64,000 nucleotides of DNA, taken from contig NZ_CP075185.1 of NCBI RefSeq assembly GCF_020510685.1, positions 4,555,275-4,619,274 on the forward strand. The letters run 5' to 3'. Shown here one piece after another: positions 1 through 64,000 of the stretch. Under the pieces are notes generated by a model, which was not told the DNA's origin, ran no database searches, and worked only from the letters and a program-made list of their open reading frames with translations. The translations under genes and the position numbers were made by a program. The first letter of the stretch is position 1; every line of letters starts with the position of its first letter. The stretch is from Dechloromonas denitrificans (GTDB lineage Bacteria > Pseudomonadota > Gammaproteobacteria > Burkholderiales > Rhodocyclaceae).

Positions 1-54
1 TACGCCCACTGGGATGAGAGCGAAAACCCGGCCTACAAGCTCTTTCTCGGCTGA
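1..54 (+). CDS. C-terminal end of an unidentified protein (partial)
   Basis: Reading in frame 1 gives 17 residues ending in the motif ENPAYKLFLG and then a TGA stop at 52-54. The start lies outside the window. The remaining tail is too short to assign a family. It runs towards the convergent gene whose stop is at 147. A weak dyad (CCCGG at 91-95 and CCGGG at 100-104) lies between them but has no T-run. Confidence 0.5.
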   Translation, partial: YAHWDESENPAYKLFLG

Positions 55-146
55 CTTCCCGGATTCGGGGCGGCCCAGGGCGAACGAAACCCCGGAAGAC
101 CGGGATGACCTCCGCAGCGCACGGCGATCATTCCGGAGCTTCCTGA

Positions 147-1121
147 TCAGTTCGGCTTGATCGCTTTCGGGTCATCGAGACAGACGTTTTTCCACGATCC
201 GTCACGTTGGCCAAGCCAAAGATAGGTGATGCAGGCCAGCGAGGTTTTGATGGCCCCAAGTTTGCGGTCGGCGGTAATCGAGATTTCGGCGTCGATCTCG
301 GCATAGAAGGTCGCGCCGCTTGCCGGACTGACCGAAACGGTCAGCCGGCTCGGCACGCCGGAGGTTCCCTTCTGCCACGCCCCGACACTGACCGACTTGA
401 CCGTCCCACCCGCTTGGCGAAGCACGAAGGGATGCGTCTTGGCGAGGCGCTCTGCCTCGCTTCGGATGCGAGTGGTTGCCACCTCGGCATCGACCGCATC
501 CAGCGTTCCCGGGCCGCAGCGTTGGGCTTCGGTAGATTTGATCTGTTGCTCGGCGCGCTGATCCGCATCACGTGCACTGGCAAGGCGTGCCGGATCGCCG
601 CCAATCTGCTCGGGAAAACCCGTAAGCACTGCGTCGATCTTGGCGAGTTTTTCCGGAATATCGCCGGCTTTAGCAGCCTCCCGGTCGCGGAACGGATCCG
701 GTGTCGAACGATCCCAATCGATAACCCGCTTGACCACTGTCCGCGCCAAGGCGGGGTCGGCTTCGAGAACTGGCACGACCAGCGGTCCGACCGTCATGCT
801 CATGATGGCGATCAACTGCGGTCGATCGCCCTTCTCGAAAAGAATTTGCCGGGCCGTTCGCAGACGTGCGGCAAGGTAAAGAAAAGCAGCCTCCTCCTTG
901 CGTCCGGCCGTCCGCTCCCCCATGGCGGCATGAAAGAGCATCAGCGGCTCGCGAAGCGTATTCGGGTCACGCAGCAGTTCCGCTGCTGCCAGATGGACAA
1001 CGGCCGGATCGCACGAAGCAAGGCGGGCGGTGATTGAAGCGGATGACGACGGGTTGGCGTTGGCAGGCAAAGAAACAATTGCCAGGCCAAACGCCAGAAT
1101 GACCAGCACGGGGTTACGCAT
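147..1121 (-). CDS. Exported hypothetical protein, 324 aa
   Basis: I do not recognise a family. The N-terminus has a short basic start, a hydrophobic core (residues about 5-17) and an Ala-x-Ala site near residue 22, so it is probably a Sec-exported periplasmic protein. The middle part is helical and rich in Ala, Arg and Asp. The C-terminal third looks beta-rich and has two Cys (one in LACITYLW, one in NVCLDD) that could form a disulfide. It lies 57 bases downstream of another exported protein on the same strand (1179-1856), so the two may be co-transcribed. The function is unknown. Confidence 0.7.
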   Translation of the reverse strand: MRNPVLVILAFGLAIVSLPANANPSSSASITARLASCDPAVVHLAAAELLRDPNTLREPLMLFHAAMGERTAGRKEEAAFLYLAARLRTARQILFEKGDRPQLIAIMSMTVGPLVVPVLEADPALARTVVKRVIDWDRSTPDPFRDREAAKAGDIPEKLAKIDAVLTGFPEQIGGDPARLASARDADQRAEQQIKSTEAQRCGPGTLDAVDAEVATTRIRSEAERLAKTHPFVLRQAGGTVKSVSVGAWQKGTSGVPSRLTVSVSPASGATFYAEIDAEISITADRKLGAIKTSLACITYLWLGQRDGSWKNVCLDDPKAIKPN

Positions 1122-1178
1122 ATGATCTATGGCCGGGAAGGAAAGTCAGCAAGGGGCGACAGACTCGATGGACAGAGG

Positions 1179-1856
1179 TCAATTCCGAGTTCTCTTGATT
1201 TCCACTTGGCCGCTGCGAATGCCATCGATGAGCTTGGCTACGTTGCCATCGCCGGGCCGCTGTTGCTTGTAGGCTTCGAGGTTTTCGATTGCCTTCTGTT
1301 TGTCGCCGAGCGTCAGATGAGCCATGCCAAGGGCGTAGGCGGCATCCACTACGCCGACTGCAAGGGCCTTTTCGAGGTACGGAAGAGCCTCTTTCGATTT
1401 TCCCGCCCCGGCCAGGAAACTGCCATACATATAATTGCCGCGCGGATCGGCCGGAGCGGTGGCGAGCAAGCGCAGGAAGATTGCGGCGGTTTTTTCAGCC
1501 GAGCCGGGAATATCGAGGTTGTGGCCAATACTGTTCAGGAACCCGGCGCGCACCAGCAGCTCCGCATTCGGGCTTGGCCCATTGACGAGGATATCGAGCA
1601 TTCCCGACAACGTCTTTACGTCTTGAACGGCACGCTGTTGATCTTGCGGGGTATCGAACCGGGCTGGGTAGTTTTTGGCATGCAGCGCCAGATCATTCAG
1701 CATCAGGTCCAGGTATTTCCCGTCAATGCCGTACTTTTTCCCGGATGGCGTCTCCGCAACAGTCAGCATCCGTTTCGGATCGTAGTTGCCATACTCCTTG
1801 GCATGGGCCTGCGAACAAGTAACGATCATCAATAGGGCGAGAAGAACGATGCGCAT
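1179..1856 (-). CDS. Exported TPR-like repeat protein, 225 aa
   Basis: The start MRIVLLALLMIVTCSQAHA is a clear signal peptide with an AHA cleavage site, which predicts a periplasmic location. The C-terminal half has helical repeats of tetratricopeptide type: GNYMYGSFLAGAGKSKEAL, then AAYALGMAHLTLGDKQKAI, each ending in a short Pro or Gly turn. TPR proteins of this size usually act as protein-binding adaptors. No catalytic motif is visible. It is probably the first gene of a pair with the exported protein at 147-1121, and its promoter would lie in the 324-base gap shared with sbp. Confidence 0.75.
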   Translation of the reverse strand: MRIVLLALLMIVTCSQAHAKEYGNYDPKRMLTVAETPSGKKYGIDGKYLDLMLNDLALHAKNYPARFDTPQDQQRAVQDVKTLSGMLDILVNGPSPNAELLVRAGFLNSIGHNLDIPGSAEKTAAIFLRLLATAPADPRGNYMYGSFLAGAGKSKEALPYLEKALAVGVVDAAYALGMAHLTLGDKQKAIENLEAYKQQRPGDGNVAKLIDGIRSGQVEIKRTRN

Positions 1857-2180
1857 GATCAGTAAACTCCCGACAAGGTAGAAGTGAGAGATAGGCTTTG
1901 GCCGTTGCCGGAATGCCAGGCTATTGGCGCAGAAAGGCGGACGACGGCCATGGCAGGTAACCGGGCAGAAAGAATGACAAGAGACTAGCTTTTTGACATT
2001 TCACCTGCAAGCGGCGAAGTTGGTCAGGACAAAAAATGTTCGCGTCCCTGCCTGTAATTGACCGCCAAGCCGCCATTAACTCTTTTGGTTATATTATTGT
2101 GATAATTGATTCTTTCACAGAATAACCGTCGCGCTCTAGACTCCAGCCATTCTGAGTAATTACTCGACTGACCGGAGTTC
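1857..2180. other. Divergent intergenic region upstream of sbp
   Basis: This 324-base gap separates two divergently transcribed genes and contains no credible coding frame. The right half (about 2070-2130) is notably AT-rich. It holds an extended -10-like element (TG at 2098-2099 followed by GATAAT at 2101-2106) facing sbp, with no good -35. The dyad at 2087-2127 surrounds it. Confidence 0.5.
2087..2127. promoter_or_regulatory. Inverted repeat around the putative sbp promoter
   Basis: GGTTAT (2087-2092) and ATAACC (2122-2127) form an inverted repeat. Inside it GTGA (2099-2102) and TCAC (2115-2118) form a second inverted pair. The -10-like GATAAT lies between the arms. This is the kind of spaced dyad used by LysR-type regulators, and the downstream genes are for sulfur acquisition, so CysB is a natural candidate. 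That link is inference only. Confidence 0.35.
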
Positions 2181-2183
2181 TTG

Positions 2184-3179
2184 ATGCGCAAATTGGCCAT
2201 TTTCGCGGCACTGGCCGTGGTATTCACCCTGAGCAGCGCCGTCGCCCAGACGACCTTGCTCAATGTCTCCTACGATCCGACGCGAGAGCTGTACAAGGAT
2301 TTCAACGCCGCCTTCAACAAGCACTGGCAGGGCAAGACCGGGCAGACGGTGAATGTTCGCCAGTCGCACGGCGGCTCGGGCAAGCAGGCGCGCTCGGTGG
2401 CCGATGGCCTGGAGGCCGATGTCGTCACACTGGCCCTGGCTTCCGATCTCGATGCGCTGGCCGAGCGCAAGCTGATTCCGGCCGACTGGCAGAAACGCTT
2501 CCCGCACAATTCGGCACCGTACACTTCGACCATCGTTTTCCTGGTCCGCAAGGGCAACCCCAAGGACATCAAGGATTGGGGCGATCTGGCCAAGCCCGGC
2601 ATCGGCGTCATCACGCCCAACCCGAAGACCTCCGGCGGAGCGCGCTGGAATTACCTGGCGGCCTGGGCCTGGGCGCTGAAGCAGCCGGGTGGCAACGAGC
2701 AGAAGGCGAAGGAACTGGTCGCCGCGATTTTCCGCAATGTCCCGGTGCTCGATTCCGGCGCCCGCGGCTCGACCACGACTTTCGTCGAACGCGGCCTCGG
2801 CGACGTGTTGATTGCCTGGGAAAACGAGGCACAACTGGCGGTGAACGAGATCGGCAAGGGCAAGTTCGAGATCGTCGCCCCCAGCCTCTCGATCCTCGCC
2901 GAGCCGCCGGTCGCCGTGGTCGACAAGGTGGTCGAGAAACGCGGCACGCGGCTGACCGCGCAGGCTTACCTGGATTATCTGTATTCCGAGGAAGGGCAGC
3001 ACATCGCCGCCCGGCATTACTACCGGCCGCGCGATGCCAAGGTCGCCGCGCAATACGCCGCGCAGTTCCCGAAGATCAAGCTGGTCACCATCGACGACAC
3101 GTTCGGCGGCTGGCCGAAGGCGCAGAAACGGCACTTCGCCGACGGCGGCACCTTCGATCAGATCTATTCCAGCAAGTAG
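2184..3179 (+). CDS. sbp: Sulfate-binding periplasmic protein of a sulfate ABC transporter
   Basis: The 331-residue product has a signal peptide ([22 protein letters not shown]) and the typical sulfate-binding protein core. The [15 protein letters not shown] segment is followed by a ligand-loop region with [12 protein letters not shown], and by [24 protein letters not shown] in two parts. The family captures sulfate or thiosulfate in the periplasm for CysT/CysW/CysA permeases, which are not in this window. ATG at 2184 is chosen. A TTG immediately before it (2181) is possible but adds one residue. The next gene starts 9 bases after the stop, so the two are probably co-transcribed. Confidence 0.93.
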
Positions 3180-3188
3180 GGCAGAGAC

Positions 3189-4000
3189 ATGCCGCTGACC
3201 GATCTGATCCGTTATTTCAATGTCGCCGACAACGCCGGCGAGAGCACCCTTTATCTGACCGACGAACGGGTTGCGGCCTGGCATGGCGGGCTGCACCTCG
3301 GCTCGCTGTTCCAGCCGATCGTCGATCTCGAGCGGGAACGCATCGTCGGCCATCAGGCCGGGCTGAGCGCTCGGCTGGAGGGGGGCGAGTCGCTCAGTGT
3401 CGAGCAGGCCTATGCCCGGCAACAGACGGCGGAAGAGGTCGTCCATTTCGACCGCCTGAACCGGACGCTGCACGCCCTCAATTTTCTCGCCCAGCGCCGC
3501 CACGTTGGCGGCTACCTGCAACTGGCCGTACACCCGCGCCACCTGAAAGCCGTGCAGAGCCAGCACGGGCTGGTCTATGAAGCGATTCTCAAACGCTGCG
3601 GCCTGGGGCCGGAGGACATCGTACTGATCATCGATGCCGGTGACGTCAGGCCCAATCGACAGCTCGCCGAGGCCCTGATCAACTATCGCCAGCGCGGTTA
3701 CCGGCTGGCGCTCAATGTCGTCGCGACGGAAACCGCCACCGACGACCTGCTGGCACTGCAGCCGGACATCCTGCAATTGCCGCTCGATGCCGATGCGGCG
3801 CTGCTCGACGCCGCCCGCCATCGGGCCATTAGCGTGCAACTGACCGGCATCGAAAGCGGCAGCGACCTGGCCCGAGCCGGCGCGGCTGGCGCAAAACTCG
3901 GACAGGGCGGCCTGTTCGGTGCGGCACAAAGCGACTGTCGGCCGACCCACAGCAAGGGCGGACTCGCCTACAATTCGCCATCGCCCTCCGGAGACCCATC

Positions 4001-4004
<4 letters not shown>
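3189..4004 (+). CDS. Degenerate EAL-domain protein, probably not a phosphodiesterase
   Basis: The 271-residue protein follows the fold of an EAL cyclic-di-GMP phosphodiesterase: [15 protein letters not shown] opens the domain, and [27 protein letters not shown] and GGLFGAA match later blocks. The catalytic residues are lost. The EAL signature reads HQAG. The usual LExTE, DDFGTG and AEGVE blocks read LIIDAGD, NVVATE and LTGIES. It is therefore likely a binding or regulatory protein with no hydrolase activity. It sits between sbp (9 bases upstream) and cysK (4-base overlap), so it is probably expressed with sulfur assimilation genes. That is unusual company for this domain. Confidence 0.8.
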
Positions 4005-4929
<925 letters not shown>

Positions 4930-4933
<4 letters not shown>

Positions 4934-6060
4934 GTACCTTCGACCAGCCGCTCGACCGGCGCCACTCCGACTCCATCAAATGGGGCAAGTACGCCGGTCG
5001 CGACATCCTGCCGCTGTGGGTCGCGGATATGGATTTCGCCGCTCCGCCGGCCGTCATCGACGCCTTGCAGCAGCGCATTGGGCACGGCGTCTTCGGTTAT
5101 GGCGGCCCCTGGCCGTCGCTCACCGAATCCGTGCTCAGCCACTTGGCCGCCGAGTACGACTGGCAGATCGAACCGGAGTGGATCGTCTGGCTACCGGGTC
5201 TGGTCACCGGCCTCAACGTCGCCTGCCGGGCGGTGGATGGCGAGGTTCTGACGGCGACGCCGATCTACCCGCCGTTCCTGTCCGCCCCGCGCTTTTCCGG
5301 CAAGACGCTGCACCGCGCCGAACTGGCCTGTCGCGAAGGTCACTGGCAGTGGGACAAGGCCGCACTGCAGCAGGCGACGACCGCGGCGACCCGATTGTTC
5401 CTGCTCTGCCACCCGCACAACCCGGTCGGCCGCTGCTGGAACCGGCAAGAGCTGCTCGATCTCGCCGCCTTCGCCGAAACCAACGATCTGATCGTCTGCT
5501 CGGACGAAATCCACTGCGGCCTGGTCCTCGATGCCGACAAGCGCCACATCCCGTTCGCCAGCCTGTCACCGGAAGCGGCGAAACGCAGCATCACGCTGAT
5601 GGCACCGTCGAAAACCTACAACATTCCCGGCCTCGGCTGCGCTTTCGCGGTCATTCCCGATGCGGCACTGCGCCACCGCTTTCACCGCGCGATGGACGGC
5701 ATCGTGCCGCACGTCAATGTCCTCGGCCTGGCCGCCTGCGAAGCCGCCTACCGCGATTGCACCGACTGGTACCGCGAACTGATCGCCTACCTGGCGGGCA
5801 ACCGCGACCGGGTAAGCGCGGCGGTGAATAGCGAAAAGCGGGTAAAAATGAGCCATGTCGAAGCGACCTATCTGGCCTGGATCGATGTCCGTGAACTCGG
5901 CCTCGCCCAGCCGGCCGCCCACTTCGAAGCACACGGACTGGGCCTGTCGGACGGCGGCGATTTCGGCGCCCCCGGCTGGCTGCGCCTGAATTTCGGCTGC
6001 CCCCGGGCAACCCTGGACGAAGCCTTGCGGCGCTTCAGCGCCGCCTGTCACGCCGCATGA
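4930..6060 (+). CDS. PatB/MalY-type C-S lyase (PLP aminotransferase fold)
   Basis: The 376-residue protein is a fold-type I PLP enzyme of the MalY/PatB family, which usually acts as a cystathionine beta-lyase. It opens with the family-typical [13 protein letters not shown]. It has the HPHNPVGR motif, SDEIHCGLV with the PLP-contacting Asp, and the PLP lysine K228 in [11 protein letters not shown]. It starts at TTG 4930, overlapping the cysK stop. Its place directly after cysK suggests a role in cysteine/methionine exchange. An aminotransferase function cannot be excluded from sequence alone. Confidence 0.88.
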
Positions 6061-6350
6061 ATCCTTACGATCTGACCCTGTCCTCGCTTGTTGTCGGGCT
6101 GATTGCCCAGTCGCTGGCCACCGGCCTGGGCATCGAACTCTATCTGCGCAAGGATCTCAACTCCGGCCTGCGCCGCTCGTGGCTGGCCATCGCCATCGGT
6201 TCGCTGCTGCTTGCCCTGCACCATGGCTACACGCTGGAGCTGGCCTTGCGCACCGGTCTTTACGACATGCGCCAGGCGGTGCTCGCCGGCCTGATCGCCA
6301 TCTTCTTTGCGCTCGGCGTCTTTGGCCTGTGGCGTAACGCGCGGATCTGA
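6057..6350 (+). CDS. Small membrane protein, 97 aa
   Basis: Three hydrophobic segments are visible (about residues 10-26, 38-55 and 70-90), separated by short charged loops such as RKDLNSGLRR. It overlaps the preceding lyase gene by 4 bases and is the last gene of the sulfur run. I recognise no family. It faces the convergent folate enzyme at 6371-6952 with only 20 bases between the stops. Confidence 0.7.
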   Translation: MNPYDLTLSSLVVGLIAQSLATGLGIELYLRKDLNSGLRRSWLAIAIGSLLLALHHGYTLELALRTGLYDMRQAVLAGLIAIFFALGVFGLWRNARI

Positions 6351-6370
6351 AAGCCTTTCGGGAACGGCGC

Positions 6371-6952
6371 TCAGGCAGTCAGCGGCCGGAAGGCGCCGGT
6401 TTCGGTAACGATCCAGTCCAATCGTTGATCATGGCTTTCCGGCCGGATGCTGGCCAGGCGGTTGATTTCAAAGCCGACACCAACGGCCAGCGGGCGAGGG
6501 GAGAGCGCCGCCAGCGTGCGGTCGAAATAGCCGCCGCCGTAACCGAGGCGGTAGCCCGCCGCATCGAAACCGTTCAAGGGCAGCAGGATCAAATCGGGCT
6601 GCAGCCAGTCGCCGGCCGTCGGCGTCGGAATGCCGTAGCGGTCCGGCTGCATCGGCGTCGCCGCCGTCCATTCGCGAAAAGCCAGCGGCGCCGCCGCGGC
6701 CACCACCACCGGCAGGACGGCCCGCCCGCCGGCCGCCACCCAATACTCAACGATGGCCCGGACATCCGGCTCGTCCTTGACCGGCCAGCAAAAGGCGACA
6801 ATCGCCGGCCTCGGCAAAGCCGCCTGCAGATGCCCGACGATCCGCGCCGACAGGGCAGCATGGGCCGCCTCGCCAAGCGCCGATCGACGCGCCACCATAT
6901 CCCGCCGCAACGCCCGTCGCCAGGCCGTGCTATCCTCGTCCGATTCAGTCAT
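6371..6952 (-). CDS. ygfA: 5-formyltetrahydrofolate cyclo-ligase
   Basis: The enzyme converts 5-formyl-THF to 5,10-methenyl-THF with ATP in the cytoplasm. The 193-residue length fits the family. The diagnostic motif GYGGGYFDRTL is present near residue 140, and the N-terminus has the conserved helix with RRDMVARRSAL. In many proteobacteria the 6S RNA gene lies next to ygfA. Here the divergent gene slt starts 14 bases away, leaving no room on the upstream side. Confidence 0.93.
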   Translation of the reverse strand: MTESDEDSTAWRRALRRDMVARRSALGEAAHAALSARIVGHLQAALPRPAIVAFCWPVKDEPDVRAIVEYWVAAGGRAVLPVVVAAAAPLAFREWTAATPMQPDRYGIPTPTAGDWLQPDLILLPLNGFDAAGYRLGYGGGYFDRTLAALSPRPLAVGVGFEINRLASIRPESHDQRLDWIVTETGAFRPLTA

Positions 6953-6966
6953 CAGCCTAATCTAGC

Positions 6967-8898
6967 ATGAAGTTTAGCGTTCTTCTTCTTGGCCTCTGCC
7001 TCGCCTTTCCGCTGTTGGCGCAGGACAGCCAGGACAGCAATTTCCTGATCGCCCGCGATGCTTTCCGCGCCGGTGACCGCAACAAACTTGAACGCGCTTC
7101 CAGCCAGCTCGGCAATCACGAACTGCTGCCCTACGTCGAAAATTATCGGCTGCGGATGTATATGGATCAAGGCGACTCCGCCGCCCTGCGCGGCTTTTTC
7201 GAGCGCTACGAAAAAAGCTACGTCGTCGAGAAGCTGCGCGCCGACTGGATCCGCTGGCTGGGCAAGCGTTCCACGTGGAACGAGGTGGAACGCGAATACG
7301 CCAAGATGCTCGCTCCCGAGCCGGATATCATCTGCTATAGCCAGCAGGCCCGCCTTTTCCGCGGCGACCGCAGCGTTTTCGATGAAGCCGAGAAGCTCTG
7401 GCTGACCATGCTCGAAGCCCCGGAAGCCTGCCGCACGGTCTTTGATGCGCTGATCATCGGCCAGCGCCTGTCCGGTGAAGACGTCTGGGCGCGCGTCCAT
7501 CGCCAGCTCGAAGCCAATCGTCCGGCCCAGGCCAAGACCACACTGGCCTATCTGCCGGACAACGAGGCGCCCGACAGCAAATCGCTCGACAATGCGCTGA
7601 ACAACGCGATGAGCTATCTCGTCCGCCAGCCGGCCAACTGGTATGCCAGCCGGGCCGGCCGCGAACTTGCCGTCATCGCCATCCAGCGCATTGCCAGCAA
7701 CGACCCGCAGGCCGCCGCCGACCAGCTGGAAAAAATCAAGGCCCGACTCAACGAACCGGAACGGCAATGGGCCTGGAGCCAGATTGCGCTGCAGGGCGCC
7801 AAGCGCCATAGCGAGGAGGCGATCACCTGGTACGCCAACGCCGGCAAGACCGCGCTGTCCGACGAGGGCCACCAGTGGAAGGTTCGCGCCGCATTGCGCG
7901 CCCTGGAGTGGGGCGGCGTCCGCGATGCCATCCTGGCCATGCCGCCGACGCTGGCCGCGCTGCCGGAATGGATTTACTGGCTGGGTCGCGCTCACAAGGC
8001 CGGCGGCCGGACCAGCGAGGCCGACACCCTGTTCGAGAAAATCGCCGGCCAGGCCAACTTCTACGGCAACCTCGCCGACGAGGAGCTGGGCCGTACCGTG
8101 ATGCCGCCGCCCCGCGCCCTGCCGCCAACGGCCGCCGAGCAGAAGGCCGCGCGCGACAATCCGGGGATACGCCGGGCCTTGGCTTTCTTCCGGCTCGATA
8201 TGCGCACCGAGGCGGTCAAGGAATGGAACTGGTCGCTGCGCGGCATGGAAGACCGCGAATTGCTTGCCGTTGCCGACATCGCCAAACGCAACCAGATCTG
8301 GGACCGGGCCATCAATACCGCCGACCGGACCAAGACCGAGCATGACTACACGCTGCGCTTCCTCGCCCCGTATGGCGAACAAGTCCGCCCGGCCGCCCAG
8401 AACCAGTCGCTCGACGATGCCTGGGTATATGGCCTGATGCGCCAGGAAAGCCGCTTCATCACCGGCGCCAAATCGAATGTCGGCGCCTCCGGCCTGATGC
8501 AGTTGATGCCGGCCACCGCCAAATGGGTGGCCAAGAAGATCGGCTTGCGCGACTACAACCATGGCCGGGTCAACGACACCGAGATCAACGTCCTGCTCGG
8601 CACCAGTTACATGCGACTGGTCATGGAAAATCTCGACAATCATCCGGTACTCGCCTCGGCGGCCTATAACGCCGGCCCCGGCCGGGCCAAAAAATGGCGT
8701 GCCGCCCGGCCGCTGGAAGGGGCGATTTACGCCGAAACCATCCCATTCAGCGAAACCCGCGACTACGTCAAGAAAGTAATGAGCAACGCGGTTTATTATT
8801 CGGCCTTGTTCAACGGCAAACCCGATTCACTGAAAACCCGTCTTGGCACGGTCGGCGGACGAACCGCCGATGCGATGAAAGACGCCGACCTGCCCTGA
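6967..8898 (+). CDS. slt: Soluble lytic murein transglycosylase
   Basis: This 643-residue periplasmic enzyme cleaves peptidoglycan to 1,6-anhydromuropeptides. A signal peptide (MKFSVLLLGLCLAFPLLAQ) leads into a long helical superhelix (about 20-460) and a C-terminal SLT domain. The catalytic glutamate is E494 in MRQESRF. The GASGLMQLMPATA motif and the SAAYNAGPGR motif follow. A palindrome GTTCCACGTGGAAC (7268-7281) in the coding region resembles a parS site. The next gene begins 12 bases after the stop. Confidence 0.95.
   Translation: MKFSVLLLGLCLAFPLLAQDSQDSNFLIARDAFRAGDRNKLERASSQLGNHELLPYVENYRLRMYMDQGDSAALRGFFERYEKSYVVEKLRADWIRWLGKRSTWNEVEREYAKMLAPEPDIICYSQQARLFRGDRSVFDEAEKLWLTMLEAPEACRTVFDALIIGQRLSGEDVWARVHRQLEANRPAQAKTTLAYLPDNEAPDSKSLDNALNNAMSYLVRQPANWYASRAGRELAVIAIQRIASNDPQAAADQLEKIKARLNEPERQWAWSQIALQGAKRHSEEAITWYANAGKTALSDEGHQWKVRAALRALEWGGVRDAILAMPPTLAALPEWIYWLGRAHKAGGRTSEADTLFEKIAGQANFYGNLADEELGRTVMPPPRALPPTAAEQKAARDNPGIRRALAFFRLDMRTEAVKEWNWSLRGMEDRELLAVADIAKRNQIWDRAINTADRTKTEHDYTLRFLAPYGEQVRPAAQNQSLDDAWVYGLMRQESRFITGAKSNVGASGLMQLMPATAKWVAKKIGLRDYNHGRVNDTEINVLLGTSYMRLVMENLDNHPVLASAAYNAGPGRAKKWRAARPLEGAIYAETIPFSETRDYVKKVMSNAVYYSALFNGKPDSLKTRLGTVGGRTADAMKDADLP
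7268..7281. other. Weak parS-like palindrome
   Basis: GTTCCACGTGGAAC is a perfect 14-base palindrome with the CACGTG core of parS, but it differs from GTTTCACGTGAAAC at two symmetric positions. It lies inside slt. Binding by ParB is uncertain. Confidence 0.3.
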
Positions 8899-8910
8899 TG
8901 CCCATCCGCC

Positions 8911-10983
8911 ATGCCGCACCTGCCTGACCGCTACGAAACCATCCGCGACTGCCGCACGCAGTACCTGAAGCTCCTCGGCGCCCTGCTGCGCAGCGGCGGC
9001 CAGCTATCAACCGCGGCCATCCACTCGATCCAGCATGGCGCGGCGGCCTATTTTGATGAAATGGTCGAAAGCAAGGGACGCGGCAGCTTCAAAGAAGAAG
9101 CCCATGGGTTGACCTCTTCGCGCATCACGCTGGTTGGCGAAGATGACCTGGAACTGGGCATCCGCCTCGACAACCTGAGCGCCAAGCTGTTCGAGACGAC
9201 AGGCAGCGATCTGTGGAAAATCCAGTTGCGTTTCGTCACGCTGCTCAAACGCCCGGATTTGGCGAGAACCAGCATTCCGGTCGGCCCGAAAGGAATCTGC
9301 CAGGGGCTCGACGAAATGTTCGTCGCCGCAGGCGCCATCGGCATCGACAAAAAATTGCAACAACTCGATCGGATCGAGACCACGCTTCAGGAAAACCTGC
9401 CGGCGCTCTACGCCGAACTCAACACCATTCTCGATCAGGCCGGCATCGAGACGGCCCAGCCGACCATCGTCACCTCCCAGGAGCCGCCCCGCCGGCCGAT
9501 GCAAGATAGCCCGGGGGTTTCGGCAAATGCGCTGCTCGCCCTGCAGCAGGCATTGCTCTCCCAGCTTCCCGGACTGCCCCAGGCCGCTCCGCAAGGCAGC
9601 GGCTCGGCGGCATCGTTGCTCAGTCAGGCCGCCATCGAACGCCTGACCTTCCGCCTCAACGAACTGGAGCAACGCGGCGGCTTTGCTCCCGCCCTCCGCA
9701 CCGGCAGTTCTCCCAGTCTCGAAGCGCTGATTCCAGGCCTGTTCTCGGACAACGAGACCAGCCAGGCGAGACAACCGAAATCCCTGAACTCCGGTGAACT
9801 GGGGATTCAGGCCGGCGCCCCAGAAGGGATCGCCATCGATACGCTGGCGATGATTTTCGAAGCGATATTCGCCAACCCGAGTATCCCCGACACCCTGAAA
9901 GCGGTGATTTCCAGCCTGCAAATCACCATGCTCAAACTGGCCATGCAGGATCCCGGCCTGTTTACCGACACCGCTCACCCGGCCCGCCTGTTGCTCGACC
10001 GGATGGGAGTCGCCGTACTCGGTCTGCCGATTGACGTGGCGGCCCGGCACCCGGTATGCGCCCGGCTGTTCGAAATCGCCGGGCAACTGCGCAGCCAATA
10101 CAGCGGCCAGATCGCCGCGGTCAGTAACGCCTTGGCCCAGGTGGAGGCGCTGATCGCCGAGCGCAATGCCGGCATCGTCAGTGCTGCCCAAGCCTATATC
10201 CCGCTGCTCAACCAGTTGGATCGCCGCGATCAGGCCGATATTGAGTCCGCACAGGCGATCGAGCAGTGGATCGAGGGCGGCGTGCCGGCCCCGATTCGCG
10301 ATTTTCTCGACAATATCTGGCGCCGGGTGCTGCAACTGGTCTGGCTAGAACATGGCCCGAACAGCACGCAGTGGCAGCAGCAGACGACGGCTATCGACGA
10401 TCTGCTCTGGACCTTCCAGCCCAAATCCGGCGATGACCGCAAGGCGCTGGCCAGGCGCCTGCCGGAAATACTGAAGCGACTGAAAGCCGGCATGGAACGC
10501 CTGGGCACCGCCGCCGAAATCCAGGCGGCTTTCCTCGACGACTGTTTTGCGCTGCAGACCCGGGCCATGCGGACAGCTTCCGTTGCCGACGAAAATCCAG
10601 TAACGCCGCCAATGCTCGCCAGCGTCCCGCGCCCGATGGGCGGTGAACCGGTAGCCGGCGAAATCGAGTCGGGTTCGCTGGTGCTGCGCACCCTTGATTT
10701 CTCCAGCAGCCGCCCGGCGCCAAGCCGCCCTTTGCCCTGCCGGCCCGGCGACTGGCTGGAAATCCGCCTCGACGGCGATGAAACCGGCGTTGCCCACCTC
10801 TGCCACATCAGCCCAAGCAGCCAGCGAGCGCTGCTCTACAACCCGGACAGCAAACTCGCCGTAGCCATCCATCCGGCCATTCTCGACAAACAGTTGCGCC
10901 AGGGGCTGGCCCGCATCAGCAGTTCCGCCTCGCTGTTCGATACGGCAGCCAACCGCGCATTGCGCCGGACAACTGCCCCCTGA
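8911..10983 (+). CDS. DUF1631 family protein, 690 aa
   Basis: The protein matches the DUF1631 family, which is long, helical, cytoplasmic and has no known enzymatic role. The N-terminal region (about 1-175) holds conserved blocks such as MVESKGRGSF and ITLVGEDDLELGIRLDNL. A Gln/Ala/Pro-rich linker (about 190-260) follows, then a helical middle and a compact C-terminal beta-rich part (about 590-660) with RPGDWLEIRLDGDE. It sits directly after slt and may be co-transcribed. Members occur widely in beta- and gammaproteobacteria. I would not assign a function. Confidence 0.85.
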   Translation: MPHLPDRYETIRDCRTQYLKLLGALLRSGGQLSTAAIHSIQHGAAAYFDEMVESKGRGSFKEEAHGLTSSRITLVGEDDLELGIRLDNLSAKLFETTGSDLWKIQLRFVTLLKRPDLARTSIPVGPKGICQGLDEMFVAAGAIGIDKKLQQLDRIETTLQENLPALYAELNTILDQAGIETAQPTIVTSQEPPRRPMQDSPGVSANALLALQQALLSQLPGLPQAAPQGSGSAASLLSQAAIERLTFRLNELEQRGGFAPALRTGSSPSLEALIPGLFSDNETSQARQPKSLNSGELGIQAGAPEGIAIDTLAMIFEAIFANPSIPDTLKAVISSLQITMLKLAMQDPGLFTDTAHPARLLLDRMGVAVLGLPIDVAARHPVCARLFEIAGQLRSQYSGQIAAVSNALAQVEALIAERNAGIVSAAQAYIPLLNQLDRRDQADIESAQAIEQWIEGGVPAPIRDFLDNIWRRVLQLVWLEHGPNSTQWQQQTTAIDDLLWTFQPKSGDDRKALARRLPEILKRLKAGMERLGTAAEIQAAFLDDCFALQTRAMRTASVADENPVTPPMLASVPRPMGGEPVAGEIESGSLVLRTLDFSSSRPAPSRPLPCRPGDWLEIRLDGDETGVAHLCHISPSSQRALLYNPDSKLAVAIHPAILDKQLRQGLARISSSASLFDTAANRALRRTTAP

Positions 10984-11059
10984 CGGCGACAAGCCTGCCC
11001 GAATGGCGGCAAATTGCCTTAAAATCCGTGTTTTACGAAACAAGTTTCCGGGATTCCAC

Positions 11060-12022
11060 ATGGACATCAAAAAGGTCTTGCTGCTGGGGGGTAGCGGTTT
11101 TGTCGGTACCTATATCGTCAATCGCCTGTCGCAACGCGGCATCGAAGTCACCGTTCCGACCCGTCGCCGCGAACGGACCAAGGCGCTGATCATGCAGCCC
11201 GGCGTCGACATGCCGGAAACCAATATCAACTGCGAACAGACCCTGACCGAACTGATGCGCGGCCACGATGCGGTGATTAACCTGGTCGGCGTACTGCACA
11301 GCCGCGACGTGCAGTTTCCGTACAGCCGCGATTTCGCCGAAGCCCATGTCGAACTGCCGAAGAAGATCGTCGCCGCCTGCAAGGCTGCCGGCGTCCGCCG
11401 CCTGGTCCATATGAGCGCCCTGAAGGCCGATCCCAAGGGGCCGTCCGAATACCTCGCCTCGAAGGGTGACGGCGAAGCGATCGTGCTCGGCGCCAAGGCC
11501 GACCTGGATGTCACGGTCTTCCGTCCTTCGGTCATTTTCGGCCTCGGCGACTCCTTCCTGACGATGTTTGCCAAGGTCCTGAAAAAAGCCCCGTTCTTCC
11601 CGCTCGGCTTTGGCCAGGCTCGCTTCCAGCCGGTCTGGGCAGCCGATGTGGCCGATGCCTTCGTCGATAGCCTGGGCGATGCCTCGACCTTCGGCCAGGC
11701 CTACGACCTCGTCGGCCCCAAGGTTTACACACTGCGCGAACTGGTTGATTACGCCGCCGAGCTGACCGGCAGCAGCAGCCGCATCATTCCCTTGTCGGAA
11801 GGCTGGGCCTATCTGCAGGCCGGCCTGATGTGGCTGGCCCCGCAACCGCTGATGTCGCCGGACAACCTGCGTTCGATGCAGGTCGACAGCGTCTGCGAAG
11901 GCAGTTGCAAGCCGCCGGCCAACTGGCAACCGACCGCGCTGGAAGCCATTGCCCCGAGCTACATCGCCCTCAACACGCCGAAAGGCAAGCTCGAGCGCTT
12001 CCGCTTCCGCGCCGGCCGCTAG
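11060..12022 (+). CDS. NAD(P)-dependent epimerase-like protein, complex I NDUFA9 family
   Basis: The 320-residue protein is an extended short-chain dehydrogenase with the nucleotide loop GGSGFVGTYI at its start. It is closest in feel to the NDUFA9 subunit family, whose bacterial members are often annotated near quinone or respiratory functions. ATG at 11060 is preferred over an upstream in-frame start at 11003, because the preceding residues are poor and the -10-like TAAAAT (11020-11025) lies in that stretch. cca follows after 15 bases. The substrate is unknown. Confidence 0.85.
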   Translation: MDIKKVLLLGGSGFVGTYIVNRLSQRGIEVTVPTRRRERTKALIMQPGVDMPETNINCEQTLTELMRGHDAVINLVGVLHSRDVQFPYSRDFAEAHVELPKKIVAACKAAGVRRLVHMSALKADPKGPSEYLASKGDGEAIVLGAKADLDVTVFRPSVIFGLGDSFLTMFAKVLKKAPFFPLGFGQARFQPVWAADVADAFVDSLGDASTFGQAYDLVGPKVYTLRELVDYAAELTGSSSRIIPLSEGWAYLQAGLMWLAPQPLMSPDNLRSMQVDSVCEGSCKPPANWQPTALEAIAPSYIALNTPKGKLERFRFRAGR

Positions 12023-12037
12023 GCCAGGAAGCCGCCG

Positions 12038-13261
12038 ATGGAAATCTACGTCGTCGGCGGCGCCGTCCGCGACGAACTGCTTGGCCGGCCGAATGCCGAC
12101 CGCGACTATGTCGTGGTCGGCGCCACGCCGAAAACCATGCTGGCCCAGGGCTTTCGCCCGGTCGGCAAAGACTTCCCGGTGTTCCTGCACCCGCAAAGCC
12201 ACGAGGAATATGCGCTGGCCCGCACCGAGCGCAAGAGTGGTCACGGTTACCACGGCTTCACTTTTCATGCCGCACCCGACGTCACGCTCGAAGAGGATCT
12301 CGCCCGGCGCGACCTGACCATCAATGCGATGGCCCGGGCGGCAGACGGCACGCTGATCGATCCCTACAACGGCCAACGCGATCTGCAGGCGAGAATCCTG
12401 CGCCACGTCGGTCCGGCTTTTGCCGAAGACCCGGTACGCATCCTGCGCATTGCCCGCTTCGCCGCACGCTTCAACGAATTTTCAGTGGCGCCGGAAACCA
12501 TGGCGCTGATACGCGACATGGTTACCAGCGGCGAGGTCGATCATCTGGTCGCCGAGCGCGTCTGGCAGGAGCTGGCCAAGGGCCTGATGGAAGACCGTCC
12601 ATCCCGGATGTTCGCGGTACTGCGCGACTGTGGTGCGCTAGCCCGCTTGCTGCCCGAGGTCGATGCGCTATTCGGGGTACCGCAAAGGCCGGACTATCAC
12701 CCGGAAATCGATACCGGCATTCACACCATGATGGTCATCGACCAGTCAGCCCGCTACGGCCTGACGCTGGCCGGGCGCTTCGCTGCGCTGACCCACGATC
12801 TCGGCAAGGCCCTGACGCCGGCCGATGTGCTGCCACGGCACATCGGGCATGAAGAACGCAGCTACCGCCTGACTGAGCAATTGTGCCAGCGCCTGCGTGT
12901 GCCCAACGACTGCCGCGATCTGGCGCTGCTGATGGCGCGCTACCACGGCAACATCCATCGGGCCGTCGAGTTGAAAGCGAGCACTATCGTCGGACTGCTG
13001 GAAAAGACCGATGCGCTGCGCCGTCCCGATCGCTTCCGCCAACTGCTCGAGGCCTGCCGCTGCGATTACACCGGACGCCTGGGCTGGGAAAGCCACCCCT
13101 ACGACAGCCCGCAGCGCCTACTCACGGCGCTGGCTGCGGTCACTGCCGTGGCCGCCGGCAAAATCGCGGCCGACTGTGCCGACAAGACAAAAATCCCCGA
13201 ACGCATCCATGCCGCCCGGATCAGCGCCGTCAAGCAGGCGCTAAATGATTCGCGAGATTAG
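12038..13261 (+). CDS. cca: CCA-adding tRNA nucleotidyltransferase (multifunctional)
   Basis: This enzyme adds or repairs the 3' CCA of tRNA. The 407-residue length and domain order match the multifunctional form. The nucleotidyltransferase head has [10 protein letters not shown] and the DRDYVVVG metal motif. Next come the [13 protein letters not shown] and [12 protein letters not shown] blocks, then an HD phosphohydrolase domain with HTMMV and the THDLGK pair. It overlaps the convergent DUF2905 gene by 21 bases. Confidence 0.95.
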
Positions 13262-13438
13262 CCAGATCAGTAGCGAGCAGATGATGACCGAAGCAAACGG
13301 AAAGACGTAAGGCCGACCGCGAAAGCGGAAAGCGATGTCGCCGGGCAACTTGCCGAAGCGGACAAAACGCGCGAGATGCGGGCCGATGATGCCGAGCAGG
13401 AAAATCGCGATGACCAGCGTCAATATCCACTTGAACAT
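13241..13438 (-). CDS. DUF2905 small membrane protein, 65 aa
   Basis: The product has two hydrophobic segments flanking a basic middle with the conserved block [21 protein letters not shown]. This is the pattern of DUF2905 inner-membrane proteins. Function is unknown. Its stop overlaps the end of cca on the other strand. The divergent hydrolase at 13497 starts 58 bases from its start codon. Confidence 0.85.
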
Positions 13439-13496
13439 TTACCTTGTGCCCGAGTTTAAACCGGCATTTAATCACGCCTTACCCCATTAGGTTGCC

Positions 13497-14303
13497 ATGA
13501 TAAAAACACAAACCGTCGAAGGTCTCGAAGTCCATTTCTGCCTTCCGACCAAAAAGACAACCCGCCCGCCGGTGCTGTTCATTCATGGCGCCTTTGCCGG
13601 AGGCTGGATGTGGACCGAAACCTTCATGCCCTTCCTGGCCAAGGCCGGCTATCCCTGCTACGCGCTATCGCTGCGCGGCCATGGCGGCAGTCACGGCCGG
13701 GAGCACATCGACTGGCACTCGGTCAGCGATTATGTCGATGACGTCAAGATCGTCGTCGACTGGCTCGGCCAAGCACCGGTGCTGGTCGGCCACTCGATGG
13801 GCGGCTTCCTCGCCCAGAAATTTCTCGAACACCACGAAACGCCGGGCGTGGCACTGGTCTGCTCGGTGCCGCCACAAGGCCTGATCGCCTCGCAATTTCA
13901 CCTGATGTTCCAGAAGCCGCACCTGTTCTCGGAAATCAACCGGATCATGGAGGGCGATTACACGGACACCAACACGCTCCGTGAAGCCCTGTTTGCCGGC
14001 GAGGTGGACGAAGCCATGCTGACGCTCTGGCTGACGCAAATGCAGGCCGAATCGCATCGCGCCCTGTGGGACATGTCAATGTTCAACCTGCCCAACCTGC
14101 ACGCCATGCGCCGTCCGCCGATGCTTATTCTCGGTGCCGAACACGATGTGCTGGTGCCGGCCTTCCTGGTCCAGACCACGGCGCACACTTATGGGTTGCC
14201 GGCGCACATCTTCCGGGACATGGGCCACGCCGTGACCCACGAAAAAGAGTGGCCGCTGGTAGCGGCCACTCTGCGCGACTGGTTGAACGACATCAAGCCT
14301 TGA
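13497..14303 (+). CDS. Alpha/beta hydrolase, 268 aa
   Basis: A cytoplasmic alpha/beta-hydrolase fold protein. The oxyanion region is FIHGAFAGGW, the nucleophile elbow is GHSMGG, the acid is in GAEHDVLVPA and the histidine in DMGHAV. A cap of about residues 130-190 separates the elbow from the acid. The substrate cannot be read from the sequence. The stop overlaps the convergent YjfB-like gene by 11 bases. Confidence 0.85.
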   Translation: MIKTQTVEGLEVHFCLPTKKTTRPPVLFIHGAFAGGWMWTETFMPFLAKAGYPCYALSLRGHGGSHGREHIDWHSVSDYVDDVKIVVDWLGQAPVLVGHSMGGFLAQKFLEHHETPGVALVCSVPPQGLIASQFHLMFQKPHLFSEINRIMEGDYTDTNTLREALFAGEVDEAMLTLWLTQMQAESHRALWDMSMFNLPNLHAMRRPPMLILGAEHDVLVPAFLVQTTAHTYGLPAHIFRDMGHAVTHEKEWPLVAATLRDWLNDIKP

Positions 14304-14484
14304 CGTCGATGCTGTTACCCAGGTTCGGCGGATTGCTGGACACCTGTGGCAGGGCCTGCAGCAATTGCATGGCCCCTTGTTCCTGAATATCCAGCGCCTT
14401 CTTGAGTACCTGTATCCCGACCGCGTCACCGGTCGCAGATGAAGACAGGGCGCTGCTCAAACTGCCGACTGACGATATATCCAT
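14293..14484 (-). CDS. YjfB-family putative motility protein, 63 aa
   Basis: This short Ser/Ala-rich protein has the pattern of the YjfB family: MDISSVGSL at the start, a central helix with VLKKALDIQEQGAMQLLQAL, and a Pro/Asn-rich tail. The family is annotated as putative motility proteins but has no proven role. No flagellar genes lie nearby in this window. Confidence 0.75.
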   Translation of the reverse strand: MDISSVGSLSSALSSSATGDAVGIQVLKKALDIQEQGAMQLLQALPQVSSNPPNLGNSIDVKA

Positions 14485-14547
14485 GTTGCGTTTGCTCCTG
14501 ATCGGTCACATTATTAGCTCAGTGTAGCCATAAATTTTCCAAGTGCA

Positions 14548-15507
14548 ATGAGCAATACGGGCAAGTCTGAAACCGCTTCCGCCATCAGCGATGCGATCCG
14601 CGCCAAGCGCGAACGCAAGACCGGTATTGCCGACGATATCGCCTCACTGGAAGCCTCCTTGCTCGCCGATATCGAAGCCTTCGACCTCGATGCCGCCGAG
14701 CGCCAGGCCCGGCGCGAGCAGAGCACCAGCGTCGGGGCGGGGATGAGCGATCCGTCGCTGGTCTTCCCGGAAATCGTTCCGGACAGCGCGCCGCACCAGC
14801 CGAAGGAAAAGCCGGTCGTCACGCCAGCCAGCGAGCCGGAACTGAAGATCGAAGGCGGCAGCTTGCTCGGCCAGCTGCGCCAGCAAGCCGAAATCCGCCA
14901 GCGCGAACTGCATTCGGCGGTCGCCGAACGGACATTGGTCAATGAGCTGATCGATCAGGCGCTGAAGCGCGTTTTCTTCTATCTGCACGACTTTGTCCAA
15001 CAGCTGAATATCGTCAAACCGGCCATCCCGCGCGATTACCCCTTGCTCGAGCACTATCTGCTGAACCAGTTGAGCTGGCAGGAAGGTTTTGCCGATTATC
15101 GAACACAGAGCCAGAGTGCCGGCGCCCTGGTCGAACTGGTCACCTTCACCTATCGCCTGAACGGCATCGGCTTGCCGGTCATCGAACGCCATGGGCCGGC
15201 CATCGAGCGCTTCCGGACCATGCTTTTCGACTACGGTCTGCCCTTCGACTGCAAGGAATTCAAGAACCAGCGCAGTTATGTCGAACGCGCCGAGTTCCTG
15301 ATTCGCAGTGAAATCAGTGTCAGTGCCCGCTGGCGAGCGGATTTTGCCAACGGCTTGCTGATCCTCGAAACGCGTAATCTCGAGCGGCTGGGCAGCGCGG
15401 TCTACAGCATCCGCCCACAGCTGGTCGACATGCCGCTACTCGAGGAGTTCGGCCGCCTGGTCATCGGCCAGGCCAACCGCTTCCGCGAGCAGGTCAGCCG
15501 CCACTAG
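14548..15507 (+). CDS. Conserved hypothetical protein, 319 aa
   Basis: I do not recognise a named family. Residues 1-100 are charged and low in complexity. The rest is a compact helical domain with LLGQLRQQAEIRQREL, a hydrophobic VNELIDQALKRVFFYLHDFV and a RSYVERAEFLIRSE stretch. There is no signal peptide or membrane segment, so it is probably cytoplasmic. It starts 63 bases from the divergent YjfB-like gene and ends one base before the convergent methyltransferase stop. Confidence 0.75.
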   Translation: MSNTGKSETASAISDAIRAKRERKTGIADDIASLEASLLADIEAFDLDAAERQARREQSTSVGAGMSDPSLVFPEIVPDSAPHQPKEKPVVTPASEPELKIEGGSLLGQLRQQAEIRQRELHSAVAERTLVNELIDQALKRVFFYLHDFVQQLNIVKPAIPRDYPLLEHYLLNQLSWQEGFADYRTQSQSAGALVELVTFTYRLNGIGLPVIERHGPAIERFRTMLFDYGLPFDCKEFKNQRSYVERAEFLIRSEISVSARWRADFANGLLILETRNLERLGSAVYSIRPQLVDMPLLEEFGRLVIGQANRFREQVSRH

Positions 15508-15508
15508 G

Positions 15509-16669
15509 CTACAGGCGACGGCTCTGATCGCCGCTGGCAAAACCGCACAGGCCTTCGTCGATACCGCGACCGATGGCGATGACCTTGAATAGTTCGCCCA
15601 TCTCGTGCGGCATCAACAGCTTGTTCACAGCCCCGCCGGCCCGGATGTAGTCCGGCGTTCCGTTGGGGATTTCGGCCAGGCGGTCGAGAATGCCGCAATT
15701 GAGCAGGAACTGCCCCTGGCTGGCATAGCCGAGCAGTTCCAGGCCGGCGCCATGTGCCGCGGCGATGATCGCCGTGAAATCGACGTGTACCGTGACGTCC
15801 TGCAGGCCCGGCAGATAAAACGGATCCGGATGGGAATGGTGACGGTAATGGCACATCAGCGTGCCGCGGCCGCGCTGCTGATGGTAAAACTCGCGCCGCG
15901 GAAAGCCGTAGTCGATCAGCAACAAGGCGCCGCGCTGCAGGCGATGCCCCCATTCCGCTGCCCAGGCCCGGTTGGACAGGCTGATTTCACTTTCAAACCC
16001 GGGCGGCAGCGTGCATTGCTCACCGATTTCCTCGGCTGCCGCCAGCAGCGGCCCGCTGGCTGGACGTTCGCTCCACGTGAAACATTCTTCGGTATCGATC
16101 GCCACGCCCCGGGCAAAAATCCCGTTGTCGCGCCAGGCAACGACATCGGCCGGCATCGCATCGAGCAATTCGTTGGCCACCACGGCACCGGAAAACTGTT
16201 CCGGCAACTGATCCAGCCAATCGACCCGGGCCAGCAGATGCGGCGCCGCCGCCGCGATGGTTTCGCGCTGACGTTGGCGCAGGTCGGCTGACAGATCGAG
16301 GATGGAATAGCGCTCGGGAAGGGCCTGCCGACGCTCCAGATCGAGCAACAGATCGGCCGCCAGACGCCCGGAGCCGGCCCCAACCTCGAGGATGGCAGGG
16401 GCGGACAGCGCCATCACCTGAGCCACCTGCCGGGCCAGCGCCTGCCCGAACAACCCGGTCATTTCCGGCGCCGTGACGAAATCGCCGGCCGTACCGAATT
16501 TTCTCGATCCGGCCGAGTAATAACCGAGTCCGGGCGCGTAGAGCAGCAGTTCCATGCACCGCGAAAAGGGAATCCAGCCGCCGGCCGCGGCAATTTCGCG
16601 GATGATGGCCTGACGCAAGCCCTGACTGTGGGCCAGGGCATCCGGATCGGGAATCGGCAGATTATTCAT
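15509..16669 (-). CDS. SAM-dependent methyltransferase, MidA/NDUFAF7 family
   Basis: The 386-residue protein belongs to the family of MidA/NDUFAF7, which in mitochondria methylates an arginine of a complex I subunit. Seen here: the N-terminal GDFVTAPEMTGLFGQALA block, then SAM motif I ILEVGAGSGRLAADLL near residue 95, and the conserved LLDAMPADV and LLIDYGFPR regions. The bacterial substrate is not established. A weak parS-like site lies inside the gene at 16070-16083. Confidence 0.85.
   Translation of the reverse strand: MNNLPIPDPDALAHSQGLRQAIIREIAAAGGWIPFSRCMELLLYAPGLGYYSAGSRKFGTAGDFVTAPEMTGLFGQALARQVAQVMALSAPAILEVGAGSGRLAADLLLDLERRQALPERYSILDLSADLRQRQRETIAAAAPHLLARVDWLDQLPEQFSGAVVANELLDAMPADVVAWRDNGIFARGVAIDTEECFTWSERPASGPLLAAAEEIGEQCTLPPGFESEISLSNRAWAAEWGHRLQRGALLLIDYGFPRREFYHQQRGRGTLMCHYRHHSHPDPFYLPGLQDVTVHVDFTAIIAAAHGAGLELLGYASQGQFLLNCGILDRLAEIPNGTPDYIRAGGAVNKLLMPHEMGELFKVIAIGRGIDEGLCGFASGDQSRRL
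16070..16083. other. parS-like site (two mismatches)
   Basis: GCTCCACGTGAAAC keeps the CACGTGAAAC half of the parS palindrome but has two changes in the other half. It lies in the methyltransferase coding region, 13.2 kb from the better site at 29264. Confidence 0.4.
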
Positions 16670-16765
16670 GGAGCCTCGCTAAAACGCGGATTTTAGCGGT
16701 CAACGCCGGCCGGCAGCCGTTGCCTGTGCTATTTTTTCGTCTGTCCCTCTGGAGGAGACCGGGAA

Positions 16766-17908
16766 GTGCACGTCAAACAAATAATTATTCGCCAACCGTC
16801 CGAACTGGCTGACAAGCTGCCCATCCTGCACGACACGGATCCGGCCCTGCTGCTCGTTTTTGGCTCGGTCGAGCACCTGAGCGCAGCGGGTTTCAGCGAA
16901 GCGCTGCGCAACAGCTTTCCGCGGGCTCTTCTGCTCGGTTGTTCGACCGCCGGCGAAATCAACCCGGAAGGCGTCGCTGACGGCAGTTGCACGATCACCG
17001 CCCTGCATTTCGAGCATATCCGGCTGACCCAGGGGGCCACCCGCCTGGCCGGCATGGAGGATTCCTTTGCTGCCGGTCAGCAGCTCGGACGCGAAATCGC
17101 CACAGCCGGCCTCAAGGCGGTGCTGGTCTTCGGGCCCGGCGTGAAGATCAACGGCAGTGCGCTGGTCAATGGCATCACCAGCATCATCGGTCCCGAGATT
17201 CCGATCACCGGCGGTCTGGCCGGCGATGCTGCCGCCTTCAAACGGACGTTCACCCTCGGCAAGGCAGGCGTCGCCGACGACAACGTGGTGGCCGTCGGAC
17301 TGAGCGGCGAGCAATTGCGCTTCGCCCACGGCTCATTTGGCGGCTGGGAAGCTTTCGGTCCGGCCCGCAAGGTGACCCGGTGCGCCGGCAATATCCTCTA
17401 CGAACTGGATGGTGAGCCGGCGCTCGACATCTACAAGCGTTATCTCGGCGAACATGCCCGGGGACTGCCGGCCTCCGGCCTGCTTTTCCCGTTTGCCATG
17501 CTCGGCGAAGACCACAATGCCACGGGCCTGATTCGCACCATCCTCGGCATTGACGAAACGACGGGTAGCCTGACCCTGGCTGGTGAAATCGATGCCGATG
17601 GCTACCTGAAGCTGATGCATGCCAGCACCGACAAACTGGTCAACGGCGCCGAACAGGCAGCCGAAGCCGCCGCCACGATGCTCGAGATGGCAAACCCGGG
17701 GGTCGCCATTCTGGTCAGTTGCGTCGGCCGAAAACTGGTAATGGGAAACCGGGTAGACGAAGAGGTCGAGGCCGTGGGCGCGGTTTTCGGCAACAGGGCG
17801 GTCCTCACCGGCTTCTATTCCTACGGCGAGATCAGTCCCTTCGCGCCCGGCGCCTCATGCAAGCTGCACAACCAGACCATGACCATCACCTATCTCGGCG
17901 AAGACTGA
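16766..17908 (+). CDS. FIST domain sensory protein, 380 aa
   Basis: The protein has an N-terminal FIST domain (about 20-215: LLLGCSTAGEI, GGLAGDAAAF) and a FIST_C domain (about 220-370: GLLFPFAM, GYLKLMHAS, FYSYGEISPF). FIST domains are predicted small-ligand sensors, possibly for amino acids, usually found with signalling partners. Here it stands alone with no fused output domain. The start is GTG at 16766, supported by a strong GGAGGAGA Shine-Dalgarno 8 bases upstream. Ligand and partner are unknown. Confidence 0.88.
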   Translation: MHVKQIIIRQPSELADKLPILHDTDPALLLVFGSVEHLSAAGFSEALRNSFPRALLLGCSTAGEINPEGVADGSCTITALHFEHIRLTQGATRLAGMEDSFAAGQQLGREIATAGLKAVLVFGPGVKINGSALVNGITSIIGPEIPITGGLAGDAAAFKRTFTLGKAGVADDNVVAVGLSGEQLRFAHGSFGGWEAFGPARKVTRCAGNILYELDGEPALDIYKRYLGEHARGLPASGLLFPFAMLGEDHNATGLIRTILGIDETTGSLTLAGEIDADGYLKLMHASTDKLVNGAEQAAEAAATMLEMANPGVAILVSCVGRKLVMGNRVDEEVEAVGAVFGNRAVLTGFYSYGEISPFAPGASCKLHNQTMTITYLGED

Positions 17909-18130
17909 CCAACCCGCCGACGGAAGGCCCGCCCGGTGATGCTGCACAGCCGGTTCTCGGGCATGGCGAGGGAACCTGTCGCAAGCGATTTATTCGAACG
18001 TGAAATACCCGTCATTTCGCCGCATCTAAAGCTCGTTGCCGCCAACATCTCAAGGTAAACTCGCCCTTTCGCGATCGGCCGCCGCCTTCCTTCAGGCGTT
18101 CGTCCCGCCCCTACAGCACTGCCTGCTCCC

Positions 18131-18994
18131 ATGACAAGCTCGAATACCCTGCAAAAACTCCGCAAATTCCTTGAGGGCCGCACCGGCAAGGCCATCGGCG
18201 ACTACAACATGATCGAGAACGGCGACACGGTTCTCGTCTGCTGCTCCGGCGGCAAGGACTCCTACACCCTGCTGGCCATGTTGATGGCTCTGCAGCAACG
18301 CGCGCCGGTCAAATTCCGCTTGATCGCGATGAACCTCGACCAGAAGCAACCGGGCTTCCCGGCCGACGTACTGCCAGGCTATTTCGAATCGATCGGCGTC
18401 GAATACCGGATTGTCGAGGCCGATACCTATTCGGTGGTCAAGGACAAGATCCCTGAAGGCAAGACGACCTGCTCGCTGTGCTCGCGACTGCGTCGCGGCA
18501 TCATCTACCGGACCGCCAAGGAACTGGGCGCCAACAAGATTGCCCTCGGCCACCATCGCGACGACATGGTGCATACCCTGTTCCTCAACATGCTGTTTGG
18601 CGGCAAGCTGAAAGCCATGCCGCCCAAGCTGGTCACCGATGACAAGGCGCACGTCGTTATCCGGCCGCTCGCCTATTGCCCCGAGAATGAAATCGCCAGA
18701 TTTGCCCGTGGCATGGAATTCCCGATCATTCCCTGCAACCTCTGCGGCTCGCAAGAGAATCTGCAACGGCAGAAAATCAAGGAAATGATGCAGGGCTGGG
18801 ACAAACGCTTTCCCGGCCGTACCGAAGCCGTTTTTACCGCCATGCAAAACATCGTTCCATCGCACCTGGCCGACAACGCACTCTTCGATTTTCGCGGGCT
18901 GACCCTCGACACACCGGTGGAGGAGGGTGATATTGCCTTTGACGAACCGGAAATCGCGATGACCGGAATGATTCCGTTAAGCCTGTCGGCATAA
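18131..18994 (+). CDS. ttcA: tRNA 2-thiocytidine(32) synthetase
   Basis: TtcA thiolates cytidine 32 in tRNA, using ATP and an iron-sulfur cluster. The 287-residue protein has the PP-loop [12 protein letters not shown] near the N-terminus. It also has the family cysteine pair in [12 protein letters not shown] and a third Cys in IPCNLCGSQ. The upstream 222 bases (17909-18130) contain no gene and no motif I can defend. Confidence 0.93.
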
Positions 18995-19017
18995 TGCGAA
19001 AAATGCTCAATTCATCA

Positions 19018-19023
19018 TATAAT
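19018..19023 (+). promoter_or_regulatory. Perfect TATAAT -10 element before the cyclase-FHA gene
   Basis: TATAAT at 19018-19023 puts transcription start near 19030. No good -35 is visible. This position makes ATG 19059 a better start than TTG 19038, because the latter would leave almost no leader. Confidence 0.45.
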
Positions 19024-19058
19024 CGCGAGCACAACACTTGACGAATCCGCCGCCCTCG

Positions 19059-19961
19059 ATGAGCTCCCCGCAACAGAAATTGATCGTGATGTTTGCCGAT
19101 GTTTCCGGAAGCGCCGGGCTATTTGAACGGCTTGGCGACACCGAGGCGATGCATGCCGTCGAACGTTGCCTGAAGCGCATGAAGCGTTCGATCGACGGCT
19201 ATCGCGGGCGCACCATCCAGACCGTCGGTGACGAACTGCTGGCCACCTTCGATTCGGCCGAAGACGGCTGCCAGGCAGCGATCGACATGCAACAGCGGAT
19301 CGCCGATTTGCCGCCGGTCTCCGGCCTCAAACTGACCATCCGTATTGGCCTGCATGCCGGCCAGGTCAATGATGATGGCGGCAAGCCGACCGGCGAAGTG
19401 GTCAACAATGCCGCCCGTATCGCCGGCATCGCCCGGCGCGACCAGATTCTTGGCAGCTCCGCGCTGGTCGCCGCGCTACCCCAGCATGGAGTGATTAGCG
19501 TCCGGCCCATGCCCGAACTGGGCAGCCTGCCCGAAAACGGTGCGGTGCTGGAGTTGTTCCAGATTCACTGGATCGCGCATGAAGCGACCAGCAACGACGT
19601 TCCGTCATCCTTTGGTCCGTCATCAATTCCCCCGGTCGCCGACCGCCTGTGCGTCCGTTATCACGGCAAGGCCTTTTTGCTCGACAGCAAGACACCGGTC
19701 CTCAGCCTCGGCCGCGATCTCGGCAACAAACTGATCATCGAAGACCGCAAGGCTTCGCGTCAGCACGCCCGCATTGAAAAACGGGGCGATGGCTTCTATC
19801 TGGTCGATACCAGCACAAACGGTTGTTTCGTCAGCCTCGCCAGCCAGCAGGAACGGATGGTGCGGCGTCACGAACTGTTGCTGGAAGGCAGCGGCAGGAT
19901 CTGTTTCGGCACCTCCGGCAACGATCCGAGCGCCGACGGCGCCGATTTCGAACATCTGTAA
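19059..19961 (+). CDS. Class III adenylate/guanylate cyclase fused to an FHA domain
   Basis: The N-terminal half (about 5-170) is a class III nucleotide cyclase. Metal-binding Asp residues are D14 in FADVSGS and D58 in TVGDELLATF. The transition-state Asn/Arg pair is in VVNNAARIAG, so it could be active. The C-terminal half (about 200-300) is a forkhead-associated domain with SLGRDLGNKLIIED and SRQHARIE, which binds phosphothreonine. This couples a phosphoprotein reader to a second-messenger enzyme. No Ser/Thr kinase is visible in the window. An upstream TTG at 19038 would add seven residues. Confidence 0.88.
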   Translation: MSSPQQKLIVMFADVSGSAGLFERLGDTEAMHAVERCLKRMKRSIDGYRGRTIQTVGDELLATFDSAEDGCQAAIDMQQRIADLPPVSGLKLTIRIGLHAGQVNDDGGKPTGEVVNNAARIAGIARRDQILGSSALVAALPQHGVISVRPMPELGSLPENGAVLELFQIHWIAHEATSNDVPSSFGPSSIPPVADRLCVRYHGKAFLLDSKTPVLSLGRDLGNKLIIEDRKASRQHARIEKRGDGFYLVDTSTNGCFVSLASQQERMVRRHELLLEGSGRICFGTSGNDPSADGADFEHL

Positions 19962-20073
19962 GAAAACCGCCGCCGCAGGATAGTTGCGACGATAAAACGC
20001 TGGAATACCGGTCCACTCGGCCCCGAGCATCTATCCGACGATCCTTTACGGCCAGCCAACAACAATCGACGAC

Positions 20074-21009
20074 TCAGCCTTCGTCGTCGAGCATCATCCG
20101 CTGCTGTCGATCGATGAAATCCTGCATGCTGTCGATGCCGCGGAACTGCAAGATGGTGTTGCGCACCGCCGCCTCCAGCAATACGGCGAGGTTACGCCCG
20201 GCTGCTACCGGAATCACCACCTTGCGCACCGGCACGCCGAGGACCTCCTGCGTCTGGGCATCGAGGGGCAAACGCGGCGCATCGCCAGCCGCCAGCGTTT
20301 TCTGCAGATGGACGATCAGCTTCAGTTTCATTTTGCGGCGCGAAGCCGTTTCGCCGAAGATCGTTCGGATATTGAGCAATCCGAGGCCGCGCACCTCAAG
20401 AAAATCGCGCAGCATGCCCGGACAGCGGCCTTCGATGGTGGTGGGCGCAATGCGGGCCATTTCCACAACGTCGTCAGCGACCAAACCGTGGCCACGGGAA
20501 ATCAGCTCGAGCGCCAGCTCCGACTTGCCGACGCCGGAGTCACCGGTAATCAGGACTCCCATACCTAGCACGTCCATGAACACCCCATGCAGATTGAGGG
20601 TATCCGCCAGACGGGCCGAAAGGTAGATGCGGAGCAGGTCGATGACGGCCGAGCAGGGCTTCGGCGAGAGAATCAGCGGCGTATTGGTCTGCCTGCAGGT
20701 CTCGACCAGCAGGTCGGGCGGCACCAGGCCATCGGCGACAATAACCGCCGGTGGGCCGGCGCCGAGCAGATCGTTGAACATCTGACCGAACCGGCGCTCA
20801 CCGATCCGGATGGCCCATTCGTATTCCGCCTGGCCCATGACTTGCAGGCGTTCGGGATGAATGATGTTGATATGACCAACAACATCGGCCCCATAGTTGT
20901 TCGACAGCTTGATCTCGATACGAGTATCGGCCTGGTGGCCAATCATCCAGCTTAATAGCAGCTTTTCGCGATTATCCTCGTAAAGCTGAACCAGACTGAT
21001 GTGGTGCAC
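20074..21009 (-). CDS. hprK: HPr kinase/phosphorylase
   Basis: HprK phosphorylates and dephosphorylates HPr on serine. In proteobacteria it usually works with the nitrogen-type PTS. The 311-residue protein has Walker A GDSGVGKS at 156-163 and the HprK signature LLNIRTIFGETA. The start is GTG at 21009. It is the last gene of the rpoN-hpf-ptsN-hprK run, 9 bases after ptsN. Confidence 0.95.
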   Translation of the reverse strand: MHHISLVQLYEDNREKLLLSWMIGHQADTRIEIKLSNNYGADVVGHINIIHPERLQVMGQAEYEWAIRIGERRFGQMFNDLLGAGPPAVIVADGLVPPDLLVETCRQTNTPLILSPKPCSAVIDLLRIYLSARLADTLNLHGVFMDVLGMGVLITGDSGVGKSELALELISRGHGLVADDVVEMARIAPTTIEGRCPGMLRDFLEVRGLGLLNIRTIFGETASRRKMKLKLIVHLQKTLAAGDAPRLPLDAQTQEVLGVPVRKVVIPVAAGRNLAVLLEAAVRNTILQFRGIDSMQDFIDRQQRMMLDDEG

Positions 21010-21018
21010 GGCCGCTGA

Positions 21019-21465
21019 TCAGCCTTGAAAGAGGGCAACGACAGTCGCCGGATCGGGCGCCACCAGCAAGGCGTCGCGGAAGGCGCGGTCAGAAAAGCGT
21101 TGAGCGAGTTCCGAAAGAACCTGGAGATGCTGCTCGGTGGCCTGTTCCGGCACCAGCAACACAAAGAGCAGATTGACCGGACGACCGTCGGGTGAATCGA
21201 AGGGCACCGGGGTGGCTAGCCGCAGGAATGCACCGGCTGCCTGTTTCAGACCCTTGATCCGGCCATGAGGAATGGCAATGCCTTGGCCCAGACCGGTCGA
21301 GCCTAATTTTTCACGGGCGAACAGGCTGTCGAAAATGACCGATCGGGCAAGCCCGAGATGCGCCTCAAAGAGCAGGCCAGCTTGTTCGAATACCCGTTTC
21401 TTGCTGCTGGCTTCGAGGTCGAGTAGCACCTGCGAGGCAGACAGAATATTGCTTAAGGGGTTCAT
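21019..21465 (-). CDS. ptsN: PTS IIA-Ntr component
   Basis: EIIA-Ntr is the phospho-acceptor of the regulatory PTS-Ntr and affects potassium and nitrogen responses. The 148-residue length is normal. The phosphorylated histidine is H67 in IAIPHGRIKG. A strong intrinsic terminator lies in the 54-base gap between hpf and this gene, so ptsN-hprK may be expressed at a lower level than rpoN-hpf. Confidence 0.94.
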   Translation of the reverse strand: MNPLSNILSASQVLLDLEASSKKRVFEQAGLLFEAHLGLARSVIFDSLFAREKLGSTGLGQGIAIPHGRIKGLKQAAGAFLRLATPVPFDSPDGRPVNLLFVLLVPEQATEQHLQVLSELAQRFSDRAFRDALLVAPDPATVVALFQG

Positions 21466-21478
21466 AGGGGAAGGGGAA

Positions 21479-21510
21479 GAAACAAAGGCCGCAGCAACGG
21501 GGCTGCGGCC
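21479..21510 (-). terminator. Intrinsic terminator between hpf and ptsN
   Basis: Read on the minus strand, a perfect 8-base stem GGCCGCAG/CTGCGGCC (arms 21503-21510 and 21487-21494, 8-base loop) is followed by TTTGTTTCTT. This is a textbook Rho-independent shape placed just after hpf, inside an otherwise co-directional gene run. Confidence 0.75.
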
Positions 21511-21519
21511 GATCGGCGC

Positions 21520-21843
21520 TTATTCAGCGGCGTGAAGCGCAGGCTTGTCACCGCGATGGTGATCCTGCACCTTCTGCTTGTACTTCAGGATCTGACGATC
21601 CAACTTGTCGAACATTGCATCAATGGCAGCGTAGAGATCGTCACCGGACTCCTCGACATGCATATCCTTACCCGGCACGTGGACCGTGACTTCTGCCTTC
21701 TGCTTGAGTTTCTCGACAGACAGGACAACGCTCACACCAGTAACCTTGTCAAAATGGCGAACCACGGGATCCAGCTTGTTTTCCACGTACTCGCGCAACG
21801 CAGGGGTAACCTCGATGTGTTGACCAGCGATCTGCAGATTCAT
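21520..21843 (-). CDS. hpf: Ribosome hibernation promoting factor (short HPF)
   Basis: The 107-residue protein is the short form of HPF/RaiA, which binds the 30S subunit and promotes inactive ribosomes in stationary phase. It shows the family start MNLQIAGQHIEVTPALREYVENKL and the KLKQKAEVTVHVPG and DLYAAIDAMFDKLDRQ blocks, each shorter than 25 residues. It follows rpoN by 14 bases, the standard proteobacterial order. Confidence 0.94.
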   Translation of the reverse strand: MNLQIAGQHIEVTPALREYVENKLDPVVRHFDKVTGVSVVLSVEKLKQKAEVTVHVPGKDMHVEESGDDLYAAIDAMFDKLDRQILKYKQKVQDHHRGDKPALHAAE

Positions 21844-21857
21844 TTTTTCTCCTCTCT

Positions 21858-23327
21858 CTACAGGGTCTTGCGTAAATTGACCGGCGGGATGCTGAGCGAC
21901 TCACGGTATTTTGCAACCGTACGTCTTGCTACAACGATTCCCTGCTGGCCTAGTATTTCGGATAATTGACTATCCGACAAGGGCTTCTTGCCATCCTCGG
22001 CTCCGACCAACTGCTTGATCAGTGCGCGAATGGCGGTGGCGGAACAGGCTCCGCCAGTATCGGTAGCAACATGGCTACCGAAGAAGTATTTCAATTCAAA
22101 AATGCCGCGTGGCGTTGCCATGTATTTCTGGCTGGTAACGCGGGATACCGTCGACTCGTGCAACCCGAGTATATCGGCAATTTCGCGCAACACCAGCGGA
22201 CGCATAGCAACTTCGCCATGCTCGAAGAACTGTCGCTGACGATCGACAATCGCCTGGGTGACGCGGTGAATGGTCTCGAAACGCTGCTGGACGTTCTTGA
22301 TCAGCCAGCGCGCCTCCTGCAATTGTCCGGTCAGATTGCCGTTACCGCGGCGCTGCCGGGCAAGAATTTCGGCATACAGACGGTTGATGCGCAAACGCGG
22401 ATAGGCGTCCGGATTGATATAAGCCGTCCATTTGCCCTTGAGCTTTTTGACGATCACATCCGGCGTGATATAGCGCGCCTCGACCTGGGCAAAATCCGCT
22501 CCCGGCCTCGGATTCAGGCTGGTAATCAAAGCGTGCGCCGCTTTCAGGGCCTCGTCGTCGCAGCCGGTGGACCGGCGAATCTTGGCAAAATCGCGGGCGG
22601 CCAGCAATTCGAGATGCTTTTCGACGATGGTCAGCGCCAGGGTCCGCTCGGCGCTGGGCGGCAGGACCTTCAGCTGCAAAGCGAGACATTCCTGCGGGCT
22701 ACGGGCGCCGATACCGGTCGGGTCGAAGCTCTGAATATAGTTCAGCGCGATTTCGAGGTCGTCGAGCTCGATTTCGTATTCCGCCGGCAGCGTTTCCAGC
22801 AGTTCCTGCAGCGGCGAGGAGAGGTAACCATCGTCGTCGAGCGCCTCGATCAGGAAACGGACCAGGCCGCGGTCGCGCTCGGAGAGCTGGGTCATGCCCA
22901 GTTGCCAGCCCAAATGATCACGCAGGCTGATGGTCCCGCCATGAATGTCCTGGGCATCGCTGTCATCGTCATCATCGCGGCCGGCCCCGGTAAACGTGCC
23001 GGCATCGGACGCCCAACGATCATCGTCGACATCGGAAGGCGCGGCCGGAACGTCCTTTTCACGCTCCTCGCGGGCATCCCGCTCCTCGCGTTCGACGCGC
23101 TGCTCGCGCTCACCTTCACTGGTTTGCGGGGCGTCGAATTGCTGGGCGCCGACGAAGGACTCGCTGCCTTGATCATCGTCACGCTCAAGCATCGGATTCT
23201 CAAGCAGATAGCGCTCGAGTTCCTGCTGCATTTCGATAGTCGACAACTGCAGCAGCTTGATCGACTGCTGCAACTGCGGCGTCAGGGCCAGGTGCTGCGA
23301 GAGTTTGAGTTGGAGTGCCGGCTTCAT
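21858..23327 (-). CDS. rpoN: RNA polymerase sigma-54 factor
   Basis: Sigma-54 directs transcription of nitrogen, motility and other genes with enhancer-binding activators. The 489-residue protein has the Gln-rich region I (LKLSQHLALTPQLQQSIKLL). An acidic region II follows (about 50-115, many Asp/Glu), then the core-binding part. The helix-turn-helix has HESTVSRV, and the RpoN box ARRTVAKYR lies near the C-terminus. It precedes hpf and follows lptB, as is common. Confidence 0.97.
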   Translation of the reverse strand: MKPALQLKLSQHLALTPQLQQSIKLLQLSTIEMQQELERYLLENPMLERDDDQGSESFVGAQQFDAPQTSEGEREQRVEREERDAREEREKDVPAAPSDVDDDRWASDAGTFTGAGRDDDDDSDAQDIHGGTISLRDHLGWQLGMTQLSERDRGLVRFLIEALDDDGYLSSPLQELLETLPAEYEIELDDLEIALNYIQSFDPTGIGARSPQECLALQLKVLPPSAERTLALTIVEKHLELLAARDFAKIRRSTGCDDEALKAAHALITSLNPRPGADFAQVEARYITPDVIVKKLKGKWTAYINPDAYPRLRINRLYAEILARQRRGNGNLTGQLQEARWLIKNVQQRFETIHRVTQAIVDRQRQFFEHGEVAMRPLVLREIADILGLHESTVSRVTSQKYMATPRGIFELKYFFGSHVATDTGGACSATAIRALIKQLVGAEDGKKPLSDSQLSEILGQQGIVVARRTVAKYRESLSIPPVNLRKTL

Positions 23328-23354
23328 CGGTTGGGGTCGCGTGCTGCGGGTCGG

Positions 23355-24089
23355 TCAGAGCCTGAAGTGCTCGCCGAGGTACACTTTGCGTACGCTTTCA
23401 TTATCAACGATTTCCTCTGGCCGTCCAGCAGCCAGGACACGTCCGGCGTTAATAATGTAGGCGTGGTCGCAAATGCCAAGCGTCTCGCGAACGTTGTGAT
23501 CGGTAATCAGCACGCCGATACCGCGCTCTTTGAGGAAGCGGATGATTTTCTGGATTTCCAGCACGGCGATCGGGTCGACCCCGGCAAACGGCTCGTCGAG
23601 CAGGATGAAGCGGGGGTTGGTAGCCAGCGCCCGGGCGATTTCCACCCGTCGGCGCTCGCCGCCGGACAGCGCCGAGGCATTCACATGACGGACATGGCCG
23701 ATGTGCAATTCGCTGAGCAGGCCTTCGAGACGATCGTTCAGTTCACTTTCCGGCAGATCGAGCAGTTCGAGAATCGCCCGGATGTTTTCCTCGACATTGA
23801 GCTTGCGGAAAACCGAAGCCTCCTGCGGCAAATAGGAAAGCCCCTGGCGAGCCCGGCTGTGCATCGCCAGATGCGTCAGCTTGGTGTCGTCGATATAGAC
23901 CTCGCCGCCATCGGCCGGCACCAATCCGACAATCATGTAGAAGCAGGTCGTCTTGCCGGCGCCGTTCGGGCCGAGCAGACCGACGACTTCACCGGATTTG
24001 ACCTCGAAGGAAACATCCTCGACGACAGTCCGCGCCTTGTAGCGTTTCTTGAGGTTGTGGGCCGAGAGTCTGGCAGCTGGGTTGGTCAT
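23355..24089 (-). CDS. lptB: LPS export ABC transporter ATP-binding protein
   Basis: LptB powers lipopolysaccharide extraction from the inner membrane with LptF/LptG/LptC. The 244-residue protein has Walker [10 protein letters not shown], the signature [10 protein letters not shown] and Walker [16 protein letters not shown] at 24089 gives the normal length and overlaps the recX stop by 4 bases; a longer in-frame reading is not needed. LptC and LptA, which usually precede lptB, are absent. recA-recX takes their place. Confidence 0.95.
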
Positions 24090-24517
24090 TCGTCCGCTCC
24101 GCGCATGACCCGGCGAATGGCATCGCCGGAAAAGCCGCGATATTGCAAAAACCGCATCTGTTTGCCGCGTTCTGCGGCCGATTGCGGCAACTGGCCGAAT
24201 TTCCTCGACCAGACCACGCGGCAACGTTCGGTCTCGTCCCCGGCTTCGGGCAGGGCGGCCGCGATGTCGTCATCGTTGACCCCGCGTTGGCGCAATTCCT
24301 GTTTCAAGCGGGCGTCGCCGTACCGCCTGGCGCGCGATACGACGCGCTGGCTGGCGTAGCGCTGATCGCACAGCAACTGCTGCTCTTGCAGCGTATCGAG
24401 TACGCCGTCGAGCTCTTCCGCCGATCCAGCTTCGCTGGCGAGCTTGGCCTTCAACTCTGCCCGGCTATGATCGCGCCGGGTCAGCAGTTGCAGGGCGCGC
24501 ACGCGCAGATCAGGCAT
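24086..24517 (-). CDS. recX: RecX regulatory protein
   Basis: RecX binds RecA filaments and limits their activity. The 143-residue protein is at the short end of the family. It shows [19 protein letters not shown], then [14 protein letters not shown] and the final repeat with [16 protein letters not shown]. It starts 8 bases inside the recA end, so the two are translationally coupled. Confidence 0.92.
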
Positions 24518-25538
24518 CAGTCTTGGCCGCTTTGACCGGCTTGATGACGTTGGTGCTGGCAGCTTCGCGGATACCGGCCTCGATTTCCTGGGCGATTTCC
24601 GGATGTGCCTTGAGGAATTCGCGGGAATTGTCCTTGCCCTGGCCGATTTTTTCGCCCTTGTAGGAATACCAGGCGCCGGATTTCTCGACCAGTTTGTGGG
24701 CTACCCCGAGTTCGACGATTTCGCCATGGCGGGAAATGCCTTCGCCGTACAGGATGTCAAAAATGGCTTCGCGGAAGGGTGGCGACACCTTGTTCTTGAC
24801 GACCTTGACCTTGGTTTCGCTGCCGATCACCTCGTCACCCTTCTTGATCGAGCCGATACGGCGGATGTCGAGGCGAACGGACGCGTAGAACTTCAGCGCA
24901 TTGCCGCCGGTCGTCGTTTCCGGCGAGCCGAACATGACGCCGATCTTCATCCGGATCTGGTTGATGAAGATGACCAGCGTGTTGGTCTTCTTGATGTTGG
25001 CGGTTAGCTTGCGCAGCGCCTGGCTCATCAGGCGGGCGTGCAGGCCGACCATCTGGTCGCCCATTTCGCCTTCGATTTCAGCGCGCGGGGTGAGGGCGGC
25101 GACCGAGTCGATGACGATGATGTCGACCGAACCGGAACGCACCAGCATGTCGGAGATTTCGAGAGCCTGCTCGCCGGTATCCGGCTGCGAGATCAACAGG
25201 TCACCGACATTGACGCCGAGCTTCTGGGCGTATTGCGGATCGAGCGCGTGTTCGGCGTCGATGAAGGCAGCGACGCCGCCCAGTTTCTGCATTTCGGCAA
25301 TGACCTGCAGACAGAGCGTGGTCTTGCCCGAGGATTCCGGACCGTAGATTTCGACCACCCGGCCGCGCGGCAGACCGCCGACGCCCAACGCGATATCCAA
25401 GCCGAGCGAACCGGTGGATACCACCTGGATGCCTTCATCGATCTCGGCATCGCCCATCTTCATGATGGAGCCTTTGCCGAACTGCTTTTCAATCTGTTGC
25501 AGCGCTGCGCTGAGCGCCTTTGCCTTGTTGTCGTCCAT
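24510..25538 (-). CDS. recA: Recombinase RecA
   Basis: RecA forms filaments on single-stranded DNA for recombination and SOS induction. The 342-residue protein is full length. The Walker A loop GPESSGKTT starts at residue 66. Other conserved parts are [29 protein letters not shown] and the L2-loop region [11 protein letters not shown]. The C-terminal tail has the usual acidic then Lys/Ala-rich pattern. A LexA-like operator lies 177 bases upstream of the start. Confidence 0.98.
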
Positions 25539-25714
25539 GGTGGTACCTCGAAAATTTGAGCGGATTATGGCACAGGGGCCAAAGATGGAATAGAAATTGC
25601 GTGACAGTCAGAAACAGCACCCGAAATCCAATATGCCAATGGCAACATCGATTTTCCGGGAAATTGCGGTGACACGGGGTATATTTCGCTCACCCTGAAA
25701 ACGGGCCACCAGAA

Positions 25715-25743
25715 TACTGGTTATAAATACAGTATCGATACTG
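25715..25743. promoter_or_regulatory. LexA-type SOS operator with overlapping palindrome
   Basis: TACTGGTTATAAATACAGTA (25715-25734) matches the classical LexA box TACTG-N10-CAGTA with symmetric ends. It overlaps a perfect palindrome CAGTATCGATACTG at 25730-25743, so a second operator half is present. It lies between divergent recA and a small exported protein, 47 bases from the start of the latter. A TATAAA at 25722-25727 lies inside the box. Confidence 0.7.
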
Positions 25744-25780
25744 CAATCACTTGGCAAGAAGATTCTTCTCTCTCCCCGAC

Positions 25781-25987
25781 ATGCGTACCAAGCTGCTGCT
25801 ATTCATTTTCATTGCCGCGCTCTCGACCATGGCCCAGGCCCGACCGGCCCCGTGGTACTGGTGGGCCAGTAGCGTCAGCGAGGCGCGGGTCTGCGCGCAG
25901 ACCTCGCCCGGCAAGGCCTGGCTCCGCGAACCGCAGGCTTTTCGCGACGCCCAGTGCAGCGTCCGGCTTGAATCATGGCTACGCTGA
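25781..25987 (+). CDS. Small exported protein of unknown function, 68 aa
   Basis: The protein starts with MRTKLLLFIFIAALSTMAQA, a signal peptide with an AQA site. The mature part of about 48 residues is rich in Trp, Arg and Ser and has two Cys (VCAQTS and AQCSVRL) that could form a disulfide. Start chosen at ATG 25781; an upstream TTG would add ten unlikely residues. It overlaps rluA by 13 bases. The LexA-type operator upstream suggests DNA-damage control, which is inference. Confidence 0.65.
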   Translation: MRTKLLLFIFIAALSTMAQARPAPWYWWASSVSEARVCAQTSPGKAWLREPQAFRDAQCSVRLESWLR

Positions 25988-26637
25988 GCATCTATAGCCC
26001 GCCGCCCGACACCGGCTTGCAGATCGTTTTCGCCGACGCCAGCCTGATCGTCGTGGACAAGCCGGCCGGCCTGCTTTCCGTTCCCGGGCGCGGCGCCGAC
26101 AAGCAGGATTGCCTGGCACTCCGGGTGCAAAGGGAATACCCCGACGCGCTGATCGTCCATCGGCTGGACATGTCGACTTCCGGCCTGCTCTTGCTGGCGC
26201 GCGGCGAACTGATGCAGAGCCAGCTTTCCCGGCTGTTTCGCGAACGCCAGGTCGACAAGCGCTACATTGCCGTGGTTGCCGGCCTGCTCGCCGAGGAAAC
26301 CGGCGAGATCGACCTGCCGCTGATCTGCGACTGGCCAAATCGCCCCCGGCAAATAGTGGATTTCGACCAGGGCAAAAGTTCACAGACGAAATTTCGCCGG
26401 CAGAGCCAGGATCCACAAGCCGGAACCACGCGCGTAGAACTGGAGCCGATCACCGGCCGCACGCACCAGCTACGCGTCCATATGGCAGCGCTCGGCCACC
26501 CGATTCTCGGCGATGACCTGTATGGCGGCTCGGCCACCGCGGCAGCGGAGCGCCTGCTGCTGCACGCCATGGATCTGGCCTTTATCCACCCGTTGACCGC
26601 AGTGCCGATGCGTTTTCACCGCCGCCCGCCGTTCTAG
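25975..26637 (+). CDS. RluA-family pseudouridine synthase
   Basis: The 220-residue protein has the core RluA motif HRLDMSTSGLLLLAR, whose Asp is the catalytic nucleophile. It also has the later ITGRTHQLRVHMAALGHPILGD pattern in shorter blocks. There is no S4 domain, which fits the RluA type that modifies 23S rRNA 746 and tRNA position 32. It overlaps the small exported gene upstream, so the two are probably coupled. Confidence 0.9.
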   Translation: MATLSIYSPPPDTGLQIVFADASLIVVDKPAGLLSVPGRGADKQDCLALRVQREYPDALIVHRLDMSTSGLLLLARGELMQSQLSRLFRERQVDKRYIAVVAGLLAEETGEIDLPLICDWPNRPRQIVDFDQGKSSQTKFRRQSQDPQAGTTRVELEPITGRTHQLRVHMAALGHPILGDDLYGGSATAAAERLLLHAMDLAFIHPLTAVPMRFHRRPPF

Positions 26638-26697
26638 GGTCTGAAAACCTTATAATTCCTGCGTTTTCAATCCCTTGCCCCGGTTGCCTGCAGAGTC

Positions 26698-28194
26698 ATG
26701 CTGATCTGGTTCGTCGTTCTCTATCTGCTCGCCTCGATCGGCATCGGCCTTTTCGCCGCCACCCGCGTCCATAACGCCAAGGATTTCGCCGTTGCCGGGC
26801 GCAGCCTGCCGCTGCCGGTCGTCACCGCGACAGTGTTTGCCACCTGGTTCGGCGCCGAGGCGGTATTCGGGGTGTCCGCCACCTTCGTCAAGGACGGCCT
26901 GCGCGGCGTCGTCGCCGATCCTTTCGGCGCCAGCCTGTGCCTGGTCATTGCCGGCATCTTTTACGGCACCAAGATCTACAAGCTCAATGTCCTGACGCTC
27001 GGCGACTTTTTCCGCATGCGTTACAACCGCAAGGTCGAAATCCTTGCCACGCTGTGCATCGTGATCTCCTATCTCGGCTGGGTATCGGCCCAGATCAAGG
27101 CCCTCGGCCTGGTCTTCAACGTCGTTACCGAAGGGGCGATCAGCCCGCAACTTGGCATGGTGCTGGGCACCGCCATCGTGCTCACCTACACCACCTTTGG
27201 CGGCATGTTCTCGGTGGCCATTCTCGATTTCGTCCAGATGGGCGTCGTCATGGGCGGCATGCTGTTCATCGGCTATCTCGTCTCGGGCATGACCGGCGGC
27301 GTCCAGGCCGTCATCAACCACGCCTCGGCGGCCGGCAAGCTCGACTTTTTCCCTAGCGGCAACTGGGTCGAATGGCTGGCCTTCGTGGGCGCCTGGCTGA
27401 CCATGATGCTCGGCTCGATTCCGCAGCAGGACGTCTTCCAGCGCGTCACCTCGGCGAAGAGCGCACGCGTTGCCATCTACGCCTCGATGCTCGGCGGCGT
27501 CCTGTATTTCTGCTTCACCTTCGTGCCGATGTTCATCGCCTATTCGGCGACCCTGATCAACCCGGTCCAATTCACCGGGCTGATCCAGAACGATTCCCAG
27601 CTCGTCCTGCCGACGCTGGTCCTGCAGCACACCCCGATCTTTGCCCAGGCCATCTTCTTTGGCGCCGTGCTGGCGGCGATCATGGCCTGTTCGTCGGCAA
27701 CGCTGCTCGCCCCGTCAGTATCGTTTTCAGAAAACATCCTGCGCAACATCTACCCGGCGATCAACGATCGTGGCCTGCTCCGCATGATGCGCATCACCAT
27801 GGTCTGTTTCGCCTGCCTGGTGCTCGGCTTTGCGCTGTCCAGCCAGGCCTCGATCTTCAAGATGGTGGAAAGCGCCTACAAGATCACGCTGGCCGGCGCT
27901 TTCGTGCCACTCTTCTTCGGTGCCTATTGGTCGCGCGGCACCACCCAGGGCGCCCTGGCGGCGATCATCGGCGGCGTCAGCGCGTGGCTGGTGATCGAGT
28001 TGCTGGTCGGCGACGCCAGTCTGGTGCCGCCGCAATTGATCGGACTGGGCGTCAGCGTCATCGGCATGATCGGCGGCTCGCTGCTGCCGCAATGGGTCGG
28101 CAGCCCGACGCCGCATGCCGATTTCCATCAGGCGCTGCATCACCGGGCAGCGGCAGAAACCCACCACGCGGCCGATCACGCGCATTTGCACTGA
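26698..28194 (+). CDS. Sodium:solute symporter with His-rich tail, 498 aa
   Basis: This is a sodium:solute symporter (SSS) family permease of the inner membrane with about 13 hydrophobic segments. The N-terminal AKDFAVAGRSLPLP and the IPQQDVFQRV motif are typical of the family. The substrate is not readable from sequence. The last about 25 residues contain eight His (HADFHQALHHR, then ETHHAADHAHLH), which is unusual and may bind metal. A TATAAT (26651-26656) lies 42 bases upstream of ATG 26698. Confidence 0.88.
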   Translation: MLIWFVVLYLLASIGIGLFAATRVHNAKDFAVAGRSLPLPVVTATVFATWFGAEAVFGVSATFVKDGLRGVVADPFGASLCLVIAGIFYGTKIYKLNVLTLGDFFRMRYNRKVEILATLCIVISYLGWVSAQIKALGLVFNVVTEGAISPQLGMVLGTAIVLTYTTFGGMFSVAILDFVQMGVVMGGMLFIGYLVSGMTGGVQAVINHASAAGKLDFFPSGNWVEWLAFVGAWLTMMLGSIPQQDVFQRVTSAKSARVAIYASMLGGVLYFCFTFVPMFIAYSATLINPVQFTGLIQNDSQLVLPTLVLQHTPIFAQAIFFGAVLAAIMACSSATLLAPSVSFSENILRNIYPAINDRGLLRMMRITMVCFACLVLGFALSSQASIFKMVESAYKITLAGAFVPLFFGAYWSRGTTQGALAAIIGGVSAWLVIELLVGDASLVPPQLIGLGVSVIGMIGGSLLPQWVGSPTPHADFHQALHHRAAAETHHAADHAHLH

Positions 28195-28209
28195 CATACA
28201 ATCGGGCTC

Positions 28210-29262
28210 ATGAACACGCGCGGCCCCATTCTTCTTGCCCGTTACCTGGCCCTCGCCTGGTGCGGGCTGGTCGTCTACGGCAGCCTCCACCCGTTCAGCG
28301 GCTGGCGCGATACCGGGGTTTCGCCGATCGCCTTCCTCGACGGCGGCTGGCCGCGCTACTGGACCGGCTTCGATCTGGCGGCCAACGTCGCCGTATACCT
28401 GCCGCTCGGCTTCTTCCTGACCCTGGCGCTGCGCGGTCTGCCGGGTCGCTTTACGGCACCGATCCTCGCCGTGCTGCTGGCCGGCGGCGTCAGCTTCGGG
28501 CTGGAAACGGTACAAACCTGGCTCCCCTCGCGCGTGCCGTCCAATGTCGATCTGGTTTGCAACACTCTGGGCGGCCTACTCGGCGCGATCTGGGTGCAAT
28601 GGGTCGGGCCGCGAATTTTTGCCCGCATCGCCGCGCTTGAACAGCAACTGATCGCACCGGTGCGGCACGCCGAACTCGGCCTGACCCTGCTCGGCCTCTG
28701 GCTGCTCGTCCCGCTGTCGCCGGAAACCTTGCTCTTCGGCGCCGGCGATCTGCGCCAGTGGCTCGGCTTTACCGGCGCCATGCCGTTTGCAGCCGACAGT
28801 TTCGTCGTCATCGAAACCAGCATCACCGCCCTCAACGCCCTTGCCGTCGGCCTGATCCTGCGCCTGCTCTGCATCCGGTGGACGGTTGCCTACCTGATCG
28901 TGCCGCTCTTCCTGCTCCTCGGGCTGATCGTACGCACGCTGGCCGCCGCCGTTCTGATCAGTCCGGGCGAGGCGCTGGCCTGGCTGACGCCGGGCGCCCA
29001 GAACGGCTTGCTGATCGGCGGACTCGGTTTGGCCGTCGCCCTGGCCCTGCCGGCTACTCCGCGCCTGATGCTGGCGGCGCTGGCGCTGATGGCCGGCGCC
29101 GTGCTGGTCAACCTGGCGCCGCCCAACCCGTATTCGACGGCGGCGCTGGCCACCTGGCGGCAGGGACACTTTCTCAATTTCAACGGTCTGACCCGACTGG
29201 TCGCCACGCTATGGCCTTTCCTGACCTTGCCATTCTTGCTGCTGACCAGCCGTAAACCGTAG
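28210..29262 (+). CDS. VanZ-family membrane protein, 350 aa
   Basis: The N-terminal 130 residues carry the VanZ-like core (LGFFLTLALRG, FGLETVQTWLPSR, VDLVCNTLGGLLGA). The rest adds several further hydrophobic segments, making about nine in total. Function is unknown; the name comes from teicoplanin resistance but most members are unrelated to it. It ends 2 bases before a parS-type palindrome. Confidence 0.82.
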   Translation: MNTRGPILLARYLALAWCGLVVYGSLHPFSGWRDTGVSPIAFLDGGWPRYWTGFDLAANVAVYLPLGFFLTLALRGLPGRFTAPILAVLLAGGVSFGLETVQTWLPSRVPSNVDLVCNTLGGLLGAIWVQWVGPRIFARIAALEQQLIAPVRHAELGLTLLGLWLLVPLSPETLLFGAGDLRQWLGFTGAMPFAADSFVVIETSITALNALAVGLILRLLCIRWTVAYLIVPLFLLLGLIVRTLAAAVLISPGEALAWLTPGAQNGLLIGGLGLAVALALPATPRLMLAALALMAGAVLVNLAPPNPYSTAALATWRQGHFLNFNGLTRLVATLWPFLTLPFLLLTSRKP

Positions 29263-29263
29263 C

Positions 29264-29277
29264 GTTCCACGTGAAAC
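29264..29277. other. parS-type palindrome
   Basis: GTTCCACGTGAAAC matches the universal ParB site GTTNCACGTGAAAC. It lies in the gap after the VanZ gene, where the -35 region of the next gene's promoter would sit. Confidence 0.65.
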
Positions 29278-29286
29278 GGGACCGCC

Positions 29287-29292
29287 TATAAT
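29287..29292 (+). promoter_or_regulatory. TATAAT -10 element for the ferredoxin gene
   Basis: A perfect TATAAT lies 25 bases before ATG 29317, with a GGAGAAA Shine-Dalgarno between them. The predicted -35 falls on the parS site at 29264, so ParB binding could interfere with transcription. Confidence 0.5.
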
Positions 29293-29316
29293 GTTCTTCC
29301 CCCATGGAGAAACCGG

Positions 29317-29625
29317 ATGAGCTATTTCAAACACCACGTCTTTTTCTGCTGTAACCAGCGCGAAGCCAACGAGCAATGCTGCAATGCCGTCGGCGGAACC
29401 GAAATGTTCGCCTTTGCCAAGGACCGCATTGGCGCCCTGAAAAAGAATGGTGCCGGCCAGATTCGCATCAACAAGGCCGGCTGCCTCGGCCGTTGCGATC
29501 AAGGGCCGGTGATGGTCGTGTACCCCGAAGAAGTCTGGTATTCCTACTTCGACAAGGAAGATGTCGAGGAAATCATCAACGAACACCTGCTTAACGATCG
29601 CATCGTCGAACGCCTGAAAATATGA
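29317..29625 (+). CDS. Thioredoxin-like [2Fe-2S] ferredoxin domain protein, 102 aa
   Basis: The protein belongs to the thioredoxin-like 2Fe-2S ferredoxins (the fold of NuoE-like and cobalt-pathway ferredoxins). Cluster-ligand Cys candidates are in HHVFFCCNQ, EQCCNAV and KAGCLGRCDQGP. It is cytoplasmic and its redox partner is unknown. It overlaps the following hydrolase by 4 bases. Confidence 0.85.
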   Translation: MSYFKHHVFFCCNQREANEQCCNAVGGTEMFAFAKDRIGALKKNGAGQIRINKAGCLGRCDQGPVMVVYPEEVWYSYFDKEDVEEIINEHLLNDRIVERLKI

Positions 29626-30260
29626 GAGCGCTGGAAGAAAAGATCCTGATCGATGGCCCGGCCGGCAAGATCGACGTCATCATGGAACGGCCGGATGCGC
29701 CGCGCGGCATCGCGCTGATCGCCCATCCGCACCCGATCGGTGGCGGCGCCAATACCAACAAGGTGGCCTACACGCTGGCCCGCACTTTCGTCAGTCTCGG
29801 CTATGCCGCTTTTCGGCCGAATTTCCGCGGCGTCGGCGGCACTGAAGGCGTCCATGACGAAGGCCGCGGCGAGACCGACGACCTACTGGCCGTTCTGCAG
29901 GATGCCAAGTGCCGCTGCGGCGACCTGCCGGTGGCGCTGGCCGGCTTTTCCTTCGGCGCCTACTGCCAGACGCGCGTGGCCAAACGGCTGGCCGAAGCCG
30001 GGCACCCGGCCCAGCGCCTGGTGCTGGTCGGCACCGCCGCCGGCTTCGTCGAAGGCACCCGTCAGTACGACACCGAAGCCGTGCCGCACGACACCATTGT
30101 CATTCACGGCTCGGCCGACGAAACCGTACCGCCGGCCAATGTCTTTGACTGGGCGCAACCGCTCGACCTGCCCGTCGTCATCGTGCCCGGCGCCGACCAC
30201 TTTTTCCATCGTCGCCTGCACCTGATCCGCGACATCATCACCCGCGCATGGCGACACTAG
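29622..30260 (+). CDS. Alpha/beta hydrolase, 212 aa
   Basis: A small alpha/beta hydrolase of the dienelactone-hydrolase-like group. It has the oxyanion pattern AHPHPIGGG, nucleophile elbow GFSFGAY, acid in GSADETVPP and histidine in GADHFFH. It is flanked on both sides by overlapping genes (ferredoxin before, ABC ATPase after), so the three may form one transcription unit. The substrate is unknown. Confidence 0.85.
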
Positions 30261-31165
30261 GCGTCGTCAACCTTCGCAAGACCTATGCCGGCACCGCGGT
30301 GGTCGACGGGCTGTCCTTCGCCGTCGAACCGGGTACCTGCTTCGGCCTGCTCGGCCCGAACGGCGCCGGCAAGACGACAACCTTGCGCCTCTGCCTCGGC
30401 TTGACCGCTCCGGACAGCGGCGAAATCACCCTCAACAACTGCGCCATTCCCCAGGATGCCCAGCGGGCGAGGGCACGGGTTGGCGTCGTGCCGCAGTTCG
30501 ACAACCTCGACCCGGACTTCTCGGCGAGCGAAAACCTGCTCGTCTTCGGCCGCTACTTTGGCATTCCCGAACCCGAGATCAAGGCCCGCATCCCGCAACT
30601 GCTCGACTTCGCCAGCCTCGGCAGCAAGGCCGACGCCCGCATCTCGACGCTGTCCGGCGGCATGAAGCGCCGGCTGACCCTGGCCCGCGCCCTGGTCAAC
30701 AACCCCGACATCATTTTCCTCGACGAACCGACGACCGGCCTCGATCCACAGGCCCGTCACCTGATCTGGGATCGCTTGAAACAACTGAAGTCGGCCGGCA
30801 AGACGCTGATCCTGACCACCCATTTCATGGACGAGGCGGAACGCCTGTGCGACTCGCTGATCGTCATCGACCACGGTCGCAAGATCGCCGAAGGCAGCCC
30901 GCGCCAGCTGATTGCCGAGCAGATCGAACCGCAGGTCATCGAGGTCTACGACGAGGCCGGCGGCGACCTGCCGGGCTTTGTCGAAGCCCACCGCCAACTG
31001 GCCGAGCGGGTCGAGAGCAGCGGCGAAACGGCCTTCTTCTACTGCCGTGCGCCGCACGAGCTGCTCGCCCGGCTGGCCCTGGCCAGCGGTTTGCGTTACG
31101 TCCATCGCGCCTCCAATCTCGAAGACGTATTTATCAAACTGACCGGCCGGGAGCTCCGGGACTGA
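30248..31165 (+). CDS. NodI/DrrA-type ABC transporter ATP-binding protein
   Basis: The 305-residue ATPase has Walker [11 protein letters not shown], signature [10 protein letters not shown], Walker [13 protein letters not shown] and an H-loop in TTHFMDEAE. The C-terminal extension (about 225-305) is typical of NodI/DrrA exporters. It starts inside the preceding hydrolase (13-base overlap) and its stop shares a base with the permease start. The exported molecule is not known; nodulation is not implied. Confidence 0.9.
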
Positions 31166-31923
31166 TGCAACTGTTCAACTGGCTCCCCATCTGGCGGCGC
31201 AATTTCCTGGTCTGGAAAAAGCTGGCCATCCCCTCCATCCTCGGCAATCTGGCCGATCCGCTGATCTACATGCTCGGCCTCGGTTATGGTCTGGGCGCCA
31301 TGCTGCCGAACATCGACGGCCAGTCCTATGTCGCCTTCCTGGCCGGCGGCACCGTTTGTGCCTCGACGATGAATGCCGCGACCTTCGAGGCCCTGTATTC
31401 GTCCTTTTCCCGGATGCACGTCCAGAAAACCTGGGACGCCATCCTCAACACACCGCTCGGTCTGACCGATGTGGTCGCTGGCGAACTGTTCTGGGCGGCG
31501 ACCAAGTCGCTGTTTTCCGGCGCCGCCATTCTCGTCGTCATCACCGCCCTCGGCCTGACCCACGGCCCGATGCTGCTCTGGGCGCTGCCGGCCATCGTCC
31601 TGACCGGCCTGGCCTTTGCCGCGCTCGGCCTGATCTGGAATGCGCTGGCCCCGTCCTACGATTTCTTCATGTATTACTTCACGCTGTTCATCACGCCGAT
31701 GACGCTGATTTCCGGCGTCTTTTTCCCGACCGATCAACTGCCCGGCTGGCTGGCCATGATCGGCGCCTGGCTGCCGCTCGCCCAGGGCGTTGCCCTGGTC
31801 CGTCCACTGCTCGCCGGCCAGATCCCGACCGACGCCCTGATCCATATCATGGCCTTGCTCGGCACCACCGTCGTAGCCTTCACCATTGCGCTACGGCTGA
31901 CCCGCCGCCGGCTCCTCAAATAG
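31165..31923 (+). CDS. NodJ-type ABC-2 transporter permease
   Basis: The 252-residue protein is a DrrB/NodJ-type permease with six hydrophobic segments. The conserved TFEALYSSFSRM and LISGVFFPTDQLP blocks are present. ATG 31165 is chosen because it overlaps the ATPase stop (TGATG) and gives the normal length; an upstream frame extension is not credible. It pairs with the ATPase to form an exporter in the inner membrane. Confidence 0.9.
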   Translation: MQLFNWLPIWRRNFLVWKKLAIPSILGNLADPLIYMLGLGYGLGAMLPNIDGQSYVAFLAGGTVCASTMNAATFEALYSSFSRMHVQKTWDAILNTPLGLTDVVAGELFWAATKSLFSGAAILVVITALGLTHGPMLLWALPAIVLTGLAFAALGLIWNALAPSYDFFMYYFTLFITPMTLISGVFFPTDQLPGWLAMIGAWLPLAQGVALVRPLLAGQIPTDALIHIMALLGTTVVAFTIALRLTRRRLLK

Positions 31924-31932
31924 AGTTCGCTG

Positions 31933-32250
31933 ATGGAAACCCTGCTCGTCATTACCAATTGTCCCGACGAAGAAACCGCCAACGCCATCGCGCTGGCCCT
32001 GGTCGAGGCCAAACTGGCCGCCTGCGTCAATATCCTGCCACGCGTTCAGTCGCTTTACCGCTGGCAGGGCGTCGTCGAATCGGCCACCGAAATTCCGCTG
32101 TTCATCAAGACCAGCGCCGAGCGCTATGCCGCGCTGGAAACAGCCATCCGCGAACTGCACCCGCACGCCATTCCGGAAATCATCGCGCTACCGGTCAGCC
32201 ACGGCTTGCCGGCGTACTTGAACTGGGTGGCGGCAGAAACCGTCCAATGA
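31933..32250 (+). CDS. cutA: Divalent-cation tolerance protein CutA
   Basis: CutA is a small trimeric ferredoxin-like protein linked to copper tolerance in E. coli. The 105-residue length is standard. The family blocks are VEAKLAACVNILP, LYRWQGVVE, FIKTSAERYAAL and HPHAIPEIIALPV. In many proteobacteria cutA precedes dsbD, as here, with a 4-base overlap. Confidence 0.95.
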   Translation: METLLVITNCPDEETANAIALALVEAKLAACVNILPRVQSLYRWQGVVESATEIPLFIKTSAERYAALETAIRELHPHAIPEIIALPVSHGLPAYLNWVAAETVQ

Positions 32251-34001
32251 CCATGCGCAGCCTATTCCTCCTCTTTTCCTTGCTGTTCTCGCTAGCCCAT
32301 GCCGACGAATTTCTCGATCCGGCTGTCGCCTTCAAGCCGTCGGCGCGCGCCCTCGATGGGCAAACCGTCGAAGTCACCTACGCGATCGCCAAAGGCTATT
32401 ACCTGTACCGGCATGCCTTCCGGGTCGCCGTCGAAGGCGAAGCCGCGACACTGGGCGAACTGCAGATTCCCAAGGGCAAGGAAAAGGACGACGAGAACTT
32501 CGGCAAGGTCGAGGTCTATTACAAGACGGTAGCCATTCGCGTACCAGTCGCACGCAATGCCTCGGGCGCCTTGGCGCTCAAGCTGAACGTCACCTCGCAA
32601 GGCTGTGCCGATGCCGGCGTCTGCTATCCGCCGAAAACCCAGGCGGTCAGCCTCGAACTGCCCGATCCGGCCAGCACACCGTCGGCAGCTGGCGGCGCCG
32701 CGGCAACCGACGGCAACGAAAGCGGCACGATCGCCAATACGCTGAAGAATGCCGGCTTCTGGGCCATTCTCGCCTTCTTTTTCCTGGCCGGCCTCGGCTT
32801 GTCGCTGACCCCCTGTGTCTTCCCGATGATCCCCATCCTCTCGGGCATCATCGCCGGACAAGGGCACAAGATATCGCACGGCCGGGGCTTGGCCCTGTCG
32901 CTCACCTACGTCCTCGGGATGGCGGTGACCTACGCCGCAGCCGGCGTCGCTGCCGGCCTGACCGGCACGCTGCTTTCCGCCGCGCTGCAGAATGCCTGGG
33001 TACTGAGCAGCTTTGCGCTGGTTTTCGTGGTCTTGTCGTTCTCGATGTTCGGCTTCTACGAATTGCAACTGCCCAGTTCGCTGCAAAGCAAATTGTCGGA
33101 CGAAGCGGGCCACCTGCAGGGCGGGCGCGGTATCGGCGTCTTCCTGATGGGCGCCCTGTCGGCCTTGATCGTCGGTCCCTGCGTCGCCGCACCGCTCGCC
33201 GGCGCCTTGCTCTACATCGGCCAGACCGGCGATGCCGTACTCGGCGGCACCGCGCTGTTCGTCATGGCCCTGGGCATGGGCGCGCCGCTGATCGCGGTCG
33301 GCGTCGCCGGCGGTTCGCTGCTGCCGAAAACCGGGCCGTGGATGGAGGCCGTCAAGAAAGCCTTCGGCGTGCTGCTGCTGGCCACCGCCATCTGGCTGAT
33401 CGCGCCGGTCATCCCGGCCGTTGTCGAAATGCTGGCCTGGGCGGCGCTGCTGATCATCCCGGCCATCTACCTGCATGCGCTCGACCCGCTGCCGCCGCAC
33501 GCCAAGGGCTGGCATCGCTTCTGGAAAGGCATCGGCATCGTCATGCTGCTGACCGGCGCCGCCTTGCTGCTCGGCGCCCTGGCCGGCAGCCGCGACCCGC
33601 TGCAGCCGCTGGCCGGACTGCGCGGCCAGGCCCAGGCGGCGGAGATCAAGAAACTGCCGTTCGAACCAGTCGCCTCGCTGGCCGAACTGGAAAGCAAAGT
33701 CATGGCCGCCGGGCAACCGGTAATGCTCGATTTCTATGCCGACTGGTGCGTGTCGTGCAAGGAAATGGAGCGGTTCACCTTCTCCGAGGCAGCGGTGCAA
33801 GCCAAGCTGGCTGGCTTCAAGCTGCTCAAGGCCGACGTCACCGGCAACACCGCCGAGGACAAGGCGCTGCTCGCCCGGTTCAATCTCTACGGCCCGCCGG
33901 GTATCCTGTTTTTCGACAAACAGGGCAAGGAAATCAAGGCAGTCCGGGTCGTCGGCTTCCAGAACGCCGCGGCGTTCCTGCAGTCGCTGGAGCGGCTGTA
34001 A
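32247..34001 (+). CDS. dsbD: Thiol:disulfide interchange protein DsbD
   Basis: DsbD carries reducing power from cytoplasmic thioredoxin to periplasmic DsbC and cytochrome c maturation proteins. The 584-residue protein has all three parts. A signal peptide is followed by the periplasmic alpha domain, with Cys pair around CADAGVCYPP. An eight-segment membrane beta domain has LTPCVFPMIPIL. The C-terminal thioredoxin-like gamma domain has C501-V-S-C504. ATG 32247 overlaps cutA and gives the proper signal peptide. Confidence 0.95.
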   Translation: MTMRSLFLLFSLLFSLAHADEFLDPAVAFKPSARALDGQTVEVTYAIAKGYYLYRHAFRVAVEGEAATLGELQIPKGKEKDDENFGKVEVYYKTVAIRVPVARNASGALALKLNVTSQGCADAGVCYPPKTQAVSLELPDPASTPSAAGGAAATDGNESGTIANTLKNAGFWAILAFFFLAGLGLSLTPCVFPMIPILSGIIAGQGHKISHGRGLALSLTYVLGMAVTYAAAGVAAGLTGTLLSAALQNAWVLSSFALVFVVLSFSMFGFYELQLPSSLQSKLSDEAGHLQGGRGIGVFLMGALSALIVGPCVAAPLAGALLYIGQTGDAVLGGTALFVMALGMGAPLIAVGVAGGSLLPKTGPWMEAVKKAFGVLLLATAIWLIAPVIPAVVEMLAWAALLIIPAIYLHALDPLPPHAKGWHRFWKGIGIVMLLTGAALLLGALAGSRDPLQPLAGLRGQAQAAEIKKLPFEPVASLAELESKVMAAGQPVMLDFYADWCVSCKEMERFTFSEAAVQAKLAGFKLLKADVTGNTAEDKALLARFNLYGPPGILFFDKQGKEIKAVRVVGFQNAAAFLQSLERL

Positions 34002-34071
34002 CCGTTCGCTAGCCAACCCGGCCGGCCGGCCGCGCCGATCTTTGGCGAATCACGAAAAGCGCCGCTAACTT

Positions 34072-34099
34072 TTGTAAAAAGAAGGCCTTGCGCTAAAAT
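34072..34099 (+). promoter_or_regulatory. Promoter of the pigment operon
   Basis: TTGTAA (34072-34077) and TAAAAT (34094-34099) are separated by 16 bases. This predicts a start of transcription near 34106, only about three bases before ATG 34109. No Shine-Dalgarno is seen, so the first message may be leaderless. Confidence 0.5.
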
Positions 34100-34108
34100 G
34101 CGCCGACC

Positions 34109-34345
34109 ATGGAATCCCTTAGCCTGATACGCGATTTTCTCCAGGACCGGCTCGGCACGACGCCCGACAAGGTCACTCCCGAAGCCCCGCTCGCTACACT
34201 CGGCGTCGATTCGCTGATGATGCTCGAATTGATGTTCGAATTTGAAGACCGTTTCGGCATCACCCTCTCCAAAGACCTGAAAAGCCCCGAGACTGTCGGC
34301 GAAATGGCTGCGCTGATGGACCGGCTGCGCAGCGAACAAAGCTGA
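34109..34345 (+). CDS. Acyl carrier protein, first of the aryl-polyene operon
   Basis: The 78-residue acyl carrier protein is expected to carry the growing polyketide chain on a phosphopantetheine attached to S35 in LGVDSLMMLEL. It starts the long plus-strand operon. A second carrier protein is encoded at 35615, which is the usual two-ACP arrangement of aryl-polyene clusters. The next gene begins 3 bases after its stop. Confidence 0.92.
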   Translation: MESLSLIRDFLQDRLGTTPDKVTPEAPLATLGVDSLMMLELMFEFEDRFGITLSKDLKSPETVGEMAALMDRLRSEQS

Positions 34346-34348
34346 AGC

Positions 34349-35596
34349 ATGAACCAGCGTCGGGTGGCCATTACCGGGCTGGGGCTCGTCAGCCCCTACG
34401 GCGGCGATCTGCCGGATTTTTTCGCGCGCCTGCTGGCCGGTGAGTCGGCGGTCCGTTTTCTCCACACCGACGACGTTCCCCGGCCGTTGCGCATTCCCTT
34501 CGTCAGCTGTCCCGGCTTCAGTGCCGAGACGACGCTCGGTCGGGCACTGGCCGGGACGATGGACCGCTTCGCCCAGCTCGGTACCGCCGCCGCCTTCAGC
34601 GCCTGGGAAGATGCCGGCCTGACGCGCGGCCAGTTTCCGGAAAACCGCGACAACTGGGGCGTTGCCTGGGGTACGGCACTGGGCGGCACGCTGGCCTACG
34701 AAAAAGGCTACCGCGAGTTGTGGCAAAACGGCCGCGAGCGGGTTTCGCCGCTTTCCGTCATTCTCGGCATGAACAACGCGGCCAACGCCCACATTTCAAT
34801 CCAGCTCGGCCTTGGCGGCGTCAGCATGAGCCACACCGTGGCCTGTGCCTCGTCGGCCATCGCCATCGGCGAAGCCTTCCGCCGCGTGCGCAGCGGCGAA
34901 GCGCCGGTGATGCTGACCGGTGGTTCCGATGCGCCGCAGGCCTACGGCGTCGCCCGGGCCTGGGAAGCGTTGCGCGTCATGGCCAGCGGTGATGAACAGA
35001 CCTCGCCGCAAGCCTGTCGGCCGTTCAGCGCCGACCGCACCGGCCTGGTCCTGGCCGAGGGCGGGGCGGCCCTGGTCCTTGAAGACTGGGCCCATGCCGT
35101 CGCTCGCGGCGCCCGCATCCACGGCGAACTGGTCGGCTACGGCACGAGTTGCGACCACAGCCACCTGGTCCGTCCGGAAGCGGCCGGCCAGGTCCGGGCG
35201 CTCAACGCCGCGCTGGCCGACGGCGGCCTGACGCCCGCCGACATCGATTACGTCAACGCCCACGGCACGGCCACCGCCGAGGGCGATCCGGTCGAAGTGG
35301 CGGCGCTCCGGGCGGTATTCGGCGAGCGGGCCAGCCGCCTGCCGATCAGCGCCACCAAATCGATGCACGGCCACCAGCTCGGTGCGGCCGGCGCCATCGA
35401 GGCCATCGTCACGGTACTCGCCCTGCGCGACCAGGCCATTCCGCCGACCGCCCATCTCGCCACGCTCGACCCGGCCTGCGTCGGTGTCGACCACGTGCGC
35501 AGCGTCCGACGCGACCAGCCGTTGCGGGCCGCCTTGTCGAACTCCTTTGCCTTTGGCGGCAGCAACGCGGTACTCGCGTTCCGCGCCCCAGCCTAA
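34349..35596 (+). CDS. Beta-ketoacyl-ACP synthase (complete active site)
   Basis: The 415-residue ketosynthase has a complete Cys-His-His triad: C166 in TVACASSA, H305 in NAHGTAT, and H342 in KSMHGH. It condenses malonyl-ACP onto an acyl starter. It sits between two ACP genes in the aryl-polyene operon. It is one of two complete ketosynthases; the other is at 45424. Which one starts the chain and which extends it cannot be told from sequence here. Confidence 0.93.
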   Translation: MNQRRVAITGLGLVSPYGGDLPDFFARLLAGESAVRFLHTDDVPRPLRIPFVSCPGFSAETTLGRALAGTMDRFAQLGTAAAFSAWEDAGLTRGQFPENRDNWGVAWGTALGGTLAYEKGYRELWQNGRERVSPLSVILGMNNAANAHISIQLGLGGVSMSHTVACASSAIAIGEAFRRVRSGEAPVMLTGGSDAPQAYGVARAWEALRVMASGDEQTSPQACRPFSADRTGLVLAEGGAALVLEDWAHAVARGARIHGELVGYGTSCDHSHLVRPEAAGQVRALNAALADGGLTPADIDYVNAHGTATAEGDPVEVAALRAVFGERASRLPISATKSMHGHQLGAAGAIEAIVTVLALRDQAIPPTAHLATLDPACVGVDHVRSVRRDQPLRAALSNSFAFGGSNAVLAFRAPA

Positions 35597-35614
35597 TCCC
35601 ACGGAAGTCCTGCC

Positions 35615-35899
35615 ATGCCCCAAGAAATCTCCCCGGAAACCGTCGAAGCGCTACTGCCGGAAGTTGCCGAGCTGATCGTTACGGCGCTCAATCTCGAGGT
35701 GGCAGCCGGCGAAATCGAAGCCGATGCGCCACTGTTCGGCGAAGGCCTGGGCCTCGACTCGATCGACGTGCTGGAAATTGCCCTGGTCATTTCCAAGCGT
35801 TACGGCTTCCAGCTGCGTTCCGACAACCAGGATAACGTGCGCATCTTCACCTCGCTGCGCACGCTGGCCAGCCACATCGCCAGCCAGCGGACGAAATGA
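35615..35899 (+). CDS. Acyl carrier protein, second of the aryl-polyene operon
   Basis: The 94-residue carrier protein has the phosphopantetheine serine S49 in GLGLDSIDVLEI and the usual four-helix pattern. It differs from the first ACP (34109) in length and in having a longer N-terminal helix. It overlaps the following membrane protein by 4 bases. It probably carries the starter or growing chain in pigment synthesis. Confidence 0.92.
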   Translation: MPQEISPETVEALLPEVAELIVTALNLEVAAGEIEADAPLFGEGLGLDSIDVLEIALVISKRYGFQLRSDNQDNVRIFTSLRTLASHIASQRTK

Positions 35900-36567
35900 A
35901 ACTGACCCCGGCCATCATCCTGCGCGGTCTTGCCCTGATCATCCTCGTCATCACCTGGGCGGTGCTCGCCCACCTCGGCAGCGCCGGCGATGCCAATCGC
36001 GATTTCTCCGCCGCCCTAGCCACCGCGCCGATCGTCGCGATCGGCGTCATGCTCCTGTGGCGGGCCAGCAACCCGCTGTGGATCGCCCTCGGCTGCTTTG
36101 CCGTCCTCGCGCTGCTCGCCTGGGCCTGGCCGGCGCTCCGCCAGAACGTCCCGCTGCTCTACTACATCCAGCATCTCGGGACCAATCTGGCGCTCGCCAC
36201 GCTGTTCGGGCGCAGCCTGTTCGGCGGCGGCGAATCCCTCGTCACGCAGTTCGCCCGGATGGCCCATTGCGGCGCCATTTCCGGCGCCCAGGCCCGCTAC
36301 ACCCGGCAAGTCACCATCGCCTGGACGATCTTCTTCCTGAGCACCGCGCTCGTCTCAAGCGGCCTGTTCTGGCTCGGCCAGATGGCTGCCTGGTCGATTT
36401 TCGCCAATCTGCTGACCGTGCCGATGGTCGCCTTGATGTTCATCGTCGAACACCTCTGTCGCCAGCGCATCCTGCCGCCGGACGACCGCTCCACCATCGC
36501 CGATACCATTCGCGGCTACCGCGCCGCGATGCAGCATCGCACCGACACGCTGGCCAACCACCCATGA
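35896..36567 (+). CDS. COG4648-type membrane protein of the aryl-polyene operon
   Basis: The 223-residue protein has about five to six hydrophobic segments and the conserved stretch LLYYIQHLGTNLALA with GRSLFGGGESLVTQ. Proteins of this type occur in aryl-polyene clusters between the ACP and the ligase and have no proven role. It overlaps both neighbours by 4 bases. Confidence 0.85.
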   Translation: MKLTPAIILRGLALIILVITWAVLAHLGSAGDANRDFSAALATAPIVAIGVMLLWRASNPLWIALGCFAVLALLAWAWPALRQNVPLLYYIQHLGTNLALATLFGRSLFGGGESLVTQFARMAHCGAISGAQARYTRQVTIAWTIFFLSTALVSSGLFWLGQMAAWSIFANLLTVPMVALMFIVEHLCRQRILPPDDRSTIADTIRGYRAAMQHRTDTLANHP

Positions 36568-37907
36568 GCTCGGTGCCGCTGCTCGGGCACACCAGCCTCG
36601 ACGACATTTTTGCCTGGCGCCCGAGCGGGCCGCTCAGGGTCCGCGACTTCCTGGCCGACGTCTACGCGCTGGCCAGGCAACTGCCGGCCGGCCGGCACCT
36701 GCTCAATGTCTGCCTGGACCGCTACCACTTCACCGTCGGCCTGGCGGCCGGCCTGATCAGCGAGAAGATCAGCCTGCAGCCTTCGTCGCAATCGGCCGAA
36801 ACGCTGCGCCAGATCCAGACCGACTGTCCCGACGTATTCTGCCTGTGCGACAGCGAGTTCGACAGTCTCGACCTGCCGCGCCTCGATTTCCCCGCGCTGA
36901 CCGGCGCCGACCCGGCCAGCGTGACGGAAATCCCGGCCATCCCGACCGAGCGCATCGCCGCCTGCCTGTTCACCTCCGGGTCGACCGGCCGGCCGATGTC
37001 GCATTACAAGCACTGGGGCCGGCTGGTCAAAAACGGCCGGGCCGGCGCCGAGCGCCTCGGCCTGCTTGACCAACGGCATTCGGTGGTCGGCACCGTACCG
37101 GCCCAGCACAGCTACGGCTTCGAATCGACCGCGCTGATCGCCCTGCATGGCAACGCGCCGTTCTGGTCGGGCAAGCCGTTCTACCCGCAGGACATCGTGG
37201 CCGCCCTCGAAGCCGTGCCGGCGCCGCGCCTGCTGGTCACCACCCCGTTTCATCTGGCGGCGCTGCTCAACGCCGGGCTGGAACTCCCGGCGGTCGATCT
37301 GCTGCTCTCGGCCACCGCGCCGCTTTCGCCGGAACTGGCCGAGGCGGCCGAGCGTCGCTTCGCGGCACCGCTGTTCGAGATCTACGGCTCGACGGAGAGC
37401 GGCCAGATCGCCAGCCGGCAAACCACCGACGGCCCCGCCTGGACCTTGCTGGCCGACGTCCGGCTGGCTCAGGAAAACGACCTGACCACCGCCTTCGGCG
37501 GCCACGTCGAGGGCAGGGTACCGCTGTCGGACATCATCGAGCTGATCGACCCCGAGCATTTCCTGCTCCACGGCCGGCATGCTGATGTCGTCAACATTGC
37601 CGGCAAACGGACCTCGCTGGCTTACCTCAACCACCAGATCGCGGCGATTCCCGGTGTCGTCGATGGCGCCTTCTTCCTGCCCGACGAGGCCACGCCGGAC
37701 GGCATCACCCGCCTGTGCGCCTTTGTCGTCGCGCCGGAACTGAACAGCCGGCAGGTACTAAGCGCACTACGCGAGCGGGTCGAACCGATCTTTCTGCCCC
37801 GGCCGCTGGTTTTCGTCGATGTGCTGCCGCGCAACACCACCGGCAAGCTGCCGCGCAACCAGTTGCAGGCGCTTTACGCCGCCAAAGTCAGCGATGCCCG
37901 GCACTGA
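36564..37907 (+). CDS. AMP-forming aryl-acid/acyl ligase of the aryl-polyene operon
   Basis: The 447-residue adenylate-forming enzyme probably activates the aromatic starter acid and loads it on an ACP. It has the phosphate loop TSGSTGRPM, the YGSTESGQ motif and the C-terminal lysine motif RNTTGKLPRN. ATG 36564 is chosen, overlapping the previous stop; longer readings run through the upstream gene. It overlaps the next gene by 14 bases. Confidence 0.9.
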   Translation: MSSVPLLGHTSLDDIFAWRPSGPLRVRDFLADVYALARQLPAGRHLLNVCLDRYHFTVGLAAGLISEKISLQPSSQSAETLRQIQTDCPDVFCLCDSEFDSLDLPRLDFPALTGADPASVTEIPAIPTERIAACLFTSGSTGRPMSHYKHWGRLVKNGRAGAERLGLLDQRHSVVGTVPAQHSYGFESTALIALHGNAPFWSGKPFYPQDIVAALEAVPAPRLLVTTPFHLAALLNAGLELPAVDLLLSATAPLSPELAEAAERRFAAPLFEIYGSTESGQIASRQTTDGPAWTLLADVRLAQENDLTTAFGGHVEGRVPLSDIIELIDPEHFLLHGRHADVVNIAGKRTSLAYLNHQIAAIPGVVDGAFFLPDEATPDGITRLCAFVVAPELNSRQVLSALRERVEPIFLPRPLVFVDVLPRNTTGKLPRNQLQALYAAKVSDARH

Positions 37908-38199
37908 TTTCGACTGGTGCGTGCCGGCCGATCATCCCGCCTTTGCCGGCCATTTTCCCGGCCGGCCGATCGTGCCGGGCGTCGTGCTGGTCGACCGCGC
38001 TATCCTCTTTGCCGAGCAACTGCTCGGCCGGCCGGTCGACAATTGGCAGATCGGCAACGCCAAATTTTTCAGCCCGGTCGGCCCGAGTGAGGTGCTGACC
38101 TTCACGCTTGAGCGCAAGGCGAGCGGCGCCATTGCCTTCACGGTGCGGGCGGCAACACGCGATGTCGCCGCCGGCAGCCTGACTCCACCCGCGCCATGA
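37894..38199 (+). CDS. Hotdog-fold 3-hydroxyacyl-ACP dehydratase
   Basis: The 101-residue protein is a FabZ/FabA-like hotdog protein. The catalytic histidine is H20 in AFAGHFPGRPIVPG. Such short dehydratases act with a partner in aryl-polyene synthesis; the likely partner is at 47411. ATG 37894 gives the normal start; the longer reading adds unrelated residues. Confidence 0.88.
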   Translation: MPGTDFDWCVPADHPAFAGHFPGRPIVPGVVLVDRAILFAEQLLGRPVDNWQIGNAKFFSPVGPSEVLTFTLERKASGAIAFTVRAATRDVAAGSLTPPAP

Positions 38200-39107
38200 C
38201 CGCTGACCAGCCCGGCGGGGCCGAATGGCGGCAGGAGAAGGAAAAAAGCAATCTGGCCATTCTCCGGCTGATGGTCTGGATCTCGCTGACCTTCGGCCGC
38301 CGCATCGGCCGGCTCGTCCTCTACGGCATCGCCGCCTACTACGTGCTGTGCGCGCCCAAGGCCCGGAATTTCAGCCGCGCCTACCTGCACCGGGCGCTCG
38401 GCCGCTGGGCCGAGTGGTCGGACGGTTTCCGCCATGTCCTCAGCTTCGCCAGTACGGTTCATGACCGCATCTACCTGCTGAACGACCGCTTCGACCTGTT
38501 CGACATCGAGGTGATCGGCGCCGAGGCGCTGCATGCCGCGCTGGAAAAGCAGCCCGGCGCCCTGCTGATCGGCGCCCACCTCGGCAGTTTCGAAGTGCTG
38601 CGCGCCGTCGGCCGGGGCAGGGCGGGGCTGAAGGTCGCCATGCTGATGTACGAAGAAAACGCCCGCAAGATCAACGCCACGCTGGCCGCGATCAACCCAG
38701 CCGCCAGCGAGGACATCATTCCGCTCGGCCGCATGGATTCGATGCTGCAGGCCCGCGACTGGCTCGACGAAGGCTATCTGGTCGGCATGCTGGCCGACCG
38801 CGGTCTGGGTGACGACAGCACGGTCGATTGCGATTTCCTTGGGGAAATGGCGCCGTTTCCGGTCGGCCCCTTCCGCATCGCGGCGATGCTGCGCCGCCCG
38901 GTCTTCTTCATGACCGGCCTCTACCTCGGCGGCAACCGCTACCAGATCCATTTCGAGGCCCTGGCCGATTTCTCGGACACGCCGCGCGAAGCCCGCCAGG
39001 CGGCGATGCGCGCCGCCCAGCAAGCGTACGCCGAGCGACTGAGTCATTTTTGCCGGCTGGCCCCCTACAATTGGTTCAACTTCTTCGATTTCTGGCAGAA
39101 AAAATGA
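38196..39107 (+). CDS. LpxL/HtrB-like acyltransferase
   Basis: The 303-residue protein is a lysophospholipid/lauroyl acyltransferase-like enzyme with the HX4E motif in IGAHLGSFE. An N-terminal membrane anchor (about 25-55) places it at the inner membrane. In aryl-polyene clusters such enzymes are thought to join the polyene to a lipid or sugar-lipid. Overlaps on both sides indicate tight coupling. Confidence 0.88.
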   Translation: MTADQPGGAEWRQEKEKSNLAILRLMVWISLTFGRRIGRLVLYGIAAYYVLCAPKARNFSRAYLHRALGRWAEWSDGFRHVLSFASTVHDRIYLLNDRFDLFDIEVIGAEALHAALEKQPGALLIGAHLGSFEVLRAVGRGRAGLKVAMLMYEENARKINATLAAINPAASEDIIPLGRMDSMLQARDWLDEGYLVGMLADRGLGDDSTVDCDFLGEMAPFPVGPFRIAAMLRRPVFFMTGLYLGGNRYQIHFEALADFSDTPREARQAAMRAAQQAYAERLSHFCRLAPYNWFNFFDFWQKK

Positions 39108-39673
39108 TCAACCGCCTGTTTGCCGGCCTGCTGCTGGCCGCCCTTGCCCTACCGGCCTCTGCCGCCTTCGATGTCGGCCAGCTGATGACCGACCTCGCCC
39201 GGCACAAGGGGGGCAAGGCCAAATTCGTCGAGAAGAAGTACATCTCGCTGCTCGACAAGCCGGTCGTGTCCACCGGCGAAATGAGCTACACCGCCCCCGA
39301 CCGGCTGGAAAAACGCACCCTGACGCCCAAGCCCGAACTGCTGCTGCTCGACAAGGAGCTGCTGAGCATCGAGCGGGAAAAGCAGAAACTGACCATCAAC
39401 CTGAGCAACCAGCCCGAAGCGCTGGCTTTCATCGACAGTATCCGCGGCACGCTGACCGGCAACCGCGCCGCGCTGGAAAAGAACTACCTGCTGCATCTGG
39501 CGGGCACCCCGGATAAGTGGGTACTCACCATGCTGCCCAGCGAGCAGAAGATCGCCGCGCTAGTCCTGCGCATTGTCGTCAGCGGCAGCAAGAACCAGAT
39601 CCGCAGCATCGAATACCTGCAGGCCGATGGCGACCGCTCGGTGCTGAGCATCGAACCGCTCGAGGTCAAATGA
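39104..39673 (+). CDS. LolA-like periplasmic carrier protein
   Basis: The 189-residue protein has a signal peptide (MINRLFAGLLLAALALPASA) and the LolA pattern: KAKFVEKKYISLLDKPV then SYTAPDRLEKRTL. LolA-like proteins shuttle hydrophobic molecules across the periplasm, and one is conserved in aryl-polyene clusters. ATG 39104 overlaps the acyltransferase stop. Confidence 0.88.
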   Translation: MINRLFAGLLLAALALPASAAFDVGQLMTDLARHKGGKAKFVEKKYISLLDKPVVSTGEMSYTAPDRLEKRTLTPKPELLLLDKELLSIEREKQKLTINLSNQPEALAFIDSIRGTLTGNRAALEKNYLLHLAGTPDKWVLTMLPSEQKIAALVLRIVVSGSKNQIRSIEYLQADGDRSVLSIEPLEVK

Positions 39674-41994
39674 GCCGGGCCGGCCGCACCTTCCTGCTCT
39701 GGCTGCTGGCCATGCTGGCCGGGGCAGCCATCGTCTGGAACAGCCGCTTTTCCGCCGACATGTCCTTCTTCCTGCCGGCCCATCCGAGCGCCGAGCAGCA
39801 GGTGCTGGTCGACCAACTGAAGGAGGGCGCCGTCGCCCGGCTGCTGATGGTCTCGATCGGCGGTGGCGAGTCGGCGCAACGCGCCGCGCTGTCACGCGAA
39901 CTACGCGGCCGACTGGCTAAGCTGCCGGCTTTCGTTTCGGTGCAGAACGGCGAGGCCGGCAGCGAAGCGGCCGATCGCGACTTCCTGTTCCGGCACCGCT
40001 ACCTGCTCAGCCCGGCGGTCAGCCCGGAGCGTTTCACGGAAGAGGGCCTGCGCCGCGCCGTCGGCAACAGCATCGACCTTCTCGCCTCGCCGGCCGGCAT
40101 GCTGCTCAAGCCGCTGCTGACCCGCGATCCGACCGGCGAACTGGTCGAACAGCTGGCCGGCCTCAATGCCGGCGCCCAGCCGAACAGCCGCGACGGCGTC
40201 TGGGCTTCGCGCGACGGCGAGCGGGCCATGTTGCTGGTCCAGACTGCCGCCCTCGGCTCCGATACCGACGGCCAGGAGACGGCGCTCAACACCATCCGCC
40301 AGCAGTTCGCCGCCAGCGCCCAGGCCGTCGGCCTGGCCGAGGCCAAACTGCAGCTTTCCGGCCCCGGGCTGTTCGCCGTCAATTCGCGGGCGACGATCAA
40401 GGACGAAGTGGCGCGGCTGTCGCTGATCAGCACCTTCGCCATCGTCGCCGTGCTGCTGTTCACCTATCGTTCCTTCCGCCTGCTCGGACTCGGCCTGCTG
40501 CCCGTCGTTTCCGGCACGCTGGCCGGCGTCGTCGCGGTCAGCCTGCTGTTCGGCACGGTCTATGGCATCACCGTCGGTTTCGGTGCGGCGCTGATCGGCG
40601 AGTCGGTCGATTACGGCATCTATTATTTCGTCCAGTCCGGACGCAATGGGCTGGCCGCCTGGCGCGCCCGTTTCTGGCCGACCGTCCGCCTCGGCGTGCT
40701 GACCTCGGTGTGCGGATTCGGCGCCTTGCTCTTCTCCGGTTTTCCCGGCCTCGCCCAACTCGGCCTGTATGCGCTGTCCGGAGTGATCGCCGCCGCCGCC
40801 GTCACCCGGTTCGTGTTGCCGCCGCTGACCGGCGAGCAGATCGGCATGCGCGACCTGGCGCCGCTCGGCCGGCGCCTGGCCGCCGCCAGCCAGGCTCTGC
40901 ATGTGCTGCGCTGGCCGGTGCTGGTACTGGCCATCGGCGCGACCGCCGTGCTGATCACCCAGCGCGACCAACTGTGGAACCCCGAATTGTCGGCCCTCAG
41001 CCCGGTCAGTCCGGCCGACCAGGCGGTCGACATGGCCCTGCGCGCCGACATCAGCACGCCCGATTCGCGCTATCTGGTGGTTATCCATGGCGCCACCCGC
41101 GAAGCCGCACTGCAGGCGGCCGAAAAGACCGGGGCGCACCTCGACCGGCTGGTTGCCCAGGGCCTGATCGCCGGCTACGACAGCCCGGCCCGTTTTCTGC
41201 CCAGCCAGGCAACACAGGAGCAGCGGCGGGCCAGCCTGCCGGCGGCCGACGATTTACGCCGCAAGCTGCAGGCAGCACTGGTCGACTCGCCGCTCGCCGC
41301 CAACAAGCTGGAAGCTTTCATCGCCGATGTCGACAATGCCCGCCAGGCGCCGACCATCAATCGCGACGCGCTGGCCGGCACCAGCCTGGCCTTGGCGGTC
41401 GATGCGCTGCTGCTCAATCACCCGGCCGGCTGGAGCGGCCTGCTGCCGCTGCGCACCGGGCCGCAGGCCATCGACAGCGCACAGTTGCGGGCGGCGCTGG
41501 CCGGTTCCGGGGCGCTGTTCATCGACATGAAGGGCGAATTCGACAAGCTCTACAACGATTACCTGCACGAAGCCATGCTGCTCGCCCTGGGCGGCGTCCT
41601 CGCCATCACCGTGCTGCTCGCCCTGACCCTGCGCTCGCCGCGCCGGCTGGCGGCGCTGCTGCTGCCGCTGGTCCTCGCCGTGGTGATCGTCATCGCCGGC
41701 CTGCATCTGCTCGGCGAACGCCTGCACCTGCTGCACCTGATCGGCATGCTGCTGATCGTTGCCGTCGGTTCCAACTACGCGCTGTTCTTCGACCGGACCG
41801 AAAGACATCGCCCGCTTGACCCGGAAACGCTGGCCTCGATGCTGATCGCCAACCTGACCACGGCGATCGGTTTCGGCACGCTGGCCCTATCCGAGGTGCC
41901 GATCCTGCAGGCCGTCGGGATGACGGTCGGACCGGGGGCCATCCTGGCGCTGCTGTTCTCGGCCATTTTCGTTCCACGTGAAACGGCGGCATGA
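39670..41994 (+). CDS. MMPL/RND-type exporter of the aryl-polyene operon
   Basis: The 774-residue protein has two repeats, each with one N-terminal segment, a large periplasmic loop and a block of five or six membrane segments (about 255-400 and 620-770). The motif VGFGAALIGESVDYGIYYF and its second-half equivalent IVAVGSNYALFF are typical of MMPL proteins. It probably moves the lipidated polyene from the inner membrane. ATG 39670 overlaps the LolA-like stop. A parS-type site lies at its 3' end. Confidence 0.9.
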   Translation: MSRAGRTFLLWLLAMLAGAAIVWNSRFSADMSFFLPAHPSAEQQVLVDQLKEGAVARLLMVSIGGGESAQRAALSRELRGRLAKLPAFVSVQNGEAGSEAADRDFLFRHRYLLSPAVSPERFTEEGLRRAVGNSIDLLASPAGMLLKPLLTRDPTGELVEQLAGLNAGAQPNSRDGVWASRDGERAMLLVQTAALGSDTDGQETALNTIRQQFAASAQAVGLAEAKLQLSGPGLFAVNSRATIKDEVARLSLISTFAIVAVLLFTYRSFRLLGLGLLPVVSGTLAGVVAVSLLFGTVYGITVGFGAALIGESVDYGIYYFVQSGRNGLAAWRARFWPTVRLGVLTSVCGFGALLFSGFPGLAQLGLYALSGVIAAAAVTRFVLPPLTGEQIGMRDLAPLGRRLAAASQALHVLRWPVLVLAIGATAVLITQRDQLWNPELSALSPVSPADQAVDMALRADISTPDSRYLVVIHGATREAALQAAEKTGAHLDRLVAQGLIAGYDSPARFLPSQATQEQRRASLPAADDLRRKLQAALVDSPLAANKLEAFIADVDNARQAPTINRDALAGTSLALAVDALLLNHPAGWSGLLPLRTGPQAIDSAQLRAALAGSGALFIDMKGEFDKLYNDYLHEAMLLALGGVLAITVLLALTLRSPRRLAALLLPLVLAVVIVIAGLHLLGERLHLLHLIGMLLIVAVGSNYALFFDRTERHRPLDPETLASMLIANLTTAIGFGTLALSEVPILQAVGMTVGPGAILALLFSAIFVPRETAA
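41971..41984. other. parS-type palindrome
   Basis: GTTCCACGTGAAAC matches GTTNCACGTGAAAC exactly. It lies within the last codons of the MMPL exporter, 12.7 kb from the site at 29264 and 13.1 kb from the site at 55110. Confidence 0.65.
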
Positions 41995-42638
41995 GCCAAG
42001 CCTTGCGCACTCTCGGCCAAAACACCGGGGCAGCCAACCTGATGGTGCTGCTGCCCGGCGCCTACATGCAGCCGGAAGATTTCGCGGCGGCCGGTTTTTT
42101 CACCGCCCTGAGCACCCGCCAGCTGCCTTATGACCTGCTGGCGGTAGACCTCGATCTGGAAGCCATTTCGGCCGGCACGGCCTTGCCGGCGCTGCAGGCG
42201 GAAATCCTCGCACCGGCCCGCCGGCAGGGCTATGCCAAGATCTGGCTGGGCGGCATTTCGCTCGGCGGCCTGCTCGCCCTCGGCCACAATGCCGACACCC
42301 CGGGCAGCGTCGACGGTTTGTGCCTGCTTGCCCCCTATCCGGGCAGCCGGCTGACCACCAACGCCATCGCCCGGGCCGGCGGGCTGGCCAGCTGGCAGGC
42401 GACGCCCGACCAACTGGCCGATCCCGAATTCCGCGTCTGGCGCTGGCTGCAAAAGCCGCCGGCCGATTTGCCGGTTTTTGTCGGCTACGGCAGCGAGGAT
42501 CGTTTCGCCGCCGGCATGCGGCAGATCGCCGACTGTTTTCCGCCGAGCGCCCGCCATGCCATTCCCGGCGGCCATGAGTGGCCGGTCTGGCAGCTTTTGT
42601 GGGAACATTTCCTCGACAGCGGACATCTTTCCTCCTGA
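41991..42638 (+). CDS. Alpha/beta hydrolase in the pigment operon
   Basis: The 215-residue protein has a nucleophile elbow with S90 in GGISLGG, an acid in GSEDRFA and a histidine in GGHEWPVW. It has no signal peptide. It overlaps the MMPL gene by 4 bases and so is translationally tied to the pigment genes. Possible roles are a thioesterase or esterase editing the chain; this is a guess from context. Confidence 0.8.
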   Translation: MSQALRTLGQNTGAANLMVLLPGAYMQPEDFAAAGFFTALSTRQLPYDLLAVDLDLEAISAGTALPALQAEILAPARRQGYAKIWLGGISLGGLLALGHNADTPGSVDGLCLLAPYPGSRLTTNAIARAGGLASWQATPDQLADPEFRVWRWLQKPPADLPVFVGYGSEDRFAAGMRQIADCFPPSARHAIPGGHEWPVWQLLWEHFLDSGHLSS

Positions 42639-42642
42639 GCCC

Positions 42643-43443
42643 ATGCCACGCCCCTGGAAACCGTCACCGACCATCAAGCTTTCGCTCGCCACCCATGTCG
42701 CGGCCGGGCTCGGCCTGCTCGCCGCGCCGACCGCCTGGCCGTGGGCGCTCGGCGCCGTCGCGCTCAACCAGCTGATCCTCAGCGGGGCCGGCCTGCTGCC
42801 GCGGAGCGACCTGCTCGGCCCGAATCTGAATCGTCTGCCGGCCGCCTCGGCGCAACGCCGTGAAATGGCGCTGACCATCGACGACGGCCCTGACCCCGAG
42901 ATCACGCCGCGCGTCCTCGACCAGCTCGACGCCGCCGGCGCCACCGCCAGCTTCTTCTGCATCGGCCGGCGGGCCCGGCAATATCCGGCAATCTGCCGGG
43001 AAATCGTGGCGCGCGGCCACAGTGTCGAAAACCATAGCGACGCCCACTCGTCGCTTTTCGCCACCTTCGGCCCCCGCCGCATGCGCGCCGACATCAGCGC
43101 CGGCCAGGCGACGTTGGCCGACATCACCGGCCAGGCACCGCGTTTCTTCCGGCCGACGGCCGGCCTGCGCAATCCCTTTCTCGAGCCGGTGCTGGCCGGC
43201 CTGGACCTGCGTCTCGCTTCGTGGACGCGGCGTTCCTACGACACCCGCAATGGCAACCCGCAGCAGGTTTTCGCCCGCCTGACCGATAATCTCGGCCCCG
43301 GCGACATCCTGCTGCTGCACGATGGCAACGCCGCCCGCACGGCCGACGGGCAGGCGGTGATCCTCACCGTGCTGCCCCGTTTGCTCGCCGCCATCGACCT
43401 GGCCCGTTTAACCCCCGTGACGCTCCCGACCGCCCTGACATGA
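42643..43443 (+). CDS. NodB-type polysaccharide deacetylase in the pigment operon
   Basis: The 266-residue protein has one or two N-terminal membrane segments (about 13-50) followed by a NodB domain. The metal site is complete: D80-D81 in TIDDGPDP, and H131 and H135 in NHSDAH. RPTAG and LLLHDG motifs also match. The family removes acetyl groups from amino sugars. It starts 4 bases after the hydrolase and overlaps the methyltransferase. Deacetylases of this kind are not part of the standard aryl-polyene set as I know it. Confidence 0.85.
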   Translation: MPRPWKPSPTIKLSLATHVAAGLGLLAAPTAWPWALGAVALNQLILSGAGLLPRSDLLGPNLNRLPAASAQRREMALTIDDGPDPEITPRVLDQLDAAGATASFFCIGRRARQYPAICREIVARGHSVENHSDAHSSLFATFGPRRMRADISAGQATLADITGQAPRFFRPTAGLRNPFLEPVLAGLDLRLASWTRRSYDTRNGNPQQVFARLTDNLGPGDILLLHDGNAARTADGQAVILTVLPRLLAAIDLARLTPVTLPTALT

Positions 43444-44162
43444 CTTCCCGCTTCCTTAAAACCCTGCTCGACGATGCCAGCCGCCCGTTCCGCGGCGGCG
43501 GCCATTTCGCCTACCACTATTCACGCGGCAAGCTGTCCTCCGACTGCATTTTCCGCGAACTGCTGAAGCGCGGCATTTTCCCGAGCCAAGGGCATTTTCT
43601 CGACCTCGGCTGCGGCCAGGGCAGCCTGTTCGGCTGGCTACTCGCCGCCCGCCGGCTGTACGAAAACGGCAACTGGCCGAGCGACTGGGCGGCGGCACCG
43701 AAACCGCTCAGCCTGCGCGGTTTCGAACTGATGCAGAAGGACGTCGATCGCGCCGCGCGCGCCTTCGGCCCGCAGCACCCGGTGGTCGATATCCGTCTGG
43801 GCGACATGTGCGAGGTCGATTTCGGCCAGGCCGATGTCGTCACCATCCTCGACGCCTTGCACTACATCGACCATGCCCGACAGCAGGACGTCATCCGCCG
43901 CATCCGCGCCGCCTTGCCGGCCGGCGGCCTGTTCCTTACCCGGGTCGGCGATGCCGGCGCCGGCCTGCGCTACCACATCTGCAACTGGGTCGATCGCACC
44001 GTCACCTTCGTCCGCGGCCATCGGCTACCGACGCTCTACGAGCGCAAGCTGGCCGACTGGGTCGCGCTGCTGAGCCAGCACGGTTTCCAGGTCGAAACGC
44101 TGCCGATGAGCGACGGCAAGCCCTTCGCCAACGTCATGTTGATCTGCCGGGTACCTGCCTGA
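43440..44162 (+). CDS. Class I SAM-dependent methyltransferase
   Basis: The 240-residue protein has SAM motif I FLDLGCGQGSLFGW near residue 55, a post-II acidic region with ILDALHYIDHARQQD and a final LMICRVPA strand in variant form. Aryl-polyene clusters often have a methyltransferase that alters the aromatic head group. It overlaps the deacetylase by 4 bases. Confidence 0.82.
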   Translation: MTSRFLKTLLDDASRPFRGGGHFAYHYSRGKLSSDCIFRELLKRGIFPSQGHFLDLGCGQGSLFGWLLAARRLYENGNWPSDWAAAPKPLSLRGFELMQKDVDRAARAFGPQHPVVDIRLGDMCEVDFGQADVVTILDALHYIDHARQQDVIRRIRAALPAGGLFLTRVGDAGAGLRYHICNWVDRTVTFVRGHRLPTLYERKLADWVALLSQHGFQVETLPMSDGKPFANVMLICRVPA

Positions 44163-44166
44163 GCGC

Positions 44167-45369
44167 ATGCTGAGCCGCCTTTCCGGATGGCTGCGCTGGC
44201 TGCCGGTGCTGCTGCTCGGAGCTTGCGGCACGACCGGCGGACCGCTACCGGTGCCGGTCGGGGTGCCGGACGAACCCGTCCGCCTGCCACCCGACCTGAG
44301 CCGGCCGGCCGCCACCGTCCCGCTCAAACCGCCGCCGCTCGGCGAACGCGAGGTGCGGGCCATGGTCGCCCGGCTGATCGGCCCGACGGTCAAGGACCGC
44401 GAGGTCTGGGCCGGCGATCTGTATTTGGTATTCAGCAAGCTCGATTTCCCGCACGCCCCGGAAATCTACTGCGCGGCGATCGCCGTCATCGAGCAGGAAT
44501 CGAGCTTCCAGGCCGACCCCGTGGTGCCCGGCCTGCCGGCCATCGTCTGGAAGGAGCTGGAGCAGCGCGGTCGCAAATTCGGCATTCCCAAGCTGCTGAT
44601 CGCGGCAGCCATGCTGAAAACCTCGCCGGACCGCCGCAGCTACAGTCAGCGCATCGACGCCCTGAAAACCGAGAAGCAGCTCAACGCGCTGTTCCAGGAC
44701 CTGATTACCGAGCTGCCAGCGGGCCGGCAACTGCTGTCCGGCTACAACCCGGTGCGCACCGGCGGCCCGATGCAGGTCAGCGTCGAATTCGCCGAACAGC
44801 AGGCGCGCGACAGGCCTTATCCGTACCGACCGGCCGGCAGCATCCGCGACGAAGTGTTCAGCCGGCGCGGCGGCCTGTATTTCGGCAGCGCCATCCTGCT
44901 CGACTACCCGGCGCCCTATAACAATGTGCTCTATCGTTTTGCCGATTTCAACGCCGGCCGCTACAGCAGCCGCAATGCCGCCTTCCAAAGCGCCCTCGGC
45001 CGGCTCAGCGGCAAGCCACTCGAACTCGATGGCGACCTGTTGCGCTACGCCAAGGGACAAGCCCTCGCCACGCCGAGCGGCGTCGAACTCGCGGCGCGCA
45101 GCCTGAGCGGCAAGCTGCGCCTGACCCCGGGCGAAATCCGCCGCGACCTGCTGCTCGAAAAATCGGCGGAATTCGGCCAGAGTCCGTTGTACAAGCGGCT
45201 TTTCTCCCTCGCCGACCAGGCAATGGCGAGCCCGGCGCCGCGTCAGGTGATGCCGCAGATCGACCTGCAAAGCCCGAAAATCACCCGCAAGCTGACCACC
45301 GAATGGTTCGCCCGCCGCGTCGACGGACGCTATCGCGCCTGTTTGGCGCGGGCCGACAGCGCCACCTGA
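44167..45369 (+). CDS. DUF1615 lipoprotein in the pigment operon
   Basis: The 400-residue protein has a lipoprotein signal (WLPVLLLGACGTTGG) with the lipobox Cys near residue 20, so it is membrane-anchored in the periplasm. The mature part matches DUF1615, with AVIEQESSFQADP, which recalls the catalytic Glu of lysozyme-like folds. Other DUF1615 blocks are IPKLLIAAAM and SGYNPVRTGGPMQVSV. The aryl-polyene clusters I know have a smaller lipoprotein in this position, so the domain is a notable difference. Confidence 0.82.
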   Translation: MLSRLSGWLRWLPVLLLGACGTTGGPLPVPVGVPDEPVRLPPDLSRPAATVPLKPPPLGEREVRAMVARLIGPTVKDREVWAGDLYLVFSKLDFPHAPEIYCAAIAVIEQESSFQADPVVPGLPAIVWKELEQRGRKFGIPKLLIAAAMLKTSPDRRSYSQRIDALKTEKQLNALFQDLITELPAGRQLLSGYNPVRTGGPMQVSVEFAEQQARDRPYPYRPAGSIRDEVFSRRGGLYFGSAILLDYPAPYNNVLYRFADFNAGRYSSRNAAFQSALGRLSGKPLELDGDLLRYAKGQALATPSGVELAARSLSGKLRLTPGEIRRDLLLEKSAEFGQSPLYKRLFSLADQAMASPAPRQVMPQIDLQSPKITRKLTTEWFARRVDGRYRACLARADSAT

Positions 45370-45385
45370 CGCCGGGCCACGACGT

Positions 45386-45401
45386 CCGGTTAAAATACCG
45401 G
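45386..45401 (+). promoter_or_regulatory. -10-like element inside a dyad before the second ketosynthase
   Basis: CCGGT and ACCGG (45386-45390, 45397-45401) flank TAAAAT (45391-45396), a -10-like sequence 27 bases before GTG 45424. It could be an internal promoter for the ketosynthase-to-reductase part of the operon. The -35 region is poor. Confidence 0.35.
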
Positions 45402-45423
45402 CCTGACGAATTCAAGGCCTACC

Positions 45424-46617
45424 GTGTCCCCGCTGCTCCTTTCCGCTTATACCGCTACAACCTGCCTCGGCCACGGACTTGATGCGACGCTGGTCGGCCT
45501 GCGCGAAGGCCGTAGCGGCCTGACGCCCTGTACCTTCGAAAGCGTCGAGCTTGCCACCTGGATCGGCGAGGTGGCGGCGGTCGACGAACAGGAATTGCCC
45601 GCCGCGCTGGCCGAATACGACTGCCGCAACAACCGGCTGGTCCAGCTCGGCCTGGAGGCCGACGGCTTCGCCGAGCGGGTTCGCGCGGCCATCGCGCGTT
45701 ACGGCAAGAGCCGCGTCGGCATCTTTCTCGGAACCAGTACCGCCGGCATCCTGCAGACCGAACTCGCCTACCGCCGGCGCGATCCGCTGAGCGGTGCGCT
45801 GCCGGCCGACTTCAATTACCGGACGACGCACAACTCCTTCTCGCTGGCCGCCTTCGCGCGCGCCTATTTCGGCCTCGAAGGCCCGGCCATGGCCATCTCC
45901 ACCGCCTGTTCGTCGAGCGCCAAGGTATTCGCCGCGGCGGCCCGGCAGCTGGCCTGCGGCAGCATCGACGCCGCCCTGGTCGGCGGGGCCGATTCGCTGT
46001 GCCTGACCACGCTGTATGGCTTTGCCTCGCTGCAGCTGACCTCGACCCGGCCCTGCCGGCCCTACGATGCGGCGCGCGACGGCATTTCGGTCGGCGAAGC
46101 GGCCGCGTTTGCGCTGCTCGAGCGCGCCCCGGCCAGCCCGGCGACGGGCTCGGTGTTGTTGCTCGGGGCCGGCGAGTCGAGCGATGCCTACCACATGTCG
46201 TCGCCCCACCCGGAAGGGCTGGGCGCCAAAATGGCCATGCAGGCGGCCCTGCGCTCAGCCGGTCTGCAGCCGGACGACATCGATTACCTCAACCTGCACG
46301 GCACGGCGACGCCGGCCAATGACGCCGCTGAAGGCAAGGCCGTCGCCGCCTTGTTCGGCGACCGCGTGCCCTGCAGTTCGACCAAGGGCGCCACCGGCCA
46401 CACGCTCGGCGCCGCCGGGGCGGTCGAAGCCGTGATCTGCGCGCTGGCCCTCACCGACAATCTGCTGCCGGGCAGTCCGCACAGCGAAAATATCGATCCG
46501 AGCATTCCGGTGCGCTACCTGCTCAAGGCTCAGCCGGGCAAACCGCGCCGTGCCCTGAGCAATTCCTTCGGTTTCGGCGGCAGCAATTGCAGTTTGGTTC
46601 TCGGAGTCGCCGAATGA
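45424..46617 (+). CDS. Beta-ketoacyl-ACP synthase (complete), second of the operon
   Basis: The 397-residue enzyme has a complete triad: C162 in ISTACSSSAK, H292 in NLHGTATPAND and H326 in KGATGHTLGAAGA. It is the likely catalytic partner of the short ketosynthase-like protein that follows, in the way of a KS/chain-length-factor pair. It starts at GTG and overlaps the next gene by 4 bases. Confidence 0.92.
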   Translation: MSPLLLSAYTATTCLGHGLDATLVGLREGRSGLTPCTFESVELATWIGEVAAVDEQELPAALAEYDCRNNRLVQLGLEADGFAERVRAAIARYGKSRVGIFLGTSTAGILQTELAYRRRDPLSGALPADFNYRTTHNSFSLAAFARAYFGLEGPAMAISTACSSSAKVFAAAARQLACGSIDAALVGGADSLCLTTLYGFASLQLTSTRPCRPYDAARDGISVGEAAAFALLERAPASPATGSVLLLGAGESSDAYHMSSPHPEGLGAKMAMQAALRSAGLQPDDIDYLNLHGTATPANDAAEGKAVAALFGDRVPCSSTKGATGHTLGAAGAVEAVICALALTDNLLPGSPHSENIDPSIPVRYLLKAQPGKPRRALSNSFGFGGSNCSLVLGVAE

Positions 46618-47417
46618 ACGTCACCCCGCTCACCGCCTGGATCGAAGGCATCGGCTTCCTGGCCCCCGGCCTGCCGGACTGGCCGACGGCACGCGCCGTT
46701 CTGCGCGGCGAACAGCCGTACACCGCCGCCCTGTCGGTCTTGCCCGTCCCGGCCATCCTGCCGCCGGCCGAACGACGCCGGGCCAGCCGCGTCATCAAGC
46801 TGACGCTGGCCATCGGCTTCGAGGCCGCAGCCAACGCCGGGGCCGATGTGTCCACGTTGGCCACGGTATTCACCGCCTCCGGGGCCGACGGTCACAACTG
46901 CCATGCGCTGTGCGAGCAACTGGCCAGCGATGACCGCCAGATTTCGCCGACCCGCTTCCACAATTCCGTGCATAACGCGGCGGCCGGTTATTGGGGCATC
47001 GCCACCAAGGCGATGGCGCCCTGTCAGGTCATCTGCGCCTTCGATGCCAGCTTCGGTGCCGGCCTGCTCGATGCGCTCGGCCAGGTCGTCGTCGATGGCC
47101 AGCCGACGCTACTCATCGCCTACGACAGCGAATATCCGGAGCCGCTGCACAGCCAACGGGAGACGCCCGATTGCGGCGGCGTGGCGCTGCTGCTGACACC
47201 GGAAAGAACCGCCCGCTCGCAGGCGCAGATCACGCTCAGCCCGACCACGGCGGCAGCCGACAAGCTGCTCGACCGCGACCTGGAAGCGCTGCGCACCAGC
47301 ATCCCGGCGCTGCGTAGCCTGCCGCTGCTGAGCCGGCTGGCACGCGGCGAAGCCGGCGCGGTCTGCCTCGACTACCTGACCCCGATGCAACTGCGCATCG
47401 AGCTCCAGCCATGCTAG
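46614..47417 (+). CDS. Short ketosynthase-like protein, probable chain-length factor
   Basis: The 267-residue protein matches the N-terminal half of ketosynthases (Ketoacyl-synt_2 type) and ends where the His-containing half would begin. The nucleophile region reads VICAFDASFGAG, with no canonical CASS. The HGT and GH motifs are absent. It follows directly after a complete ketosynthase, as chain-length factors do. It probably shapes product length and does not condense. It overlaps the dehydratase by 7 bases. Confidence 0.85.
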   Translation: MNVTPLTAWIEGIGFLAPGLPDWPTARAVLRGEQPYTAALSVLPVPAILPPAERRRASRVIKLTLAIGFEAAANAGADVSTLATVFTASGADGHNCHALCEQLASDDRQISPTRFHNSVHNAAAGYWGIATKAMAPCQVICAFDASFGAGLLDALGQVVVDGQPTLLIAYDSEYPEPLHSQRETPDCGGVALLLTPERTARSQAQITLSPTTAAADKLLDRDLEALRTSIPALRSLPLLSRLARGEAGAVCLDYLTPMQLRIELQPC

Positions 47418-47857
47418 ACCACGCCGCGATCGCCGCCCGCATTCCGCATCAGGGCACGATGTGCCTGCTCGACGCGGTGCTCGACTGGTCGGCCACCACC
47501 ATTTCCTGCCGCGCCCTCAGCCACACCGACCCGGCCAATCCGCTGCGCGCCGCCGGCCGGCTCGGGGCGGCCAACGGTATCGAATACGCCGCCCAGGCGA
47601 TGGCCGTGCATGGCGCATTGCTGGCGCCGGCCGGCGCACCGCCGCGCCAGGGCTATCTGACCAGCGTGCGCAGCGTGACGCTGCAGGTCGCCCGGCTCGA
47701 CGATCTGCCCGGCGAACTCCAGGTGACCGCCGAACGCCTGTCCGGCGACAGCAACCATATCCTCTACCAATTCGCCGTCAGCCACGCCGGCCGCTGCCTG
47801 CTCGAAGGGCGTGCCGCCGTCGTGCTCGATGCCGATCTCCTGAAGGAAACAGCCTGA
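47411..47857 (+). CDS. Hotdog-fold 3-hydroxyacyl-ACP dehydratase, larger partner
   Basis: The 148-residue protein has a hotdog fold with the FabA/FabZ-like histidine in RIPHQGTMCLLD and a central helix with NGIEYAAQAMAVHG. Together with the short dehydratase at 37894 it is the likely dehydratase pair that introduces the trans double bonds. It overlaps the reductase by one base. Confidence 0.88.
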   Translation: MLDHAAIAARIPHQGTMCLLDAVLDWSATTISCRALSHTDPANPLRAAGRLGAANGIEYAAQAMAVHGALLAPAGAPPRQGYLTSVRSVTLQVARLDDLPGELQVTAERLSGDSNHILYQFAVSHAGRCLLEGRAAVVLDADLLKETA

Positions 47858-48576
47858 TGAAACGCGCCCTGGTTACCGGCGGCAGCGGCGGCATCGGCGC
47901 CGCCATCTGCCGGCGCCTGGCCGCCGACGGCTACCACGTCATCGTCCATGCCAACCGCAGCCGCGACAAGGCTGAGGCCGTCGTCGCCGCAATCGTCGCC
48001 GCCGGCGGCAGCGGCGAGGCCGTCGCCTTCGACGTCACCGAACGCGCCGCCAGTGCGGCGGCGCTGGAAAAACTGCTGGAAGGTGGGCCGATCCAGGTCC
48101 TGGTCAACAATGCCGGCATCCATGCCGACGCCGTTTTTCCCGGCATGTCGGCGGAACAGTGGCATTCGGTCATCGACGTCTCGCTGAACGGCTTTTTCAA
48201 CGTCACCCAGCCGCTCAGCATGCCGATGATCCGCACCCGCTGGGGCCGCATCATCAATATTTCCTCGGTTGCCGGCATCACCGGCAATCGCGGCCAGGTC
48301 AATTACTCGGCGGCCAAGGGCGCGCTGCACGCGGCAACCAAGTCGCTGGCCCTCGAACTGGCCAGTCGCGGCATCACGGTCAATGCCGTGGCGCCCGGCA
48401 TCATCGCCACCGAAATGAGCGAAAGCGCTTTCGATGCCGAAGCGATCAAGAATCTGGTGCCGATGAAGCGCGCCGGCAAACCGGAGGAGGTGGCCGATCT
48501 CGTCGCCTTCCTCGCCTCCGAGCGCGCTGCCTACATCTCGGGACAGATCATTTCGATCAACGGCGCAATGATCTGA
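47857..48576 (+). CDS. 3-oxoacyl-ACP reductase (FabG-like)
   Basis: The 239-residue short-chain dehydrogenase has the NADPH loop TGGSGGIGAAI, NNAG motif in VLVNNAGIHAD, catalytic Ser in NISSVAGI and the YSAAK Tyr-Lys pair. It reduces the ketoacyl intermediate. It is the last gene of the plus-strand pigment operon. ATG 47857 overlaps the previous stop. Confidence 0.93.
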   Translation: MKRALVTGGSGGIGAAICRRLAADGYHVIVHANRSRDKAEAVVAAIVAAGGSGEAVAFDVTERAASAAALEKLLEGGPIQVLVNNAGIHADAVFPGMSAEQWHSVIDVSLNGFFNVTQPLSMPMIRTRWGRIINISSVAGITGNRGQVNYSAAKGALHAATKSLALELASRGITVNAVAPGIIATEMSESAFDAEAIKNLVPMKRAGKPEEVADLVAFLASERAAYISGQIISINGAMI

Positions 48577-48654
48577 TCGTTATGCGTATTTGCTTTGTGC
48601 CTGCTACCCAAAGCGAATAAAATCCGCCGGCTGGTTTAACGTCCCGGGATAATC

Positions 48655-48975
48655 ATGAACCGCTTCGTCTGCCTCTCGCTGCTCTCCTTGTTCCTTTTCG
48701 CTCTGAATGTGCAGGCCGACACCTACAAATGCACCCAGGGTGGCAAGACCGTATTCTCGGATACACCGTGCATGGCCGGTGCCGGCCGCGTCGACGATCA
48801 GGCAGACCAGATCAACCGAAGCCAGAAACGGCAGGCCGAACTGGTGCACGAGAAAAACCGGACCCAGCTTTCCGATCTGGAATATCGCGCGGCCCGCGAT
48901 CGCAACGTCAAGGGCGGTTATAACGTCATCGACAGCATGCATCCCGGCGACGCCCCACAAATCCGGCGTCGTTGA
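48655..48975 (+). CDS. DUF4124-domain exported protein, 106 aa
   Basis: A signal peptide (SLLSLFLFALNVQA) leads into the DUF4124 pattern YKCTQGGKTVFSDTPC, a short beta motif with two Cys. The rest is a charged helix with many Gln, Arg and Glu. Function is unknown; such proteins are common in this group. A TAAAAT -10-like element lies about 35 bases upstream (48618-48623), so it has its own promoter. Confidence 0.82.
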   Translation: MNRFVCLSLLSLFLFALNVQADTYKCTQGGKTVFSDTPCMAGAGRVDDQADQINRSQKRQAELVHEKNRTQLSDLEYRAARDRNVKGGYNVIDSMHPGDAPQIRRR

Positions 48976-49002
48976 ACGCAGCCCAAGCGCAAGCAAATTG
49001 AC

Positions 49003-49680
49003 ATGGCAAATACCCTTTACGACCTGCTCGAAGTCAGCCAGTCAGCCAGCGACGACGCCATTGCGGCTGGCTACAAGCGTCTCCATCAGCAATTTTCAGA
49101 ACTGGCCGCAAGCGGTGACGAGGACGCGACCAACCGGATGATTGCCCTGCGCGAAGCCTTCAATACGCTCTCCAATCCGACCCGGCGCCAGCGTTACGAT
49201 ACCAACCTGGGGGCCCGGGAAACAGCCGACGAGACGACGCAAACTCCAGGCCGGCCCTTCATCAAACTGATTGTCATTGCCTGTGTTATCGGATTTTTCG
49301 GGATCACCTACAAAAAGTACCAGACCGCCCAGGAACTGGCTCGCCTGGATGCCGAACGCACCGTCGCGGCCGCCCAAATGGCGGAAAGTGAAGCCCGAAA
49401 AGCCGCCGAGGAACGTATCGCTGCTGAGCGGGCAGATCAACAACGGCAACGGAATGAGGCGATGGAGCGGGCCAATCGGGAGCGCGATATCGCTTACGGC
49501 AACCAGGTTAGCCGCAATATCGAACGGAGCGAGGCAGAATCCCGCCGGGCCATGCAGCGGGAAGAACAGGCAAAGGCCACTGCCGAACGTCAGCGTGAAT
49601 ACGAAGCGGAACGGCAGTTGGCGCGGGAAAAGGCCTATCTCCGCCAGATCGAAGCGGAAAAGAACCGTTACCGCTACTGA
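49003..49680 (+). CDS. J-domain-like membrane protein lacking HPD
   Basis: The N-terminal 65 residues resemble a DnaJ domain: TLYDLLEVSQSASDDAI and then FNTLSNPTRRQRYD. The His-Pro-Asp motif needed to stimulate DnaK is missing (the place reads LHQQFSELAAS). A membrane segment (about 86-105) follows, then a long charged coiled-coil rich in Glu, Arg, Ala (110-225). It is probably a structural or anchoring protein, not a co-chaperone in the usual sense. Confidence 0.8.
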   Translation: MANTLYDLLEVSQSASDDAIAAGYKRLHQQFSELAASGDEDATNRMIALREAFNTLSNPTRRQRYDTNLGARETADETTQTPGRPFIKLIVIACVIGFFGITYKKYQTAQELARLDAERTVAAAQMAESEARKAAEERIAAERADQQRQRNEAMERANRERDIAYGNQVSRNIERSEAESRRAMQREEQAKATAERQREYEAERQLAREKAYLRQIEAEKNRYRY

Positions 49681-49707
49681 CGGTTCGCTTTGCGCGTCAG
49701 GCTTGCA

Positions 49708-50907
49708 TTAGCTGGTGCGGAAAATCAGTTCCTTGATGCGCGCCAGTTTGGGCGCCACCAGCGGCACGGTGAGCATGGTGCTGACCACCGCCATCAGCAG
49801 CAGCGCAGTAAAGGCCTCGCTGGTGATGATCTGTTTGTCGAGCAGGATATTGACGAAGATGATCATGATCAGCGCCTTGGTCTGCAGCAGCCAGCCGATG
49901 ATGCTCGCCTCGCCGGGCGCCCAGTTGAGGATCCGGCCGGCCAGCCGCACGCCGATCAGCTTGCCGGTGATCGAGGCAACCAATAGCAGGGCGGCGGCAA
50001 TGAACACCGTCTCGCCACCGAGCGCCCAGTTGGTGCGCAGCCCGGTACTCAGGAAGAAGACCGGCATGATGACCAGCAGCACGTGGTGGCGCAGCAGGTC
50101 CATTTTTTCCTGATCGAACCATTCGGCCTCGATGATCGCGCCGGCCAGGAAGGCGCCGACCATGAAATGCAGGCCGGCCCAGTCGGCGCCGAAGGCACAG
50201 ACGGCCAGCCAGATCAGGGCGACGTACCAGCGGTCGCGCTCGGCCAGGCGGATCATCACCTGGCGGAAAATATAGCCGACGACGGCGAAGGCGATCAGGA
50301 AGGCGGCCTGCTTGCCGACCCGCTGCCAGTCCATCAGGATCAGCGCCAGGACGCCCCAGATCGCGATGTCGTCGAGGCTGGCGTAGCGCAGGATGCGCTG
50401 GCCGATCGGCTGGCGCAGGATTTCCAGTTTTTCCATCAGCAGGATCAGGATCGGCAGCGCGGTCACCGCGCAGGCCATGCCGACGCCGAGCACGAACTGC
50501 CAGGTCATCGCCCGCGGCCCCATCCAGCCGTCACCGAGCAGCAGTACGGCGGCCGCGCCGCAGCCGAAGAGCAGCGGTGTGCCGAGCGCCAGGCCGGCGG
50601 TGATCGAACTCTCGCGGCGATGCGCCCAGGCTTTTTTCAGGTCGAGCTCGATGCCGGCGATCATCACGAACAGCATCACCGCCCACCAGGCAATGCCATT
50701 CAGCGACTGGATGACGGCCGGCGTGAACACGAAGCTGTAGTAGTCGGGAAAGATCCGGCCGAGGATGCCTGGCCCAAGCAGGATGCCGGTGATGATCTGG
50801 ACGACGACGAGCGGCGCGTAATAATCGGTTTTCCCCAGGCGCCAGATCAGGTACGGCACGGTGAAGATGATGCTCATCGCAATCAGGAATATCTCGGTCG
50901 TATTCAT
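49708..50907 (-). CDS. Cation:proton antiporter (Kef/NhaP type)
   Basis: The 399-residue protein has about 11-12 hydrophobic segments and the pattern of the sodium/proton exchanger family (PF00999), with PGILGRIFPDYY, the acidic MIAGIELDLKKAW and the helical core FMVGAFLAGAIIEAEWF. No C-terminal nucleotide-binding domain is present. Ion and role are unknown. It lies 75 bases downstream of the pigment tailoring genes and may or may not be part of that operon. Confidence 0.88.
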   Translation of the reverse strand: MNTTEIFLIAMSIIFTVPYLIWRLGKTDYYAPLVVVQIITGILLGPGILGRIFPDYYSFVFTPAVIQSLNGIAWWAVMLFVMIAGIELDLKKAWAHRRESSITAGLALGTPLLFGCGAAAVLLLGDGWMGPRAMTWQFVLGVGMACAVTALPILILLMEKLEILRQPIGQRILRYASLDDIAIWGVLALILMDWQRVGKQAAFLIAFAVVGYIFRQVMIRLAERDRWYVALIWLAVCAFGADWAGLHFMVGAFLAGAIIEAEWFDQEKMDLLRHHVLLVIMPVFFLSTGLRTNWALGGETVFIAAALLLVASITGKLIGVRLAGRILNWAPGEASIIGWLLQTKALIMIIFVNILLDKQIITSEAFTALLLMAVVSTMLTVPLVAPKLARIKELIFRTS

Positions 50908-50982
50908 CGTAAGGCCTTGACGCTAATCAGCTGTTCGGAAATGCGCATGCTAGCGGCAAGCGCCCGAAAGTGGCAAAGATTC

Positions 50983-51741
50983 TCAGGGCTTGCGCCCGAG
51001 ATACTCGCGAAAGACGCCGAAGGTAATCGAGCACTCGACATCGACAAAACCCGCCCGGCGCATGGCGTCAAGAATGTGTTCGGACTCGAGGGCGACCTCG
51101 ATGGTGTCGCCGTAGTATTGCCACAGCAGTTTGACGTCGGCGTGGCTGCCGGTCAGGCGGGCGAGGAAGGGGACCACCACACCGATATAGGCGCGCAGCA
51201 GGAACTGGCCGAGTCGGCTGGCTGGCCGGCTGATTTCCATGATGCAGACGCGACCGCCCGGCCGCAGCACGCGCTGGTATTCGCCGAAGGCCAGATCGAG
51301 ATCGCCGACATGGCGCAGGGCGTAGCCCATCGACACGAAATCGACATACTTGTCGGGCAGCGGAATCGACTCGGCGTAGGCCTCGATGGTCTCGACATCG
51401 AGTTTCTTGCGCAGTTCGGCGAGCATGCCGGGCGACGGATCGAGCGCCAGCAAGCGGCCCTCCGGACCGATCAGCTGCTGGCCCGCGCTGGCCACCAGGC
51501 CGGTCCCGGCCGCCACATCGAGCAAGGTCATGCCGCGGCGCAGGCCATTGCGCCGCAACACATCGCGCCGATACCAGGCGCCGCTGCCCAGGGCCGTGAT
51601 CCGCTCGGCCTTGTCGTAGCCCCCGGCCGCCTGGTCGAACATGGCGCGGGTCACGGTGCGCCGCTCCTCCTCGCCGGCAAAATAGCTTTCCAGGCGCGGA
51701 TCGGCCTTCATCGCGGCGGTAGGGGTGGCGGCTTCAGTCAT
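50983..51741 (-). CDS. UbiE/COQ5-like SAM methyltransferase
   Basis: The 252-residue protein has SAM motif I TLLDVAAGTGLVAS and the UbiE-like blocks MGYALRHVGDLD and RVLRPGGRVCIMEIS. The housekeeping ubiE gene is usually about 240-250 residues and sits with ubiB. Here the gene ends a pigment tailoring run, so a role in methylating the aryl group is more likely. That choice is inference. Confidence 0.85.
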   Translation of the reverse strand: MTEAATPTAAMKADPRLESYFAGEEERRTVTRAMFDQAAGGYDKAERITALGSGAWYRRDVLRRNGLRRGMTLLDVAAGTGLVASAGQQLIGPEGRLLALDPSPGMLAELRKKLDVETIEAYAESIPLPDKYVDFVSMGYALRHVGDLDLAFGEYQRVLRPGGRVCIMEISRPASRLGQFLLRAYIGVVVPFLARLTGSHADVKLLWQYYGDTIEVALESEHILDAMRRAGFVDVECSITFGVFREYLGRKP

Positions 51742-51757
51742 GGAGTCGATGTCGCAT

Positions 51758-52522
51758 TCAGTTGGGTGATGACAGGTGGCGCCAGATCAGCCGTGGCAGG
51801 CGAATCAGGAAGCCAAGAAAGAGCCGGGTGTGCATCCAGCTCAGCAAGGTGTTGTCGCGCAGATAGCGAAAATGCGAGACGCCGCCTTCGTCGGCCCGGA
51901 AATAGCGCACCGGCGCCGCGATATTGACCGGCCGGACACCGGCCCAGCACAGGCGAACGACCGCTTCCGGGTCGAAATCGAAACGGCGCATCCAGCGGTT
52001 GGCCTGCATGATCCGCCGCAACGGAGCGATCGGATAGACGCGAAAGCCGTACAGCGAATCGCCGATTCCCATCCACAGGGTTTCCAGATTGGCCCAGCCG
52101 TTCGAGACCTTGCGGCCATTGACGCGCAGGGCCGGGGCATCGGCGGCGAACACCGGCTTGCCGAGAACCATGGTTTCCGGTCGGGCCTGCGAAGCGGCCA
52201 TGAAGGCGGGAATCAGCTCGGCCGGATGCTGGCCATCCGAATCCATCGTCAGCACGTGCGTGTATCCGGCGGCTTCGGCCTCGGTGAGGCCGGCCAGCAC
52301 GGCCGAACCCTTGCCGCGATTGACCGGCAGGACGATCACTTTCAAACCCGGCATTTCGCTCGCCAAGGCCTGCAGACGCTCGGTGCTGCCATCGGTGCTG
52401 CCGTCGACGACGACCCAGACCGGCGTCCACTGGGCGAGGGCGGCCCGCACCGTGGCGAGGACCTTGGGACCGGGGTTGTAGCTGGGAATCAGCACGAGGT
52501 GGGTAGCGGAAAGTTCCGGCAT
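51758..52522 (-). CDS. Family 2 glycosyltransferase in the pigment operon
   Basis: The 254-residue protein has a GT-A fold: LVLIPSYNPGPKV, then VVDGSTDGSTE and the metal motif LTMDSDGQHP. It uses a nucleotide sugar, probably to add a sugar to the lipid anchor of the pigment. One C-terminal hydrophobic stretch may attach it to the membrane. A single fused acyltransferase-glycosyltransferase occurs in some related clusters; here the two are separate neighbouring genes. Confidence 0.88.
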   Translation of the reverse strand: MPELSATHLVLIPSYNPGPKVLATVRAALAQWTPVWVVVDGSTDGSTERLQALASEMPGLKVIVLPVNRGKGSAVLAGLTEAEAAGYTHVLTMDSDGQHPAELIPAFMAASQARPETMVLGKPVFAADAPALRVNGRKVSNGWANLETLWMGIGDSLYGFRVYPIAPLRRIMQANRWMRRFDFDPEAVVRLCWAGVRPVNIAAPVRYFRADEGGVSHFRYLRDNTLLSWMHTRLFLGFLIRLPRLIWRHLSSPN

Positions 52523-52531
52523 TGCTTTGCT

Positions 52532-53308
52532 TCAGTGAGCGACGGTGGATGGGGAAGCGGATGCCTGTTCCGCGCGGAAATAGGCTTCGAGTTCGCCGGT
52601 AAATGCCTCGACATTGGCCGGCGGCGCGAACCGCCGCCCCAGCCGGATGCGGCAGTGCAGCGGCAAACGCGGCGCCTTGAACAGCGGCCACGCTTTGCCG
52701 AGATAGGGCGAGGAGAACTCGATGATCAAGGTCTGCACCGGAATGCCGGTTCGCGTCGCGATCAGTCCAGTGGCGGAGGTGCACCGATCGACGGGAAAAT
52801 TCACGGTGCGGGTGCCCTCGGGAAAGATCAGCAACTGGGCGCCGCCCTGCAACTCCTCGCGGGCGCTGAGGATCATTTCCAGCGGCGAACTGTTGCGGAT
52901 ATAACGCGCCAGCCGCGCTCCGGCCCCGAACAGGAGATTGTCGAGCAAGATCGCCTTGGCGACGCAGACGACATTGGGCAGGCGCGAGACGATGAGCACC
53001 GCATCAAGCCGGGAAGGGTGGTTGGCAGCCAGGATCAACGGGCCCTGGTGACGCAGTTGATCGAGTTCGGAGAGATCGAAACGACAGGGAAAGAGCAGCG
53101 AAACGAGGTGCAGCGTGGTGCGGAAGGCATCCATGATCATGTAGCGGCCCCAGCGCTGCCCGATGCGCCGCGGCAGCAGCGCCGAAAAAACCAGCGCGAA
53201 CGGTATCCAGGCCAGGCTGATCAGGGACATCGAAGTGAAGCCGATGACCATTGCGGCGTATTCGTAGGCAATCCACAGCGGATTACCCGCGTGCTGCCGA
53301 TCAGTCAT
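52532..53308 (-). CDS. 1-acylglycerol-3-phosphate-type acyltransferase
   Basis: The 258-residue protein has the PlsC motifs HX4D (ANHPSRLD), FPEGTRT and an N-terminal membrane segment (about 14-45). It transfers an acyl group to a lipid or glycan acceptor. It overlaps the MipA gene by 8 bases and is followed by the glycosyltransferase after 9 bases. Likely part of lipid anchoring of the pigment. Confidence 0.88.
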   Translation of the reverse strand: MTDRQHAGNPLWIAYEYAAMVIGFTSMSLISLAWIPFALVFSALLPRRIGQRWGRYMIMDAFRTTLHLVSLLFPCRFDLSELDQLRHQGPLILAANHPSRLDAVLIVSRLPNVVCVAKAILLDNLLFGAGARLARYIRNSSPLEMILSAREELQGGAQLLIFPEGTRTVNFPVDRCTSATGLIATRTGIPVQTLIIEFSSPYLGKAWPLFKAPRLPLHCRIRLGRRFAPPANVEAFTGELEAYFRAEQASASPSTVAH

Positions 53309-54149
53309 TCACCAACACACGGGTCGACGACTCACCGAGCACCCAGGTGATGGCCAGGCCGGCGGCGAAATAATCCTTTTGCCGAACCAGCGGGCTATCC
53401 GCGAAGGTCGAACCGCTCAGGTTGTCGTAGCGGATAAAGCTGCCGACCCAGTATTTCGGGAAGCGCTTCGACAAGGCCACCAGATACTGCATCCCGGCGT
53501 AGCCCGAAGTGGCTTCGTAGGCCGGCCGGCTGGCCGTCGCAAACTGCGGCGCCACCGAGTAGTAGTAGGCGTGCTGGCGCTTGTCGCCGAACAGCGGCCC
53601 GGCCAGCATGCCGAGATTCCAGCCCGGCATGTTCGGCAGATCGGTGATGTCCATGTTCAGCTTGGGATGAAAAACCCAGCCGATATCCTTCGGCGAACCT
53701 TCGACGGTGAAGGCCGCGCGCAAGGGCAGCAGCAGCTTGACGAAACGTGCCCGGTTTTCCGAACGCCAGAAAGTGAGATCGAGCTGCGGCCCGATTTCGA
53801 AGGTCGCTTCAAGATCCGACATGTTGTTGCGCGCCTTGATGTCGTCGCTCGGCGCCGGTGGCGAGAGCGCCAGGCTGAGCGTCAGATCGACCCGCTCGGA
53901 ATCGAAAATGCTGCCGCGAATACCGTGCCGGTCGGCCTTGAAGAAGTCGCCGTTATAGGTGAAGTGCGGTACCGGCATCAGAAAATTGTTGGTCTGGTCG
54001 GAACCCCGGTACGACGGAAAACTGAATGCCGCCACGCCGACACCGATCTCCCACAGCGGCCTTTCCTCGGCGGCCTGCGCGACCAGCGCGACAGCAGCGA
54101 GGCCGACGGTGGCGAGACGGGCAATCCGGATTTTGATCGAGGTGGCCAT
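53301..54149 (-). CDS. MipA/OmpV-type outer-membrane protein
   Basis: The 282-residue protein has a signal peptide (IRIARLATVGLAAVALVAQA) and the MipA/OmpV beta-barrel pattern: WEIGVGVAAFSFPSYRGSD, then many alternating hydrophobic strands. A terminal part has KDYFAAGLAITWVLG. MipA in E. coli links murein enzymes; OmpV-like proteins are outer-membrane barrels. Its place among pigment genes suggests a surface role. ATG 54149 overlaps the chorismatase stop by one base; the much longer reading runs through the upstream gene and is rejected. Confidence 0.85.
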   Translation of the reverse strand: MATSIKIRIARLATVGLAAVALVAQAAEERPLWEIGVGVAAFSFPSYRGSDQTNNFLMPVPHFTYNGDFFKADRHGIRGSIFDSERVDLTLSLALSPPAPSDDIKARNNMSDLEATFEIGPQLDLTFWRSENRARFVKLLLPLRAAFTVEGSPKDIGWVFHPKLNMDITDLPNMPGWNLGMLAGPLFGDKRQHAYYYSVAPQFATASRPAYEATSGYAGMQYLVALSKRFPKYWVGSFIRYDNLSGSTFADSPLVRQKDYFAAGLAITWVLGESSTRVLVND

Positions 54150-55174
54150 CAGCAATTCCCCAGCGCGTGCGAGGCCAGTGCCTCGATTTCCAGTAACAGA
54201 TCGTGCCGGCAGATATCCGCCTGCACATATACGATTTCGGCTGTCCCGCCGATCAAGCCGGCCAGCGTTTCGCGAACCAGTGGAAAATCGGCGGCATGGC
54301 GAACGTAAACCCGATAGGACAGCTCGGGCAAGGCGTAAGACGTCGAACGGGCCTGACGATTGGCTTCGCCGAGCACTGCGGCGACATTGGCCAACGCCTC
54401 CCGGCACTGCCCGGCGACATCGCCCGGATGCACCGTCAGGTGGCCGACGATACTCGCCGTACCGGAAATGAACAGGATTTCCTGGCCCGGCGGATAGACC
54501 AGTGCGGCGCGCGAAAACGTCGGGCTGCGCGGGCCGTAGTCGGCCGGGTAGTCGTAGGCACTGACCTGGCGCGGGTTCTCGACGGCGACGGCCGGTTGGT
54601 CGCCGGCCATGAAGGCGATCGACAGCGGCCCGCCGGTCAGGCCGATGGCGCAGGCGGCCGGCACATTGCCGGTGGCGCCGCGCCGGAATTCGAGAAAGGC
54701 ATCCTGGCGGCCGATATTGAACTGGCGATAGCGTTCCAGGCCGTCGGTTTCTCGATTGATCGCAGCGAGGTAGTTCCAGACCCGCCAGAGATGCGGCAAG
54801 TTCTTCGCATCGAGCAGGCGAAAAATGCGCCGGTAGGCTTCCTGACTCGCCGCCTGCAGCGCCGAACAGCCCGGCGTCGCAGTGAAATCGGCCTCGTCGA
54901 GATCGATTACCCCGTAGAGCAACTGGCCAGCCCGACACCAGGCGATGCCTTCGCTGTTGCCGGTAAGCACGGCTTGGCCGGCCAGCCAGGTTTCATGGAT
55001 GACCGGGCCGGTGGCCCCGAGCAAGGGGGCAACAATGCGCTGCACCGGCCACTCGGGCAAGCTGGCGCCGGGTTGATCGCCAAGCATGGCGCCGCCCAGC
55101 ACACGGTCCGTTTCACGTGAAACGAGGTCGGCAAGCCGGGCGGAGAAAACCTGAGAAATCAATGGCAAATTCAC
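54149..55174 (-). CDS. Chorismatase (XanB2/FkbO/Hyg5-like)
   Basis: The 341-residue protein matches chorismatases, which split chorismate to a hydroxybenzoate (3-HBA and/or 4-HBA) and pyruvate. Seen here: RVWNYLAAINRE, ERYRQFNIGRQDAF, GNVPAACAIG, ARSTSYALPELSYRVYVR and EIVYVQADICRHDLLLEIEA. In Xanthomonas XanB2 provides the aryl starter for xanthomonadin. The product ratio (3-HBA or 4-HBA) cannot be read from the sequence. It overlaps the halogenase-like gene by one base. A perfect parS palindrome lies in its 5' end. Confidence 0.9.
   Translation of the reverse strand: MNLPLISQVFSARLADLVSRETDRVLGGAMLGDQPGASLPEWPVQRIVAPLLGATGPVIHETWLAGQAVLTGNSEGIAWCRAGQLLYGVIDLDEADFTATPGCSALQAASQEAYRRIFRLLDAKNLPHLWRVWNYLAAINRETDGLERYRQFNIGRQDAFLEFRRGATGNVPAACAIGLTGGPLSIAFMAGDQPAVAVENPRQVSAYDYPADYGPRSPTFSRAALVYPPGQEILFISGTASIVGHLTVHPGDVAGQCREALANVAAVLGEANRQARSTSYALPELSYRVYVRHAADFPLVRETLAGLIGGTAEIVYVQADICRHDLLLEIEALASHALGNC
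55110..55123. other. parS-type palindrome (perfect)
   Basis: GTTTCACGTGAAAC is a perfect copy of the ParB site core. It lies near the start of the chorismatase gene. It is about 9 kb left of the origin-side DNA, within the origin-proximal zone where parS sites usually cluster. Confidence 0.75.
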
Positions 55175-56511
55175 TAAGCGTTATAGACGGGCGGAACTTC
55201 GACCGGACGAATATTGAAGTGGCGACGTTTCCAGCCCATGAAAGCGCGCTTTGGCTGAATGATATTGGCGATGTAATAAAGCAGTTTGAACATCCAGATC
55301 GAACGCCAGATCGGCGTCTTGCCGAAAATATCGCCGGCCAGCACCGACAGCAGGGCTTCCTTGACGCGGAAGATGTTCTTCGGAAACATGAAGAAGTCGC
55401 GCATGATCGGATTGGTCACCCGATAGATGAACCAGGAAAATTCCTTCGGGCCGTGCTTCATCAACGCATCGAAACGCTTCAGCGCAGCGGCCGCCTGGGC
55501 CGGCTTGCTCAGGCAAGTATCGATGGCCTCGGCGCCGAGTACGCCGCTGTTCATAGCGAGCAGCACGCCGGAAGAAAATACCGGATCGATGAAGGCATAG
55601 GCATCGCCGAGCAGCAGATAGTTCTGACCGTGGTTGCGCTCGGAGACATAGGAGAAATTGCCGGTCGCCTCGACCTTGTTGACCAGTTTGGCGTCCTTCA
55701 AACGCTCGGCCAGGGCCGGACACATGGCAATGCCGTCGATCAGGAACTGCTCGATGTTCCGCTCGCCAATGGTCTTCATGTAATACGGCCAAGTCACCAT
55801 GCCGATGCTGGTGACATCGTCCATCATCGGGATGAACCAGAACCAGCCGTGTTCAAACCAGAAAATGGTGATGTTGCCGGCGGCCTGCCCGTCGTGACGC
55901 TTGGCTCCGGAGAAATGGCCGTAAATCGCCGAACTGTTGTGTTTCGGGTTGCGGTGCTTGATCTGGAAGCGGTTGGCGAGAAAAGTGTCACGCCCGGAAG
56001 CATCGACGACGAAGCGGGCCTGCCACGCAAACTCGCGACCATCGTCGTGTTGCGCCTTGATCACCGCGCCGCTGTTATCAGGCAGAAAATCGACCGTCTT
56101 CGCCTTGCAGCATTCATGTACCTCAACGCCCTTCTTCTCGGCATTGCGCAGCAGGATGGTATCGAATTCGGCGCGCTTGACCTGATAGGCATAGGGCATC
56201 GTCTTGTCCCAGGCATCCGCAAAATGGAAGCACTGCGCCATCTCATGGTGCGGCGAAACGAACTCGGCGCCCCATTTTTCCATGCCGATCGCCTTGATTT
56301 CTTCAGCCACCCCCATCCGCTCGAAGAGCGGCAGGTTGGCCGGCAACAAGGATTCGCCGATATGAAAACGCGGGTGCCGGGCCTTTTCCAGCAGCACGAC
56401 GCGATAACCCTTGGCCGCCAGCAACGGCGCTATGGTCGTTCCGGCCGGGCCGCCGCCGATTACCAGAACATCACATTCCCGACGTTCGATTTCCTTCGCT
56501 TGCTGTTCCAT
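55174..56511 (-). CDS. Flavin-dependent halogenase-like enzyme
   Basis: The 445-residue FAD enzyme has the dinucleotide motif GGGPAG at 19-24 and GESLLP at 52-57. K79 sits in MEKWGAEF at the position of the catalytic lysine of halogenases. The halogenase motif GWxWxIP is exact (G222-W223-F-W225-F-I227-P228). The FxxPxxSxG motif also matches (F307, P310, S313, G315). It is therefore a good halogenase candidate, possibly acting on the phenol or aryl head. A plain monooxygenase cannot be excluded. Confidence 0.82.
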   Translation of the reverse strand: MEQQAKEIERRECDVLVIGGGPAGTTIAPLLAAKGYRVVLLEKARHPRFHIGESLLPANLPLFERMGVAEEIKAIGMEKWGAEFVSPHHEMAQCFHFADAWDKTMPYAYQVKRAEFDTILLRNAEKKGVEVHECCKAKTVDFLPDNSGAVIKAQHDDGREFAWQARFVVDASGRDTFLANRFQIKHRNPKHNSSAIYGHFSGAKRHDGQAAGNITIFWFEHGWFWFIPMMDDVTSIGMVTWPYYMKTIGERNIEQFLIDGIAMCPALAERLKDAKLVNKVEATGNFSYVSERNHGQNYLLLGDAYAFIDPVFSSGVLLAMNSGVLGAEAIDTCLSKPAQAAAALKRFDALMKHGPKEFSWFIYRVTNPIMRDFFMFPKNIFRVKEALLSVLAGDIFGKTPIWRSIWMFKLLYYIANIIQPKRAFMGWKRRHFNIRPVEVPPVYNA

Positions 56512-56549
56512 TGGTTCAAGCCTGTCAATTTCTCTGTGGCGGCGAAGAA

Positions 56550-57185
56550 TTATTTGCCTTTATAGGTCATGTAGCCAACCGTTTCCGAATGGCCGTCGAT
56601 CTTGCTTACCTTGTTGCCTGACCAATACACGTAATAGGGGCCGAAACTCGACCACCAGTAACGCCAATATGGCCCGTCCAGCTTCGGGTTTTCATTGGTC
56701 TGCGGATGACCGACCGCCATGATCACCTGTTCCTTGCTCATCCCCTTCATCAACTGCCCCTTGGCGATGGCGTTGCGAACCGCCGGCGCAAACTTGGCAA
56801 TCTTCAGCTTCGGGTCTTCCTGCACGACCACCTTGTTCACCCACTGCTCGGTGCTTTCCTCGGCCCGGCCATAGTCATGGCCCAGGCGCATCGCCTTGCC
56901 ATTGACCTCGATATAGGCACGATATCCGTCGATCTTCTTGACGCTGATCGGCGTACCCACCGGAATGAACGCCAACTGGGCGAGATTTGAATCACTAATC
57001 CAGTCGCCTTCGTAATGCAGGTTACAGCAGGCATAACCGCTACGGACGACGGATTCGTTTTTGGCCGGGGCAAGCGGTTTGCTGTCTTCCGGCTTGCTGC
57101 CGGAACCCCCGCAGGCGGTCAGCGAAGCAAGCAGCGCGACTGCAGTCAACAACCGAAATTGGCCAAAAATGCGGTATTTTTTCAT
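56550..57185 (-). CDS. Lipoprotein with BamE/SmpA-like C-terminal part
   Basis: The 211-residue protein has a lipoprotein signal (LLTAVALLASLTAC) and a Ser/Gly/Pro linker. A first domain follows with two Cys (GYACCNLHYEG). The end resembles BamE/SmpA (GMSKEQVIMAVGHPQTN). It lies 23 bases after the radical SAM gene and 38 bases before the halogenase-like gene. ATG 57185 is chosen because upstream residues do not make a signal peptide. Function is unknown. Confidence 0.75.
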   Translation of the reverse strand: MKKYRIFGQFRLLTAVALLASLTACGGSGSKPEDSKPLAPAKNESVVRSGYACCNLHYEGDWISDSNLAQLAFIPVGTPISVKKIDGYRAYIEVNGKAMRLGHDYGRAEESTEQWVNKVVVQEDPKLKIAKFAPAVRNAIAKGQLMKGMSKEQVIMAVGHPQTNENPKLDGPYWRYWWSSFGPYYVYWSGNKVSKIDGHSETVGYMTYKGK

Positions 57186-57208
57186 GGTCAACCTCCCCCG
57201 GGCGGCGA

Positions 57209-58855
57209 TTATACCGCTGCTTGCAAGCTCGACGGCGTACAACAGGCGGTCGATTCTTCCATCACCTGCAGCACGGTTTTCATTGCCTCGCGCCGTGAAA
57301 TTTTGATCGGCGACATTGAGACGATGTTATCGACCTGCAATTCCGGGCTGAGGAAAGGCTTGATGCCGATCGGCTGACGGGGATGCAGTGCAAATTCGCG
57401 CTTGGCCTTTTCGAGCTGCTCCTTGTTGGCACTGAAGTAGCGCGCGGCGGCAATGGTCTCCGGCAGGTGCTTGAGTACGTGCCACAAGCTCCAGCGATGG
57501 GCCCACAAGCGCTTGGCGAAGCGGTGGCGATAGCCCTTGCTGTCGTAGAAGCGTTTGACGTGCCAGTTGTACAGCGCGTCCATTTCCTCGCGCGATGAAA
57601 AACCATGCGGCAGGAAAACGAAATTCAGACAGTTCATCAGGCGCCAATCCTCGATGAAATCGCCGGATTCGCCGCTGACGCACTCGTCCCAGATCGGCGC
57701 GCCGTGCAGCGGACTGAACTTGGTCATGTTCATCTCGTCGAGTTCCAGCGACAGGATGAAATCGCTGGTCGTCCTGACGGTTTCCGGCGTCTCGCCGGGC
57801 ATCCCGAAAATGAACAGGCCCTTGGCGCGCATCCCGGCCGCGTGGATCTGCCGCACCGTGTCGCGCACGGCGTCGAGCGTGACGCCGGCCTTGTGGCGTT
57901 CCATCATTGCCGGATCGGCCGATTCGACGCCCATCGAAACCATCAGCACACCCGCCTGCTTGAGCTTGGCGAGCATTTCGTCCGAGGTATGGCCGGTGCG
58001 GATGGCGCAATTCCACTGGATGCCGAGCGGCTTTTCGATCAGCAACTCGCACAAGTCCATGACGCGCTGCTTCTTGGCGGTGAACAGGTCGTCGTACATG
58101 TTGATGTGATAGACCCCGAAGTTATCGCGCAGGTACTTCATGTGGTCGTAGGTGTATTGCGCCGAATTGGTCTTGTACAGCCGCTCGAACACCGTCCGGT
58201 CGCAGAACGAACAGGTGTAGGGGCAGCCGCGCGAAGTGATCATCGTCGCCCCGTAGCGCTTTTCGTAGGCAAACAGCGGCAGATGGTAGGCGTGCGGGAA
58301 GCCGGCCAGTTTTTCGTAGGCGGGAAAGGGCAGTTCGTCGAGATCGAGGATGCGGTCGCGGCGCGGATTGACGCGGATCTTGCCTGCCTCGTCGCGATAG
58401 ATCAGATTGCCGATCTCTTTCAGCGGTTTACCGTCAGCCAGTTCCAGCATCGCGCCTTCGCCTTCGCCGATGACCAGATAGTCGATTTCCGGAAAGTGTT
58501 CGAGGATCGGCGCGCCCAGCGAGGAAACATGAACATTGCCGAAAACAATCTTGATTTCCGGCCGGCGCTCGCGGATATAGGCGGCGATTTCGAAGGCATC
58601 CATGAAACCAGAAGTGGTCGCCGAAAAACCGACCATTTCGGGATCGCTGGCCAGCACGATCTCGGCATTCTCGGCGATGCCGGGTGGCGAATAAGGACCG
58701 AGGCAATCGTGTAGGGCGACGTTGTGGCCGAATTTTTCCAGCCAGGAAGCCAGTTGCATGATGCCGATTGGCGGCATGCGGTTAGCCAGTACCGAAAAAT
58801 CCGGTTGCCCCGGAACAAAATTGAAGCCAGCGGGGTGTACGAGCGTGATGCGCAT
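57209..58855 (-). CDS. B12-binding radical SAM enzyme
   Basis: The 548-residue protein has an N-terminal cobalamin-binding fold (about 1-150; no canonical DxHxxG, but an FGNVHVS region). A radical SAM domain follows with the CxxxCxxC cluster C211, C215, C218 in GCPYTCSFCDR. B12 radical SAM enzymes often methylate unactivated carbons. It is likely the first gene of the minus-strand pigment tailoring operon. Substrate is unknown; one could be the polyene or its lipid. Confidence 0.88.
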   Translation of the reverse strand: MRITLVHPAGFNFVPGQPDFSVLANRMPPIGIMQLASWLEKFGHNVALHDCLGPYSPPGIAENAEIVLASDPEMVGFSATTSGFMDAFEIAAYIRERRPEIKIVFGNVHVSSLGAPILEHFPEIDYLVIGEGEGAMLELADGKPLKEIGNLIYRDEAGKIRVNPRRDRILDLDELPFPAYEKLAGFPHAYHLPLFAYEKRYGATMITSRGCPYTCSFCDRTVFERLYKTNSAQYTYDHMKYLRDNFGVYHINMYDDLFTAKKQRVMDLCELLIEKPLGIQWNCAIRTGHTSDEMLAKLKQAGVLMVSMGVESADPAMMERHKAGVTLDAVRDTVRQIHAAGMRAKGLFIFGMPGETPETVRTTSDFILSLELDEMNMTKFSPLHGAPIWDECVSGESGDFIEDWRLMNCLNFVFLPHGFSSREEMDALYNWHVKRFYDSKGYRHRFAKRLWAHRWSLWHVLKHLPETIAAARYFSANKEQLEKAKREFALHPRQPIGIKPFLSPELQVDNIVSMSPIKISRREAMKTVLQVMEESTACCTPSSLQAAV

Positions 58856-58882
58856 GAACTTTTCCTCTGTCGAAGTGGCCGG

Positions 58883-58888
58883 ATTTTA
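58883..58888 (-). promoter_or_regulatory. -10-like element upstream of the radical SAM gene
   Basis: On the minus strand TAAAAT (58883-58888) lies 27 bases before the start at 58855 in a 71-base gap. This suggests the tailoring operon begins here and does not depend on the TSUP gene. Confidence 0.4.
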
Positions 58889-58926
58889 TTTGAAAACACC
58901 AGCCACCATCAGTTCCGGGAAAAGTA

Positions 58927-59706
58927 TTACAAAAGCCTATAGGTATCCCAGGCAAATTTGACGATCAGAATGCCAACCATCGCCAGAAAGACCTTGCGCA
59001 CAAAACCACTGCCATGCCGCAAGGCCAGCCAGGTTCCGGCCACCGAGCCGCTGACATTGGCGAGCGCCATCAACAGCGCCAGCAAAGGCAGGACAAAGCC
59101 GTTCGGAACAAAATAGGCGAGGGCCGCCAGATTGGTGGCGACATTGACCACCTTGGCGCCAGCCGAGGCGTGCAGGAAGTCGAAACCAAAGAAGCGGACG
59201 AACAGGAAGATAAGAAAACTGCCGGTCCCCGGTCCGAAAAAGCCGTCATAGAAACCGATCACGCCACCCAGCAACACCGCATAGACAAGTTCGCGATGGC
59301 CGGCATGCGTCAGTCGGTGAACCTGCCCGAAATCCTTGTTTTTCAGCGTGTATACCGCCGCAATCACCAACAGCAGCAGGATCAGCGGACGCACCGCATC
59401 TTTCGGCAACCAGGCGACCGCCGCCGCACCCAGGTAGGAAAAGGCAAAAGCGGCGAGCGCTGCCGGCAGGATGGTCCGCCATGGCATCTTTACCTGCCGG
59501 GCGTAGCGCCAGGTGGCATTGGCGGTACCGACGACGCTGGCGCATTTATTGGTACCAAACAGCGTTGCCGCGGATTCGCCGGGATAGATGGCAAACAGTG
59601 CCGGGATCTGGATCAGGCCACCACCACCCACTACCGCATCGATGCTGCCGGCCATGAAAGCCGCAAAAATTAGCACCAGCAGTTCCGGTGTGAAGATTTC
59701 CATCAA
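58927..59706 (-). CDS. TSUP-family (TauE/SafE) membrane permease, 259 aa
   Basis: The protein has about eight hydrophobic segments and TSUP signatures: FAAFMAGSIDAVVGGGGLIQIPAL near the N-terminus in two short parts, and GFYDGFFGPGTGSFL in the middle. TSUP proteins export sulfite, sulfoacetate or related anions; the real substrate here is unknown. The start is ATG 59706, with a second ATG 3 bases later. Confidence 0.88.
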   Translation of the reverse strand: MMEIFTPELLVLIFAAFMAGSIDAVVGGGGLIQIPALFAIYPGESAATLFGTNKCASVVGTANATWRYARQVKMPWRTILPAALAAFAFSYLGAAAVAWLPKDAVRPLILLLLVIAAVYTLKNKDFGQVHRLTHAGHRELVYAVLLGGVIGFYDGFFGPGTGSFLIFLFVRFFGFDFLHASAGAKVVNVATNLAALAYFVPNGFVLPLLALLMALANVSGSVAGTWLALRHGSGFVRKVFLAMVGILIVKFAWDTYRLL

Positions 59707-60008
59707 GGTTTTCTGGCGGCGATCAGCCGCAAGTTCTTGCTTGTTTGTTTTTCAATAAGAATCATATATAAAACGACTATAAGGAATAACTCAGCAATAG
59801 TTCTGTGGATAAGTAAAAAAATAACTTTTTATACAATCTGTTACGCTGAAAATTTGGTCTTCAAAAGCCTCTGAATGACTTGTGGATGAAAAGGGGATCG
59901 TTTTTCAGGAAAGCTTGAACACTCGTTTGATCCACAAACGGCCGACAGTTTATCCACAGCCTTATCACCAACGATTCTCGGGTGCCTATTCGGGGCCTGC
60001 CAAGCGCG
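59707..60008. other. AT-rich gap with DnaA boxes, origin-like region
   Basis: This 302-base gap has no gene. It contains perfect DnaA boxes TGTGGATAA (59804-59812, minus) and TTATCCACA (59950-59958). It also has one-mismatch boxes TGTGGATGA (59881-59889) and TGATCCACA (59928-59936), and a looser TTATCACCA (59962-59970). An AT-rich stretch (about 59750-59860) lies next to them and could serve for DNA opening. The gap lies after mnmE, at one end of the rpmH-to-mnmE gene block. Confidence 0.6.
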
Positions 60009-61355
60009 TTATTTGCCGATGCAGAAGCGGCTGAAGATGACGCCGAGCAGATCGTCGGCACTGAATTCGCCGGTGATCAGGCCAAGCGCCTGTTGGGCCA
60101 GGCGGAGTTCCTCGGCGAACAGTTCAAGAGCCGGGAGGGCGCTTTCGACAACCTGGCGCGCCGCGGCAATGTGTTGCTGGGCATCGGCCAATGCGCGCAG
60201 ATGGCGTTCGCGGGCGATGAAGACATCTTCCGTCTGATGCCAGCCGGCGATCCGCAACAACTCTTGGCGCAGCAGCTCGATACCCTCTCCGGAGCGGGCG
60301 GACAGTGAGATGGCCGTGCTGTCGGGTTCGACATGCCGTTCGGCTGGCGTACCGGCGAGGTCGATCTTGTTATAGACCGTAATGCGTTTGAGCTGGGCTG
60401 GCAGCCGGTCGAGGATCTCGCGGTCGGCTTCGCCGGTTCCGCTGCGCGCATCGACCAGCAGCAGTACGACGTCGGCCCGTTCGATTTCCCGCCAGGTGCG
60501 TTCGATACCGATTTTTTCGACTTCGTCATCGGTTTCGCGCAGGCCGGCGGTATCGATGATGTGCAGTGGAATTCCCTCGATCTGGATGGTCGACCGCAAG
60601 GCATCGCGCGTCGTCCCGGCAATCGCCGTGACGATGGCCAGATCGTCGCCGGCCAGCCGGTTGAGCAGCGAGGACTTGCCGACGTTCGGCTGGCCCGCCA
60701 GCACGACGTGCAGGCCCGATTGCAGCAGCTTGCCCTGGCCGGCCCGGTCGAAGGTCTCAGCCAGCTTGCGCTGGAGGTTTTCGAGGCGGCCGAAGGCATT
60801 GGCGGCCTTCAGGAAATCGATGTCTTCTTCGGGAAAATCGAGCGTCGCTTCGACCAGCATGCGCAGGTTGATCAATTCGTCGGTCAGGCTGTGGATTGCC
60901 TTGGAGAATTCACCCTGCAGCGAACGGATGGCCGAGCGCGCGGCGCTCGCTGTCGAAGCATCGATCAGGTCGGCGACCGCTTCGGCCTGGGCCAGATCGA
61001 GCTTGCCGTTGAGGAAGGCGCGCCGGCTGAACTCGCCGGGTTCCGCCAGGCGGGCGCCAAGGTCGAGACAGCGGGCGAGCAGCATCTGCATGACCACCGG
61101 GCCGCCATGTCCCTGCAGTTCGAGGACATCCTCGCCGGTGAATGAATGGGGATCGGGAAAGTAAAGCAGCAGGCCACTGTCGATGGTCTGGCCATCGGCC
61201 GACTTGAAATCGGCCAGCGTGGCGTAACGCGGCTTGGGTGTCTTGCCGGTCAGTGCATAAGCAAAGGGCAGCAAATTGCTGCCCGAGATGCGGATGACGC
61301 CGACACCGCCACGGCCGGGGGCCGTAGCGATGGCGGCAATGGTGCCGGAGGTCAC
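60009..61355 (-). CDS. mnmE: tRNA-modification GTPase MnmE
   Basis: MnmE works with MnmG to add carboxymethylaminomethyl to wobble uridine. The 448-residue protein has the N-terminal folate-binding domain ([12 protein letters not shown]), the GTPase domain with [20 protein letters not shown] and the switch motifs, and the C-terminal FCIGK. The start is GTG at 61355. It follows yidC by 3 bases. Confidence 0.96.
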
Positions 61356-61358
61356 ACC

Positions 61359-63008
61359 TTAAGCCTTGGCATCGTTGGCAGCCTTGCCGCCTTTTTCGAT
61401 CATCCGGGTGATCTGCCATTGCTGGGCAATCGACAGCACGTTGTTGACCACCCAGTACAGCACCAGACCGGCCGGGAACCAGAAGAACATGAAGCCGAAG
61501 ATCAGCGGCATGGCCATCATCACCTTGGCTTGGATCGGGTCCGGCGGCGTCGGGTTGAGTTTGGTCTGGACGAACATCGAGGCCATCATGATCACCGGCA
61601 GGATGTAGTACGGGTCGGCCGAAGCGAGATCCTTGATCCACAGGATCCACGGCGCATCGCGCATTTCAACGGCGCCGAGAAGCACCCAGTAGAGCGAAAT
61701 GAAGACCGGGATCTGGATCACAATCGGCAGGCAGCCGCCGAGCGGATTGACCTTCTCGGTCTGGTACATCTTCATCATTTCCTGATTCAGCCGCTGCTTG
61801 TCGTCGCCGAAACGTTCCTTCAGCTGGGTCAGGCGCGGCGTCAGGATGCGCATCTTGGCCATCGACTTGTAGGAAGCGGCGGAGAGCGGGAAGAAAATGG
61901 CCTTGATGATGATGGTCAATACGACGATCGCCCAGCCCCAGTTGCCGACCAGACTGTGAATCGCCTGCAAGGCCCAGAAGATCGGCGCGGCAACCACGGT
62001 CAGCCAGCCGTAATCGACTACCAATTCGAGACCCGGAGCGATCTGCTTCAAAGCTGCCTGTTCCTGCGGACCGGCGAAGAAGCTGACGGCCGCGTCACCC
62101 TTGGCGCCGGGGGCAATTTCGCCAACCGGAACAATCAGACCGGCCTGGAAAGCATTGGTCCCTTCCGCCTTGCGCATGTAGAACTCGCGCTGGGTCTTGT
62201 CCTGTGGAACCAGGGCCGTGACGAAATAATGCTGAACCATGGCCAGCCAGCCATTGTCGGCCGTCTTGGCAAACTTGGCCTTGTCCTTGGCGATGTCTTC
62301 GTAGCTGACCTTCTGATATTTGTCGGCGTCGGTATAAACCGCCGGGCCGGTAAAGGTCGAAACCATCTTGGTCTCGCCTTCCGGGGCCACATCATCACGC
62401 TGCAACTGGAAATAGGCGTGCGCGGCGACCGGCTTGTCGCTGCCGTTGGCAATTTCCCAGGCGACATCGATCAGATAGGACCCCCGCTTGAAAGTCAGGA
62501 TCTTGGTCGCCTTGACGCCATTCTGACCGACCGCTTCGAGACGCACCTTGAGTTCGTTGGCGCCTTCGGCCAGCTCGCTCGGACCGTCGACACGCTTGAA
62601 AGTCGAACGGTGCGTCGGCAAGCCTTCGCCGATCAGGCCGCTCTGCGCGAAATATTGATGCTTGGCGTCGAGCAGGACAAAAGTCTTGTCCTTGTTGTCG
62701 TGTTCCTTGTACTTGAGCAGTTCAAGGCGAACCAGATCGCCGCCTTGGGCAGAGATCGTGGCCTTGACCAGATCCGTGCTGATCGAGAACGTTTCGGCTG
62801 AAGGCACGGTCGCCGTCGCCGGCACAACCGAAGCGGCAGCTCCGGGGGCTTGCAGATTAGCCGTTGGCTTGGGCGCACCGGTGCCGGCCACATTCGCCGT
62901 CACGGCTTCCGTTACGGGCTTGGGCTGGTTGTACTTCTGCCAGTTTTCCCACAGCATGAAGCTGGAGAAGGTGAAGATCAAAACCAGAATCAGGCGACGA
63001 GTGTCCAT
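61359..63008 (-). CDS. yidC: Membrane protein insertase YidC
   Basis: YidC inserts proteins into the inner membrane. The 549-residue protein has the N-terminal signal-anchor (LILVLIFTFSSFMLW), a large periplasmic domain (about 45-340) and the five-helix C-terminal core with GWAIVVLTIIIKAIFFPL and KMYQTEKVNPLGGCLP. It is part of the rpmH-rnpA-yidD-yidC-mnmE operon. Confidence 0.97.
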   Translation of the reverse strand: MDTRRLILVLIFTFSSFMLWENWQKYNQPKPVTEAVTANVAGTGAPKPTANLQAPGAAASVVPATATVPSAETFSISTDLVKATISAQGGDLVRLELLKYKEHDNKDKTFVLLDAKHQYFAQSGLIGEGLPTHRSTFKRVDGPSELAEGANELKVRLEAVGQNGVKATKILTFKRGSYLIDVAWEIANGSDKPVAAHAYFQLQRDDVAPEGETKMVSTFTGPAVYTDADKYQKVSYEDIAKDKAKFAKTADNGWLAMVQHYFVTALVPQDKTQREFYMRKAEGTNAFQAGLIVPVGEIAPGAKGDAAVSFFAGPQEQAALKQIAPGLELVVDYGWLTVVAAPIFWALQAIHSLVGNWGWAIVVLTIIIKAIFFPLSAASYKSMAKMRILTPRLTQLKERFGDDKQRLNQEMMKMYQTEKVNPLGGCLPIVIQIPVFISLYWVLLGAVEMRDAPWILWIKDLASADPYYILPVIMMASMFVQTKLNPTPPDPIQAKVMMAMPLIFGFMFFWFPAGLVLYWVVNNVLSIAQQWQITRMIEKGGKAANDAKA

Positions 63009-63037
63009 GTACGGCCTACCAAATAAACATGCTCAAA

Positions 63038-63250
63038 TCAGGGTACTGGATCGTACCCGCCGGGATGCCATGGGTGACAGCGGCAGACGCGCTTGGCGCC
63101 CAACCAGCCACCCTTGATGGCACCGTGTTTTTGTACAGCTTCCACCGCGTATTCCGAACAACTCGGAAAATAACGACAGCGTCGCCCCAACCAGGGACTG
63201 ATCGCATATTGATAGACGCGAAGCAGTCCGATCAACAGGCGTTTCATCAT
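63038..63250 (-). CDS. yidD: Membrane protein insertion efficiency factor YidD
   Basis: YidD is a small membrane-associated protein needed for efficient YidC-dependent insertion. The 70-residue protein has the family signature [20 protein letters not shown] and [15 protein letters not shown]. Its start overlaps the rnpA stop by 4 bases. Confidence 0.95.
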
Positions 63251-63615
63251 TCATGCCGCTTTGGCCGGGGCCGCAGCAACTTTTCCAGCAGGGCGACAAA
63301 ATCGCCGGCAAGTACTCCGCCGTCAAGCGGAACCGGTTTTGCTGCCAGTCGAACGACCAGATCATAAGCTGGAAGTCCGGCGCGCCGACAGCGAAACTGC
63401 TCGCGGACGATGCGTTTGACCCGGTTGCGGTCGACAGCCCTTTTCAGCAACTTCTTGCCGACTACCACGCCGAGACGAGCCTCGGTCTGTCCCTCGGATC
63501 TGGGCTGGTAGTGCAGCATCAGCAATTGGCCGCGAATCGCCTTCCTGAAACCAAAAACGGATGAGAACTCATCCGTTTTTGTCAGGCGATAGCGTCTGGC
63601 GAAGGCTTGATTCAC
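63247..63615 (-). CDS. rnpA: Ribonuclease P protein component
   Basis: RnpA helps RNase P RNA process the 5' ends of tRNA. The 122-residue protein has [13 protein letters not shown] and the RNR-type motif [15 protein letters not shown]. It starts at GTG 63615. It lies between rpmH and yidD, the conserved order. Confidence 0.95.
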
Positions 63616-63632
63616 CCCGCCGAACGTCCGGC

Positions 63633-63767
63633 TTATACGGCCAGACGTGTGCGACCTTTAGCGCGGCGAGCAGCAATAACTGCACGGCCACCCTTGGTGC
63701 GCATACGGACCAGGAAGCCATGGGTGCGCTTGCGGCGCACGACCGACGGTTGATACGTGCGTTTCAT
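63633..63767 (-). CDS. rpmH: Ribosomal protein bL34
   Basis: The 44-residue basic protein starts [18 protein letters not shown] and ends KGRTRLAV, the hallmark sequence of L34. It is short enough to be missed by simple ORF calling. It is first in the rpmH-rnpA-yidD-yidC-mnmE operon; dnaA usually lies on the other side of the gap to the right. Confidence 0.98.
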
Positions 63768-64000
63768 GTTGTAATCCCTTGATGTGCTAAGAAAAACACG
63801 TGATTACACCCTGATTGAGGGTCTGCTGTCAAGATCAATTATTTCGCACAGCTGTGGATAACTTTGTGGATGAAGGGTAGAATTCCGCCTTTCCCGGTGG
63901 CTCGAATGCCGCCGAAATTTTGTTATAAATCGCAATTAAATCAAATAATTAGAACCGCCAGTACGATCTATTGACTGAGCGGGGAGGAGTGCCTTCACCA
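63768..64000. other. Putative oriC region (left part), window edge
   Basis: This 233-base stretch has no gene. DnaA boxes TGTGGATAA (63853-63861, perfect on the minus strand) and TGTGGATGA (63865-63873, one mismatch) lie close together. An AT-rich segment (about 63917-63953) follows. The rpmH side of dnaA is the usual place of oriC in this group. dnaA itself would start to the right of the window and is not seen. Confidence 0.7.
63803..63832 (-). promoter_or_regulatory. Promoter of the rpmH operon
   Basis: On the minus strand TTGACA (63827-63832) and TGTAAT (63803-63808) are 18 bases apart, a near-consensus sigma-70 promoter placed 36 bases before the rpmH start. Confidence 0.75.

Follow-up and report, generated by a model that had tools for sequence, protein, structure and literature searches.

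The question raised by this locus is whether its polyketide genes encode a new, possibly halogenated pigment or belong to a pigment class that is already described. The window analyzed here is a stretch of 64,000 nucleotides from Dechloromonas denitrificans, and the locus lies at 34109-58855. A sequence-only reading had proposed a xanthomonadin-like aryl-polyene system with its own hydroxybenzoate supply, a halogenase candidate and a set of extra genes.

Gene content and organization of the locus

The locus consists of two convergent, tightly packed operons, the plus-strand operon followed by the minus-strand operon. Overlaps of 1-14 bases were found at 11 of the 16 plus-strand gene junctions, in agreement with the earlier description of most junctions. 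The genes and the matches behind their assignment are given below.

34109-34345, +, acyl carrier protein (ACP) 1 (PF00550, 1.8e-11)
34349-35596, +, FabF-type ketosynthase 1, full length, beside ACP1 (PF00109/PF02801; NF005589, 387.6 bits, just above the 387 cut-off; TIGR03150, 393 bits, below the 494 cut-off)
35615-35899, +, ArcV-like ACP2 (PF00550; NF006617, 136.8 bits, above the cut-off of 70)
35896-36567, +, ArcU-like hydrophobic protein (by position and homologues; no Pfam or NCBIfam match)
36564-37907, +, ArcT-like AMP-dependent 3-hydroxybenzoate ligase, substrate by analogy (PF00501, 1.8e-15; PF13193)
37894-38199, +, ArcS-like dehydratase (PF07977 above cut-off; ApeI-like PF22818 below cut-off)
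38196-39107, +, ArcR-like acyltransferase (PF03279, 2.6e-11)
39104-39673, +, ArcQ-like LolA carrier protein (PF19574, 1e-18)
39670-41994, +, ArcP-like MMPL/RND exporter (PF03176, 2e-14)
41991-42638, +, ArcO-like alpha/beta hydrolase (weak Hydrolase_4 match below cut-off; homologues in arc clusters)
42643-43443, +, ArcN-like polysaccharide deacetylase (PF01522, 4.5e-25)
43440-44162, +, ArcM-like methyltransferase (PF13649, 3.4e-08; no NCBIfam match)
44167-45369, +, DUF1615 lipoprotein-like protein in the ArcL position (PF07759, 4.4e-137)
45424-46617, +, ArcK-like chain-elongating ketosynthase, full length (NF006618, 552 bits, above the cut-off of 407)
46614-47417, +, ArcJ-like short N-terminal ketosynthase-like protein, a probable chain-length factor (PF13723, 4.4e-25; PDB 6qsp_B and 7f28_A at E ~1e-6)
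47411-47857, +, ArcI-like dehydratase (by position and homologues; no Pfam or NCBIfam profile match)
47857-48576, +, ArcH-like SDR 3-ketoacyl-ACP reductase (NF004200, 377 bits, above the cut-off of 273)
49708-50907, -, ArcG-like Na/H antiporter (PF00999, 5e-29)
50983-51741, -, UbiE-like methyltransferase in the ArcF position (PF01209, 1.3e-29; below the NCBIfam UbiE cut-offs)
51758-52522, -, ArcE-like family 2 glycosyltransferase (PF00535, 5e-19)
52532-53308, -, ArcD-like acyltransferase (PF01553, 1.2e-13)
53301-54149, -, ArcC-like MipA outer-membrane protein (PF06629, 3e-40)
54149-55174, -, ArcB/XanB2-like chorismatase, FkbO/Hyg5 type (PF21168, 1.4e-38; PDB 4bps FkbO, 4e-51; TIGR04444, 237 bits, below the 325 cut-off)
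55174-56511, -, ArcA-like flavin-dependent halogenase-like protein (PF04820, 1.1e-31; PDB halogenases 8zop and 3e1t; every NCBIfam match below cut-off)
56550-57185, -, small lipoprotein-like protein, weakly BamE-like (PF04355, 0.006, below cut-off)
57209-58855, -, B12-binding radical SAM enzyme (PF02310 and PF04055)

All parts named in the sequence-only reading were confirmed at their coordinates, the second dehydratase (47411-47857) by position and homologues. Its parts list held for the named genes, and it had left out or not named the DUF1615, polysaccharide deacetylase, plus-strand methyltransferase, MipA, antiporter-like and BamE-like genes. Its assignment of the DNA to a Rhodocyclales-like source was also right. 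Rfam and tRNA scans of the 64,000-nt window gave no matches, and only short imperfect repeats were found in 20000-26000.

The gene families and their order are far beyond chance, with Pfam E-values down to 4e-137 and the order conserved in 46 of the 79 named loci. The core expected of an arcuflavin/xanthomonadin-type cluster is present, namely a ketosynthase with a short ketosynthase-like partner, a reductase, a dehydratase and an ACP. The LolA protein, exporter, acyltransferases and glycosyltransferase of such clusters were found as well, together with the aryl AMP ligase by its sequence families and the XanB2/ArcB-type chorismatase by Pfam and PDB matches. This chorismatase would provide the hydroxybenzoate supply that had been proposed. 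The gene families and order, compared with the arcuflavin set, bear out the aryl-polyene type II assignment and indicate that 34109-58855 is a complete xanthomonadin/arcuflavin-type cluster, a class of yellow membrane pigments, as judged from its genes (probability about 0.9).

The family searches that had been suggested as a check for an ordinary fatty-acid system placed the ketosynthases and the reductase in FabF/FabG-like families, as would be expected of an ordinary or auxiliary fatty-acid system that makes no pigment. However, the same searches found the chorismatase, aryl ligase, short ketosynthase and LolA/MMPL export genes, and the gene order is conserved with the proven arcuflavin cluster. 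A fatty-acid synthase was rejected on this gene set and is very improbable.

Predicted product and the halogenation question

Arcuflavin of Azoarcus sp. BH72, published in 2014, combines an aryl polyene with a dialkylresorcinol, contains no halogen and has the formula C41H52O4; its gene set is backed by mutants and enzyme assays (PMC3949708). A separate darA/darB/darG locus was found in the genome of the window, about 2 Mb away; lying outside the window, it was beyond the reach of the earlier window-only reading. DarB scored 615 bits against the StlD/DarB family cut-off of 450, and 506 bits against a stricter DarB model with a cut-off of 550, which it did not reach; this shortfall and the distance of the dar locus from the window count against the hybrid. 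DarG scored 172 bits, above the cut-off of 70, and darA, for which no profile match was found, was assigned by position and homologues. Both darA and darB, the genes expected in a producer of the arcuflavin hybrid, are thus in the genome, darB with the reservation of the stricter model. Since darA, darB and darG are also in the genome, an arcuflavin-like polyene-dialkylresorcinol ester is the likely product, by analogy with BH72. An orthologue of ketosynthase 1 stands beside dar genes in one genome (G270, locus L098) and together with ACP1 in another locus (L046).

Gene families, order, linkage and the presence of the dar locus are read directly from the genomes, and the chemistry proposed here is modeled on work in BH72, Lysobacter and E. 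coli. The chorismatase would form 3-hydroxybenzoate, and the ligase would load it onto an ACP. The starter of the E. coli aryl polyene (APE) is 4-hydroxybenzoate. Chain extension to the polyene would fall to the ketosynthase and its short chain-length partner, together with the reductase and dehydratases, and a methyltransferase would cap the aryl hydroxyl. Anchoring of the polyene and its transport to the outer membrane may involve the acyl- and glycosyltransferases, LolA and the MMPL exporter; the final polyene-dialkylresorcinol ester would give protection from light and oxidants. The B12 radical SAM enzyme could add an optional tailoring step. ArcT of BH72 adenylates 3-hydroxybenzoic acid in vitro, and insertion mutants have been made in that strain (PMC3949708).

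The halogenase-like gene does not by itself imply a halogenated product. The flavoprotein could brominate or chlorinate an aryl polyene as in Xanthomonas, whose xanthomonadin clusters carry a halogenase gene, and the dar genes would then serve a separate pathway. The protein aligns best with solved halogenases in the PDB and retains GWFWFIP and the aligned Lys. GWxWxIP was found in 68/68 matched loci and the Lys in 67/68, the single miss being a truncated match; among these 68 the window itself is counted twice, and there are two further repeats. However, BH72 carries ArcA and, grown in LB, makes a pigment without halogen (PMC3949708), and the polyene and dar loci together yield the hybrid in that strain. 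A halogenated xanthomonadin is less likely here than the arcuflavin-like ester.

Distribution and possible role of the radical SAM gene

The radical SAM protein contains B12-binding and radical SAM domains with CxxxCxxC. Its gene probably heads the ArcA operon; a tauE gene lies 71 bases upstream on the same strand. In many named loci the lipoprotein-like gene again separates the radical SAM gene from ArcA. The gene list of the arcuflavin paper contains no B12 radical SAM gene (PMC3949708). The gene is a new element of the cluster, and it accompanies such clusters in other bacteria too. The suggestion that the locus holds extra genes thus stood for the radical SAM gene. It fell for the glycosyltransferase, acyltransferase and antiporter, which are in the BH72 set, and for the UbiE-like methyltransferase, which recurs in 14 of the 79 named loci.

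Members of the radical SAM family occurred in 18 sampled genomes. All but one of these, 17, have a chorismatase; G603 has the radical SAM gene without it. In 9 of the 18 the gene is next to arc or dar genes, at several different positions, and in 2 further genomes it is placed between the arc locus and the dar locus; no arc/dar linkage was found in four (G603, G606, G498 and G515). For this count G515, with a contig of 9 kb, was scored as unlinked, and G377 as linked on an ArcA-like neighbor alone. Three genomes were set aside: G300 (a 3.6 kb contig), G626 (the contig ends after the neighboring lipoprotein gene) and G588 (a match on a contig of 3.1 kb plus a partial match at the edge of a second contig, with no arc gene in the first 8 kb of that second contig). 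Azoarcus olearius, which now includes BH72, has a near-identical copy of one linked radical SAM gene, and this copy is a close relative of the gene in the window.

At the genome level, the chorismatase was present in 4/4, 10/11 and 6/6 of the radical-SAM genomes in three samples, compared with 25/200, 21/101 and 66/369 overall, in tests made without ancestry correction and with the genome of the window in all three samples and G111 in two. When the family sample was collapsed to genera, 8 of 9 radical-SAM genera had a chorismatase (p = 1.4e-5). Two radical-SAM genomes remained in the order sample after removal of the window's genus (p = 0.013). The ArcA homologue occurred in 8/11 radical-SAM genomes versus 17/101 overall; the link with darA was weaker than with the chorismatase (5/11 versus 11/101, p = 0.002). 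Conversely, and speaking against a role in the pathway, 21/25, 11/21 and 60/66 of the chorismatase genomes had no radical SAM gene. To control for specificity, the HpnJ profile was used; it matched a different B12 radical SAM protein (E <= 1e-40) in 4 of 101 genomes besides the 11 radical-SAM genomes; among these four (G571, G581, G586 and G634) only G634 has a chorismatase, a number too small to weigh much. A second HpnJ-profile match is present in the genome of the window (G000:C1:982338).

The gene might instead be a mere chromosomal neighbor on the mnmE side, unrelated to the pigment. Many Azonexaceae carry it between mnmE/tauE and the arc genes, and the four unlinked genomes point the same way. 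However, G024, G182, G614, G627 and G270 have it at other positions, surrounded by arc/dar genes, and it co-occurs with the chorismatase in all three samples. Mere neighborhood is therefore doubtful, and we lean toward a role in the pigment pathway, in which the enzyme would probably be an optional tailoring enzyme.

A more specific role is tentative, at somewhat below even odds. The enzyme may catalyze an unrecognized tailoring step in the synthesis of aryl-polyene pigments or of their dialkylresorcinol hybrids, either by methylating an unreactive carbon in the aryl ring or the polyene, or by remodeling the lipid anchor. Arcuflavin carries a single methionine-derived methyl on its m/z 121 aryl fragment (PMC3949708). 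By mass alone an O-methyl and a ring C-methyl are indistinguishable, and the published O-methyl assignment is therefore open to test. Fold comparison did not discriminate between methylase, ring-contraction and dehydration activities, using a predicted model with a mean pLDDT of 72.6, stretches 210-226 and 381-414 below 50, and residues beyond about 467 barely covered. An HpnJ-like cyclitol head-group, with glycosyltransferase, deacetylase, radical SAM and MMPL proteins acting as in hopanoid synthesis, was also considered. It was dropped because profile search of the glycosyltransferase gave no HpnI match and the radical SAM protein scored 176 bits against the HpnJ cut-off of 577.6. A literature search of limited depth found no account of a B12 radical SAM step in this pigment family; should the pigment be its substrate, the biosynthesis of this widespread group of bacterial pigments would include an enzyme step for which no description was found.

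Comparison with known systems

The E. coli APE cluster, as the available text of PMC8253772 describes it, shares with the window the ACPs, a ketosynthase with chain-length factor, two dehydratases, a LolA-like protein, an RND transporter and acyltransferases. Unlike the window, its Table 1 lists no chorismatase, halogenase or radical SAM gene. The Xanthomonas xanthomonadin and Lysobacter enzymogenes clusters, according to the available text of PMC3691225, are type II polyene PKS systems with an unusual ketosynthase/chain-length pair, as in the window. That text gives Xanthomonas a halogenase gene, as in the window, and a brominated product, and gives Lysobacter no halogenase gene. Xanthomonadins have no dialkylresorcinol, unlike arcuflavin (PMC3949708). 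An arcuflavin-like cluster was reported in 2014 in the related Dechloromonas aromatica RCB (PMC3949708, text and Figure 2 legend), and the comparison with it is made at the level of the cluster as a whole.

The closest system is BH72. Its arc genes form two separate loci, whereas the window has one convergent pair, in which radical SAM and lipoprotein genes stand before ArcA. Annotation of the ArcF and ArcL positions differs between the two, which counts against the match, as does the assignment of the ArcU-like and ArcI-like genes by position and homologues. No equivalent of the BH72 kinase/regulator pair ArcW/X was found among the window neighbors scanned. BH72 shares the ArcA-ArcV set with the window, in a gene order that agrees by locus numbers, and has darA and darB in a dar locus, as the window's genome does (PMC3949708, Table 1). 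By its sequence, the cluster is a gene-for-gene match to ArcA-ArcV and is not new in kind. The earlier view of an unusual arrangement was not supported, given arcuflavin production from the same set in BH72, the RCB report, and the convergent two-operon layout in 46 of the 79 named chorismatase loci, including Azonexus, Dechloromonas, Hydrogenophaga and Zoogloea. With this cluster, a pigment class that is already well described gains one further genome.

Gene organization of the pigment locus

The window covers the terminal 64 kb of a 4.62 Mb single-contig genome. Gene functions in both runs were assigned by domain searches. The sequence-only reading had described two gene runs on opposite strands, with most plus-strand neighbours overlapping by 1-14 bases, and both points were verified.

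Main features of the locus
34109-48576 (+): run of 17 genes, with overlaps of 1-14 bases at 11 of 16 junctions
49003-49680: DnaJ-like gene between the two runs
49708-58855 (-): run of nine genes, with intergenic gaps of 9-75 bases or overlaps of 1-8

A DUF1615 protein (44167-45369) lies inside the polyene operon next to a ketosynthase, occupying the place of ArcL in Azoarcus sp. BH72; several relatives conserve it, and in the fetched locus L036 it is on the opposite strand. The genes tauE, mnmE and yidC (58927-63008) follow the cluster at the contig end, an arrangement typical of the surroundings of a replication origin.

Co-occurrence of the radical SAM gene with chorismatase

The nearest named protein to the B12-binding radical SAM enzyme of the window (57209-58855, minus strand) is 99% identical and comes from Azonexus sp. 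IMCC34842. The gene was counted together with chorismatase in three genome samples.

Radical SAM gene and chorismatase in the three samples (Fisher tests ignore ancestry)
Order, 200 genomes: radical SAM gene in 4, chorismatase in 25, both in 4 of 4; p = 2e-4
Family, 101 genomes: radical SAM gene in 11, chorismatase in 21, both in 10; p = 1.8e-7 (1.4e-5 when collapsed to genus level)
Class, 369 genomes: radical SAM gene in 6, chorismatase in 66, both in 6 of 6; p = 2.7e-5; five of the six radical SAM proteins are just 31-34% identical to that of the window

Together, the samples hold 18 distinct genomes with the radical SAM gene, 17 of them with chorismatase; the one without is G603 of the family sample. 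A reverse search of the order sample with one distant (31-34%) radical SAM protein at E <= 1e-60 returned no genes beyond the same four, and thus no nearer relative was seen in that sample. The association is one-way: the radical SAM gene is absent from 21/25 (order), 11/21 (family) and 60/66 (class) chorismatase genomes.

Position of the radical SAM gene

The radical SAM gene adjoins arcuflavin (arc) or dialkylresorcinol (dar) genes, directly or one small gene away, in nine of the 18 genomes, where its position varies.

Position in the nine linked genomes
Before ArcA: the window's genome (G000), G111, G582
After an ArcA-like gene: G377
After a glycosyltransferase: G024, G182
Before chorismatase: G614
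Dar-side genes on one side, an ArcV-type ACP on the other: G627
Flanked by ketosynthase 1 and an ArcV-type ACP, with dar genes next door: G270

In two more genomes, the arc ligase operon lies on one side of it and the dar operon on the other; the distances are about 9 kb to either operon in G589 and, in G645, about 17 and 12 kb. Within the stretch seen, G498, G515, G603 and G606 had no arc or dar linkage, and G588, G626 and G300 were set aside as not judgeable. Among 79 named loci retrieved with the chorismatase as query, 37 show the gene, in every case on the strand of ArcA and no more than 1.2 kb upstream of it; some of the rest are too short to show one.

The radical SAM proteins of G024 and G182 are 76-77% identical to that of the window, versus 37-73% for the arc proteins. 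G024 has two B12 radical SAM enzymes in one pigment cluster, where arc and dar genes are joined: the second gene (L102:185-1624), just 26% identical, stands at the head of this cluster, at the far end from the first. In many Azonexaceae loci, a weakly BamE-like small protein (56550-57185 in the window) separates ArcA from the radical SAM gene. It also occurs in L036, where the flank is too short to show a radical SAM gene, and in L027, where none was seen. The latter, an Azonexus locus with mnmE, tauE, a small lipoprotein-like gene and the arc genes, has no radical SAM match, and this natural absence is useful for pigment comparison.

An Azoarcus olearius protein was rated 100% identical to the G589 radical SAM protein (one difference by eye). 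BH72 is currently assigned to this species (PMC7825797), which makes it very probable that the arcuflavin producer has the gene. Table 1 of the arcuflavin paper omits it, and the main text mentions neither radical SAM nor B12 (PMC3949708). Searches of open-access literature gave nothing relevant on radical SAM together with xanthomonadin, with flexirubin, or with aryl polyene and cobalamin; among the papers listed for aryl polyene and radical SAM, the passages of PMC8549736 are unrelated. The link may still be published elsewhere.

The halogenase-like flavoprotein

The best solved relatives of the ArcA-like flavoprotein (55174-56511, minus strand) are halogenases. All 68 matched loci carry GWxWxIP in the homologue, and 67 of 68 keep the aligned lysine; the window's own locus is counted twice in this set, which also has two other duplicates, and the single miss is a truncated match. 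Both features are halogenase signatures. An ArcA homologue is found in 58 of the 79 named loci. A halogenase is present in the Xanthomonas cluster and none in the Lysobacter cluster, according to PMC3691225. BH72 has ArcA, yet its pigment is halogen-free (PMC3949708). On this comparison, the flavoprotein gene does not appear to predict a halogenated pigment.

Dialkylresorcinol genes and the predicted product

A second pigment locus lies in the same genome from G000:C1:2574201 onward, outside the view of the sequence-only reading. Its members are a darA-like gene and genes for a DarB-family ketosynthase, a DarG-family protein and a BtrH-like one. The ketosynthase scored 615 bits with the StlD/DarB model (cut-off 450) and 506 with the stricter DarB model (cut-off 550). 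Because of this locus, the predicted product is an arcuflavin-like polyene-dialkylresorcinol ester.

Within the window, ACP1 and a FabF-type ketosynthase (34109-35596) have close relatives in the fetched loci L046 and L084, a region beyond the reach of most fetched stretches. Since a relative of this ketosynthase lies beside darA in L098, it may serve the dialkylresorcinol side.

Comparison with the arcuflavin cluster

The sequence-only reading had suggested that this arrangement, with its extra genes, may give a new pigment. The chorismatase run faces the reductase run in 46 of the 79 named loci, including Azonexus, Dechloromonas, Hydrogenophaga and Zoogloea, and the convergent layout is therefore already known. 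Chorismatase diverges from the ligase operon in 10 (Aquitalea and its like), and the other 23 are short, have too little reach or differ.

The gene set of the locus is that of Table 1 for BH72 in PMC3949708: ligase, ACP, dehydratases, acyltransferases, LolA, exporter, deacetylase, methyltransferase, ketosynthase, short ketosynthase, reductase, antiporter, glycosyltransferase, MipA, chorismatase and halogenase. The same source reports that ArcB produces 3-hydroxybenzoate, which ArcT adenylates, and that insertion in arcK or arcT abolishes the colour. The arc genes occupy two separate places in BH72, whereas they form one convergent pair in the window.
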